Of a stretch of 64,000 bases of DNA, positions 1-64,000 are shown one piece after another; position 1 is the first letter of the stretch; every line of letters begins with the position of its first letter. The notes beneath the pieces were generated by a model. It was not told the DNA's origin. It saw only the letters and a program-made list of their open reading frames with translations, and ran no database searches. This DNA is from Pseudisothecium myosuroides (taxonomy: Eukaryota > Streptophyta > Bryopsida > Hypnales > Lembophyllaceae), in the NCBI GenBank assembly GCA_951799445.1, contig OX637297.1:4216001-4280000 (forward strand), in the 5' to 3' direction. The position numbers were made by a program, and so were the translations under genes.

Positions 1-1570
1 TTGGAATCCTCTTGCCACAATTTGATCCCTCCACCTTCTCGTGGGAGCCAATCACTATCTGTGCAGTACAGCTTGTACTTCATGACAGGGACACCTGCAG
101 AGTTCAAATAAAACTTGAACTGTTGTGCCTTCGTATGACCAACTAGTGCATCCTCCCCTCCCAGAAGCGAGCCTTCTATGAAGGCTTTGAAATCAAGTAC
201 CTCCTCAATAAGATGAGGAATCGTAGGAACGGAGTCCACATCCATGAAGGACTTCATGAGGGATGGGATGGTTGGGAAGTTATCTTTTTTCAACTGCATA
301 TTCCATTTCCCGAATAAGGCGTCAATGTCGTCATGCGTGTGCCCGACTAACATGAAACTCACATGAACCTCACAAAAGACCTTCTTAACAACGAGAAGAG
401 ACCAAAACGCAAACTCAAATCTATTCTTGTTGTCCCCCATGGCGTTGTCCATTTGTACGTTCAGAACCGGAGGCAACGGAGTTCCTGGAATTTTGACTTC
501 CAGAGCAGGTCAAAGCGATGACTTGCACATATCAGCCCTTGCAGTACCGAGTGAAATAAAGGAGCCGAGCCTGACCCAACAAACAATTCCCTTGAGGAAT
601 ACTTTGGGGGCAGCTCAAGGTCCCGCAAGAGCTTTGCCAACGACCCCACTGTGTAGTTTGAGTCGTGAAGGAAGATATCAAGTCCATAATGTGCGTAACG
701 CACATCCCCATGTCCATGGGCAATCATGCCCATCACGGACATCGGGAGTTTCATAAGTTCGTCCAGTTGCTTGCTTTTGTGCGAGAAGATAGGAGAAGCC
801 GTTTTAGCATGATCCATTTTGTCATGCATGATTGTCAAGCACTCATCAGGGTACGCGCTTGAATTGTAGCGATTGGTGTAGTACTGGTCCCAATGTGCTC
901 CAGCTTTAGCCAAATGTTTCTCCAAGACTTGGGTCCACTTCTGTTGAAAGTTAGCAACGGCCGTCTTCTTCAGAGTCTTCAGTCTATCACATTTTGCGCA
1001 ACGCGCAAAGTTATCTCCGGGCTTCTTGGCACTATATTCAGGAAAGTTCAATTTCCTGATCTTGCTGATATTAGAAACTAAGACTTTTTTTAACCCAAAC
1101 AAAGCATTCGCTGCGTTGACCTCAGGAATAGTCTCTTTCCATTTGAAGGTGGCTGGCAAAACCTTGGACACCACCTTCTCCCCTAATAGAAGTGTATGCG
1201 TGCGATGTGGCATATGGTCTGCCGACTTCTCAAGCACGCACTTCAATGTTGCCATGGCCTGCAACGTATGTTTCCGAGGCTTGAGCATGTCCGAGTTCCC
1301 GTGACGCTGAGCTTGTTCACCTCTAGCAACGTACCCTTGGAAACAATGGAAGGTACTCTCAGAAACACCCAAAATAAGTCTCCACGCCGCCAAACAAACA
1401 TCTATCCCATCGACAGTCACCACTCTCTTCCCATCAGCGTTACGATGGACTTGTCGATGTACATCCAACTTCATGTGGTACCGGAATTCGAAGGTAGACT
1501 TCTGAAATCTTTTGTCAGAACTTCCAATTTCAGAACTTCTGTCACTCTTTCTTTGGCCTTCTAACGACAA
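1..1570 (-). pseudogene. DUF7869-like transposase remnant, C-terminus cut by window edge
   Basis: The reading frame is open from about 1570 to 461 on the minus strand, then continues without a stop in another frame from about 508 to the left window edge. A one-base deletion near 507-509 explains the change. The upstream part has a zinc-knuckle-like CAKCDRL stretch and the block MHDKMDHAKTASP; the downstream part has QMDNAMGDNKNRF and VGHTHDDIDALFG. The VGHTH.DID block is typical of DUF7869 transposase-like proteins as I know them. The first residues are uncertain because the frame opens with a TTG and I see no good ATG. Apart from the one slip the frame is clean over about 520 codons, so decay is recent. 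An unannotated intron instead of a deletion is possible but I see no splice sites there. Confidence 0.7.
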
Positions 1571-3419
1571 CTCTTTTATTTCTAATATTTAATTCGGTTC
1601 AAATGGAAAGAACCATTGCTGTAAAAATAAAAATAAACCTAAAAAAAAGAAAAAGGTCAGAAAATATTTATTTATATTTTCGGAAACATAGGCAGAGTTT
1701 CCATTGGAAACATATATAATAACTATACCCTAAACCCTAAACCCTAAACCCCTATAGAACTTGAAGCCCCAAAGGTCATGCAATTTGTGGTCGAAAGTAG
1801 GGGGGAAATGAAGAAGTTCAAAATAATCCAAACTTGTAGAATTCATGATTTAGAAAATTTAATTGGTGCTCTTCTTATAGTTTTTACTACACAAACTTTC
1901 TTAAAAAAACATGTAGAGGTCAAATAATGTGGTGGGCATTCAAAATTCATGACGTCATTAAATATGACCTCATTTTTTAGAATACACTACAAGAATCCAT
2001 AAATAATAGCCTAAAACCTTTTCTTGCATTCTTGGGTTTGCAACTCATGAACTTTACGTAGGGGTTATGGGTATTAAAACGGCTTATTTCACGGCTTTTG
2101 TAAAAAATATATGAAATTAGAAAGCCCAAAAAAAAACTGACATTATATATGAAGAATTGAACCACCTATGCGTAGTTTTTAAAATAAGTTATTTGTAATT
2201 AAAATCAAATGTGCTTTAATAAATCTAATAACTTTGGTAGCTTGTTCCATGATACATATACTAAAAGAATTGATATATTTACGTTTTCAATGTTGTTATT
2301 GTCCTCAAAGATTACTCATTCATGTAACTGTATAATGACACTTGTAGATTCCTTGTTAAAAAAGCTACAAGAACTTTTGAAATTAAAACAAATTATATCC
2401 CTTAAGATTGGACTAAATTGCATTGTAAGTGAATATGTTCAGGGCCATATAATGTAGAACGCAGTTGCGTACCTGAGGTTGTACTCCACAAAACCATACC
2501 GCTTAATTAAATCATGTAATTTTTACTAGAAGTGGAAATATTATATATACAAGTTCTGAAACATGCTGAACATTTAAATTCCAAAAACACACTAAATTCG
2601 CGCCTCGTTTTATAAAATTTACTACACGAATTTAAAAAGAAGATTCCAAACTCCTTGCTATACTTGTAGACAACAAAAGTTAACCTCTATAGTCATAAGA
2701 CTTCATTGTACAAGGAGGACTAACAAAAAATGTACAAGTTACAAATGTCACGGATTATTTCAAAATCATGAGTGCCTTAAATGTGTGCTACATTATCAAC
2801 ATTGCTATTCCAATAAAAAATGAAGTATAACAATTAAAATTTCTTTTAATTTTAATAGGTCATGTCCTGCATTTAAATAAATCACAACATCAAGAGTCCT
2901 ATCTAGGTCGACGTGGGTGTGATCTGGGAAAAGGTTGAACTTAGAAATACTATAGGCAATACTTTCAAATCCATGCCTAGCTGCATTCAATTCACCAAAC
3001 AATAATTTTTTTTCCCAGCGTAACACAAAATCATGGACCCTGCCTTATATTTTAATGAATCAGAAATTTATATGTTTTTAAATGGGTCCATGTGGCCGTG
3101 TTAAAAAAAAAGTAGTCGTTGAAAATAATGTAGGCATTACTTCAAAATCCATAGCCACATTCAGTAATGCCAACCATTTCTTTTGAATTTGCCATGTAAC
3201 CCAACATCATAAGCCAGGCCTTGTATTTTAGAAAATCAGTAATTCATGAGTCCTAAAAGAAGTCCACGTGGGCGTGTTAAAAATTAATGTACAAGTTGAA
3301 AATACTGTAGTAAGGCATTACTTTCAAATGCATGGCTGCATTTAATTCATCAACCATTTTCTAAAATTTGTTGCCTTGGAGACGATTTAAATGTGCAAGT
3401 TCTAAATGATCTTGAGGCA
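1571..3419. other. AT-rich non-coding stretch
   Basis: I see no gene here. It is AT-rich, with a short telomere-like tract near 1728. From about 3050 there are degenerate repeats built around phrases such as aggcattactt and catgtaac, leading into the ~170-bp tandem array that follows. Confidence 0.5.
1728..1752. repeat. Interstitial telomere-type repeat (CCCTAAA)3
   Basis: Three uninterrupted CCCTAAA units followed by CCCC. This is the Arabidopsis-type plant telomere heptamer, here inside AT-rich non-coding DNA. Three units could also be chance or a telo-box. Confidence 0.7.
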
Positions 3420-4010
3420 CTTGAAGAATACATGTGGGGAATGATTAAATTCTTGCCTCTTATACATGAGAGAGGAAAAAAATTAAAAATAACACATTCA
3501 TTTTGGTTTGTTGAAATCTCAAGTCCAAATGTCATGACATTCATTGTCAAGTGAAGGAGGAAAAAAATGTGCAAGTTGTAAATAATTCCCACATGCGGAA
3601 TCTATGACGGGATTAAATTCTTGCTTTTTATATAGAAAAGAGGAAAAACATTTAAAAAAACCATTTGTTGTGGTTTGTGGAACCGCTCAAGCCCAAATTT
3701 CATGAAATTTTAGGGCGAATGGACAAGGAAAAAAATGTACAAGTTGTAACAATCCCCACATGGGGAATCCATGAGGGGATTAAATTGTTGCTTTTTATAT
3801 AGGAGAGAGGGAAAAAACTAAAAAAAAATCATTCGCTATGGTTTGTAGATTATCATTGAAGCCCAAATGTCATGAAATTTTAGGGCGAATGGACGAGGAA
3901 AAAAATGTACAAGTTGTAAACAATCCCCACATGGAGAATCCATGAGGGGATTAAATTCTTGCCTCTTATTATCAACAGAGGTAAGAAATTAAAAACAATT
4001 GCAAAGCTCT
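3420..4010. repeat. Degenerate ~170-bp tandem repeat, about 3 units
   Basis: The phrase cccacatg.gg/aaatc recurs near 3587, 3755 and 3927, and 'ggattaaattcttgc' and 'aggaaaaaaatgt.caagttgtaa' recur with the same spacing of about 168-172 bp. Units differ by substitutions and small indels. No coding signal. Confidence 0.75.
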
Positions 4011-4369
4011 GTAGTTTGTGGAATGCAAGCCAAGATATTATGAAATTTAATAATGGCGAGTACAGCAAATATGGGAATAAATTAGAAAGTGCGTGAAGAA
4101 TTCAATGTATTCAACTTTTAAACTAATTTCCTACACGCATGTGTATTTATCTTTTTACTCATGAATCTACTATTTTTTCAAATTCAATTTTGAAGGATTA
4201 CGTGGCGAGTGAAAGACAATGGCAGGTCAATTCAATGTGGCCATAGATTTGAACATAATGCTTATAGGATTTACACTTTCTACTTTTTCTTTAACACATT
4301 TACGTAAACCTATTAAAGGATTGATAAATTTTAGATTCATCAAAATACAGGGCAGTGTCCATGAATGAA

Positions 4370-5240
4370 AGAAAAATGCTTTGAATGTGGCCATGGATTT
4401 GGAAATAATGCCTAGAATATTTCCAACTTATACATTTTTTTTCCACTCCCACGGGGACTTCTTCTAGGACTCATGCATTATTGATTCTCTAAAATACAGG
4501 GCATGCTCCACGATTTTGAGTTACGTGGCACATTTAAAAAAAAGGGTGATGAATGGAATGCGGCCATGGATTTGGAAATAATGCCTAGAATATTTCCAAC
4601 TTCTACATTTTTTTTTACACTTCCACGTAGACTTCTTTTAGGACTTGTGCATTATTAATTCTCTTAAATATAGGGCATGGTCCATGATTTTGGGTTACGT
4701 GGCACATTTAAAAAAAAGGGTGATGAATGGAATGCGGCCATGGATTTGGAAATAATGCCTAGAATATTTCCAACTTCTACATTTTTTTTTACACTTCCAC
4801 GTAGACTTCTTTTAGGACTTGTGCATTATTAATTCTCTTAAATATAGGGCATGGTCCATGATTTTGGGTTACGTGGCACATTTAAAAAAAAGGGTGATGA
4901 ATGGAATGCGGCCATGGATTTGGAAATAATGCCTAGAATATTTCCAACTTCTACATTTTTTTTTACACTTCCACGTAGACTTCTTTTAGGACTTGTGCAT
5001 TATTAATTCTCTTAAATATAGGGCATGGTCCATGATTTTGGGTTACGTGGCACATTTTCAAAAAAGGGTGATGAATGGAATGCGGCCATGGATTTGGAAA
5101 TAATGCCTAGAATATTTCCAACTTCTAACTTCTTTTTTCCACTCCCACGTGGACTTCTTTTAGGACCTTGAATTATTGATTCTCTAAAATTTAGCTTGTC
5201 TTGGTTATGTGGCAGATTTAAAAAATAGGATGTCTAATGA
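4370..5240. repeat. 174-bp tandem repeat, near-perfect core with degenerate edges
   Basis: The phrase gggtgatgaatggaatgcgg starts at 4544, 4718, 4892 and 5066, exactly 174 bp apart. The core units are almost identical, while the first (from about 4370) and last (to about 5240) are diverged. This is satellite-like, recently homogenised in the middle, with a period close to nucleosome repeat length. Confidence 0.85.
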
Positions 5241-5507
5241 ATTAAACACGGCCATGGATTTGGAAGTAATGTCTAGAGTATTTCTTACTTGTACATTTTC
5301 TTTTCCACACCCACGTGGAACTATTTCATGACTCATGAGTTTGTGATTCATGGAGATATAGGACGTGGCCTGTATCTTCTGGATTAATTTGTTGCAAATT
5401 AAAGAAGAAGAGTGATGATTTGATAATAATGCCTACAATATTTCCATTTTCTACATTGTTATTTTCAATTTCATTTGGAGTTGTTCATGACTAATGAATT
5501 TTTGACT

Positions 5508-5771
5508 CATTAAAATATAAGACATGATTGGCTGGTTTTCTTTGGGGGAAGTGACAACTTACATTCAATTCCATTATTAATAAGAAATGCACTGTCTTTA
5601 TAAATCGTGATTTGTATAGTTACACTAAAGTATATGATTCATTAAAATATAGGGCATGATTAGTCTGTTTTTTTTGGGTGAAGTGACAAATTAGATGCAA
5701 CTCCATTATTAATAAGAAATGCACTGTCTTTATAAATCGTGATCTTTATAGTTACACTAAAGTAAGTGTGT
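5508..5771. repeat. 132-bp direct duplication
   Basis: The phrase cattaaaatat begins at 5508 and 5640; both copies contain 'ccattattaataagaaatgc' and 'tttataaatcgtga'. Two tandem units, about 85-90 percent alike by eye. Confidence 0.75.
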
Positions 5772-8525
5772 GTGGCCTATGCCGTGAGTTTAGTATTTCA
5801 TAAATTTTTGGATATTATATAATTTAAAACCGCACGCCCAATGTTTGACTTATGTTGTTTCAATTGGTCAAGTTTAAAGTAAAAACAATTGGCGTATCTT
5901 CAAAATAATAAACGACTTCGGTTCTAGAACCCTAAAGTATTTTAATTTGAACGCCATAAATCTAAGTCTTTGCTATTATTTTACATTTTGAGAGAAAAAG
6001 ATAATCAATGAAAACTGCAAGGTTTTTCAAATGTCACCTTATTCAACCTCTTATTAAAACAAACTACACCGAACATCCTATTCAATTGAATGTTTTGATG
6101 GACTACCGTTAGTGTGGCAGTGTTGAAGCCTAAAGTAATTACAATTAGTTGAACATCCAAAATTAATTTTATATCTAGAAATAATTGTGATATAGGTTTG
6201 AATGCCTAGGAAATTAGACTCTTCACTCTTTTTGAATGATGTTTAAATTGACGGTTCAAACAAAAATAGACCCATAGATTTGTGTATATTTCACTGTTGC
6301 ATTCATACCTTAAGTTAGGCTGATTCTTACGTTTTGTTTCATTTGTTTGTTTGTTACGGTGCAATGAGATTTAAGGTACCATTTAAAGTACCATTTAAGG
6401 TACAATCGGTATGCACTTGACTGGCAAGGAACCGAGAAGGTTGCATTGGGCTTTGTTCCATACTATTTGGGCTCATTGTCAGAAAGTTAGGTTTTTTATT
6501 TTGTTTATTTTGTTTTTTTGAACAATATTAAAAAATTACATATACTATTGTTTTGATTTTGGCAAAAACAATGCGCATACTAGTATATTGAACAATATGC
6601 TTTATTACCCTTCTTTGCTTTAGATATTACGGCAAATTAAAAATTTACTTTTACTATTGTTTTGATTTTTGTAATGACATCGAGCACACTAATATATTGA
6701 AGAATGCATTGAATTTCATTTCTTAACTTAGAAAATTATTTTTACTATTTTTTTTTTAATGACATCAAGCACACTAATGTATTGAAGATTACATTGAATT
6801 TCCTTTCTTAGTTTAAGATATTGGTGTAATATACGAGTACTGTGCGCAACGGGTTGGATACGCGTATATCTCTCCTATTAAGTTTGCATGGTACATTCTT
6901 CTATATTTAGGTGCCAGATTTGTTTTGTTTGTCACGGTGAGATCTCTTGGACCGTGCGTCCCCCGGTGGCGTGCTTGATACCGTTGGAAAGCTCTCGGCG
7001 AGGAGAGGTGCACGGGATTGGTTTCGTGGCATTTGGACCTACGATGCATAAAATTTCATTTTTTGAGTTATTTTTTATTTTTAAAATTACTTTTACTTTT
7101 GTTTTCAATGTGGCAATGGTACAGGGCTATACTAGTATGGGTATTGAGGGAAAGGAGTTGGTCACTTTCATCTAGGTATAATGGCAAAGGCTTGGTTGCC
7201 CTGTTCAGGGTATCGATGATAAGGGTTTGCAAGATCGGGTATGAGGCCACCAAGCTGTCGACTAGGTCGAGTTTTGTAAAGCAGATTCGGGTATCAGGGT
7301 CCGGATATTGGGCTTACCTTGAAGTCTGCGCGCTAGGGTTCCGCCCTCTCCCGGAAGTCTGTTGCCTTTTTTTTTGCGGCTGTTTTTGGTCTGGGTTTTG
7401 CGACTTCAGATGTACCTGTTGAAGAATGTCGATTGTGCATGCGGGGTCTTGTCGTCGTCCGTTGTCTGAGTCCAATACAGTCTTCAGTTGCTTTGATTCA
7501 AGCTGGAGCGGAGCGGCGGAGTGGAGGTGAGTGGCGGATTGGAGCGGCGGAGGGTTTCATTTGAGATTACACAAGGATCCCAAGTGAATCTTGAGCGGCC
7601 AGTAGCGGAGCTTGAACCAGAGTGGAGCTCCACCGGCGGAGTCAAAGCGTTGCGGTGAACTTGCGTGCAGGACAGGTTTGTAAATTTTTTCACAAATCTT
7701 TCATTGCGTGCTTGTTGCTTTTGCAGTTCATTGCTTTTGCATTTTATTTGTGTAGTTTCTGTCTATATTTCGACGTTGTCTGTGGATCGTGTTTTGTGGT
7801 GTTCCCGGTTTTTAGGGTTCACGTTGCTTGTCTTCTGGTCTTGGTTTTCAGGCTGCTTGTCTCATTTAGGTTGTTTAGGCTTTTGTTAGGGTTTTAGAAT
7901 GTCTTGGCAGAAACAGCAACTTCTCTTATGGCGGTCTCATTGATCTTGCATTGTACACTCGAATTTTGTTTTTTGCAGAGAGGAAGATTGGGTTTGATAG
8001 AATTTTGCTAGCGATTTGTGAGAAATGTCGAATGGAAATTCCTGAGAAATCTGGCTGAAGATTGAAATTGGAGCTGCAAAGCAATTTCAGCAACTTTTTC
8101 TACAGGAAGTGAATTTGAAAGACGTAGTTTTGTGATTTTCAAGTTACAAAGTCCCCATTTTGCATTATAAATCTGTTCGTTTTGAATTCCTGAATTTTTT
8201 GCCCTCTGCATTGAACTTCAGGTACATTGAGGTCCAGTTGCTGCAGAGGACTTTCAAATGCTAGTTAACGATTGAAGGTTTGTTTCGTGAAGCTATTATA
8301 ATGTCTGACTGTTTCCCTCTTGCCAAATTCTGTGCAGAATATAGTGAAGCCTCTGTCGGGTACTGGTACGTTCAAGCTTGTGTAATTTGAGACGACAAAG
8401 AACTCATTCTTTGGTAAGTCAGAATTAGGCAATGTTTTGTCTGATAAAATCTATTTTGCAGTCTCAATTTCTTTTTTTTGCTATGCACGCATTTGACTCG
8501 TATGGTTTAGGGTGCATATCCTTTA
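5772..8525. other. Non-coding stretch, no gene recognised
   Basis: This is AT-rich to about 6850, including a degenerate ~100-bp repeat at 6560-6810 around 'acactaatatattgaag'. From 6850 to 8500 it becomes more balanced, with GGAGCGGCGGAG-type repeats near 7500-7560. It contains GT- and AG-like splice signals but no ORF with recognisable content. It could be the 5' leader or promoter of the gene that follows. Confidence 0.4.
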
Positions 8526-8529
8526 GAAA

Positions 8530-8675
8530 GGTCAATGATAAACAAGTAGCATTTAGATAAGTAGCATAAGTAATAAGGTCAATGATAAACAAGTAGCATT
8601 CAGATAATTAGCATAAGTAGCAAGGTCAATGATAAACAAGTAGCATTCAAATAATTAGCATTCACACAAGTAGCC
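8530..8675. repeat. 47-bp tandem repeat, three units
   Basis: The phrase ggtcaatgataaacaagtag starts at 8530, 8577 and 8624. Units are nearly identical. No coding signal. Confidence 0.85.
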
Positions 8676-8849
8676 ACATATTGCACCGAGAGAGTCTCCA
8701 GTCGATTCAAATCGATAGCAATTCATGTCGATGGCAATTCATCTTGATGGCAGCTAGGAATTGCCAGAATCAGTAAAATGTAGCTCTCGATGGAACACCC
8801 GAAATTAGTAATACTGAAGCAGCAGCGCCCAAAACCAACAAAGCGCTTG

Positions 8850-10100
8850 TTATTTAACTCGATCCCAGTTCATAAAAGCCCATCTCGAAACCAAATTCAA
8901 CTTGGATCGAGATAAAAAAACATCGAGAACATTGAATTGACTACAGCAATAGAGAGAAAAACAGTAGACACAATTTGGGTTGACCTAAAAGACTCCAATC
9001 CTCAGTGACAGAGAATAACTTGAATCGAGTTAAAGTGCTTAAGGATCAGCAGCGGAAGCCAAATAGTATTCGAGTGACTAAGCCGTGAACTCAAAATTTG
9101 TGAGTGAATTTAACTCGGTATGAGTTAAAATACAAGAAACTTCCATGTCAAGAATATGACAGAAAATAAGACAAAGATGGGGCACATTGATGAGAAGAGT
9201 ACCTTGATATCATGCCCTGGTTTATGTCGGCCCGAGTTAAATTCCCAAATCCAAATATATCAAAGGACTAGCTGCCTACAGTTGATTTCGTAAACTCGAC
9301 GATAGTCATTAGCGATGACTAAGATAATCAAAATAGACGATCAGAAACGCTGGACATCTTTAGACTGTTTATCTCGGTTTGAGATAAACTTTATTGCCAA
9401 CCATGAAAATGAACAGCAAAACAAATCAGCTAAACTGAGAAAGAAATAGCCCAAGAGCAAAGATGACGAGAGATAGGATACTTACATCCTTAGATAGAAA
9501 TTTTAACTCGGGTCGAGATAAACTCAATACCCATCGATCCAATGGCCCCAGAAGGCAGACGATAGAATTCGGACCTCCACATGGAGTTTAACTCGGGCTG
9601 AGATAAACTCATTACCCATCGATCTAATGTCCCCAGTAGGCCAACGATACAAACCGCACCTCCACAGGGAGTCTAACTCGGGCTGAGATAAACCTAATAC
9701 CCGTTGATCCAATATCCCCCCAAAAGCTAAATGATAGTATCCAGAACTCCTCAAGGAGTTTAACTCGGAACGAGATAAACTAGTATCCCAGAAATCTGAC
9801 AAATCTTGATATCTGTCCAAGCTAACGGAGAACAAGACAAGACTGGATAAAGCTGCCTTCAGGCAACAAGTTTAACTCGGACCAAAATAAACTCCATTCA
9901 TAATGACTACGGACACTCAAGAAAACGAAGTCAAAAGACTGGCACCCGATGAAAGTTAACTCGGACTGAGATAAACCTACTGATTTAAAAAATAGACGTC
10001 CTCGATAACAGTCGTCTGAATTGGTTGTAGCGTAAATATTAGTTGTAGCATAAAAATGGTATGCTATGTCAAGATCATAACTCGACCTGAGTTAAAGTAA
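8850..10100. promoter_or_regulatory. Cluster of inverted motif TTTAACTCG..CGAG(T/A)TAAA upstream of the gene
   Basis: About 12 copies of an imperfect palindrome of the form TTTAACTCG, 2-5 nt, CGAGTTAAA (or GAGATAAAC) occur near 8853, 9017, 9109, 9221, 9367, 9501, 9584, 9671, 9757, 9870, 9953 and 10077. Four further copies lie in or next to predicted introns of the following gene. They could be bound as DNA dyads or fold as RNA hairpins; the sequence alone does not decide. Confidence 0.6.
9501..9785. repeat. ~85-bp tandem repeat carrying the TTTAACTCG palindrome
   Basis: Four units start near 9501, 9586, 9671 and 9758. Each holds the inverted motif followed by 'aatacccatcgatccaat'-like text and a variable spacer. 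The ORF that crosses this array on the minus strand is a product of the repeat, not a gene. Confidence 0.75.
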
Positions 10101-10122
10101 GGGTTTGTTGTTCTGTTTATAG

Positions 10123-13100
10123 ATGGAGACGCAGAAAGAGAAACTACAAATGCATTTTCAGCTCTTCAGTATACCGGAAGAAAACTCCGAAGAGTATGGG
10201 GACTTGGACGTCCTGGGGGAATGCTGGGAATTGAAGGAGCCAGATCAAGTAGGGTTCTGGACAACCCTGCTTGTTCCTATGTTGACAGAGCTGAGTTTTA
10301 TGACGAAGTATAAACGATCGAAAGCAAACCTCCCGGTTTCACTTCACGAGTCCATTAGAGAGATCACAACTGGACCAAATGGAATAATTTTCGTGTGTTG
10401 TAAAACAAGTGATCCAGACCAACAAAAAGAATACCTCTTCTCGTACGTTGTACACATACGTAAGACTATATACTCCCTCTCAACGTACTACACTAGCTTG
10501 GCAAATTCTGCCTTCCAAGATCTGCAGAAGGACTTGGAGAAGAACATCGCTGAGAAGAAATGGGTAGCCAAAGATGGAGGTCCCCTTATATGAAAATCTC
10601 TGACGTCAAAGCTCAACGCCCTGATCAAGTCGTTCGACTACATGAAGGTCAACGTGGACAAAAGACTGAAGAGGTTGGCTCCAATGTCCCTCACCCGAGA
10701 TTACAGCAGTCAAGGGGGGAGCCAGACCTCACTTGTCTTGACAACACCGGAGACAGGTTGGAGCCACACAAAAAAGAAGACCACTGAGCGTTTCTCTTGT
10801 GGTAACCCAGCGGAGACGCCTCCACCAATTGCGAAAGGTCGGAAGAAGAAAGTTTCTCTGGAGAGCGAGAAATCAAACTTAGGAGAAACGAGCATGGCCT
10901 CCAAGATTCTCAACATACCAGAGGACATTGGAGGCCATGTGAAGGAAATCAAATATGTGGAGTCCTGCAAGTCCTTTAATGACTACTAGAAGGAGTGCGC
11001 GGATTCGTATGTCGAGGGGATTGGGCTCCACTTAAGAATCCCCTTGGAGCAGCTGGAGACGCCTCCACAAACATTAAACATCCGCGAGCTAGAGGAGGGT
11101 GGTGTCAAGAAGTCACTCAATTTTCTTCTAAACATGATGAATCCAAACAAAAAGATGACCCTTTGCGTTATACCACAGGACCAGACCAAGAAGCCAGAGA
11201 AGTTTGATGATGTGAAGGACTGCAAGTTCTGGATGGTCAACGGCTAGCATTGTGTCGAGGCATCGAAGAGGATGCAAAAAATGGACCAAATCAAGAAAGA
11301 GAAGGCGGATAAGTTCAAGGTCTGGGAGTGCTTTGTGGTTTGGAAGAAGGACCATAGGATCATCCAGAAAATTTCAGCATATTATAACCGGGTGAACCAT
11401 TTCTAGAACTTCATGCCAACATGGGCAACAAATATTATTGGGGCATGATACATGTGGACACAAATGGGTAGCCCGACGCCACCAAGGGAGGCAACTGAGC
11501 TGGGGAAACTTGTCAGGCCTCCAAAACAGACAACCAAGGACGTAAACAATGCAATTCTCTTTGCAGTAAAACTTTAACTCGGCTCGAGTTAAATAGCTCA
11601 ATTAGAATTCTGTCCAAGCGGACTATTTGTGAACATATATAGTTGTAGATTTGGCTTCATGTTTATGTAGGCTTTACCTCGACGCGAGTTAAAACACCTG
11701 ACACTCTTTTACTAACGTTTTTCCAATACATGTCACCAGGACTTCAAAGAGGCTGTCAAGCTTTGATTCTTGATGATCGACGCGAAGAGAAACCAGAAGG
11801 ATGTGAACCAGAAGAAAGAGATGGACGTCCAAAACAAAATAAAGATTATTACGGCGGCCCCAGATGTCTACGACCTGTGGAGTCAGGTCATCTTCAGTCA
11901 TGCCCAAGGCAAACTCATTAGTCTCGACTTCATGACAAATTCAAGCACACCAAGGGCTAGGATGTAGAGAAGGAGTTATAACCCGTGAGTTTTTCAAGTG
12001 GATGGGGAACTGCTCAGAGGCCGACCTGAAGCGACTAGCACTACATTTGTTGAACAAGACCAAGGATAGGACGTTGCCATACCCGAAGGTCACCATGAAG
12101 TCCACCAAGAAGGTCAAGCCCAAAACTTGTAACGCCAAGGAGTGGCTCAAGACGTGCAAGTGGAAGACGGCTGTGAAAAGGCAACTCCATCACCTGAAAC
12201 CGGCTCTCCGACTCTATGACAATGAGGGTAACTACAGGAAGAAGGAGTGGAAGAAGTTCAAAAAAGATTACAATGTGACGAAGGCAATGATGAACACTCT
12301 TGTCACTGTGCCTGGGGATCACTTCTTCTTGCTGTCCAAGTTGCCCTCCAACAAGTTCAAGAGCTTGGGAGAGTTGTCTAGAATAGCGAAGGAGTTCTTC
12401 AAAGTCTTTTTGGAGAGCAAAGGCCGGTTCGTGAGGCCAAAGGCGGGGCGTTCTTCAGGACCTACAAGATGAAGGAGGATGTCCTTAGAGAGTGGGACAC
12501 CAATGTGTGGAACGAATCCAAGAAATCGACTTTGAAGTTGGCTATCATGGACTTCAGAAACATTCCGAGGATCGATGACAAGGATTTGAAGTCTAAAGCC
12601 GACGCATATTATGAGTCGTTTCTCTCACTCTTGGAGACATATATTGACCCTGCGGTTACCGACCCTCAGGTGTGGCTCTAGATCTGTGGTGAGAAGGAGG
12701 TGGAGGTGGAGGTGGACCTGTGCAACTACATTAGGGTCTCCTCCTTTGGGACGTCCTATTTGGTGCATTATGCTGACTACATTCTTGGACCGTTTGAGCG
12801 TGTTGGGGACGTCTCCAAGAGAAGCAAAGGAGCCAAGGATCCTATCCAATTGCTATTCTTGGTGAAGAATGGGACAACGCCAAAGACCACAAGAATTCCA
12901 AGGCGTTTTAATGTTGCCCAAAAGTCTAGGCACAACATTTGCAAGCAGGGTTATGAGATTGACTACAGGTTGTACAATACGGAGCTTCGGATGGAGTTCT
13001 ACTTGAAGGTGTTTGACCTGTTTGTTTCACCCCGAGAAGAAGTTTTGTCGATTTTTGCAAGAGGGAAGATAACGTGTGCCGCCTGGGTAAGTTCTAGTTT

Positions 13101-14207
13101 GTCATCTCTTGATTTTAATTCCATTAGAGATGAACGTGACCTGAGTGCATTCCTTGCTTTTAACTCGCTTTGAGTTGACCTTCACTAACGTTTCCTGGTG
13201 TGGTACTGTAGATGAACTCCATCGATCACTACGTGATCAACGACAGTTATAACAAAGACGATTTCCTTAACCTCTGCGTCAAATCCAAGAACATGGACCG
13301 GGACAGCTTCCTTGATTCCCACTACTTCTTAGACAAAGACGATTTTGAGCCTAGATAGGGCAGAGCATCTTCGTCGTCTAGGAAAGGGAAGGAGCCCGCT
13401 ACTGATGAGGAGGAGGATGTTGAGGAGGCCTCTCTAGTAGACACGATCGTGAATGTATCCTCTGAGGCACAGGACAGAGTGAAGGAAGGGGAGGATGCAG
13501 CAGATGCAGTTGTGGAGTTGACGCCGACAACTGGTCAGGGCTCGGTTGCCATTTTGGAGACTAGCGACATGTGTGGTTCATCTGGGTCCTCAGCGCAGCG
13601 TGGGCAGACACCAGTATCCAACCGTCGGGTCACTCAGAAGAGGAAGGCGCCGCCCGCAAGGAGGAGTTCATCTGAGAAACCTAATCAATGGGTGATTGAC
13701 CTCGTGCAGCAGCAAATGGAAGAGAATGCCAAGATGAGGGAGGAGCAGAGGGAGGAGAATAAGAGGGCTTGGTTGAACACAAAGGAAATGATGAGTGAGT
13801 TCCTGAAGACACTTCCCGCCGTGGTGGCCACAACAATGCTATCGGTAAAACTTGTGCTAGCGATTGAGCCTCCATCAGATTCTGCTCCCTTGCAGATAGC
13901 TGATCACGCTCACGGGTCAGCTGATAGCAAGAGGCAAGAAGAAACAGGATTTGCGACAATTTCTGGTAGGCAGACGGTGTCGAATCGGGTTGTGGTTTAA
14001 TAGTCTCCAACTTCTGCCTCTAATAAGGTAGAGTCCGTGTTTGTCCAAGAGGAAGGCTTAGGCGAGCACATGCAGGTGGATCCGCTTGTGACAGTGGTGG
14101 TGGACGCGGCGCCAGTACAGACTGTTGCTCTCGACACGCAACAGGAGATTGATGACGCTCGTGACTCGGAAGGAGTAGAGGCCGAGTAGTCATAGGACCC
14201 TGTGACT
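10123..14207 (+). pseudogene. N-terminal part of a decayed multi-exon gene, family not recognised
   Basis: The reading frame can be followed from ATG 10123 through exon 10123-11565, intron 11566-11739, exon 11740-13086, intron 13087-13211 (GTAAGT...TGTAG) and exon 13212-14207. Splice phases are consistent (phase 0, 0, then 1 into the next exon). It is broken by in-frame stops at about 10591, 10987, 11245, 11404, 11446, 11764, 12679, 13356, 13998, 14001, 14187 and 14193, and by frame slips near 11970-12000 and 12450. I see a lysine-rich middle, the blocks SRHNICKQGYEIDYRLYN and FLDSHYFLDKDDF, a basic stretch KRKAPPARR (possible nuclear signal) and a coiled coil around MEENAKMREEQREENKRAW. I do not recognise the family. 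Frame and splice phase join it to the FCP1-like part downstream. Confidence 0.6.
13087..13211 (+). other. Predicted intron with inverted motif
   Basis: Donor GGGTAAGT and acceptor ACTGTAG flank it. The flanking frames join in phase 0. Near 13158 it holds the TTTAACTCG...GAGTTGA palindrome, and just after it CTAACGTTT, which fits a branch point. The earlier intron 11566-11739 has the same order: palindrome, CTAACGTTT, acceptor. Confidence 0.65.
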
Positions 14208-14425
14208 GGTAATCCTCCAAGTTGCTCCCAATGACTCTCTGCCTCTATTTCAACTCGATTCAAGTTGAAAACTCCTTCCATTCACTTGTTGTAGTTCGTT
14301 GTATACTTAGACAGGGGTAGTTTGAGTAGAACTCTAGTTATGTATATTTGTATATATTCCTCAGTTGGAGGGTTTTTCTAATATACTATTGTCTTATAGT
14401 TTTTTTTTCCACCTTGAATTTGCAG
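14208..14425 (+). other. Predicted intron with inverted motif
   Basis: Donor CTGGTAATC and acceptor TTTGCAG give a phase-1 junction that completes an Asp codon. The intron carries the palindrome TTTCAACTCG..CAAGTTGAAA near 14248. It links the unrecognised N-terminal part to the FCP1-like part. Confidence 0.55.
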
Positions 14426-15786
14426 ATCATGTAACTGGGACAAAATGCGTTCCAATTTTGTCAAACTCTAGTGTTATTGATGCTCCTCCGTTATGTCCTG
14501 AGCATGTCTGCACCAAGTCATTGTATCCATATGGTAAATCCCTTGTAGACTTTCTGGAAACACATCCATCAGTGTCCCTCAAAGAAGGTACAGATGGTAT
14601 TCCAGACAAAGCACTTCTAGAGTTGCACATCCTTGCCTCCGAATCATTGGTGAATGTAATCAGTCCTTCCCCTAGGACTGAGGAGGTGAATCCCATAATT
14701 TTTTTTCCATGCTTATTTTCCTTGGTTTTTGTAATGGTGTCTTTTGCCAAGACATGTTTTTTTCGTTTGGGTTTATCGGTACACTTTTATTTTTATTTTT
14801 GTACGCAGAATGTGCTGGACAGTGCATCGGTTTAATTGTCTGCACATTTTGTTGTAATTCGTGGACAGGATAGCAGTGAGGCCATCATTCCAAGTGGTGA
14901 GGTGGAGGACCAAGTCCTCCTTCCATTCACGTCCGGGGAGGCAACAAAATGGCTCAATGTCGTCCTGGATCTGAATGGGGTACTCTGCGTGTGTGAAGAT
15001 AAGAAGTATAATATCAGGGAGAGCAGATACACCAAACCCGAGGAAATTTATTCGGGTTTAGACACATTCATTGTTGGGGTCAAGAAGGTCATAATTTGAC
15101 CTCACTGTCTAGTTGTTCTACGAGAGTTATCCAAGATTGTTAACCTCTTCGTCTGGAGCTCCATGAAGAGGTCCATAGTTAGGGATGTATGCGGGTACTT
15201 GTTTAAAGGTTTAGACCCCCGCTTGCATGTCTTTGGACAAGAGCAATGCGACATCCTGAAGTGCAAGCTAAAAAATAGAAGGCCAAGTACCTACAAGGTG
15301 AAGGGAACAAGCAAGGACTTGTTTCTGAAACCGTTGGAGAGGTTGTTCCAGATGAGTGATTCCGTGTTCACGAGTGAAAATACACTTATCGTGGATGACA
15401 GTCCTGCAAAGCACGTGACGAATCACCCGAAGAATGTCATTCTCTTTGAGTCGTGGTCATACAGAGGGTACGGAGCGCTCGATGGGATTCTCATTCACCA
15501 CCTACTTCCTTATATTCAACGCTTGCATGCAGCTAGGCCTAGTGAATTGTACCCCTTTTGGAGGGACAATATTTTTGGGCGTTTGCACCTTTTTTACGAA
15601 GAGGATCAAACCAAGTTCAAAGAACTCACAGAGGCAGTGGAATACTCCAATAGTTTTTTCCTTCAGTGTAGTGTCGGGAATCCTAATTACTCGTCGGCGA
15701 TTGAGGAATCCAGGAGACTCCAGCATAGAGAGGTCAAAGTCGATGAATTTTGTCTCTTATACTATCATGTATCGGAATCACGGTGA
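14426..15786 (+). pseudogene. FCP1/NIF (HAD-type) phosphatase-like domain, one internal stop
   Basis: Exons 14426-14685, 14809-14829 and 14869-15786 keep one frame. The third carries an FCP1-homology (HAD) fold signature: motif I LDLNGVLC, motif II-like VWSSMKR, a lysine in FLKPLERLF, and motif IV LIVDDSPAK. In catalytic FCP1-type phosphatases motif I is DxDx(T/V); here the second Asp is Asn, a form I associate with plant-lineage members, so activity is doubtful. A single TGA at 15097-15099 interrupts the domain in frame. The 39-nt gap at 14830-14868 is very short for an intron, so that junction may be wrong. The role is unknown; a nuclear protein is plausible given the NLS downstream. Confidence 0.7.
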
Positions 15787-15970
15787 CTTGAATTCTTAGG
15801 AATTACCATGTAATAGTCCATATGACCCAGTAGCCTATTTGTTGTTCTGGGTTTTGTTATTGTATTGTATTTATATGAATTGTTTTTTCTTTTGTCCTTG
15901 TGATTTTTTGTATGTGGCTATGTCTGTATTTTGTACTACTTCTAATGACTTCATTTCTTGCCGTGGACAG

Positions 15971-16685
15971 ATGATGTTATCCTATCGTGGATTGAAGCAT
16001 GTCTTGTATTCAGAGCTAACTGCGCAATCAACAATGGATTTCTCCATGATGCCTGTCGACGACGGGGTTGTCGGTAGTCCACCAAAGAAAAGAAAGCAAG
16101 CTCAACCTTTGAGCTCGCCTTCTTCACTCAAATGTTGTCCACTATGAAACTCTCCACGGGATTATTCAAGTGGGAATGCTGTGAAACAAAGGAAGCTCTA
16201 TGACGACAAAACGGCTATAAGGCTTGCCATTCAGGTAATGGGTTGGACTCCTTGTAGTTGATAGTCCACCCAGTATTTGTTACTGTGTGTTTTATGTTTT
16301 AAAAAGTTTGTGTAAGGTTTCATTTTATTTGTGTTTTCAGGGTGACCACGTACGCGATGAGTCTATTGGCTTTTGCGTCACGGATTCTCGAGATTCAACG
16401 TCTCCTAAGTTCAATGGTCAAGAGCAAACTGTATTACGTAATGTTCCTCAACGTAATTTGCCTAAGTGCAATTCAATAGGGGTACAATGGTGTGAACAAA
16501 AGCCCCGTGAAGTTAATTTTGTATTGGAGCATCCAAGCCGTCGTCCATGGGACACTTGGAAGTTGAGGTCCTTGAGGAAACAAAGACAAAAGGCATCGAG
16601 TCAAAGATCGGCCAAATTTACTGGATACAGTCGAGGACCTGAGATATTTGAGGCCATGAAAAAGGTGGAAATGTTCAAGTCATAG
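15971..16685 (+). pseudogene. C-terminal exons of the FCP1-like gene, with nuclear signal
   Basis: Exon 15971-16234 follows an acceptor (GTGGACAG) and ends CAG before GTAATG; exon 16341-16685 follows TTTTCAG and ends in TAG. The junction is phase 0. The first exon has PPKKRKQ, a classic monopartite nuclear signal, and one in-frame TGA near 16145. The last exon is open, with a basic stretch KLRSLRKQRQK. The intron before 15971 (from about 15784) is inferred from the acceptor only. No homology recognised. Confidence 0.5.
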
Positions 16686-16789
16686 GAATTGTATATAAGA
16701 TAGGATAGCTCTCTTACAAAGAATGTAAATGTGGATAGGGTTGAAGACTATTATAGAGTAGAGAAGGTGCTACGGTGTTATAAGTGAGA

Positions 16790-17116
16790 ATTTGTAAGGA
16801 AAGTACCACAGTGTTTGAAGGATTAAATGAACTGCAAAGTGTAGGTAGCAACTATTTCCACAGCGAATATGAACTCAAGACTGGAACTTAGAAAATTCTA
16901 GAATCAAACTATGTCATTCTTCTTCACAAATACTCTTATAGACTGCAGTTTACACACTCCGGTGTGTAAGAGTACTTGTCAAGGAGAGTGATATAGCTTG
17001 TTTCTATAGTTTTCTAAGTTCCGATCTTGACTTCATATCCTCTGTGGAATTAGTTGCTATGTATAGCTTGCAATGAATTTCATCCTTCAAATACTAAGGT
17101 ATCTTTTTTACAAACA
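16790..17116. repeat. 327-bp foldback (inverted repeat), MITE-like
   Basis: The left arm (TTTGTAAGGAAAGTACC...) and right arm (...GATACCTTAGTATTTGAAGG in reverse complement) match at about 80-85 percent over roughly 140 bp, around a small TACACAC/GTGTGTA hairpin near 16960. No ORF. I could not fix a clear TSD. Confidence 0.75.
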
Positions 17117-17399
17117 TTTATTTTCAACAACGTATCATTTTCTTTGTAAAGGTGCGCACGTATCCAGCAGAAACAGTTAACTACTAGTAATGCAACAGTA
17201 TTGGAACTCAGTTGCTTTCACAAAGTCATATGTCAGTGTGATTGTACATTCAGTGATATATACATTCAATGATTACTTTCATGAAGTTGTAGTGTATTTT
17301 GTAAATAATACTTGGTATGTAGGAATTTTGCTACTATATGCATGCTTTCTCTGTTAGTGCATTGCTAGTTTTGTATATATAGAGATCAAATTCTCTTCA

Positions 17400-18626
17400 A
17401 CTTATGATTTGTGGTGTTCCATATATTCCCATTTCCTTGGAAAACTCCCATGTTAATGAATATGATGTTGTATCCACAGTCCCTCCCATGGTCTCATTCA
17501 AAAATGCCACTGCATCGTGGGTGTTTTGCATCCTCCTCCACGTGTGGTGTAACTAGGATTGCCTTAGAGAGCGCTTCACAACAGCACCAGCTCCATCCTA
17601 CTCTCCCTTCCCGTTACCTGTTCCGAAAAAATTCCAGTTCATAGTGCAACCATTTGTTAGGCTGGGATATCTAGCCACAAAATAAAATGGTCGGGCACCC
17701 TTGAACTGCCCCGCACAGCCGTCAGACCACACAACATGGTGCTTCGGTCGAATCCCTGTCAATGCACGTATATAAGTCAATACACTCCGTAACATTTATA
17801 AGTGATGTACAAAATCGGTATAGAAAGTACATTTTATAGTACACACACATCATAATCAGAGAGTTCTATGCCACCCACAATTAACTCTTATATAAGAACT
17901 AGGCATGGAGAGCGAATGAGAAAGAGATATGGTAAATACAAAACTTGGGGCAATGTGAAGCATACCTTGAGACTCTAGCCATCGCCAATGTTGCATTAAG
18001 CAATGCTGTACAAAAAGGGAATCGTGCTTTTCATCATCAGTTATGTAGAAATGGGATTCCTTCACCATAACTCCGTCTGGTTTAAAGCGATACGTGATGT
18101 GGACAAGGATACTGATCTATGTGGAGCACCAATACATGCTCTGGATCTGATTTTGAATCTCAAAAGTGTAGTTCTCAGCAAAATCAATATGTGACAAAAT
18201 CACATCTTTGCCCAAACTCTGCATAGAACGCTTGCAGTGGTCGTCCTACCACCTCGCAATGAAGTTGTGCTTCACAAACTAGGGCAGTTTAGACTTGAAG
18301 TATTCAAAGAACACTTGTGGAGAGGTTTCTTTGTATACCTTGACAATCCTCTTCCGGGGCTTCCCATCCTGTGTCACCCCAATGATTTCACTCTCAAAAC
18401 ACTTCCAGGTGACATTTGAAGACGATGATGACTCAAGAGGGCAAATCAGAAGCTTCGAAATACCACAGTCTCCGCACGTGCCCATGACACATTGCAAAGC
18501 ATGCCACTCTTCGTTCTCAGGCTTAGGGCAAACAATCTGTTGCCACAATGCTGTTGTACCTGCATATGTCTTCAAATGCGCTTTACACTTGGCTTCTTCT
18601 TCCAGTCGAAAGAGGCACACATCACA
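17400..18626 (-). pseudogene. DDE-like transposase remnant, 3' part (interrupted by G1)
   Basis: Minus-strand ORFs 18279-18620, 17856-18068 and 17598-17795 read as one degenerate protein. It has a Cys-rich CDVCLFRLEEEAKCKAH, then ALWQQIVCPKPENEEWHAL, KESHFYITDDEKHDSLFVQH, and WSDGCAGQFKGARPFYFVAR, then DGAGAVVKR. The SDGC.GQFK block resembles a DDE-type catalytic region in transposase-like proteins of bryophytes and algae, but I cannot name the family. Several frame changes and stops break it. At 18622-18626 it is cut by element G1; the gene resumes at 22016. Confidence 0.6.
18622..18626. repeat. Target-site duplication TCACA, left copy of G1
   Basis: TCACA lies directly left of the TGTCGCAG terminus and again at 22016-22020 directly right of the CTGCGACA terminus. 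Confidence 0.9.
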
Positions 18627-18842
18627 TGTCGCAGTATGAATTTTTCATTTTTTCTAAGTTATCTCAAAATTGGAATGGAAACTATTAGTAGGGATCTGGA
18701 TTCGAGCAGGAGGTGACAAAAAACTAGAAATAAGCTGAGGAATGGAAATAGTGGACAATCCGGATATAATCAGAAGCTAACACAGATTAGGTCAGGAACG
18801 GATTAGTTCAGGAACGGATTAGGTCATGATGACATATCAAGC

Positions 18843-18850
18843 TATAAAAA
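18843..18850 (+). promoter_or_regulatory. TATA box of the G1 gene
   Basis: TATAAAAA, about 290 bp before the ATG at 19136. The reverse copy G1' has TATATAAG at the matching place (45657-45664). Confidence 0.65.
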
Positions 18851-19135
18851 GGCTGAGCAGTCCAGTTGCCACTCTTTTCAAAACTCTGTTCGCTAAAGGC
18901 GTTCCTTTGCGCGTACTTAGCTTTCTTCTTCAGCACTTTGCTTTTTTTGTTTCTGTGAGTGTAACTGTGAGCGTGTTAGTGTGTTAATGTGTAGGCGTGC
19001 GCAGTGCGTTAGTGTGTGCTGCAGGTTTTGTGATTTTCCGATTGAGATCGGAAGAGAGAAGGTGAGGAACGGGACGTGCGGCTAGGAGAAAGTGAGGTAG
19101 TATCGGAGAGGATCCAGTTAGCATAGTTGGTGTCC

Positions 19136-20869
19136 ATGCCTCACCTTCGTAAGTGTAGACCAGGACCGTCCAGTTCCTCTGCAGCCGTAGTTAAGCTCCG
19201 GAAAGTGATTTCGGTCATCCCCTCCACAGAGGAGGAGAAGGCCAACCTCATGGAAGATCTCGCCGCGATGGATTGCGCAGGGTTGATAGATAAACCCTGT
19301 GGATTTAGAGAGGAACGGATGGTGAGGGAGTTATTAGGGAAATTGTCGAATCAGTTCGACAATACCATCCGAGGGATTTCGACCCTTTGGACGGAAGAGA
19401 TGTGGAGAGCAGTGTACGACTTCCGAGTGGGAGGTTTAGGAATGGCCAGCTGGAAGGACGAATACATCCGAGGGAAGTTTTGGAGTGCCGTAGACTCGAA
19501 GGATGGGCATGCGGTCTTAGATTGTTTAGAAGACCAGCACCGCAACCTCCTTCAGTTTTTGGTTCCGATCATCCACCCGGAGAAGCCGACAAGGGTGACA
19601 ATAGCCCTCGGTAACTTCATTTTTGGAGCCCTGAGCGGGGAATGGAAAGTGGATTGGGCCCGGATCTTTTCCGATTTGGTGGCCCAGCTGGTTACCAAGA
19701 TTGGAAGAAGTAGGGCCACTCCACTGTGTCCCTATATCTTCCATCTCTACAAGCACCACCAACTTCTCACTAACACGGAGGAGAAGGAATGGAAGACTCA
19801 GGAGGTTCTCTTGAAGTATGGAGAGTCGAAAACGGATGACAAACCGGAAGACGTATCCGGATCTGATACAGAGGAAGAAGAGGAGGAGGAACTGCACAAG
19901 CCGCTGACCAAGCAACAGAAGACGACGCCTCCTTACGGGAGAGGAACACCTCCGGGTGACAAATCCGCTCCAGGGACGGGACCGAAAGTTGAAAAGACGG
20001 TCTCCTCAGAATCGGATCCCAATGATCCGTTCAATCAGTTGATCACCATCCTCTGCAACGTGCGAGCGGATTGGGAGATCAAGAAAATGATCCTCGCCAA
20101 GATCGGAAAGTTGGTGGATGTGCCAGTGAGCAGCAAACGTGTAGCGAAGGTGGTGGAGTGCATCACCAGTCCGGATGAAACTCGGAAGCAAGAAGTAGAG
20201 ATTTGCCGACTTCAGGAGGAGGTTGATACGTTGAAGGTGGAGATTTTCACCTTCAAGGAGGACATAACTACCACTCAGGAGATGGCGGAAGAGACTTGGA
20301 AGGTAGCAGAGCGGGTGAAGGCCACTTTCGGAGAAACCAGAACAGCCGTCGCCAAGGTGAAGTTATTTGATGAGGGAGTGCTCAAGGATAAGAAGCTATC
20401 TGGTTCCCGGATGGTTCGGATCCTATTTGACCTCACCGAGCAGGTAGAAGCGGTAATGGTGGAAGCACGAGAGGCAGCAAACCAGATGGAGGTGAGCAGC
20501 CAGAAGTTAACCGGATCCATGTTTTCCAGGGAGATCCATCTTTCGGAACTCTCGCTACCGGAATCATTTCCGGTTGGTGGCAATCAAAGGGAGGGCAAGG
20601 ATCAGACTCCCCAGTCAAAGAAGAGTGGACGGAAACTCGCGGCACCCATCAACCTAGATTCATCGCCAGGGTCTGATGTCCCTGAATGTGAAACCGGGGA
20701 GCGGAATTGGAACTTGGTTGAAGTTTTCGAGCAGTTGGGAACGGATCCCAAGAGTCCTACACTGGATCAGGGTTTAGATCAAGGCCTGGATCAAAGTATG
20801 GACCAAGGTATAGACCAAAGTGTGAATCTAGATACAGATCAAGGAGTAGATCAGGGTATGGTAGAATAG
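19136..20869 (+). CDS. G-element protein, 577 aa, intact
   Basis: Start ATG 19136 (TCCATGCC) is shared with the other copy; upstream in-frame codons are not ATG. Residues about 30-220 form the domain conserved in all G elements, with motifs NQFD.TIRG, GMAS, FL.PI..PEKPTRVT, FGAL and PY.FHLY. Then come an acidic run (DTEEEEEEEL), a Lys/Pro-rich region, and long heptad-type helices (about 330-470, e.g. CRLQEEVDTLKVEIFTFKED). The tail repeats LDQG-type hexads. No zinc knuckle, protease, RT or integrase motif is visible. It may play a Gag-like or DNA-binding role, but that is inference. I know no named family for it. Confidence 0.8.
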   Translation: MPHLRKCRPGPSSSSAAVVKLRKVISVIPSTEEEKANLMEDLAAMDCAGLIDKPCGFREERMVRELLGKLSNQFDNTIRGISTLWTEEMWRAVYDFRVGGLGMASWKDEYIRGKFWSAVDSKDGHAVLDCLEDQHRNLLQFLVPIIHPEKPTRVTIALGNFIFGALSGEWKVDWARIFSDLVAQLVTKIGRSRATPLCPYIFHLYKHHQLLTNTEEKEWKTQEVLLKYGESKTDDKPEDVSGSDTEEEEEEELHKPLTKQQKTTPPYGRGTPPGDKSAPGTGPKVEKTVSSESDPNDPFNQLITILCNVRADWEIKKMILAKIGKLVDVPVSSKRVAKVVECITSPDETRKQEVEICRLQEEVDTLKVEIFTFKEDITTTQEMAEETWKVAERVKATFGETRTAVAKVKLFDEGVLKDKKLSGSRMVRILFDLTEQVEAVMVEAREAANQMEVSSQKLTGSMFSREIHLSELSLPESFPVGGNQREGKDQTPQSKKSGRKLAAPINLDSSPGSDVPECETGERNWNLVEVFEQLGTDPKSPTLDQGLDQGLDQSMDQGIDQSVNLDTDQGVDQGMVE

Positions 20870-20981
20870 ATAGGAATTATTTTTGTAAAGTGTATGATAG
20901 GATGGACAGGATCAGATGAGACCGAAAGTCCCGCGCAGATTTTTTGGGAGACTTTTTTGCCTTTGTAGATATTATATTGTG

Positions 20982-20989
20982 TATAAAAG
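20982..20989 (+). promoter_or_regulatory. Second TATA box after the ORF, with GC hairpin
   Basis: TATAAAAG lies about 110 bp after the stop codon and is followed by CAGTCCCTGCGGGGG. G1' keeps the same order (TATATAAG, then the GC hairpin) near 43609. This is where an LTR promoter would sit if the gene lies in U3. Confidence 0.55.
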
Positions 20990-21636
20990 TCAGTCCCTGC
21001 GGGGGAGGCTGAGAGTCTTTTTCACCTGAATTTTCTTGCATATTCTGTTTGCTTCTTGTTGTGCATCTTTCCTGAGTGTGGGAGGGTTGTATGGTGAGGA
21101 GTTAGGAGGGTGCTGGTTGTTTTGGGAGTGATTTCTCCCCTTGATGTTACTGTTTTGATCTTATGTGCAAGTGAGTGGGTACTAAAAGAGTTGGGAGTGG
21201 ATTTCAGTTCCTCAGCATTTCTAAAGTTTAGGATTCCGGGTGAGAAAGCCGTTGTTAGGCTAGGTGGATAGGGAGGGATTCCCTAGTCGCGATAGAACTC
21301 CTGGGTGGGAAATCCGGTTGAGTGTCCGATCTCCTGGAAGGTCTCGCTATCCTATTTGGTAAACAGAAGAACTTTAGTTAATGTTGGAATGGACGGATGT
21401 ACTTGTAACTGCCTAACTTCGCATGGAGGGAACTTGGTGTCAAGGTCGTAGTATGAGAGGATCGTAGGGGGGATCTTTGTGTGACCTACGATCCAGATGG
21501 CTATCCGGGTGGATGTGAGAGATCAAACCGGATCCAGAGTAGCTTAGGAGATTAGGGGGTAAGACAGTGGGTCTTCAACCACTATAAGTTACGAAAGGAG
21601 TGGTGGGCCTACTACTTTCAAATGCAAGAAGCGACC

Positions 21637-21657
21637 CCTCTGATGGTAAAACAGAGG
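21637..21657 (+). other. Conserved hairpin CCTCTG-N9-CAGAGG near the 3' end of G1
   Basis: Perfect 6-bp stem with a 9-nt loop ATGGTAAAA. Counterparts lie at 25648 and 42924 (minus), 53085, 56477 and, shortened, 57453. In G4 one pair changes from T-A to C-G on both sides. Confidence 0.6.
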
Positions 21658-22015
21658 CTAAATTAAAGCGGACTAGAGTAAGAGTGCATGTGAGTGCACC
21701 GGAACAAATCGGTCTAGGGGAGTGCCAGGATCGTAAGTTGGAGGATCTGGGGATCGTGATAGTTTTACAGGACCGGATAGCTGGACAGACTAGAAGAGAT
21801 AGGGAGAGGTTTGGTTTTAAGTTTTCTATGTTTTGGTGTTCCGGATTTAGACGTAGGACCGGAAAGTGGAATTTGGGTACTGACTGAGTTCAGATACTAA
21901 ATAAGGCTGGATACTTCACAGGATCTCGTGGGTTTGATCTTTAGAGTCACTTTGTTATGCTCTAGAGTGATTTTTGGAAGTATAACAGGGAAATTGCTTA
22001 CTCTGTGCTGCGACA

Positions 22016-23416
22016 TCACACACGCACTAGCAATTCTCTAAGAAGTGGATTCCCTTTGTACCATCCCGAATCCAATTGAACCCCTCCCTGAGCATGTCGA
22101 TCTCCACGTGGTATCTACAACAGCAGACGTTCCTCTCATTGCACGCTATAACAAAGTAAGGCTTCAATTTCTCAAAGGCTCTCTGTTTGATTGGCACGTC
22201 TAGGTGTGCCACCTGAAATCGCTGGTGGAATGCGGCCTACAAGAATGCAATTTTTTTTGAGAAATCAAAAGAGGTAATACAAAAGAGGTAATCAAAAGTA
22301 CAAAGCCCATACAAAACATACCTTGGACCGTAATGCCCAGTATAATACGGCAAGTACAAGCCTCCAATAAAGCAGACCACCCAACTACAAAGATTTTCTG
22401 AATACTCGACCATGAGACCCACGGTACTCTTTGTACATAATGTACAGTTGTTAATATAGTATATACCTTGTAACATTGTAATCAACGTATTGTAGAGTAC
22501 ACATTCAGACCATCAGAGAACTGAAAGAGAGACAATAAGGTGCATAGCGTACGTGTCGGATGGAAATGATGTCTAGGATTGTATATTTGACAATGCAACG
22601 ATTGTATAGGATGCTGCGACACTGCAATCAAATCAATTCATACCTGACTTTCAAGCAAATAGTGAGTGCAATGCTTGTCGTATGTATTTGGACTTATCCA
22701 TTTCTATACAATTTCCTTCCTATTGGGACTTACATGGGTCTCTTCTATCTACCACTTCGTAACGAGGTCTTTAATCTCACCAAGCAGTCCTGGCCTCTTT
22801 CTACGTCTTACGACTGCAAAAGATGAAGCTTGCAATCGTACACTACTTTGACGGGTTATTGCCACCTCAAATTGGATGGGTAAACATTCAAAACCCGTGA
22901 AAAAGCTTTGGTGTTTGTAACCCGAGTAGATATAGCCGCATCTAGGAGAACAGCCTTTCTAGCGAGCATATCTGCCGATTGAACACCCTTCACAGCATCC
23001 AACTCCAACTGATAATTTTTTAGGAATTTGAATTGAGCCTTGGCATCCTGCCCACGAGGATAATACTCATGAAGAAATGGAGAAATACATTCGTCCTCCA
23101 AAAAACGCTCCATAATTTTTAGCCTAGAAAATGCTTTTTGACAACCTTGCATCTTCATTGTGAAAAAATCCACAATTTCGGACAAAACCTCCGCAAGCTG
23201 TCGTAAAGACATCTCCCTTCCGACCTCTAATTCATCCTACACAGCAAGTAACTTTGCTGCTTCTTCTCTCTCCCTCAACAACTGTCTACATTTACGTTGC
23301 CTCTCGGCTTCCCCGTCTCTTAGACCCTCCCTCACCGCATTGTGATCCTCCGCCTTTCCACTAGGTCCCTTCCTCTTGAATCGAGCACATCGCTCTCCAA
23401 GTCTTCTATTTGCCAT
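22016..23416 (-). pseudogene. DDE-like transposase remnant, 5' part
   Basis: It reads on the minus strand from ATG 23416 (MANRRLGERCARFKRKG...), a basic N-terminus, into MSLRQLAEVLSEIVDFFTMK and on to ISTRVTNTKAFSRVLNVYPSNLRWQ near 22856. After a 600-bp degenerate or intronic stretch it continues at 22212-22027 with ACNERNVCCCRYHVEIDML, then meets the G1 insertion. The continuation is at 18626 and below. A TAG splits the N-terminal part near 23237. This piece and the 17400-18626 piece flank the TCACA duplication, so they were contiguous before G1 arrived. Confidence 0.6.
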
Positions 23417-23644
23417 TGTAAAACTTCACAAGAAAACTATAAACTCAAAAAGCATCGAAGCATTCAGCCAACTACTTGAAGCGCTGGAGTTCACGGATCC
23501 GTTGCTCGAGTTCACGTGTCCTTTGTCAGAGTAACGGAAAACCCGCTGGAATACAAAGCGTACCAAATGTCATACAGTTTGTACTATGCGTAAATGTTTG
23601 TATATCGGGCCAAGGGGGCGACTGTAGCGTGCGATCACCCGTTC
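23417..23644. other. Short non-coding junction
   Basis: No feature recognised between the start of the transposase remnant and the beginning of G-type coding homology. The left end of G2 is lost somewhere here. Confidence 0.4.
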
Positions 23645-25386
23645 AAGGAGCTCATCTTAGGGGTCCCAAATCAGTTTGAGTTGACAGTGAGAGGTAGGCC
23701 CGTAGCTTGGACGGAGGACGTTTGGGCGGAAGTGTATGAGTTCAAGAAGTCCGAACACGGATAATTAGCCTCCCGAATGGAAAAGTACTCAAACGGAAAG
23801 TTCCGAAATCCAGTCAATGCAAAGGATGGATACGCCATTAGTGAGTGTAAGAATGATAGGCATAAAGGGGTGATGGAATGTATGATTCCGCTTTTGTATC
23901 CAAAAATGCCTACCCGGGTTACAGTTACGGTGGGTAACACCATCTTCGAAGCTTTGGAAGATAGGGCAGTGCATTGGAATAAGGTTATCGTGGGTGTAGT
24001 TATGAAATTGGTGGACCATGTGTCAAAGGACAAGTATAGTCCGCTCAGCTTGTACTTGTTCCACCTCTATCACCAAAACGAGGTTTTGAATAGCCATGAG
24101 GTGATAGCGTACAAAACCGGAATCCAATTCCTAAAGTATGGCCTTACAAATGAAGCTGCGCGGGAGCAGCAGGAGTTGGAAGAGGAAGAAGAGCAGGAGG
24201 AACTGGTCGACAAACGTGACAAGCGGAGGAAGTCAACCAATCCGGCTGCAAGAGGAAAGCTTCCGGAATCGGAAACTAGAGAACCCAGCCAGCCTCCGAC
24301 GAAGGAAGAACCCACGGATTTCTTTGTTGCTGGAATCGAGTAGGTACGGCAGGCTAAGCAGTTCCACAACAACTTATCGGATTTTGTATTCCAAATCAGT
24401 GACAAGTTGAAGGTAGAAGCGTGGAGCTGAAGAATATTTTGGAGGAAATCTGGCGACGACCAAGTCCGGATGTGCTGTACAAGAAGGATGAGCAGATCTG
24501 GAACTTGGAAAAGGAGCGGGATGACTTTCAAGCCCGTGCACTGTTTGCTGAAGGAAATGCAGCAGTATCAAGACAGAAGGAGACGGAATCTATCCAACTC
24601 GTCCGGAACTTGACGATGTTGGTTTCAGAGCCAACAAATCAGGTGGTCAGAGTCAAACTCTTCAACGACTGAATGATCAGTGAAGGACATCTATCCGAAT
24701 CAAAAGTAGTGACAATTATGGTCGACTTTCAATCCCAAATGGAGGCGGTGTTGAAGGAAATGGGTAAGCTTCTGGGACACCTTGATCCGGATAAGGCAAT
24801 GAATTTCACGTCGATCCTGGAAGTTCCTGGATCCAAGTTCCTGAATACTCTGACCAAGCAAGGTCTGGGGTCCATTTTGCAAACACCTGTAGTTCCGTCC
24901 TTGAGTCAAGTGCAGCTACAACAGACGAGTTTGAAGGAGGTAGGCGAACTTAGGAGGGAGACAAGTGTGAAGACGGGTCTGGGGCCACTACAAACTTCTG
25001 TCCCGCCAATGGTTCCGTCAACTCGAATTACTGGGACAGCATCATTGATGCTACCTGGACGGGAAGTCCGCAGTGATCTGGTTGAGCGGATGACGGCCTT
25101 ACCAAATCCGGCTCGGACCCATTCGGAAAAGTTCACTTGCATGCAGCAGCCTTTGCCTAAACGGGACAATGTGATGATAGACCTTGGAGAGCCATCGCCG
25201 GATAAGGAGTCTAAAGTTGAGATGATCAAGAAATCCGACAAGGGGGATTTCGATTCCAAAACCGAGATGGAATCGGATGAGGAGGCCTTGCCCCCACCAA
25301 TCAAGCGCCCGATGCAAACCCGGGCAGCAGGCAAATTGATTTCGGTGAAGTCCACAAGCAAGCCACTTGCAGGTCTAGATAGCTAT
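23645..25386 (+). pseudogene. G2, G-element gene remnant, 5' truncated
   Basis: Homology to the G4 protein starts at the LGVPNQFELTVRG block, so about 70 N-terminal codons and the whole promoter are missing. The conserved motifs GNTIFEALED and SLYLFHLYHQNEVL, an acidic run (ELEEEEEQEE), DKRDKRRKSTNP, the helix with ARALFAEGNAAVSRQKETE and the tail with SDEEALPPPIKRP are present. It is broken by TAA about 23763, TAG about 24341, a frame slip near 24420 and TGA 24670. At 25387 the coding tail is cut by the exact terminus (TGTCGTATGC) of a reverse-oriented G element. Confidence 0.75.
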
Positions 25387-26240
25387 TGTCGTATGCGTAA
25401 TCTAGGCGTAAGTATCTTTAACACAAAAACGTGGTAAGATGACACAAGTTATCATCCCAGGAGATTTTGGATGTTATCTCAATCTTATTTTTCCTGAACC
25501 TTTAAGTTTCCGGATTTTGAACAACCCAAGAGTGGTCCGTCCAACTTACAAACTCTCTTCCAGAACTACTTTCTTTCTGGATTCAATCCTGGATTCGGCT
25601 CTGTTTGGTCTTCTGGTTCCGACTCTCTAACAAATTGGTTTTTGGTACCTCTGTTTTACCCTCAGAGGGTCCTCACTTGCTCTTTTCGAGGGGTAGGGAA
25701 CTTCACCACTCTGAACTTGACACAAACTCTATTAACACAAACAAAACACAACCCAAGAATATAACTAGTTGAGTAAGCAGGGTGGCATCCTCACAACCTC
25801 CCGGATGGCCTATCCAGAAAGCTAGTCACACAAGGCAGCGTTAGGTCCTCCTTACTACAACGACGGATACCGGACTTCCGGAACTAAGGATTAACGTCCT
25901 AACTCTCGACTGCTCCTGAGTGGCAGACCTTCCGGTGGTTGGAAATATTCCTCTGGTGGCTGCTGACTTCCGCTCAAAACGACTATTGGATTCCAGACTA
26001 GCTTCCTGGTTTCTTTCGGACCTCCACTAGATCACCGTTCCAGCAAATTAAAGGCACCACGCATATTACCTCACTTGCGAATCTCAAACTACTCCATAAA
26101 ATACACTTAGCCTTAATCCGGCAACCCAAGTATCCGGACTCTTCCCTTACACACTCTCACTTACACATCTACACAAGTGACTATAGACGCGATACGCAAG
26201 AGAATAATCCACCATGTGCTTTCCAGAATGCTTCATTTAC
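25387..26240 (-). mobile_element. G2b, 3' end of a reverse G element, truncated
   Basis: The reverse complement matches the last ~860 bp of G5 (55900-56759), including the terminus CGTACGACA, the CCTCTG-N9-CAGAGG hairpin (25648-25668), CGTTGTAGTA and GAATAATCC. It starts exactly at the element end (TGTCG). The other end breaks off near 26235-26250, where R1 begins without its own terminus. A deletion probably fused the two. Confidence 0.8.
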
Positions 26241-27446
26241 TAAGGATGGGTAATCAACTAGGTTCTTAGCTTTTATCCACTTTTTTAATATAAGGGGGTG
26301 TTGTAAGCGTGGTCCATTGTGCCTTCCAAGCAATGGATCTTTTGCTAATGTTTCCTAAGTGTCCTAGATGGGCAAAAAAAATGTCTAGAGATGCATGTGA
26401 TGACTTCCAAGCTAACTGCCAATGATCAGAGGTGATGGTGATTTAACGGTGAAATTCTACCGTACTAACTATCTATCCTATGTCGAGTGTAGACTGGATA
26501 GTTGGCGCCATATCTAACAACCTTAACTAACTGAACTGGACCCCCTAGGTTCCTTCCATGAACCCCCAAGGTTAATTCTGAGTTTTAACTTCTACTCTAT
26601 GTTTTTTACTTCCCAAGGTTAATTTGAACTTTTGACTTCTACCACTACGGTTTAACCTCTAAATTCTACTCTACGGTTTTACTTCTACATTAACTCTAGA
26701 GTTTACCCCTTGGATTCCACTTTATGTTTTCACTATTTCACTCTTGGTTTTTTCTTCTAAACTAACTCTAAAATTTACCCTCGGAATTTAACTCTATGTT
26801 TTGATTCTTAACTCTAACTTTTTACTTCCAAAACTAATCATAGTTTTTAACCTCTAGGTTTGATCCTACGTTTTTACTTTTTACTTTAGATTTTCTACTT
26901 CTAAGAACCAACTCTAAAATTTAACTTCTACTTCTAACTTTGATTTTTACTATCTAATATTTACTCCAAGTTTTAACTTCTAAGTTTTATCCCAAATTTT
27001 AACCTCTAATCTTCACTCTGACTTTGAATTTCTAACTTCAAAATTTTAATTCCTAAGTTTAATCCTAGCTTTTAACTTCTAAATTTATTTCTATCTTTTA
27101 ATTTCTACCTCAAAGCTTAACTCCTATTTCTAACTCTAAAATATTCTTTCTAAATTGACTTGAAATTCTACTTTCTAAGTTTATCCTAAATCTTTACTTT
27201 TAATTTCTCCTTTTTATTCGGGTTTTTGACTCCTAAATTAACCCTAACCTTTTTACTTTTCAATTTCACTTTAATTTTCACCTTCTAGATCTAATTCTAA
27301 ACTCTACTTCCCAATTTATGAATTGCTAAATCTAAACTTCTACCTTCTGCTAATCGGATTTTTGCTAATCAAGGACTAAGGTCCAATCAAGAAAAGATCG
27401 AGAAGTAATTTGGGAAAAAACACCGAGGGTTAGGTTAATTACTTAC

Positions 27447-27509
27447 CTCATCGCTGCCGGTGTTGGAAATAACTTCATCCACGTCCGCATGCACACCCTC
27501 ATGCTTCAT
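27447..27509 (-). CDS. Conserved 63-nt first coding exon of R1 with splice donor
   Basis: It reads from the ATG at 27509 (context ACCATGA) for 21 codons, beginning MKHEGVHADVDEV, acidic throughout, and ends GAG directly before GTAAGT, a strong plant donor. The equivalent exon in R2, R3 and R5 has the same length and position. The product beyond the exon is unknown because no acceptor can be assigned. Confidence 0.55.
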
Positions 27510-28234
27510 GGTAATCTTTTGTTTTGTTTGAATTTTTTTCAAGCTCACCGCTTAATTTTTAGGAAATATTACACTTGATGGTCTAACCTCCTTCTTTCCC
27601 CTCCTCTTTCCTTTTCTTTCTCCTTCTCTCCTTCTACACTAGTACTATTCCACCTACGCTTTTATGGAGCCTTACACTATGGTCTCAAACTTCAAGGAAG
27701 TTTTAATGTGCCTTCTATTATCTTACACACTCCTACTTTTTGTCATACTAATCTTTTGCCTAACGGTCACCAAGCATTTCCAAGATTTCCCTCCTAGGCT
27801 TATCTAATCCTATGCCTAGGGCACTATTGATTGTCTTTCTCCCTTCCTCCTCTAATTTTCCTCCATTATGTGTAGAGTGATTTTTTATTAGTGAGAGTTG
27901 GAATCCTCTTGTGTGCAAGTGTGGTGGCGCTATTTTTCTTCTCTCCCTCCTCCCTTTTTTTTTTAGACCCTAACCTCAACCACAACTAGCGATAGGTTAA
28001 TCCAACATCTTTTTTTTGTTAGGTTTTGTTTGGAGAGAATCAACCCCCCTCCAAAAAAAAGAGTCCAAAAAAAAGGGGAGCCGAAGGCTGGCTGCCTGCT
28101 GCTTGTTGCTGCTGCTGCTTTGAACCAAGCCCGGCCTTCCAGCTGGCTGGCTACTTGGCTGATTGGTTGGGAGGTCGGGTTCTAAATTTTAATGAAATTA
28201 ATTAATCTTTTTTTTTAATTTTCCGTATATTGGT

Positions 28235-28530
28235 TCTGATCTGGTCTAGTGCTTGATCAGTCTGGTTCTTGATCTAGTCTGGTTCTGATCTGGCTGTTGG
28301 TTCTGATTTGGTTGTTGGTTCTGGACTTGGGCTAACTAAGGGGAAAACTGGATTTTGGAGCTAACTAGGGGAAAACTAGATTTTGGGCTAACTAAGGGAA
28401 AACTAGATTTTGGGCTAACTAAGGGAAAAACTGGATTTTTTGCTAGACTAAGGAGAACTTGGATCTTTGCTAGACTAAGGAAACTTGATTTTGGCTAGAC
28501 TAAGGAAAGACTGGAAAACTTGGGTAATTT
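28235..28530. repeat. Minisatellite private to R1
   Basis: Repeats of CTGGTTCTGATCTGG-type units, then GCTAACTAAGGGAAAACT-type units. Other R copies carry different repeats at this position. Confidence 0.65.
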
Positions 28531-30615
28531 GGAACTTGACAACACTAAATATCTTGGAAGCTAAACTCTGGACATTTCCAAAAAGGTCTTGGAAACTAAA
28601 CTTTGAAACTAAGGCCTAGGGAGGTTCAAAGCTTTGCCATAAAGTTGGATTTAACACCAACTTTAGGACTTTGTGGCACTTCGTGAGTTCAAAGCTTCGC
28701 CGTCCGGACCATTTTAATACACATTGTAGGACTGTTCTTAGTCACAAGTTCAAAGCTTCGCCGTCCCGGAGGGGGGTCCACACAACGAGGGAGACTTTAG
28801 AAGAAGGTAGGAAAACACACTCTAAGGAAAACATATAACAAAGTCAAAGCTTCGCTGTCCCGAAGGGGGGTCCACTTAACGAGAGAGAAGTTAGAAGAAG
28901 ATGGGGCAAAAATACTTAAGAAATACACAACAAATTAGGACACATGGTAACACAACAAACTCACACTCTAAAGGCCCCCTATAGCAGCATCGCCAAGGTA
29001 CGGTGGGAGGTTGTTCTAGGATTAGTGCATGATTCAAAAAGACTCCTAGAACCACTCAAGTTAGCTCACGAGGGCACAAGAAGGACACGAAGTATAGAAT
29101 AACCACTCACCTCACAATAAGAGCACAAAGAATACACAAGGCAAGATAGAAGGACCCCCAAGGACCTTCAAAGCTTGAAATGCAACAACAATGGAGCCAA
29201 AAGTGCTCCGAAAACACCATGGAGGTTTTTGGCTTCAAACGCCAAAATATCCAAAATCACTTAGACCCACGAACCCAAAACAAGTATGGGGATGATTTTA
29301 GAGAGGGAAATGGAGCCCTTATATAGGTTTCCAAGGGCCATTCCCCCCTCTAATTTCCTAATGGTTACCTTATCAACTTGGATTTTCATCCTCATCCTCA
29401 AAGATTTTCATCCTAATCCCTAAAAAACAACTTCTACCACCTATGCTGAACCAACATCCTAACTTTTGGAGATCAACTCCAATTGCCAAATCGATTGCGC
29501 CGTTAGCTCCAGATCGCCGTGTTTAGTCCTACACTCCCCAACCCCCCCATACCAAGACCAAAAACCCATCGTCGGTTAATTTAGTTTAAAAACCAAGTCG
29601 TGGTAAAATCCTAAATCTTGGGGGTCTCCTATTTTGAGAAAAGTAACTAGCCTAGGGTCTCCGGTAGGTGCGAGAGAGTCGGAAAGGACTCTTGGTTGAT
29701 TTTGTTTCGCCATCGTATGGTCCCGGAATGCCGGTCAACGTCGCGGGGATCCCACCACGTGGTTAATTTCCAAGGAATCTCGCCGGTTCGGGTACTTGTC
29801 GCTATCGGAATGTTGTGAAACTCCCGGAGCGCATTATTAACATAAAACAAGCTATGCTAATTTTTAGTGAGATTTTACTGTAACTTGGGTAATTTCCACA
29901 AAATTCCCGTTTGACGTTAGAACAGTTGACCACTCAAAAAAGGTTCTTTTGCAAGTCGGAAGATGCCGGGAATTTTCATGAGACCTCTCAGAGAGTCGCC
30001 TGAAAGACGTGTAGGTGCATTTTCGTACCTAGCACGATTGGTCAGTGGAGATTAGAACTGGCCATCTCCTTGAACTAGCAACGGTGCAAGAATCTTCTGC
30101 AGGTGAAGGAATCTTGGCGAGTCAACTTTGTCGTTGAACTCCTAGCATGGGATTTACCCTAGAACATCATCCTTGGCCTGTAGATCCCTCCACGGGCCCT
30201 GCCTTGCATTAGTGGCTCCTACATGCTTACAATCGAGATTTGGGGATTCGTCGATCTAATGGGGAATTCGTTGATCTAACTCTAGGACCCAACCTAGTGG
30301 CCTTGCTGTGGATCCTTTGGACCAACTTAGCTATGAATTGCCACATTTATGGTGGGATTTAGCCCTTCTGGGGCTATGTGACTCAAATCCTCTAAATCTA
30401 GCCATCTCGTTATTTTTACTCTATTTTTAGACGAGGTTTGGGGGGATTCTAAGTATAAATACAAATCTAGACCAAATACTATAATGACTATGACACAACC
30501 CTATTCTGGTTCTACACTCTTTTTATGGCTTTTTGTATACTTTTATCAACTTAAAATTGCAAATTTCCAAAAAAAAGAAATCTACAAGTCCCAAGTGACA
30601 AATTGGGAGTTCACA

Positions 30616-31004
30616 GCATACCAGTCCAAGGAGCACTCATATGTACAAGCATTCCCTTCACTATCGGCATTCAGACACCGTGGCAACGCAAAATGATGAT
30701 GCAGTTCGGACACGAGGGAGCAATTTCAATTGAAGCAACATTTGGCACAAATGAGAAAAAGGTGGCTGCTGCAATGCTTTGTTCTATTGTTTGCATTGCC
30801 AGATCTGATATGGACAATGCTCTTATCTAACTATAGCTCTAAGATGTGTAGTCTTTTTTGAGTTCTTACTTACTATACCATTTCCTGTATGCACTTCCCT
30901 TTGTACACGGTAATGGTGTTTGATAAATGGCACAATGGCATTTCTGTGACCTACATTTTGACATCTTGCTCTACTCAAGAGGACCTCACTCCTTGGATGA
31001 GGGC
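30616..31004 (+). pseudogene. MULE transposase fragment 1 (catalytic core start)
   Basis: The frame reads FTIGIQTPWQRKMMMQFGHEG, then ISIEATFGTNEKK, an intron-like gap with stops (about 30765-30905, starting GTGGCT), then FPLYTVMVFDKWHNG and LTPWMRAL up to the R2 insertion. This is the MULE transposase core (D.TFGTN, then VFD.W.NG). The first catalytic Asp is Glu here. Removing R2 and one TSD copy brings the frame straight into the next fragment. The 5' part of the gene is missing to the left of R1. Confidence 0.8.
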
Positions 31005-32300
31005 GCTAGTGTGAGCTCCCAATTTGTCACTTAGGACTCGTAGAATTATTTTTTTGGAAATTTGCAATTTAAAGTTGATAAAAGTATAGAAAAACCCATA
31101 AAAAGAGTGTAGAACCGAAATAGGGTTGTGTCATACCCATTATAGTATTTGGTCTAGATTTGTATTTTTTACTTAGAATCCCCCAAACCTTGCCTAAAAA
31201 TAATATAGAAATAACGAAAAGGTTAGATTTGGAGGATTCGAGTCACACAGCCCCAAAAGGGCTAAATTCCACCATGAATGTGGCGATTCATGGCTAGGTC
31301 GGTCCGAGGGATCCACAGCGAGGCCACTAGGTCGGATCCTAGAGTTAGATTTAGAATTCCCCATTAGATCGACGAATTCCCAAAATCCCGATTGTTAGAA
31401 TGCAGGAGCCACTCACGCAAGACCGGGCCCGTGGAGGAATCTATAGCCCAAGGATGGTGTTGTAGGGTGAATCCCATGCTAGGAGTCCAACGGCGAAATC
31501 GGTTTACCAAGATTCCTCCACCTGCAGAAGATTCCCGCACCGTCGCTAATTCGAGGAGATGGCCAGTTTTGAATCTCCATTGACCAATCGTGCCAGGTAC
31601 GGAAACACACCTGCACGTCTTTCATGCAACTCCCTGAGAGGTCACGTGAAAAATCCCGGCATCTTTCGACTTGCAGAAGAACCTTTTCCGGGTGGTCAAC
31701 CCTCCTAACCTCCAATAGGAATTTCATGGAAATTATCCAGATTATAATAAAATCTCACTAAAAATTAGACTAAGTTGTTTTATGTTAATAATGCGCTCCG
31801 TGAAGTTTCACGACATTCCGATAGCGACAAGTACCCGAACCGGCGAGATTCCTCGGGAATTAACCACGTGGCGGGGTCCCTGCCACGTTGACCGGCATCC
31901 CGGGCCCATACGATGGCGAAACGAAGTCAACCAAAAGTCCTTCCCAACTCTCTCGCACCTACCGGAGACCCTAGGCTATTCACATTTCTCAAAATAGGAG
32001 ACCCCCAAGATCTAGGATTTTACCACGATTTGGTTTTTAAACTAAATTAGCCTACGATGGGTTTTTGGCCTCGGTACGGGGTGTAGAACAGTCTTCAACT
32101 AAACACGGCGATCTGGATCCAACGGCGCAATCCGTTTGGCGATTGGAGCTAATCTCCAAAAGTTAGGATGTTGGTCCAACATAGATGGTAGAAGTAGAAA
32201 TTTAGGATGTAGGATGAAAATCTTTGAGGATGAGGGTGAAAATCCCTGTTGATAAGGTTACCTTAGAGCTTTAGAGAGAGGGGTGAGCCCTTGGGAAACC

Positions 32301-32308
32301 TATATAAG
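32301..32308 (+). promoter_or_regulatory. TATA box of R2
   Basis: TATATAAG in the setting AAACCTATATAAGGGCCC, about 1.29 kb from the left terminus. The same box is kept in R1, R3 and R5 on the minus strand. It sets the direction of transcription of the R family. Confidence 0.65.
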
Positions 32309-33369
32309 GGCCCCATTTCTCTCTCTAAAACACCCCCTCACTTTTGTTTGGTCCGTGGGTTCAATTTGCTTTGGATATTTTGGCGTTTGAAGCCAAAAAC
32401 CTCTACGGTGTTTTTGGAGCACTTTTTGCTCCATTGTTGCTAGATTTCAAGCTTTGAAGGTCCTTAGGGGGTCCTTCTATCTTGCCTTGTGTACTTCTCA
32501 TATGTTGTTGTACCTTTGTTACGAGTTAAAAGTCCTCGTTTCTCTCTTGTAGTTCCTTTGTGATCTAACTTGTGAGTTTAGGAGTCTTTTGGTGTCTTGT
32601 CCTAATCCTAAAGTCACCCCCCACCGTACCTTGGTGATGCCGCTTTGGGGGGCCTTTAGCTTGTGAAGTTGTGTGTCTTTACGTGTCCTAACCGTGTTGT
32701 TTTTCCTCACTTGTGTATTCTCATCCTCTTCTAATCTTCCCCTTGTTGTATGGACCCCCCCTCGGGACGGCGAAGCTTTGGCTTTGTCCCTTGTGTTTCT
32801 CAAGTCTGTTTTTTCTACCTTCTTCTAATATTCCCCTTGTTGCGTGGACCCCCCCTCGGGACAGCAAAGCTTTGGCTTTGTCACGTGTGTTCCTTAAGTT
32901 TGTCTTTTCTACCTTCTTCTAGTATTCCCCTTGTTGTGTGAAACCCCCCACGGCGGCGAAGCTTTGAACTAGTGACCACGTCAAGTCCTATAGTGTGTGT
33001 TAAAATAGTCTTAGATGGCGGAGCTTTGAACCCGTGGAGTGTTACAAGTCCTAAAGTTGGTGTTAAAACCAATTTTACGGCGGAGCCTTGAACCTCCATA
33101 GCCTTAGATTCCAAAGTCTAGTTTCCAAGACCTTCTTGGAAAAATCCAGAGTTTAGCTTCCAAGATTGGTCACGAGTTTCTAGGAAGAGAGTGACCATCC
33201 CGTAACACTTAGCTTAGATGACCGTTCTAAAAATTTGGGACCTAACTCCCCGGACGGCGAAGCTTCGATCCTGGCCCTAACCCCCGACTAAAAATCCAAT
33301 TTAAGTTTGTGTTAGTGGGTTCCCCTAAGGGAACCCGGTTGTGTGGATTTTTTGGGAAGGGCAGCTAGT

Positions 33370-33600
33370 ACCCCGGACCAGCATACAGCCAACATACCGG
33401 GCTAGCATACCGGCCAGTATACAGCCAGCATACAGCCAGCCATACCGGACCGCCATACTAGAACAGCTGACAGCTAGCCATACAGCCAGCATACATCGGG
33501 CAGTCAGCTTGACTGAGCTGAACATCAGCATCGGGCTAGTCTGTTTGACTGAATTGAACATCAGCCATCGGGCTAGTCAGCTTGGCTAACTGAACTAAAT
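33370..33600. repeat. Minisatellite private to R2
   Basis: Repeats of ACAGCCAGCATAC/ACCGG-type units, then GGGCTAGTC.GCTTGACTGA-type units. The position matches the different minisatellites of R1, R3 and R5. Confidence 0.65.
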
Positions 33601-34253
33601 TTCTGGATTTCCAGAACTAAACGGGACGATGCCCTGCGGGGCCCCAACCACCCTTTTTTTTTTAATTTTTTTTATCTTTTAAAATCTGAAATTTTGGAAT
33701 TCAGTTGGGGAGAGGAAAAAACTCAACTTGGAACTTCAAAAACACAAGAGAAAGGGGGGGAGAAATAGAAGTTGCCACTCCACGTGCCACCTGCACAAAA
33801 ACATCCGATCCTACCTGCATCACCACTCACACCTACACACAATGGAAGGAAATTAGGGAGAAGGATGTGTTATAGGAGTGGAAAGGAGAGAGACGATGAA
33901 TAGTGCCTAGCTAGGAGATTAGGTAGGAAATCTAGAAGAACTCCTTGCAACCGTTGGGAGGAGGATTAGGATGACACAAAGCAAAGTTGCGTAAGAGGGT
34001 AGGAGGCTCATTAAAACTTCACGAAGTTTGAGACTAGAAGCGTAAGACCACCATCACCACGGTTGGTGGAATAGTTCAAGAGTAGAAGGAAGAGGAGGAG
34101 AGAAAGAAAAGGAGAAGGAAATGGGGGGAAAGGGTTAGAACATCATACGTGTAACGTTTTCTTTTCTACAAATTAAGCCGTGGGCCTTGAAAAAAATAAA
34201 ATAAATAAAAACCGTAACACAAAAATAAAAGAAGACAATCGAGAGTGGCCACC

Positions 34254-34316
34254 ATGGAGCACGAGGACGCGCATGTGGACGGGGATGACGTCATTTCCGA
34301 CACTAGCAGTAACGAG
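34254..34316 (+). CDS. Conserved 63-nt first coding exon of R2 with splice donor
   Basis: ATG at 34254 lies in ACCATGG, a strong start context. The 21 codons begin MEHEDAHVDGDDV and end GAG before GTGGGT (donor-like). Unspliced, the frame would stop four codons later at 34326. Length, start context and donor position equal those in R1, R3 and R5. Confidence 0.55.
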
Positions 34317-35828
34317 GTGGGTCATTAAACTAATCCTAGTCGTTTCTCCCTAATTAGCATTTGTTTTCCTAATCAGCCCTTAGAGCGTGATTAGCATCCG
34401 AGATTAGCGTGAATTAGAAGTTTAGATTCAAAAGTTGATAGATTAGGGATAGAGGGTTCCAAAAACATCTTATAATTAAGATTCGACCGTAAACTGACCG
34501 CGTTAGGCTAAGTTAAGCGGTAGGGGGTAGAACGGAGGAATTTTAATTAAATTTGATCCACAAGGAACAATGGACGGAAATTAGGATTAGATTAGAAGGA
34601 GAATTTAGGATAAAAATTAAAGATCAATTAACGGTTAAAAACCTAGAGTTAAATTAAGATTTTAATTAGGGAAGTTAAAATTCAAAAGTCGAAATTTGGA
34701 GTTAACTTTGGGAAGTAAAAAGTAGAGTAGGAAATAGAAGTCAAAAGTAGAATCCACTTAGGAAGTAGATCGTTGAGTTAAAAATAGAGTTAAAATTAGA
34801 AGTCAAAACCCTAGAGTTAAAAGTTGGAATTAAATTTAGGAGGATAACATTTAGAGTTAATCTAGGATTAAAACGAAAGGTTTAATTTTGGAAGTAGAAG
34901 TCAAAAGTCAAAAGTCAAAAGTTTAGATTAAATTTAAAGGTTAAATTTTAGTCAATTGGGGAATAAAAAGTTAGAGTGAAAAGCTAAAAGTAGAAGTTAA
35001 AAGTTAGAGGTAGAAGTTAAATTTTAGAGTTAGTTGGAAGTAGAAAAATCTAGATTCAAAGTGAAAACGTAGAGTCAAATCTAGAGGTTAAAATTGGGGA
35101 TTAATTTTAGAAGTAAAAATTTAGAGTTAAAAGTCAAAAACCTAGAGTTAAATTAGGAGTAAAAATCTACAATAAAAAGTGAAAAGTTAGAGTTAACTTT
35201 AGAGGGTAAATCTTAGAGTAGTTTAGAAGTAAGAACATAGAATTAAAAGTGAAACTTAGAATTACCCTAGAAGGTTAAAACTTGGAAGTTAGGAGTTGAA
35301 GATTATTTAGAAGTAAAAACCTAGAGTCAAAAGTCAAAACAAAGAATTGAAGTCAATAGTTAATATCTAGAACCAAGTTGAAGAAGTAAAATCTAGAGTA
35401 ATATTCAGAAATTGGAACTTTAGGGGTAGCTTTTAAAAGTAGAACTTCTAGGTGGAGTCTTAGAAACCCAAGATAGTCTTAAGGGTTCATGGAAGGAACA
35501 TAGGGGTTCCCTTTTTTACGTAGTTAGGAACGTTAGAAATGACGCCAACTACCCAGTCTACCCTCGACATAGGATAGATAGTTAGGGAATCAAGATTTCA
35601 CCATCACTCTGAACATTGCAGTTAACTTGTGAGTTACTACATGCATTACTAATTATTCGCTGCCATCCACGACCCTTAGGAAATGTTAGCAAAAAAGATC
35701 CATTGCTTGGAAGGCACAGTGGACCGCGCTCACAACACCCCCATATATTAAAAAAGTGGATAAAGGCATAGAACCTGGTTGGTGTTCGCTCTATTACCAA
35801 GGGTGGGTAATCTAGCGCCCACAGCTGG

Positions 35829-37321
35829 ACAACAAACTAAAAAAGAAGAAGCCAAATTAGAAACCGAATGCTTTCATTGTTGACTATGCAGAAGGGAAAA
35901 TCAACAACTTGCAATACCTCTTTTGAACTCTAATTTTGGAGACACTTGCTTGTAATAGTGCTCTGCATAATAGTATACAATTGTGGAACACTCATTTTGG
36001 TTTAGGGCGGTTTAGGATATTGCTAATTCAAAGTTATCCCTGCGTGAGAAGAGGTACTGTTATTATACATCTCAAATTACTTCTTGTCCACAATACTAAC
36101 TTAGAGCTGATAGACTTTTGTAAGGTTGTGTGACCTTTCATTGCCATATTTATGTGTTTGTAGTATGTCCACAAGGCTTGGCAAAAGTAGGCCTGTATTA
36201 TGGTTCAAGACACTATTTTGTGAGTTGACATCATGAAGGGACTTGGGGCCATCATACACGATTGCATAGGGCCAGTTGGGCATGACGCAACTGCCTGGAC
36301 CATTTAGAAGCTCTAGTAGCTGGAGAATTTGTACCCTGCTGCCAATATGCTGCCAATGAATTTTGGGATTATATTTGGCAATAGTGGTTGCCAAAGGTGC
36401 ACATGTGGGTAGTTGGTTACAGGAATCTGCCATATGCTAGCCAAGACACAAACACTGCACTTGAAAGTTGTCACAACTACATGAAATCAGTTCTGAAGGC
36501 GAAGAAGAATAGACTCACGAATTGTCGCATTGACTGGTGCATCCACGTCCTCACTGGGGACGTCCTCAAACACTACTGGTATTAGAAAGTGCAAAAGAGA
36601 TTTGGATTTGTTGACAATAAAAAAGAACGAGGCATTGTCGTGACAGCATTCATCCAAGCGAGGGACATTCTTGACTGCGACATAACATTGCCAGAGTTCA
36701 AAGGTGGGTCAGCCTATGTGTCGTCCACGACTTATAGACATATTTGGTACGTTGTCTATAATTTGACTAAGGTATGGGCCACCAGCAATTGCGTGCATTC
36801 TCAAAAAAGAAACACGTGCAAGCACAAAGTGAAGATATTGAGGCTCTTCCACTCGCAATTGGCCAAAGGGATAGTTGCAAGGTACTGTAGAACATTGAAG
36901 GGTACGGCTGCAGTAGGAATGTATCATTCACTATTTCCGACAAGATCTAGAGTAGGTGCATATATGTCATTTCCACATTCCTTGTGGCGGAATTTGCTGT
37001 TGGAGTCCCCTATAGTGTCATAGCCTACGCATCAGCCTATTGACCTCCACACCATTTTATACATTCAAACCAAAGAACTATTGGATTTTGTGAACGGGAA
37101 CACTGCACTCATTAAGCACCTTTATGCAAATCTCAATTGATTGTTTGGAAAAATGAAGGTATTGGTAGCAAAAATAGAGGCCGAGAACATCCATCCAACG
37201 AGAACACCGCTAGTGTTTCATATAGCGCAGGATGGTTTGGATATGTACTTGGACCACCTAAAAGATATGCTCAAGCAGAGTATAAGACTACTAGCATCAA
37301 AGAGGTTAAAAATGGGTGCAG
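35829..37321 (+). pseudogene. MULE transposase fragment 2 (DDE core to SWIM finger)
   Basis: Continuing from fragment 1, it reads PNAFIVDYAEGKINNLQ, HKAW, MKGLGAIIHDCIGPVGHD, PKVHMWVVGYRNLPYASQDTN, ALESCHNYMKSVL (third catalytic Glu), RIDWCIHVLTGDVLKHYWY, FGFVDNKK, then the SWIM-type zinc finger NCVHSQKRNTCKHKVKIL. The run 36388-37023 is one frame with a single TAG at 36583. Earlier stops are TAG, TAG, TGA and TAG, and there is one degenerate, probably intronic, stretch (about 35920-36165). The C-terminal region continues to 37321, where R3 is inserted. Confidence 0.8.
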
Positions 37322-39265
37322 ACTTGTGTGGGCGCTAGATTACCCACCCTTGGTAATAAAGCAAATACGACCAGGTTTTTAGCTTTTATCCACTTTTTAA
37401 TTTAAGGGGGTGTTGTAAGCGTGGTCCACTGTGCCTTCCAAGCAATGGATCTTTTTGCTAACATTTCCTAAGTGTCATGGATGGGCAAAAGAAATGCCTA
37501 GAGATGCATGTGGTGACTTCCAAGCTAACCATCGATGATCTGGGTTACCGTAATCTAACGGTGAACACCTACCATACTAACTATCTATCCCATGTCTAGT
37601 ATAGATTGGGTAGTTGGTGCCATTTCTAACAATCCTAACTAACCAAAATGGGACCCCCTAGGTTCCTTCCATGAACCCCCAAGGTTAATTCTGAGTTTTA
37701 ACTTCTATTCTAAGTTTTAACTTCTAAATGTAACTCTAGGTTTTTACTCCTTTGAATTAACTCTAAATTTTGACCTCCAAGTTCAAGTCTATGTTTTATC
37801 TTTTAACTCTAGGTTTTTTCTTCTAAACTATTCTAAAATTTACCCTCTAAAGTTAATTCTATGCTTTGACTTTGAACTCTAGGTTCTTACTTCTAAAGTT
37901 AATCCCACTTTTTAACTTCTAGGTTTGACTCTACGTTTTCATTTCTGACTCTAGATTTTTTATTTCTAAAGAAAACTAACTCAAAAATTTAACTCCTACC
38001 TCAAATTTTTCACTCCCACTTTAGCTTTGGGTTCTACTATCTAGTTTTCATCCCAAGTTTTAACTTTATAAGTTCAACCCTAGATTTTGACTTCTAAATT
38101 AAATTCTAACTTTTAATTTCTAACTTCAATGGTTGACTCCTATTTCTAACTCTAAAATATTCTTCCTAAAATTGACCTTAAATTCTACTTCCTAAGTTTA
38201 TCCTAAATCTCTACTTTTAACTTCTACTTTATACTCAGATATTTGACTCCCCAATTAACTCTAAACTCTTACTTTTAAACTCCCCCATGATTTGACTTGA
38301 GAAATTACCCTAGGTTAAACTTCCAAATTAACTCTAACTTTTTACGTCCCAAAATTAACTCTTAATTTTTACTTAGGATTTAATTTTTTTCAATTAAAAC
38401 TTTAATTTGACTCTAGTTTTCAACCGCTAATAAATCCCTAATTTTAATCCTAAATTCTCCTTTTGGATGAAGTTTTAATCACATTCTTCCATTCTACCTC
38501 TTACCACTTAACTTATCCTAGCACGGTCGATTTAAAGAAAAATCCTACGTGTAATATGTTTTTGGAAGCCTCTACTTCTAAATCATAAACTTTTTGAATC
38601 TAAACTTCTACTTTGCACTAATCTCGGCTTGCTAATCGTGATTTAAGGGCTGATTAAGGAAATCAATGCTAATTAGGGAGAAAAACACCCAAATTAACCC
38701 TTTAGGGCCTAAGGAGCCCCAAGCAACTTCTTGAATTTTTTTGGAATCAAATTTGCACATTAAAATTTTATAATTTAATTTAAATTATTATTTTTCCACA
38801 AATAACCATGCATATCTTCTATCTAATTTGATTTTTAAATATTTTTTGGAAAAAAAATGAAATTTATAAGATTTTTTAGAGTTTCTATCTTTGAAAAATC
38901 ATAGTAATTACAAAAAAGTTCACTTTACCATGAAATTTTTGTAGAAAATAGAGGAAATTATAATGAACAGTATTGTGAAGTTGGCATTCTCTCTTTAGTT
39001 AAATACAAATAAATTCAATAGAGAAACATGTTCTACAGTGCATTTTGAAACTTCATAAATACCAACTTCAAATTGCCATAGACAAATCATTATTGCTCCA
39101 AATTTGATGGCCAATGGCTCATTGGAAGCGGAATTCCCGTGCCCACACATCTCATTCACACCTCATAGGCAACTAAGGCTAGGAAAGTGTTCCAATTCTC
39201 AAAATTCAGTTTTAAAAGACCAAAATTGGCATGCTCGGCCCTAAAGGGTTAAATCAAAGACTCAC

Positions 39266-39328
39266 TTCTCCACTGTCGGTGTCAGAGATGACCTCGTCCA
39301 CATCCGCATGCGTATCCTCATGCTCCAT
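39266..39328 (-). CDS. Conserved 63-nt first coding exon of R3 with splice donor
   Basis: ATG at 39328 in ACCATGG; 21 codons beginning MEHEDTHADVDEV; GAA directly before GTGAGT. Differences from the R2 exon are substitutions only, with no indel. Confidence 0.55.
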
Positions 39329-39904
39329 GGTAATCTTTGGTTTTGTTTGATTTTTTCTAAGCTCACCGCTTAAATTTTAGAAAATATTACACTTGATGGT
39401 CTAACCCCCTTCCTTCCTTTTCCTTTTCCTTTCTTCTCCTTCTTCTACACTAAGACTATTCCACCAAATGTCTTGATGGGTGTCTTACAACTATAGATTC
39501 AAACTCCAAGGTTCCTTAATGGTGACCTTCTCCCCTCTTACACCTTTCTCCTTTGTGTCATTCAATCTCTCTTCTAACGGTCACAAGGAATTCTCGAGAT
39601 TTCCTTCTCTATCCAATCTCTTCCATCCTATTGATCTTCTCCCTCCTATATCTCCTTTCCCATCTCTCCTTGATTCTCACTTGTGGTTTTGTGCATTTGA
39701 GTGGGGTGCAGGTTATGGAGAACTACTTTGCTACAAGGACCTACTTTGGACTAGTCTATCCCTTCCTCTTAGTCCCCATACTTCCTTTCTCAATAGATTA
39801 GCCTAGTTCCCAGGTTGGCTCCATATCTTCCCTTCTTTTGTTTTTTTAGTGCTTGCTTTTATTTTGTTTTGTTTGTTTTTTTCTCTTTGTTTTAGTTCTA
39901 ACCT

Positions 39905-40260
39905 CCCAAGTTTTGGACCGATTTGAACTCCAACCTTGTCTGGACTTCCCGACTCTCCAACTTGCCTGGACTTCCCGACTCCCACCTGCTTAGACTCCCC
40001 GACTCCCCACCTGCTTGAACTCCCCGACTCTCCACCTACCTGGACTCCCGACTCTCCACCTACGTGGACTCCCGACTCCCTACTCTGCCTGGACTCCTAA
40101 CTGGCGACTGCTCTGATACTCAAACAAACTCGCTGGGCGACTACTCTGATACCCGGACAGATCCGGGTGCGCAGACTGCTCTCGTACCCTGGACAGACCC
40201 CGGCTGGGCTGAATGTCTAGACTGGGGAATTTTGGGTCGAATGGACTAGACTGGGGCTAG
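39905..40260. repeat. Minisatellite private to R3
   Basis: Repeats of CTGGACTCCCGACTCTCCAC-type units, then CGACT.CTCTGATAC-type units. Confidence 0.65.
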
Positions 40261-42385
40261 GTGTGCAAACAAAATCTCCTCTCCTATTGGGGTTTCTATT
40301 TAAGGCTAATCTTTTTTGTCTGGCCTCATGGATATTCAGAAACTAAAGACAATACCCTCATGTGGATATTTGGAAACTAAGATAGGAATTTGTTTGATAC
40401 TTTGTAAAAAATGCCAAAATTTTCTAGACCCTAGCTTCAAAGCTTTGCTGTCTCGGGTTAAACCATAAAAAATGCCAAACTTTTTCAAATCTAAGATCAA
40501 AGCTTTGCCGTCACAAGGTAAACCATAAAAAATACCAAACTTTTCTAAATCTCAGGTCAAAGCTTCGATGTCATGGGGTAAACCATAAAAAATACCAAAA
40601 TTCTTCTAGATCTAAGGTCAAAGCTTCGCCGTCTCCACAGGAGAACCACGCAACAAGGAGAACTTTAGACAAAGGTTAGAACACAAGGGGTAAAGAGGTT
40701 TTCCACTAAACGCAATAACATCCCCGCTAGTTAGCACAAACTTGTACGCTAAAGGCCCCCCAAAGCGGCATCGCCAAGGTACGGTAGGGGGTTACTCTAG
40801 GGTTAGTATAAGACGCAAGAAAGACTCTTAAAGCACCACGTTGGTTCACAAATATGCACAAGATACTTCTTTAATTCACGACTTAGTACATTAAGTACAC
40901 GAGGACAAGGTAGAAGGGCCCTCAAGGACCTTCAAAGCTTCAAATAGAACAACAACGGAGCCAAAAGTGCTCCAAAAACACCATAGAGGTTTTTGGCTTC
41001 AAACGCCAAAATATCCAAAATCACTTAGACCCACGAACCCAAAACAAGTATGGGGATGATTTTAGAGAGGGAAATGGAGCCCTTATATAGGTTTCCAAGG
41101 GCCCATTCCCCCCTCTAATTTCCTAATGGTAACCTTATCAACTTGGATTTTCATCCTCATCCTCAAAGATTTTCATCCTAATCCCTAAAAAACAACTTCT
41201 ACCACCTATGCTGAACCAACATCCTAACTTTTGGAGATCAACTCCAATTGCCAAATCGATTGCGCCGTTAGCTCCAGATCGCCGTGTTTAGTCCCACACT
41301 CCCCAACCCCCCCATACCAAGACCAAAAACCCATCGTCGGTTAATTTAGTTTAAAAACCAAGTCGTGGTAAAATCCTAAATCTTGGGGGTCTCCTATTTT
41401 GAGAAAAGTAACTAGCCTAGGGTCTCCGGTAGGTGCGAGAGAGTCGGAAAGGACTCTTGGTTGATTTTGTTTCGCCATCGTATGGTCCCGGAATGCCGGT
41501 CAACGTCGCGGGGATCCCACCACGTGGTTAATTTCCAAGGAATCTCGCCGGTTCGGGTACTTGTCGCTATCGGAATGTTGTGAAACTCCCGGAGCGCATT
41601 ATTAACATAAAACAAGCTATGCTAATTTTTAGTGAGATTTTACTGTAACTTGGGTAATTTCCACAAAATTCCCGTTTGACGTTAGAACAGTTGACCACTC
41701 AAAAAAGGTTCTTTTGCAAGTCGGAAGATGCCGGGAATTTTCATGAGACCTCTCAGAGAGTCGCCTGAAAGACGTGTAGGTGCGTTTTCGTACCTAGCAC
41801 GATTGGTCAGTGGAGATTAGAACTGGCCATCTCCTTGAACTAGCAACGGTGCAAGAATCTTCTGCAGGTGAAGGAATCTTGGCGAGTCAACTTTGTCGTT
41901 GAACTCCTAGCATGGGATTTACCCTAGAACATCATCCTTGGCCTGTAGATCCCTCCACGGGCCCTGCCTTGCATTAGTGGCTCCTACATGCTTACAATCG
42001 AGATTTGGGGATTCGTCGATCTAATGGGGAATTCGTCGATCTAACTCTAGGACCCAACCTAATGGCCTTGCTGTGGATCCCTTGGACCAACTTAGCTATG
42101 AATTGCCACATTTATGGTGGGATTTAGCCCTTCTGGGGCTATGTGACTCAAATCCTCTAAATCTAGCCATCTCGTTATTTTTACTCTATTTTTAGACGAG
42201 GTTTGGGGGGATTCTAAGTATAAATACAAATCTAGACCAAATACTATAATGACTATGACACAACCCTATTCTGGTTCTACACTCTTTTTATGGCTTTTTG
42301 TATACTTTTATCAACTTAAAATTGCAAATTTCCAAAAAAAAGAAATCTACAAGTCCCAAGTGACAAATTGGGAGTTCACAACTTG

Positions 42386-42562
42386 CCAGCATGACTGCCA
42401 CTTCAAGGCGTCAAAAGATGCTTGAGGCAACTCAATGTTTTGCTTGAGTAAGTTGTGTTTGCTGCTCTTGGCGATCTCCTGCAATAGATGACTTTGGCAA
42501 CTTACGTGCTTTCTCGTGAACTGCGGCACATCATTTCTCATTTGCAATCAAAGAAAATCACA
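42386..42562 (+). pseudogene. MULE transposase fragment 3 (C-terminal end)
   Basis: After removal of R3 the MULE sequence continues as TATSRRQKMLEATQCFA and stops at TGA near 42443 in one frame, with a small frame change at the junction. The remainder to 42562 is the 3' flank. The minus-strand ORF here is a shadow. Confidence 0.5.
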
Positions 42563-42567
42563 CTTGG

Positions 42568-45500
42568 TGTCGTAGCACAGAGCAAGGAATTTCCCCGTTA
42601 TACTCCCAAAAATCACTCTAGAGCATAATAAAGTGACTCTAAAGATCGAACCCACCAGATCCTGTGAAGTATCTAGCCTTATTTAGTATCTAAGCTCAGT
42701 CAGTATCCAAATTCTACTTTCTGGTCCTCGATTTAAAACCGGAAACACCATGACATAGAAAACTACGGTCAGACCTCTCTCTCTTTCCGGTTTGTCCAGC
42801 TATCCGGTCCTGTAAAACTACCACAATCCCAAGTTTCTCTAACTTCTGATCTTGGGCACTCCTCTAGACCGATCCGTTTTTGTCCACTCGCATACACTCT
42901 TACTCTTATCTAGTTTAGTTTTGCCTCTGTTTTACCATCAGAGGGTTTGCCGCTTGCTTTTGAGAGTGGCAGGCCCGCCACTCCTTCCGCCACTCCTTCC
43001 GTGACTTATAGTGGTTGAAGACCCACTATCCTATTCTCATGTCTCCTACACTAATCCGGATCCGATTTGGTCCTTCACAACAATCTAGATAACTCGCCGG
43101 ATCACAGGTCACACAAAAAAAACCCGTACGACCCTCTCATACTACAACGACCTTGACACCAAGTTCCCTCCGTGCAAAGTTAGGCGGTTACAAGTATATC
43201 CGTCTGTTCCATCATCAACTAAAGTTCCGTTTACCAACTAGGACAGCGAGATCTCACAGGAAATTGGACACTCAACCGGATTTTCCACCCAAGAATTCTA
43301 GCGCGACTAAGGAATCCCTCCCTATCCGCCTAGCCTATCAACGGTTTTCTCGCCCGGAATCCTAAACCTTAGAAGTGCTGAGGAACTGAAATCCACTCCC
43401 AATTCTTTTACTATCCACTCACTTGCACATAAGATCAAAAAAATAACACCAAGGGGAGAAATTACTCCCCAAAAACAACTTGCACCTTCCTAACTCCTCA
43501 CCATACAACCCTGCCACACTAGGGAGAGACACACAATGAGAAGCAAATAGAAAATACAAGAAAAATTCAGGAGAAAAGACTCTTCACCTTCCCCGCAGGG
43601 ACTGGCTTATATATACAAAATAAATTACAAAGGCAAAAAGGTCCCCAAAAAACCGCGCGGAACGTTTGCTCTGATCCTATCCTGTCAGACCGGATCAACA
43701 TCCAGTCCGGTCTACCCTATCCTATACTTTACAAAAATAATTCCTACCTACTCTGCTACCTCCAGATCCAACGTAGGACTTCTGGGATCCGTTTCCAATT
43801 CGTTGAAGACTTCCTCCAAGTTCCGGTTCCGCTCCCCGGCTTCACGATTCGGGGTGTCGGACCCTGGTGATGAATCCAATAGAATTGTTAAGGTAGGTTT
43901 CCGTCCATTCTTCTTCGACTAGGGAGTCTGATCCTTACCTTCCCTCTGATCAGCCTCAACCGGAAATGACTCCGGTAGCGAGATATCCAAAAGATGGATT
44001 TTCTTGGAGTACATTGATCCGGTTAGCTTCTGGCTGCTTACCTCCATCCAGTTTGTTGCCTCTTATGCTCCCACCACTGCTGTTTCCACCTACTCGGTAA
44101 AGTCGGTTAGGATCCAAACCATTCGGGAACCAGATAGTTTCTTCTCCTTAAGTACTCCCTTGTCAAATTATTTTGCCTTGGCGATGACTGTTCTGGTCTC
44201 TCCGAAAGTGGCCTTCACCATCTCCACTACCTTCTGAGTCTCTTCCGCCATCTCTCGAGTGGCGGTCATGTCTTCCTTGAAGGCGAAAATCTCTGCCTTC
44301 AACATATTGACCTCTTCCTGAAGTTGGCGAATCTCTGCTTCTTGCTTCCTAGTTTCGGCCGGACTGGTGATGCAATCCGCCACCTTTGCCAGTAGCTCGC
44401 TATCTGCAAGCACATCCACCAACTTTATGATCTTGGAGAGGATTATTTTCTTGACCTCTCAATCCGCTCGCACGTTGCAGAGGATGGAGATCAACTAATT
44501 GAATGGATCATTGGGATCCATTTCCTTGGAGACCGTCTTCTCAACTTCTGGTCCCTTCTCCGGAGCAAACTTGTTGCCAGGAGGTGTTCCTCTTCCGTGA
44601 GGAGGCGTCATCTTTTGTCGCTTGGTCGATGGCTTCTGCAGCTGCTCCTCCTCCTCTTCCGTCTTTGGGTCGGATCCGGATCTGTCCTCTGTTTCCGACT
44701 CTTTGTACTTTAGGAGAACTTCCTAAGTCCTCCATACCTTCTCCTCTATGTTAGTGAGGAGTTGGTTGTGCTTGTAGAGATGGAAGAAATAGGGACACAG
44801 GGGAGTGGCCCTATTCTTTCCAACCCTGGTAACAAGCTGGGACACTAGATCGGAAAAGATCCGGGCCCAGTCCGCTTTCCGGTCCTCGCTCAGGGCTCCA
44901 AAAATAAGGTTGCTAAGGGCTATCGTCACCCTCGTCGGCTTCTCCGAACGGAGGATCGGAATCAAGAACTGGAGAAGGTTGTAGTGTCGGTCGTCTAAAC
45001 AATCTAAGTCCACATATTCGTCCTTTGAGTTCACTGCTCCCCGAAACTTCCCTCGGATGAATTCATCCTTCCGGCTTGCCATCCCTTAACCTCCTAACTG
45101 GAAGTCGTAGACCGCTCTCCACATCTCTTCCATCCAAAGGGTCGGAAGCCCCCGGATGGTGTTGTCGAACTGATTCGATAATTTTCCTAGTAACTCTCTC
45201 ACCATCCGTTTGTCCTTAAATCCCCAGGGTTTATCTATCAACCCTAGGCAATCCATCGTGGTGAGGTCCTCTATGAGCTGGGCCTTCTCTTGCTCCATGG
45301 AGGGGATGATTGGAATCACCTTCCGGAGCTTAACCACGGCTGCGGAGGAACTGGACGGCCTTGGTCTACTCTTGCGAAGTTGAGGCATGGACACAGACTG
45401 GACTCGCCGGATCCTTTCCGAAACTACCTCACCTTCTCCTAGCCGCATGTCCCGTTCCTCACTTTCTCTCTTCCGATCTCAACCGGAAAACCACAAACCC

Positions 45501-45918
45501 TGCAGGGACGGAAGTCTAACCTTGCAGCACACTTTAACACATTCACGCACTTTGCACACTCACTGAAAATCAAGGCGCTGAGGAGAAAACATAGTACCCG
45601 CGGAGGAGCATCTCAGCAAACAGAGTTTGAAAAGGGTTGCAACTGGAAAGGTCAGCCCTTATATAGTCTCAGGGCTCCAGATGGATCATCATGACCTATT
45701 CCGTTCTAGCCCTAATCCGCTCCAAACCTAATCCGCGTAAGATTCTATGTCCGTCCATTATTACTTTGGACTGGATTAAATCCGGGTGGTCCACTACTTC
45801 CGTTCCTCTGCTTATTTTTAGTTTATCATTACCCCTTAGTTGGATCCGGATCCCTATTAATGATTTTTGTTCCAATTTTGGAGTAACTAAGAAAAAACCA
45901 AAAATTCACACTGCGACA
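42568..45918 (-). mobile_element. G1', second complete G1-type element, TSD CTTGG
   Basis: Plus-strand ends are TGTCGTAGCACAG and CACACTGCGACA, 3351 bp, with exact TSDs CTTGG at 42563-42567 and 45919-45923. It is the reverse-oriented homologue of G1 over its whole length, roughly 80-85 percent alike. It has both TATA boxes (about 45657 and 43609) and the hairpin at 42924-42944. Confidence 0.88.
43748..45388 (-). pseudogene. G-element gene of G1', broken
   Basis: ATG 45388 (TCCATGCCTCAAC) matches the G1 start and the stop TAG is at 43748-43750. The N-terminal domain is clear (VVKLRKVIPIIPS, NQFDNTIRGLPTLW, GMASRKDEFIRGKF, PYFFHLYKHNQLLTN). A TAA at 45083-45085 replaces a Leu codon (TTA in G1). 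Further frame changes lie near 44720 and 44430-44540. The coiled-coil part (IRQLQEEVNMLKAEIFAFKED) survives at 44168-44422. Confidence 0.8.
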
Positions 45919-45923
45919 CTTGG

Positions 45924-46888
45924 GTTTCTTTAAGTATTCTAATCTGTATGGCATAGTTCTGATTTCAGATACTTTTGTAGTATCAAAACACTGATGGAAT
46001 TACTATGCTCTGTATGGTTTTGTATAATGGCAGTACGGGTATTTTGAAAATGGCAGTCCCACTTCTGTAGCAACGACTGATGCATAGTTTGAACAAGGCA
46101 CGGTTCGTTATTCACGTCTGCTCACTAGTTCCAATTTTTTCATGAAATTCAAACCTCTCTTCAGTTCTCCCTTACACTCATTTTTGCTCATACACTGAAG
46201 ACCTTATCATCCCTATGTCATTCATCAAATTCACATACTTCAAAGAAACTCTATTCCTGCTAGATATCACCGCCCTATTCTACTCTATAAAATTTTCCTT
46301 TATTTGAAAGGAATACGGAATACATGCTTCACATGAATTAAATTGGCCGTTAGGCCCACACTTCAGCAAAGCGGTGGTATGTGCTTCTAATAATAGTATT
46401 GAAGACATTGACAAATATTAGTAGGGCCTCCTCCACCCTACCCATTTCTCTGCTTGCGGTGGGAGAACCGTAGTCAAAGAACAACATTTACGTCCATGCA
46501 GAGTTTAAAACAAATTTACCATCCTTGCTCCATATGAATTTACATACATGTGGATTCCATAAAAATAAAGAAAATCAATTGTTTGTGTCAAATAGCCCAT
46601 GTGCAAAACAAGGTTTCTGTTAGTGCTTCTTGAAGGTGCTAGCCAACTACTATACACACATGGTTAGCCAACACAAGTCTACAATTTCCTATACACTGTA
46701 ACACTATCTTCAAAAAGACATTGTAGAAATTAACAACTGCCATGATACAAACGTAGCGTATGGATAGAGCACTAAGTAGACAAGATATCGAGGGCCTAAT
46801 ACAACAGAGAGTAGTGAAGTGACGAGAGAACGCCAAGTTTACGATCCCCTCTCTTGTGAAAGAACTAGTGTAGTTTACTATCTACAGC
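45924..46888. other. Flank between MULE and Ulp1-like remnants, no gene seen
   Basis: AT-rich sequence between the TSDs of G1' and G3. No recognisable ORF or RNA gene. Before the insertions it lay between the MULE gene (plus) and the Ulp1-like remnant (minus), which converge here. Confidence 0.4.
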
Positions 46889-47559
46889 ATTGTTGTGGGA
46901 GCACGAAATGTAAGGATAAGGCAAGTTAGCTAGTAATATAGAGAATGGAGTTAGAAATGGTAAAATTTTTAGCTTTTTGTAAGGCTTAAATACGAGTTTT
47001 ACCAAAATTAAGATTCCTCTATTATAGGATAATTGTAAACAGATAAATAGGTTAAGAAAGGGAATTAGAATTTCCTGAATAGACCAGAAAACTAGAACCG
47101 GATACGGAACCGGGTATCGAATCAGAATTTGTTCAATATACCAGGGCCGAGTATGAACATGTCCTGGAGCATACCAGAGAGCCTCCAGGAAGCCGTTAGC
47201 GCAATCCTGCAATCCAGCGGCTCTATCAAAAGTTAGGGATGACCGTTAAACGGTCACAATCTTCCGAGATTGCGGCGGAAACGGGAAACCCTAAACGGTT
47301 GGGAACGACTGGATGGGGAAAACCTAGGGGTCGGCTCTCTCATTCCCATTTTTCATTTGGAAAGACTGAAGAATCCTTGGAGCGCTTAGAGTGATTGTGT
47401 TGGGAGTCAGGTTGTGAAGAGAGAAAGAGAACTCTGAGTTTCCGGACCCGGTAGAGAGGATTAGTACTGGCGCTTGGTCGGAAAGATCTATAGCTTAGCA
47501 TTTTTGAGGGACTATGTGAGGTTTGTGCTTGAGAGAGAGTGGCAGAGCTTTGGAGTGCA

Positions 47560-49395
47560 ATGGTGAAGGGTGAAGGTAGTGGAGCTGCCGCATTGAAGTT
47601 CAAGAACATCCTCCCGGTTATTCCGAAAGATGAGGGGCATCAAAAGCAGTTGGAGGAGGACTTAGGTCAAATGGGATGCGCGGGTTTCCTACGCGGACCT
47701 TGGAAGTTGAGAAACGAGGAGATGATCCGGGAGCTGACGAAGGATCAGTCGAATGAGTGGGACAAGACTTCTTGGGCACTTCCCAATAGTTAGACCATCG
47801 AAACCTGGAAACGGGTTTACGATTTTCCTCGTCCAGGAGAGGGTATGGCTTCCCGAACGCTTAAGTTTGCGGAGGGTAAGTTTTTTGACACTCCTCACCA
47901 CAATGATGGGTACACAGTCGCGGACTGCAAGGATACCAGAGAGAGAAGGTTGCTAGAGTTTTTAGTCCCAATCCTGTATCTGGAGCGGCCAACCCGGATC
48001 ATAGTAACTTGGGCAAATATAATATTTGGGGCATTGAGCGGAGAGAGGAAAGTGTTCTGGGCAGGGATTATGAGGGACAGAGTAGCAAAAATGGTCTCGT
48101 CTTTAGGGAATACTAAGGCAACCCCAATTGGACCATTTATCTTTCACCTATATGAGCATCTAGGAACCCTTAGAGGCCCTGAGAGGACTGCCTATAAGGC
48201 TGCCGCTACCCTCATGAAGTTGTATATCACTCTAACTGGAGAGGAAGAGAGGGAGAAAGATGAGGAGTCAGGGAGAGAATCATCAAAGAGGAAAGAAGAA
48301 TCCTCAAAGAAAGTCCCAGCCTCAGAGAAGAAGAAAGGACCGAAGAGTAAGAGTCGGGAATCCCCGGAACCGAAAGTTCCATGGGATGACTCGCTGGGGA
48401 GGATAATTGAGGATCTGGGAAGGATTCGAGAGGAGATAGATGCCGAGAGGGGAGCAGTCAAGAACATGTGTGGGCTGCTTGGTGGGATCGAGGTGTCTAA
48501 ACTCGCGGAGAAAGTAGAGGGTTCACTTCGGGATAGAGAGTCCCGGAAGTGGGAAATCCGGGTTAGGGATCTGACCAATCAAAATCAAGAACTAACCCGG
48601 AAACTAGAGGAGAGTAAAGGAGGAAGGAAACTTTTCCCAGAGGCTGAGGAGACTCTCCGGAAGGTCAAGGCTTTTGTACCAAATTCCGGGAATGTGATTA
48701 ACAAAGCCAAATTGTTTGATGACGAAATCCATAAGTCCGGGACTGAAGCAACAACTAAGTCAGTGTTGGTTTTGGCCGAATACTCGGACGTGATGGAGAA
48801 GTTCATGTACGAGATCCGGGATGTTCTCCGGGAGTCGGGACTATTTCCGGGCTCTAAGAAGGTGCCCATGTCGCCGCCCGCAAACATGAGGCCAAAGGAA
48901 AAGGCGAAGGGAGAAAAGACACCCGCCAAAGATAGTTCTAAGCGAAAGTCAAAAGGAGGGGAAGAATCAGGACATGGATTCGGATCCAAGGAGAAGGTTT
49001 AGAAGTCAAGATCCAAACTCGGAACACCCCAGAGCAAGGATTCGAAGCCATCTCCAACGATACCCAGCACGACGAAGAAGAAGACAACTCCAAAATGAGC
49101 AAGGGAGGTGTCCCCTGTGAGTTACCATTCCAAGGAAGACGAATCACCAAGTAATTCAGTGAAGGAAGGCAACCAGTCCGGATCCGGTTCCCAGTCCGAG
49201 TCACATCCGGGCACAAAATCTGAAGAAGAGTTGGAACTGGAGGCTATCTCCCCTTCGCGGTTCAAGGGTAAATCTCCCTTCGCGTCTAAAGGGTAGACAA
49301 CAAAACCACCTAAACCGTCTCCAAGTAGGAAACAGTCGCCCCGGAAAGGAGCCGTCAAGCAAGAGGAACCTTCCCCGAAGCGTACTAAGAAGTAG
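47560..49395 (+). pseudogene. G-element gene of G3, four in-frame stops
   Basis: One frame runs from 47539/47560 to TAG 49393-49395, about 610 codons, with stops TAG 47791, TAG 49000, TGA 49096 and TAG 49294 but no frameshift. In G4 and G5 the start is ATGGC(G); here it reads GTGGCA at 47539, so the original start may be lost and ATG 47560 is the first available. N-terminal domain motifs: GMASRTLKFAEGKFF, FLVPILYLERPTR, NIIFGALSGERK, PFIFHLYEHLGTL. Then a strongly basic region (RESSKRKEESSKK), coiled coil, and a Ser/Lys-rich tail ending KRTKK. Confidence 0.8.
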
Positions 49396-49901
49396 TTAGG
49401 TAGTTTCTTGGGTTGACCCTGGCATGGTTAATATTAAAACTCAAGTTTTTGATAGGTAGAAAGCAGTTAGTTAGCTTCTTTTCAGTTGAATGCACCTGGA
49501 CTTCACTTTCCGGGTTTTTAGGATCTGAGATCCACATTTTGCGGATCAGATGGGATGGTAGGAAAGTCAACGTGGAGGATAAAGAATGACAGCTATCATT
49601 CTCTGGTCCTCTGCTTTTGATTCCCAAAGGTCTTTAGGGTTCTCGGGATGTTTGGTAATTAGGGGCTGACTTTGGTTGAATGCCCCGGGTATTCTTATAC
49701 ATGTGTATTTCCAGTGTTTTGCAAATTGAATTCAGATTTCCACTTTACAAGTACTGGTCTGAAAAGTCTCAGTCTATGTTGGTATGCCATCAGTTTGTTA
49801 AGCATTGGTAGTGCGGGTAGCTGGTTTGCAAGTGTTGGAGCAGAATAGATAGCCCCCGGATTCTGTCTAGATCCGGTTCCGGGAGTATTAGGAGTTGGTT
49901 T
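49396..49901 (+). other. 3' non-coding part of G3 before the G4 insertion
   Basis: Non-coding. It holds TTTCCGGG and other CCGG-rich words and ends at the TSD ATGAG (49902-49906). Confidence 0.5.
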
Positions 49902-50311
49902 ATGAGTGTGGGAGCACGGAAACTTAGAGTAAAGGAAGATAGCATAGAAGTAGGTTAGGAGTTAGTCAAAAATATCAAAATTTTGGTAGGAAAAAGGAAA
50001 TTAGATCCGGATACGGACAAATTCCGGATAGTTAGAATCCGAGATCCTGATCCTGTAACGGATCTTAAAATCCGAGTTAGGTCGGATCGGAACGAGCTAC
50101 GAAATAGGTATCCGACCTACGCCGCTAGGGAACCGTTACGGAAACAGACCTCTTTCCGTTCGCCAAGGGGAACGGTCGGCAGCTCGACTAGTACTTAAAC
50201 CCTCGCCATACCTAATCTTCCTCATTCTTCATTTTGCTGATTGTCTTGCGCACTTAGCTGAGAGAAAGAGTGGTGAGTTAGAGATCGTGACAGGGAGAGA
50301 CTGGTGAGGTC

Positions 50312-50326
50312 GGTGCCGATTGCACC
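50312..50326 (+). promoter_or_regulatory. Leader hairpin GGTGC-CGATT-GCACC before the G4 start
   Basis: A 5-bp stem about 23 nt before ATG 50349. The same 15 nt plus neighbours occur in G5 at 53690-53704, although flanking leader sequence differs. Confidence 0.5.
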
Positions 50327-50348
50327 GGATTTAGTTGTCGGTGTCGGT

Positions 50349-52249
50349 ATGGCGGAGTCCAGCAAACCAGTAGCGCGTCGACCCTCTGTCACAGCTCGGA
50401 TAGTTAGACCAGCGATTCCCGCCGACCCAGAGCACCGGAAGGAGTTAGAGACAGATCTGACCCGGATGGGGTGCGTAGGTTTAATCCACTGACCGTGGAA
50501 TGTTAAGAACGTAGAGATGCTGGAGCAGCTGATCTCGGGAGTTCCGAATCAGTTCGAGTTGACTGTGAGAGGCCAACCCGGAGCATGGACGGCGGATGTA
50601 TGGGCTGACGTATACGGGTTTGGGAAGGACGGATCCGGATTAGGTTCTCGGGTAGAGACGTACGGGATTGGGAAGTTCCACAATCCGATTACCACTAAGG
50701 ACGGATACCCAGTGAGTGACTGTAAGGACGCTAGGCAGAAACGGGTGTTGGAGTTTTTGATTCCGATCATGTACCCGGAAAAGCCCACCCGAGTTACAGT
50801 TACGGTGGCCAACACTATCTTTGGGGCTTTAGAAGATAAGGTAGTCCACTGGGGGAAAGTTCTAGACGGGATAGTAAAGAAGCTCGTGTTGCACGTCGGG
50901 AAGGGGAAGCCGAGTCTTCTCAGCCCGTACCTATTTCACCTGTATCACCATCAGGAGGTGCTGACGAGTGAAGAGATGATGATTTACAACACCGGATTGG
51001 AAATCGTGAAGTACAGTCTCACGCACGAGATTCCACCGGATCCTCCGATCGAGGGAGAGGAGGAGGAAGAAGAAGAAGACGATGAAGAGGAAGAAGAACC
51101 GCAGCAGCAGGACCTGGTCGACAAGAGAGAGAAGAGAAGGAAGTCGACCAATCCGAACTCAAGGGTGGAACAGTTGACCCCGAAAAAGGGAGAGCCGAGT
51201 CGACCCCCGGAATCAGAACCGCAGTCGGACTTCTTCGACGCCGGAACGCAGTGGATGGAGGAGGCCAAGCACATGTATTTCGGCATGTTGGACATGATCC
51301 TGGCGATTGCTGCAGAGTTGAAGGTGGAGCCGGAGGATATCGTAAATCAGATCCGGAAACTACCGAGTCCGGATCTGATTCGTGAAAAGGACGAGCGGAT
51401 CAAGAGCTTGGAGAAGGAAAGGAATGGCCTGTTAGGTCGGGTGAACTGGGCGGATACGGATGCCGCAGTTGCACGGCAGAAGGAGGCGGAAGTTCTCCAA
51501 CTCGTCCACAATCTGACTGCGTTGGTGGAGCAGCCTGCGGAAGCTGTGGTCAAATCCCGACTCTTCACCAATCAGCTGAGTGGCATAGGCCACTTATCCG
51601 GGTCCAAGGTAGTAACGATCTTGGTGAACTTCCAGGCCCGGATGGAAGGTATTCTGAAGGAGATGGCGCAACTGTTGGGGCACCTGGACCTGAACAAGCC
51701 CTTGGACTTCACCCACTTTCCGGAGCTGCCCAACGTCGACTTGTTGAAGACACCTCAGAAGCCGGGGTCAGGGATAAGTCTACCGGCATCCCCAAGACCT
51801 ACTCCAGGTCAGGCACGGATCCAGACAAAGACCACGAAGTTCGGCCAGACGAGGAGTGTCCAGTCGATTCCGGTAGGGGAAGGGAGTTCCGTTCCGGCAT
51901 CCGGAACATCCGTCCGGAGCGATTTAATCCAACGGATGGGGGCCTTGTCAAACCCGGCTCGGACCAATCCGGTCGACTTACTCACATGCAGAAGGCATCG
52001 CCCAGGAGGAATACAACTCCGATTCAGCTGGACGATTCGCCAGAGAAAGAGACCAGAGTGGAGATGATCCAAGCATCCGAAAAGGGGGAATTTACTTCCG
52101 GCGATGAGACGGAATCGGATGACGACCCGCCGCCGATCGAGCGGAAGATTCCGACCCGGGCTGCAACGAAGTCTACTCCACCGAAAGGAAGCAGGAAACC
52201 ACCTGCAGGGCCGAGTAGCAGCGCGAAGAAATCCAAGCGGGGAATGTAA
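50349..52249 (+). pseudogene. G-element gene of G4, one stop and one frameshift
   Basis: ATG 50349 (MAESSKPVARRPS) matches the G5 start. TGA 50490 sits where G5 has CGT in the K-R-P-W motif, so CGA to TGA is likely. The frame then runs clean to about 51985, where a one-base slip moves it into the frame ending at 52249 (KKSKRGM). Domains: conserved N-terminal domain (NQFELTVRG, YPEKPTRVTVTVANTIFGAL, PYLFHLYHHQEVL), Glu/Asp run, DKREKRRKSTNP basic motif, coiled coil (KDERIKSLEKERNGLLGRV), SKVVTILVNF, then an acidic/basic tail. Confidence 0.82.
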
Positions 52250-53280
52250 TTAGTATATTTGCAGTTTTAGGATTTTTAATCTGGAGCAGATTTTCCGTGC
52301 GTGGGGCCCGGTTCCGGATTCTTAGGAGTAGTTGACTTTGAACTTTCCGGATATTACGGTTGATTACTGATTGGTCATCTGGATTTTCAGGTGTTCTTTT
52401 TTTGGCTTTTTGTTTGGGTTTTAAGTGGAGGGCAGCTTGTTGCCCTTTCATTCCAGCCTTGTCCATTTTGTGTGCATTAGTTTATGTTCATATTCTCTTT
52501 TCTCTAATCTGAGCCACTAAGTGGACATTCGGATTTTTGGCTATATGTGCGTTTTCTTGAGTCGTTTATGAATGGTGAAAGTGTGAGAGAGGGCGGATGA
52601 GGGGGAATCCGGGTTGAGAATTAGTTGGACCTGATTTGAGCGAGTAAGTTTGTGAGGACACTTTACTAGACTTGTGAGTAAGGACTTGTGCGTGGTACCT
52701 TTAAATTGCCGTAACAGTGATCCGGTTCTAAGGAGTGGTGCGGATGCGAGTCCGGAATCCAGGGAGGGTTCCGAGCGGAGATAAGCGACCGCCAGCGGAA
52801 AATCCCCACTCACCGGAAGGTCTGCCAACCATAGGATCAGTCTGGTAGATAGATGCACGAATCTCTTCCAGTTCCGGCTGTCTTGATCTGTCGTTGTAGT
52901 AAAGGCAGAAGGATACAATTCTGAGTGACCTGTTCTCCGGGCAAGCTACCCGGGGAATTGTGAGGATCGTTACTTTCTCTACTCTACAATAAAAACTCGG
53001 TTAGGATTGTTTTGTGTGAAGTTTGGTGTAGAGAAATAGATGTCTATGAGTGGTTCCTACCCCTCTAAAGATAAAATGCGGACACCCTGAGGGTAAAACA
53101 GGGGAATAGAAAACCAGTTGAAGTCGAGAAGTGAGACTCGGAATCCGGATCATATTGGAAACCGGAAAGAAATAGATCCGGATTGGAATCCGGAAGACCA
53201 TTGTGTAAGAAATAGGAAAAGAAAGAGGTGTGGCTTGGGGTTTTGTTGTTTGGATTACAATCCGGAAACTCCCTAGCTTG
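52250..53280 (+). other. 3' non-coding part of G4
   Basis: It contains a GGGCAG..TTGCCC hairpin near 52430, CGTTGTAGTA, and the covarying hairpin at 53085-53103. It corresponds to 55630-56670 of G5 and ends at the TSD CTAAA (53281-53285). Confidence 0.5.
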
Positions 53281-53727
53281 CTAAATGTGGGAGTACGTAT
53301 CATCCGGAAAGTCCCAATTAGCAATTTAGTGGAGATAAAAGTAGCAGAACTTTTTCAATTTTTGCATTTAAATACCAAGTTAGGACTTAGATATTAGAAA
53401 TAGAAATTAGTTTCTAGGTAGAAAGGATAAAACTCTAAATAGGTTACGCAGGCTGCCGGAAACCGTAGCCGGAAAGTTCCGGAAAGTTCCGGATCGTAGG
53501 GACCTACCGCCTAGGTTCCGGCTAGGGAACTTACGGGAACGTTTTTGGCGGCGGGAACTTAGGGTTCCGACAGGTACTTAAACCCCACCGCCAGCCTCAT
53601 TCAGTCTCTTTTACCCGTGTTCTTCCACGGTGCGTTAGAAGAGAGAAAGAGTGGTGAGTTAGGGCGTGTTAGGGAGAGAAAGGGAGGAAGGTGCCGATTG
53701 CACCGGATTGTCCTAGCAGTCAGTGAG

Positions 53728-55626
53728 ATGGCGGAAGTGAGTCGATCCCGGAGGTCGGTAGTGACAGCCCGGGGCGTACGTCCAGTTGTCCCATCGGATC
53801 CGGAGCGCCTGAAGGAGTTAGAAGAGGACCTAGAAATCATGGGGTGTTTAGGATTGGTAAAACGTCCATGGAACGTCCGGAGTGAAGAGATGATTGATGA
53901 GCTGGTTTCCGGAGTAGGTAATCAGTTCGATTTGACGATTAGGGGTCGATCTAGGGCCTGGACTCCGGAGTTGTGGGCGAAGGCATACTTTACGCCGAGC
54001 AGGGGTTCCGGAATGGCGTCCCGGACGGATACTTACGCCGTGGAGGTATTCCGGAGTCATGCGGATTCCAAGGAGGGACACACCGCGAGTGATTGTAAGA
54101 GTCCACGGGATGGGCAGTTGTTAGCATTCCTCATCCCTATCTTGTATCCGGAAAAGCCCACCCGGATTACAATGACCGTGGCAAACACCATTTTCGGAGC
54201 GCTGGGAGATAGAGAGAATCCGGCTCCCAGGCCGGTCAGCTGGGGAGTGATCATTCACTCCGTAGTGGAAAAGTTAGCGGTCAATATCGCGAACAAGAAG
54301 TCAAGTCCGATTAGCCCCTATCTTTTCCATCTGTATCACTCCGAGGATGCACTGGCCGGACCGGAAATGACCATATACCGGAAGGGCGAGAATTTGTTGA
54401 GGTATGGACTTCCCGCAGAAGATGAACCGGATGAGCTCGAGCCGGAAGAAGAGGAACCAGAACCGGAGCAGGCATCACCAAACGTTGGAGGGACGCGCCG
54501 GAAATCGACTGATCGGGGTGCGCGGGGGAAGCAAGAAGCCGAGGAGGAAGAGAAGCCCCGAGAACCACTTCCGGAAACAGATCAGCTAGAGGCCACCATC
54601 AAATGGCTGTTAGCTACCCGGGCACAGAATGAGCGGATGTCGGCGCTGATCCGGCAAATGTGCGAGAAATTGGGTGTGAAGGAAGAAACCCAAATCCTGG
54701 TGGCGTTGGCGGAAAGGCCAGATCCGGAAGCGGTGAAGCAGCTGGAGGACCGGATTCTAACCTTGGAGCAAGAACGGGACCGGTTTCGAGAACAAGCTGC
54801 GTGGTCGGAGAAGGAGAGGATGGCCGCTGAAACAAAAGAGGGAGAAGCCCTCGATCTGGTCCGGAATGTCAGAAGTCTGTTTGACACTCCGGCGGATATT
54901 CTTGCCAGAGCTACACTCTGGAATAATCACATGGTGAAGGATGGTCACGTGGCGGGATCGAAGGTGGTGAGCATCCTTGTGGATTTTGAAGTCCGGATTG
55001 AGGGAATGCTCAAGGAAGTCCGGCAACTGTTGGGAAACTTGGATCCGCTTGAGGGGTTAGACCAAGGCCTTTTTGACCTAGGTCAGGATCTCCAAGAAAG
55101 AGGGGCACAGAACCAGCCTTCTCCGGCAAAGAGCAAGACAATCGCCGGAACGTCGCAAGCCGGAACAGCATCGGCCCAGAAGAGGAGGTCGCTGGTGAAG
55201 CAGTTTGCGGCCTCCACTCCAGTAAAAGATGTTGTCTTAGGCGTCCCAGTCGGAAGAACTGCGTCCGTAGCAAATGTGTTCCCCGACAGACCGGTGGGTT
55301 CTACTTTCCGGGAACCAGCTTTACCCGGAACGGTGTTGAATCCAGCCCGGACGGATCCGATGAGTTTCACCCACATGCTCCAGCCCTTTCTCCAGACACC
55401 GCCACCGTCCCAGCTCATCGATCTTACTGTTCCGAAACCAAGGGGACGACGGCTACTGAGCGAGACGGACCCGGAATCGGAAGAGGGGGATACGACTCAA
55501 TCGGAGGAGGAAGAGTTGCAGCCTCCCCGGACCAGGTCGAAGACGAAGAACACCCCACCCCAGAAGACAGGTGGATCGCCAGCTCAGGGTGGCACGTCTG
55601 TAAAGAAGGCTAAGAGAAATAAATGA
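53728..55626 (+). CDS. G-element protein, 632 aa, intact
   Basis: ATG 53728 (GAGATGGCGGAAG) fits the shared MAE start; the frame is open further up to 53617 but that region is leader-like. Conserved domain at residues about 20-250: VRPVVPSDPERLKELEEDL, MGCLGLVKRPW, NQFDLTIRG, GMASRTDTYAVEVF, FLIPILYPEKPTR, VANTIFGAL, ISPYLFHLYHSED. Then an acidic run (ELEPEEEEPEPE), RRKSTDRGARGK, coiled coils (LEDRILTLEQERDRFREQA), SKVVSILVDFEVR, and a Ser/Thr-rich tail ending KKAKRNK. No enzyme motif. Likely nucleic-acid or particle binding, by inference only. Confidence 0.85.
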   Translation: MAEVSRSRRSVVTARGVRPVVPSDPERLKELEEDLEIMGCLGLVKRPWNVRSEEMIDELVSGVGNQFDLTIRGRSRAWTPELWAKAYFTPSRGSGMASRTDTYAVEVFRSHADSKEGHTASDCKSPRDGQLLAFLIPILYPEKPTRITMTVANTIFGALGDRENPAPRPVSWGVIIHSVVEKLAVNIANKKSSPISPYLFHLYHSEDALAGPEMTIYRKGENLLRYGLPAEDEPDELEPEEEEPEPEQASPNVGGTRRKSTDRGARGKQEAEEEEKPREPLPETDQLEATIKWLLATRAQNERMSALIRQMCEKLGVKEETQILVALAERPDPEAVKQLEDRILTLEQERDRFREQAAWSEKERMAAETKEGEALDLVRNVRSLFDTPADILARATLWNNHMVKDGHVAGSKVVSILVDFEVRIEGMLKEVRQLLGNLDPLEGLDQGLFDLGQDLQERGAQNQPSPAKSKTIAGTSQAGTASAQKRRSLVKQFAASTPVKDVVLGVPVGRTASVANVFPDRPVGSTFREPALPGTVLNPARTDPMSFTHMLQPFLQTPPPSQLIDLTVPKPRGRRLLSETDPESEEGDTTQSEEEELQPPRTRSKTKNTPPQKTGGSPAQGGTSVKKAKRNK

Positions 55627-56476
55627 CTATCTAGGATAGCAGTAGCAGTAATTGTAGTTAGGATTCTTACCAGGATGGTAGTTCCGGAACCGGATTTTCC
55701 GGATGTAGGCCCAGTAGTTCCGGACTTTTAGGAGTTAAACGGTTTTGCAGTTTTCCCGGAACGGTCTTCAGGGCCGTTGTTTTTTTTGCTTTTTAGTTGG
55801 CCGTTGGCCGGTTTTCTGGTGGCCGTTTGGGCTGCCTTTTTGTGGGTTTTTAAGGGCAGGCCGGTTTGTTGGCCTGTCATTCCTTTTTCCTTGTTCATTT
55901 AATCTAAAGCATTCAGGAAAGCACTCGTTGGATTATTCTCTTGTGTATCGCATCTATAGTCACTTGTGTGGATGTGTAAGTGAGAGTGTGCAAGGGAGAG
56001 GAGTCCGGATTCGTGGACTGCCGGATTAGGCTAAGTGTGTCTTGCAGATGAGTTTTTAGACTTGCGCAGTGAGAAAGTGGCGCCTTTAAAACGCTGGTAC
56101 GGTAATCCGGTGGAGACCAAGGAGTGGTCCGGAAGCTAGTCCGGAATTCGCAGGGACGGTTCCGTGTGGAGATAGGCAACCGCCAGAGGAATATTTCCAC
56201 CCGTCCGGAAGGCTAGTCAACCTCATGAGCGGTCGAGAGCTAGGAAGTCATTCCCTTAGTTCCGGAAGTCCGGTATCCGTCGTTGTAGTAAGGAGGACCT
56301 AACGCTACCCTGTGTGACCAGCTTTCCGGATAGGCCATCCGGAATGTTGTGAGGAGGCCACCCTGTTTATTCAACTAGATTTATTCTTGGGTTGTGTTTT
56401 GTTTTATGTTATTAGAGTTTATGTCAGATACGGAGTGGTGCAGTTCCCTACCCCTCGGAAAGAGCAAGTGAGGAAC

Positions 56477-56497
56477 CCTCTGAGGGTAAAACAGAGG
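56477..56497 (+). other. Conserved hairpin CCTCTG-N9-CAGAGG of G5
   Basis: Loop AGGGTAAAA, about 260 bp before the 3' end. Equivalent hairpins occur in G1, G1', G2b, G4 and G3. Confidence 0.6.
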
Positions 56498-57190
56498 TAT
56501 CGAAAACCAACTTGTTAGAAAGACGGAACCGGAATATTGGATAGGGCCGGATCCGGAAGAGAATCCGGAAAGGAAGTAGTTCCGGAAAAGTGTTTGTGTG
56601 TTGAAAGGACCCCTCTCAAGGTGGTCAAAGTCCGGAAACTTAGAGGTCTCGAGAAACTAATTTTGAAGCAACGTCTGGAATCTCCTGGGACGATAACTTG
56701 TGTCATCTTAGCACGTTTTTGTGGTTAAAGATACTTACACCTAGATTACGCGTACGACACTAAAACATACTAGAATCTCCTGGGACGATATTTTGTGTTA
56801 TCTTACTATCATTTTGGTATTAAGGATACTTACGCCTAGATTGAGCGTACGACAATGAGAACTAGCGTACTAAAGGGTAGTTTCATCTGCTGATTTTCCT
56901 TGAGATTCTTCTGAGTGAGATAGCCATTCCTAGATTGGGTGAGTTCTTCAGGTTGAAGTACGAATGCTAGTCGACGTTTGATGAAGTCTTGTTGTTTCCG
57001 GAAGAGAGGAATTGGAAGGTAGTTGGGATCTTTTAGTTAGTTGGTTACCAATTCCACTCTGGGAATTATATTTTGACAGAGTTTGTCGTTGTAGTAAGTG
57101 GGGATTGCAAGGGTTTCCTGAGTGACCTGAGGATCGGGATTAGTTTCCGGTCCGCTGTGAGGAGGAACTTGCGTCCGGGTTTGTTTGATT

Positions 57191-57354
57191 CACTAGAAGA
57201 AATCTGCGTTGAGCTCAACAAAAACTACCCCACGTGTTTGTTGAGTCCAACACAAAATCTGCGTTTTTCTGCGCTGAAAAACGCAGATTTTGCGTTGGAC
57301 TCAACAAACACGTGGGGTAGTTTTTGTTGAGTTCAACGCAGATTTCTTCTAGTG
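57191..57354. mobile_element. 164-bp palindromic CACTA-type MITE, TSD ATT
   Basis: It starts CACTAGAAGAAATCTGCG and ends with the reverse complement. The two ~80-bp arms match almost perfectly with only a few nucleotides of loop. 3-bp TSDs ATT lie at 57188-57190 and 57355-57357. The CACTA terminus and 3-bp TSD fit the En/Spm superfamily. It sits in the tail of G3. Confidence 0.88.
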
Positions 57355-57806
57355 ATTTTTATTCCTTTTTTTTTTTAAAGTGAAACTTCTATCACTCTAA
57401 TACATAGAAGGGTAGGATACCACGCATCCTTCCTTAAGTCTCAAAGTGGATCCCTCTGAATTAGAGGTTAAACTTCTATATTGGTTACTTTGGTCGTTGG
57501 AATTGGGTCCGGATCAGGAAGAGGAACAGGATAACGACACTCCTTCCAGGGCGGATAGAAGTACAAGGAATAGTATGAGTTGAGAGAGAGAGAAGATTTT
57601 AAGAATATAGAGGAAGAATGGTAGTTTCCGGTTTTCAGTTTTGGAGTTCTTCTATCTTGGGTTTGTGTTCCAGATCCTATTCCGGGAATTTTGAGGAAAC
57701 TACGAGTTGAAATCCTGTGGGAACGATACACGAGTCATCTTAGGTGTTTTTGCACTAGTTTAACGCCTAAAGGGGGATTTGTGCTTTCTTGTGTTACAAC
57801 AATTGT

Positions 57807-58373
57807 CAACGGTAGCAAGTTCTAGATCGGTAGCGGTTTTTGGACCACAAACTTCTAGGGATGACTCACTCGTTGATGTGGAGTACAATACACAATAGGG
57901 GGCTTGTAAAGCACCCAAATTGCCGTCTCGGAGAGCTCATCTACCATTGCAACGATAACATTCTTCTGCATCTCACAACCGTGCTCTATCGCTAGCACCT
58001 GCATTCAGAATAACTCCCTGACCTTGGCTAGAATCGGATCAATCCCATGAAAAAGACAAACATATAGCTTTATAAAATGCACCACACAATAGCCACACTC
58101 ATAATTCCTTCTTTGAATAAACGTGTGGACCGACTCAGTCCTTGGGGGCGAGGACAGTTGGGGTTCCTGCAATAATTGTCAAACCCTCCGAACTCGACAA
58201 ACATACTCTTTCTCCTCTGATGCAGTATGAAAGGATGCGCTATCCAAGTGAAGCACTATCGTCTTTGTAAAAATAAACAATGACCAGTGCAAAGCGTCAA
58301 CGTAAGGTACACGCACCTTGAGGTTTTTGGGGCACTTGTTGTAGATTTGAGGTTGGACGGGGTACTCCCCACT
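57807..58373 (-). pseudogene. Ulp1-like (C48) cysteine protease fragment
   Basis: On the minus strand, from 58373 downward, one frame reads VRVPYVDALHWSLFIF (catalytic-His-like HW) and IVLHLDSASFILH (Asp in HLDS). A frame slip follows near 58150, then RRNYECGYCVVHFIKLY, whose C-G-Y-C resembles the catalytic Cys block (D/E-C-G). A TGA lies at about 58009 and a TAG near 57850. The N-terminal part is cut by R4. Ulp1-like genes often travel with plant MULE and CACTA elements. Here it converges with the MULE remnant across the later insertions. Confidence 0.65.
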
Positions 58374-59596
58374 TGTGAGCTCCTAATTTGTCACTTGGGA
58401 CTTGTAGATTTCTTTTTTTTGGAATTTGCAATTTAAAGTTGATAAAAGTATACAAAAAGCCATAAAAAGAGTGTAGAACCAGAATAGGGTTGTGTCATAT
58501 CCATTATAGTATTTGGTCAAGATTTGTATTTATACTTAGAATCCCCCCAGACCTCGCTTAAAAATAGAGTAGAAATAACGAGATGGCTAGATTTGGAGGA
58601 TTTGAGTCACATAGCCCCAAAAGGGCTAAATCCCACCATGAATGTGGCAATTCATGGCTAAGTTGGTCCAAGGGATCCATAGCAAGGCTACTAAGTCGGG
58701 TCCTAGAATTAGATTTAGAATTCCCCATTAAATCGACGAATTTCCGAAATCTCGATAGTTAGCATGTAGGACCCACTAATGCAAGACAGGCCCAATGGAG
58801 GGATCTACAGCCCAAGGGTGGTATTCTAGGATAAATCCCATGCCAGGAGTCCAACAACAAAATCAATTCGCCAAGATTCCTCCATCTGCAAAAGATTCCC
58901 ATACCATCGCTAATTCAAGGAGATGGCAAGTTCTAATCTCCACTAACCAATCGTGTCAGGTACGGAAACGCACTTACACATTTTTCAGGCGACTCCCTGA
59001 GAGGTCTCATGAAAATTCCCGGCATCTTCCAACTTGCAGAAGAACCTTTTCCGGATGGTCAACCGTTCTAACGTCCAACGGGAATTTTGTGGAAATTACC
59101 TAGGTTACAATAAAATCTCACTAAAAATTAGCATAGCTTGTTTTATGTTAATAATGCGCTCCGTGAAGTTTCACAACATTCCAATAGCAACAAGTACCCA
59201 AACCGACGAGATTCCTTGGAAATTAACCACGTAGTAAGGTCCCCGCAACGTTGAACGGCATTCCGGGACCATACAATGGCAAAACAAAGTCAACCAAGAG
59301 TCCTTTCCGACTCTCTCGCACCTACTAGAGACCTTAGGCTAGTTACTTTTCTCAAAATAGGAGACCCCCCAAGATTTAGGATTTTACCACGACTTGGTTT
59401 TTAAACTAAACTAGCCTACGATGGGTTTTGGGTCTCGGTACGTGGAGATAGGGACTGAGGACTAATGACGGCAATCTGGAGCCAACGGCGCAATCCGTTT
59501 GACGATTGGAGTTAATCTCCAAAAGTTAAGATGTTGGTTCAACATAGATGGTAGAAGTTGTTTTTTAGGGATTAAGATGAAAATCTTTGAGGATGA
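58374..59596 (+). mobile_element. R4, left part of an R element, interrupted by R5
   Basis: It starts TGTGAGCTCCTAATTTG at 58374 and follows R2 to about AAAATCTTTGAGGATGA at 59596, where R5 begins exactly at its terminus. The TATA box and everything downstream would lie beyond the right window edge, after R5. Confidence 0.85.
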
Positions 59597-60119
59597 TGTG
59601 GGCGCTAGATTACCCACCCTTGGTAATAAAGCGAACACCGACCAGGTTCTATGCCTTTATCCACATTTTTAATATATGGGGGTGATGTGAGCGCGGTCCA
59701 CTGTGCCTTCCAAGCAATGGATCTTTTTTGCTAACGTTTCCTAAGTGTCGTGGATGGCAGCGAATAATTAGTAATGCATGTAGTAACTCACAAGTTAACT
59801 GCGATGTTTAGAGTGATGGTGAAATCCGAACTCCCTAACTATCTATCCTATGTCGAGGGTCGACTGAGTAGTCGGCGTCATTTATAACGTCCCTAACTAC
59901 ATAAAAAGGGGAACCCCTATGTTCCTTCCATGAACCCCTAAGACTATCTTGGGTTTCTAAGACTTCACCTAGGAGTTCTACTTTTAAAAACTACCCCTAA
60001 AGTTCCAACTTCGGAATGTAACTCTAGATTTTACTTCTTTAACTTGATTCTTAAATATTAACTACCGACTTGTGCTCGATGTTTTGACTTTTGACTCTAG
60101 GTTTCTATTCCTAAATTAA

Positions 60120-60400
60120 CTCTAAGATTTACCCTTGAATTTTAACTCTATGTTTTAACTTTTAACTCTAAGTTTTTACTCCTAAATTAACTCTAAGATT
60201 TACCCTTGAATTTTAATTCTATGTTTTAACTTTTAACTCTAAGTTTTTACTCCTAAATTAACTCTAAGATTTATCCTTGAATTTTAACTCTATGTTTTAA
60301 CTTTTAACTCTAAGTTTTTACTCCTAAATTAACTCTAAGATTTACCCTTGAATTTTAACTCTATGTTTTAACTTTTAACTCTAAGTTTTTACTTCTAGAA
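60120..60400. repeat. 71-bp tandem repeat in R5, about four near-identical units
   Basis: The phrase ctaagattta starts at 60122, 60193, 60264 and 60335, exactly 71 bp apart. Units differ by one or two bases. It is a recent expansion inside the degenerate TAACTCTA/TTTTTAC region shared by all R copies. Confidence 0.9.
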
Positions 60401-61355
60401 TTAATTCTAAATTTTAACCTCTAGGTTTGACTCTATGTTTTCACTTTGACTCTAGATCTTTTCTACTTCCAACAACTAACTCTAACTTTAACTTCTACCT
60501 CTTAACTTTTAGCTTCTACTTTTAGCCTTTCACTATAACTTTTTACTCCCCAATTGACTCTAAAGTTTAACCTTTAAATTTAATCTTAACTTTTGACTTT
60601 TGACTTTTGACTTTCTACTTCCAACTTTAATCCTATCGTTTTAATCCTAGTTTAACTCTAAGTGTTATCCTCCTAAATTTAACTCCAACTTTTTAACTCT
60701 AGGGCTTAACTTCTAAACTTACTTCCACAGTTTACTCTGAGTTTTGACTTCTAATTTTAACTCTATTTCTAACTAAAAATCTACTCGTAATTTCTACCCC
60801 CTAAATTTAGTCCAAGGTTTTACTTTTTAATTTCTACTTCCCACTCGGAATTTTTTACTCCTAATTAACCCTAACTTCCTTTTCTAAGCTACCCTAAGGT
60901 TTCACTGGAAATTTTAATCCCCTAAGTTAAGCTTCCAAATTAATTCTACTTTTTAACTTCCCAAAGTTAACTCTAGATTTTGACCTTAGAATTTTAACTT
61001 TAAGAAATAAAAATGCAAATTGATTCTAATTCTAACCGCTAATTAATCCCTAATTTTAATCCTAAATTCTCTTTCTAATTTAAACCCCTAAGGTCCGTCC
61101 ATGATTCTTTTTGGATGATTTCTACTCAAAATTCCTCCGTCCTACCCCCTACCGCTTAACTTAGCCTAACGCGGTCAGTTTACGGTCAAATCTTAATTAT
61201 AAGATGTTTTCGGAAACCCCTATCACTAATCTATAGACTTTTGAATCTAAACTTCTAATTTGCACTAATCACGGATGCTAATCACGCTCTAAGGGCTGAT
61301 TAGGAAAATAAATGCTAATTAGGGAGAAACATCAAAGACTAAATCAAAAACTCAC

Positions 61356-61418
61356 CTCTTCACTACCGGTGTCGGAAATGACTTCGTCCACGTCCACGTG
61401 TACATCCTCACGCTCCAT
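61356..61418 (-). CDS. Conserved 63-nt first coding exon of R5 with splice donor
   Basis: ATG at 61418 in ACCATGG; 21 codons beginning MEREDVHVDVDEV; GAG directly before GTGAGT. Same length as in R1, R2 and R3. Confidence 0.55.
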
Positions 61419-62289
61419 GGTAGTCTTTGGCTTTGTTTTGAATTTTTCTTCAAGCTCACCGCTTATTGAGAAAATATTACAATTTTTGATGATCTAAACT
61501 CCCTCTTTTCCTTCCTCCTTTTCTTTTCTTTCTTCCCCTCTCTTCTACACTAGCACTATTCCACCTAAGCTTTTATGAGTCTTACACTATGGTTTCAAAC
61601 TACGAGAAGGGTTTAAATGTTCTTCCTACCCTCTTACACAATTTGCCTTTGTGTCATCCTAATCCTCCTCCCAACGGTCACCACGAATTCTCAAGATTTC
61701 CTTTTCTAATCCTACCTAAGCCTAAGCCTAGGTCACTATTTATCGTCTCTCTCGCCTCTCCCCTATTTCATTCGATTGTTCTCTATCCTTCCTCCATTGT
61801 GTGTAGAGTGTTTTGTAGTTGTTGGTGAGGGTGAGACTTCCTTGTGTGCAGGTACGGTGGTGCTCCGCTCTTTTCTCCCTTCTCCCTTTTTGATTTTAGA
61901 CCCTAATCTCTACTTAGCAATAGGTCAGCCCCCCATTTTCCTTTGTTTTGTTTATCTAGTGTGAGAGAAACCAAAAATCAAGAAAAAGGAGTTCAAAAAT
62001 GGGGACCGAACTGGGGCCCCAACTGCCTGCCGGACCAAGCCTGGCCTCCCGGCTGGCTGGCTAGCTACTGGGGGGTCGGGTTCAAACAAAATAAATAAAT
62101 AATTTATTTATTTGTTTTCTTTTGATATCGGATGATGTGACCTAGTCTGTTCTGGCTCTCGACTTGATCTGGTCTGTTTGGTTCCCGACTTGATCTGGTC
62201 TGTTTGGTTCTCGACTTGATCTGGTCTGTTTGGTTCTCGACTTGATCTGGTCTGTTTTGGCTCTGGACCTTGACTACTAAGGGAAAACT

Positions 62290-62560
62290 GGATTTTTGGG
62301 CAAACTGGATTTTTGGTGAACTAAGGGAAAGAAAACTTGGAGAAAATAGAACTTGGGGAAAACAACTTGGAGAAAATAGGACTTGAGGGAAATAGAACTT
62401 GGGGAAAATAAGACTTGGAAAAAATAGAACTTGGGGAAAATAGGACTTGAGGGAAATAGAACTTGGGGAAAATAAGACTTGGGGAAAATAGAACTTGGGG
62501 AAAATAGAACTTGGGGAACAACTTAGTCACACTAAAACTTGGGGAACACTCAGACTCACT
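62290..62560. repeat. Minisatellite private to R5
   Basis: About a dozen or more short units of the GGAAAATAGAACTTGG type. It gives a spurious repetitive minus-strand ORF (FPQVLFSPS repeats). Confidence 0.75.
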
Positions 62561-62834
62561 AAACACTTGGGGAGCAACTTAGACACACTAAACACTTGGG
62601 GAACAACTAAACTTCACTAAATGCAAAGGAACCTACATATCTTGGAAGCTAAACTCTGGAGGTTTCCACAAAGGTCTTGGAAACTAGACTTTGGAACTAA
62701 ACACGAGGGAGGTGCAAAGCTTCGCCGTTACATTGGTTTTAACACCAACTTTAGGACTTCTTGGCACCTCGGGGGTTCAAAGCTCCGCCGTCTACACTTT
62801 TAACACACGCTTTAGGACTTCAACTTTGTCACTA

Positions 62835-63080
62835 GTTCAAAGCTTCGTCGTCCCGGAGGGGGGTCCACTCAACAAGGAGAAGATTAGAAGAGGGTTTGAG
62901 ATAACTTAGAAAACATGCACAAAGGAGGTTCAAAGCTTCGCCGTCCCGGAGGGGGGTCCACTCAACAAGGAGAAGATTAGAAGAGGGTTTGGGATAACTT
63001 TAGAAAACATGCACAAAGGAGGTTCAAAGCTTCGCCGTCCCGGAGGGGGGTCCACTCAACAAAGAGAAGGTTAGAAGAAG
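62835..63080. repeat. ~93-bp tandem module with CAAAGCTTCGCCGTCC, three units
   Basis: The phrase gttcaaagcttcg starts at 62835, 62928 and 63022. Each unit includes CCCGGAGGGGGGTCCAC and AACAAGGAGAAG. R1, R2 and R3 have one to several diverged versions of the module in the same region. Confidence 0.8.
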
Positions 63081-64000
63081 GTGTAAGAAAAAACACAAAG
63101 AGAAAACACACAAGTTAGACCACGTGGCAACACAAAGCTCACACGCTAAAGGCCCCCCAAAGCGGCATCGCCAAGGTACGGTGGGGGGTGACTTTAGGAT
63201 TAGTGCAAGATACAAAAAGACTCTTAAACTTCACAAATTAGACCACAACACGTACAAGAGGGAGAGAGAGGCTCTCCACTTACAACAAGGTACCAAAAAC
63301 TTCACAAAAGAGTACACAAAGCAAGGTAGAAGGACCCCCAAGGACCTTCAAAGCTTGAAAATAAGCAACAATGGAGCCAAAAGTGCTCCGAAAACACACG
63401 TAGAGGTTTTTGGCTTCAAACGCCAAAATATCTAAAATAACTTGGACCCACGGACCCAAAACAAGAATTGGGGGTGTTCTAGAGAGAGAAATGGGGCCCT
63501 TATATAGGTTTCCAAGGGCTCACCCCTCCCTCTAGAGTTCTAAGGTAACCTTATCAACGGGGATTTTCATCCTCATCCTCAAAGATTTTCATCCTACATC
63601 CTAAATTTCTACTTCTACCATCTATACTAGACCAACATCCTAACTTTTGGAGATTAGCTCCAATCGCCAAACGGATTGCGCCGTTGGATCTAGATCGCCG
63701 TGTTTAGTCCTAAACTCGCCTACCCCCCGTACGGAGGCCAAAAACCCATCGTAGGCTAATTTAGTTTAAAAACCAAATCGTGGTAAAATCCTAGATCTTG
63801 GGGGTCTCCTATTTTGAGAAATGTGAATAGCCTAGGGTCTCCGATAGGTGCGAGAGAGTCGGAAAGGGCTTTTGGTTGACTTCGTTTCGCCATCGTATGG
63901 TCTCGGAATGCCGGTCAACGTGGCGGGGACCCCGCCACGTGGTTAATTCCCGAGGAATCTCGCCGGTTCGGATACTTGTCGCTATCGGAATGTCGTGAAA

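Follow-up and report, generated by a model that had tools for sequence, protein, structure and literature searches.

Solo LTRs of a Ty3/gypsy family with a gene in its LTR, and a possible VANC-like function of the encoded protein

The window analyzed here, a stretch of 64,000 nucleotides (C11:4216001-4280000 of the host genome, which comprises 387.9 Mb in 222 contigs), contains five gene-bearing units with TG...CA ends, designated G1, G1', G3, G4, and G5. We are almost certain that these units are solo LTRs of a gypsy retrotransposon whose LTR carries a gene. For the G5 family, the evidence for solo LTRs is direct, and the element is a Ty3/gypsy member by every feature tested. The source is a recently active plant retrotransposon, and the product of its LTR gene may allow it to evade host silencing. 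Contig C222 of the host genome encodes rbcL (PF00016), with a probable accD frame after it, which places the host among plants or their close algal relatives; the rbcL itself appears bryophyte-like. The whole statement, namely that the units are solo LTRs of a gene-in-LTR Ty3/gypsy family and that the protein is a VANC-like, sequence-specific DNA-binding anti-silencing factor, has in our judgment an even chance of being right.

Units in the window and the full-length element

All five units start with TG and end with CA, and each is flanked by an identical 5-bp duplication (TCACA, CTTGG, ATTGT, ATGAG, and CTAAA), as the first-pass annotation had described. An exact 5-bp pair at fixed ends arises by chance with a probability of approximately 1/1024 (4 to the power -5). 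Homology between the copies defines the ends: G1 and G1' can be aligned over their full length (81.8% over 3,266 sites), and G4 and G5 have the last ~95 bases in common. G5 lies within G4, and G4 within G3; this nesting records three successive insertions at one place. The units and their parts are as follows.

18627..22015, + strand: G1, assigned solo LTR, 3,389 bp; ends TGTCGCAG...CTGCGACA; flanks TCACA
~23646-25383, + strand: further G-type LTR gene fragment with several stops
25391-26233, - strand: further G-type LTR, truncated, 3' end of ~850 bp
42568..45918, - strand: G1', assigned solo LTR, 3,351 bp; flanks CTTGG; gene interrupted
46894-57801, + strand: G3, assigned solo LTR, outer; flanks ATTGT
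46894..49906, + strand: 5' part of G3, split by the G4 insertion
49907-56854, + strand: G4, assigned solo LTR, inside G3; flanks ATGAG
49907..53285, + strand: 5' part of G4, split by G5
53286..56759, + strand: G5 solo LTR, 3,474 bp, innermost; flanks CTAAA
56760..56854, + strand: last 95 bp of G4, the first five being the duplicated CTAAA; homologous to the G5 end
56855..57801, + strand: 3' part of G3, with the end TACAACA
~57190-57360: small palindromic insert within the 3' part of G3

Two of these G-family pieces, ~23646-25383 (+) and 25391-26233 (-), were absent from the earlier list.

The units had been described as free of pol genes, and in the window a Pfam scan and a tblastn search with the Gag and Pol sequences of the G5-family element were both empty. 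RT, integrase, protease, and gag families gave no match at E ≤ 0.05 in the 149 frames scanned among the 195 stop-to-stop frames of the window (at least 60 aa, outside the G units), and the tblastn search gave no match in the window at 1e-4. An Athila-type PBS was not found in the window with up to three mismatches allowed, which is the pattern expected for solo LTRs.

A full-length element was found elsewhere in the host genome. The G5 protein matched at least 65 scored places with 98-100% identity (2,609 first-look candidates); among the 65 scored, there were 14 same-strand pairs with a spacing of 9,458-9,467 bp, and 37 places were single. The first-pass annotation had proposed a search for two copies in direct orientation, spaced by 5-15 kb, that enclose pol and have a tRNA PBS immediately after a CGTACGACA-type end; such copies exist in the G5 family. 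The full-length element of ~12.9 kb consists of a 5' LTR with the gene, PBS, gag-pol, PPT, and a 3' LTR with the gene. In the C5 element, the pieces of which were read separately, ATGCA stands before the upstream LTR and again after the downstream LTR, CTTTTGGCGCCGCTGCCGGGGATT lies directly 3' of the 5' LTR, and GAAAATGGGGTAA lies directly 5' of the 3' LTR. The PBS and PPT of the C11 element are identical to those of the C5 element, and its flanks, at a repetitive site, match at four of five bases. A PBS after the 5' LTR and a PPT before the 3' LTR were observed in both of the full-length elements examined. We also considered that the paired copies might be tandem insertions rather than the LTRs of one element, which is contradicted by the common PBS and PPT.

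The coding part was analyzed in one element. The Gag frame (499 codons) contains Retrotrans_gag and CCHC, with Ty3_capsid slightly under its cut-off, and the Pol frame (1,380 codons) contains RVT_1, RNase H, Integrase_H2C2, and rve, in the order RT-RNase H-integrase. A single reading frame is shared by Gag and Pol, with one TGA between them, followed by CAACCA, an arrangement that we take to resemble a read-through context. The Pol stop is located 11 bases upstream of the 3' LTR, which leaves no space there for another gene. The LTRs of the C5 element show no difference over 3,481 sites, indicating that this copy is very young, and G5 of the window is 99.05% identical to the LTR of this element.

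Nine of the ten single G5-type copies examined (of 37) were solo LTRs with exact duplications, and the remaining one was a 5' LTR with the PBS after it. Ten G1-type copies elsewhere in the genome, picked for open frames from 76 scored places, were also examined: exact 5-bp flanks were observed in nine and a match at four of five bases in one, no PBS was present in any of the ten, and no full-length G1-type element was seen. G1, G1', G3, and G4 are assigned as solo LTRs by their homology and ends.

The first-pass annotation had left a choice between solo LTRs with an embedded gene and mobilization of the unit by an integrase from another element. The paired copies with PBS and pol establish the former for the G5 family. 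It is very improbable that the units are non-LTR TG...CA units moved by a foreign integrase, or cut-and-paste transposons with short inverted ends. The window without pol and the short inverted ends of G1 (TGTCGCAG/CTGCGACA) would fit such an origin, but the copy pairs enclose PBS, PPT, Gag, and Pol, with the target duplication outside the pair, and for the G5 family, which has LTR pairs and its own pol, the idea is already refuted.

The gene in the LTR

One gene of 580-670 aa had been attributed to each unit. This held for G1 and G5, which carry intact genes of 577 and 632 aa, but not for G1', G3, and G4, in which the gene is broken.

18843..18850, + strand: TATA-like box P1 in G1, upstream of the gene (found by eye, consensus match only)
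19136..20869, + strand: intact gene within the G1 LTR, 577 aa and a stop codon
20982..20989, + strand: TATA-like box P2 in G1, downstream of the gene (found by eye, consensus match only)
~47560 to 49394, + strand: gene remnant of G3
~50349-52250, + strand: gene remnant of G4, with stop and frame change
53728..55626, + strand: intact gene within the G5 LTR, 632 aa and a stop codon

Nucleotide alignment with an intact gene gave 8 stops in G1' (against G1), 11 in G3, and 1 in G4, although these counts are rough, as intact G1 itself gives 2 against G5 in such an alignment. The G4 gene also has a frame change toward its end. The G1 protein carries tandem peptide repeats of the DQG type close to its C-terminus, and the G5 protein is predicted to consist of an N-terminal domain (residues 9-231), a low-confidence linker, a helical coiled-coil-like part, and a disordered tail. 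In both G1 and G1', the gene is flanked by two TATA-like boxes, one before and one after it. The gene would belong to U3, the location proposed in the first-pass annotation, if transcription of the genomic RNA begins at P2, and to R if it begins at P1. In the former case, we speculate that an accessory gene was taken into the LTR by an upstream shift of the polypurine tract.

Comparison of the gene copies indicates that the gene was under selection. Between G1 and G1', dN is 0.143 and dS is 0.465 (ratio 0.31), though G1' is now broken, and between subfamilies dN/dS is 0.26-0.38 with dS saturated (above 2). Single-base variants among eight young G5-type copies, which were ranked by protein score and are biased toward conserved proteins, comprised 33 synonymous changes, 9 amino-acid changes, and 1 stop (ratio 0.09). 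Of the 65 listed G5-type copies, 56 have an open frame. Solo LTRs are usually regarded as inert leftovers or stray promoters. In this family, a solo LTR can hold a complete gene, one whose kind was under selection.

At least 82 protein relatives were found at E ≤ 1 (7,996 candidates scored), 78 of which make up a diverse group encoded on ENA contigs that derive from at least one organism and perhaps several. No related locus was confirmed among viral contigs (126 pattern-matching stretches) or genome contigs (15). No Pfam family was above the cut-off among those listed for the G5 or G1 protein, and a scan of the 43 relatives listed 25 of its 44 families, which were weak matches to unrelated coiled-coil and other families. 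A PDB sequence search revealed no relative, the few matches (E of 0.1 or worse) resembling chance, and Foldseek gave no match at E ≤ 0.001 against the PDB and viral models. The gene might also be passive cargo that was captured once and carried by chance, as the lack of a known function and the numerous broken older copies would allow. We regard this as quite improbable, given the dN/dS ratios of G1/G1' and, with dS saturated, between subfamilies, the open frames in most of the listed G5-type copies, and the relatives on other contigs.

The TCCGGA motif and a putative anti-silencing factor

The G5 LTR and the internal part of the element are rich in TCCGGA. This motif was picked by eye beforehand, and the counts given here are a check rather than a blind test.

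53286..56759 (G5 LTR): 28 TCCGGA sites, in coding and non-coding DNA

Counted on both strands, TCCGGA occurs 56 times in the G5 LTR against 3.4 expected from dinucleotides and 72 times in the internal locus (L011, short LTR edges included) against 6.1 expected. Against synonymous codon shuffles, the counts were 25 in pol (mean 6.5, maximum 12 of 300), 9 in gag (mean 1.5, maximum 6), and 11 in the G5 gene (mean 2.3, maximum 7). The 3' non-coding parts of G5 and G4 have 14 and 7 sites against 0.41 (maximum 3 of 200) and 0.28 (maximum 2) in shuffles, respectively. The motif is in excess in G5 and G4. TCCGGA contains one CG and one CCG cytosine per strand, and its excess needs a cause because methylation and decay should remove such cytosines from transposons.

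The density of CCGGA per kb is 25.9 in G5, 19.7 in the internal part, 15.0 in G4, 9.0 in G1', 8.4 in G3, and 7.4 in G1, against 1.2 in the rest of the window; it is 5.9-13.4 in nine G1-type LTRs and 0.0-1.4 in eleven arbitrary 8-kb stretches. Those stretches matched neither Gag nor Pol at 1e-4 and are therefore no test of other gypsy elements. In the H repeats of the window (two copies of a gene-less family), the motif is at chance; one member is bounded by TG...CA and flanked by an exact 5-bp duplication. The shuffle results were weaker for two units. None of the non-coding pieces of G3 was above every shuffle; among those of G1, only the 3' piece exceeded the shuffles, with CCGGA only (9; maximum 7 of 200), and the G1 gene was within codon shuffles for both TCCGGA (3; maximum 4) and CCGGA (14; maximum 15 of 300). 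The commonest flanks of the TCCGG core, in a post hoc reading, differ between subfamilies: TCCGGA in G5, ATCCGG and TCCGGA in G4, and TCCGGG in G3, while ATCCGG/ACCGGA/GATCCG are the commonest forms in eight of nine G1-type LTRs (L045 being the exception).

The predicted fold of the LTR protein may resemble that of VANC, and the sole structural match of the N-terminal domain is a DNA-binding protein. We consider the chance that the LTR protein acts as a VANC-like anti-silencing factor to be roughly one in two; the rating was lowered slightly because of the weak shuffle results of G1 and G3. As the anatomy of the element shows, Gag and Pol copy and insert it in the manner usual for gypsy elements. 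Under this proposal, recombination between the LTRs would leave one LTR that still comprises the entire gene and a promoter-like box. Expressed from this box, the protein would bind the motif array across the element (TCCGGA in the G5 subfamily, judging from fold and motif), counter silencing, and, by analogy with VANC, keep or make its own family expressible in trans. Placement in the LTR gives two copies of the gene per element and retains it in solo LTRs, each of which would stay a source of the factor after the loss of gag-pol. A more extended version is tentative and, on balance, somewhat doubtful: a VANC-type motif-specific factor in the LTR, an entire element filled with the motif including its coding DNA, solo LTRs as a dispersed reservoir of trans-acting anti-silencing, and co-divergence of protein and motif between subfamilies.

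Two other roles of the protein were weighed, and each seems unlikely to us. The first is an RNA-level accessory factor (for export or packaging of genomic RNA, or a Gag-like structural protein), with the motif as an RNA element. Accessory proteins of LTR elements with roles in RNA export are known, such as CERV of Cer1 (PMC10309623); the helical coiled-coil-like part and basic tail would suit such a role, and CCGGA shows a modest excess on the sense strand (53 vs 37 in the LTR, 70 vs 49 inside). However, the commonest G5 form, TCCGGA, is a palindrome, as expected for binding to double-stranded DNA, the element has a separate ordinary Gag with CCHC, and the only structural match of the domain binds DNA. 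The second, of the same low probability, is a Tat-like transcription activator of its own LTR promoter with no chromatin role. The gene and the promoter-like boxes lie together in the LTR, which has 28 motif sites in G5, but gag and pol, well away from the promoter, are likewise rich in the motif, above the codon-shuffle expectation. If the protein is VANC-like as proposed, transposon-encoded anti-silencing would extend past DNA transposons to LTR retrotransposons, the simple predicted target (TCCGGA) would make the idea directly testable, and the protein could serve as a new sequence-specific tool for resetting plant methylation.

Comparison with known systems

Meeting reports mention unpublished VANC structures (PMC8756742, PMC12859917), and no paper on the structure 9LNJ was found in the open-access literature. 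When all PDB chains were searched with a profile built from 84 sequences, five matches had E ≤ 10, and VANC21 was absent among them. In contrast to VANC of the Arabidopsis VANDAL transposons, the G gene belongs to an LTR retrotransposon, is situated in the LTR, and has no introns; no sequence similarity between the proteins was detected, the G motif is present in coding DNA too, and the anti-silencing function of the G protein is putative. A VANC-like trait, concentration of the motif in the encoding transposon, is seen in G5, its internal part, and G4, whereas it is weaker in G1, and the non-coding pieces of G3 are not beyond shuffles.

The PBS of the G5 family, which we take to be of the TGGCGCCGYTGCCGGGGA type (tRNA-Asp) as in Athila/Tat (OTA), and the 3'-end motif of the G-family LTR, like CCTGTGGGAACGATAC and presumably shared with Athila/Tat, appear to resemble those of these elements. 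A further likeness is that no chromodomain is among the Pol Pfam matches at E ≤ 0.001. The G element differs from Athila/Tat in that its internal part ends directly after Pol and the extra gene is in the LTR. A protein gene inside an LTR, as in the G units, is also present in MMTV, a vertebrate retrovirus, as sag; the protein and the host are unrelated to those of the G gene.

The open-access titles and abstracts listed revealed neither a plant gene embedded in an LTR nor a VANC-type factor of any retrotransposon, which is weak evidence of absence. Additional ORFs of plant LTR elements are in the internal region, mostly between pol and the 3' LTR, according to one study (PMC7264820), and ORF0 of Retrosat2 is upstream of gag-pol, with no placement in the LTR in the portion of its description available (PMC3485330). 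An extra gene with no known function in a gypsy-type element is a feature that the G element shares with Grande, RIRE2, and Retand, and with Retrosat2/RIRE3/RIRE8 (ORF0). The likeness to Retrosat2 extends to LTRs over 3.2 kb.

A tRNA-like string in the LTRs and the Gag/Pol border

The LTR of G5, one of the gene-bearing units read as solo LTRs of a Ty3/gypsy family, contains the string GTCGTTGTAGTA at 56279-56290, which matches the 5' end of plant tRNA-Asp. The same string is present in the units G3, G4, and G1' and in the truncated 3' end of another G-type LTR at 25391-26233 (-), while the G1 version lacks three of its bases. The tRNA matched is the same one that is suggested as the primer by the primer-binding site following the 5' LTR of full-length G5-family elements. 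In one such element, on contig C5, Gag and Pol lie in one frame, separated by a single TGA followed by CAACCA, and this arrangement may represent a stop-codon read-through site.

Copies on the host contig

The contig containing the window comprises 16.9 Mb, or 4.4% of the genome. Twenty-nine of the 76 scored G1-type places were located on it (counted by eye, with a query itself derived from this contig), as were 11 of the 65 scored G5-type places. This pile-up would fit a non-recombining chromosome, perhaps a sex chromosome.

Other repeats and genes of the window

A second, LTR-like repeat family, H, has copies of about 5 kb with the ends TGTGGGCGCTAG...TCACA.

H-family copies in the window
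26257-30624, H copy
31010-35823 (-), H copy, 5-bp duplication matching at 4 of 5 positions
37327-42380, H copy, exact 5-bp duplication ACTTG
59597-64000, H copy

No ORF of at least 150 aa was found in these copies, and CCGGA, a word frequent in the G LTRs, occurred at its chance count in the two H copies tested.

The frame at 461-1588 (-) matches DUF7869 (E 3.5e-6), as does a second scanned frame (E 1.8e-36); the former is probably a gene of another mobile element. A frame at 15100-15786 matches NIF, the NLI-interacting-factor-like phosphatase (E 6.7e-8). The tandem arrays at about 3389-5764, with a unit of about 167-174 bp, are satellite-like. Inspection by eye also revealed a near-perfect, MITE-like palindrome at about 57190-57360, inserted into the 3' part of G3.
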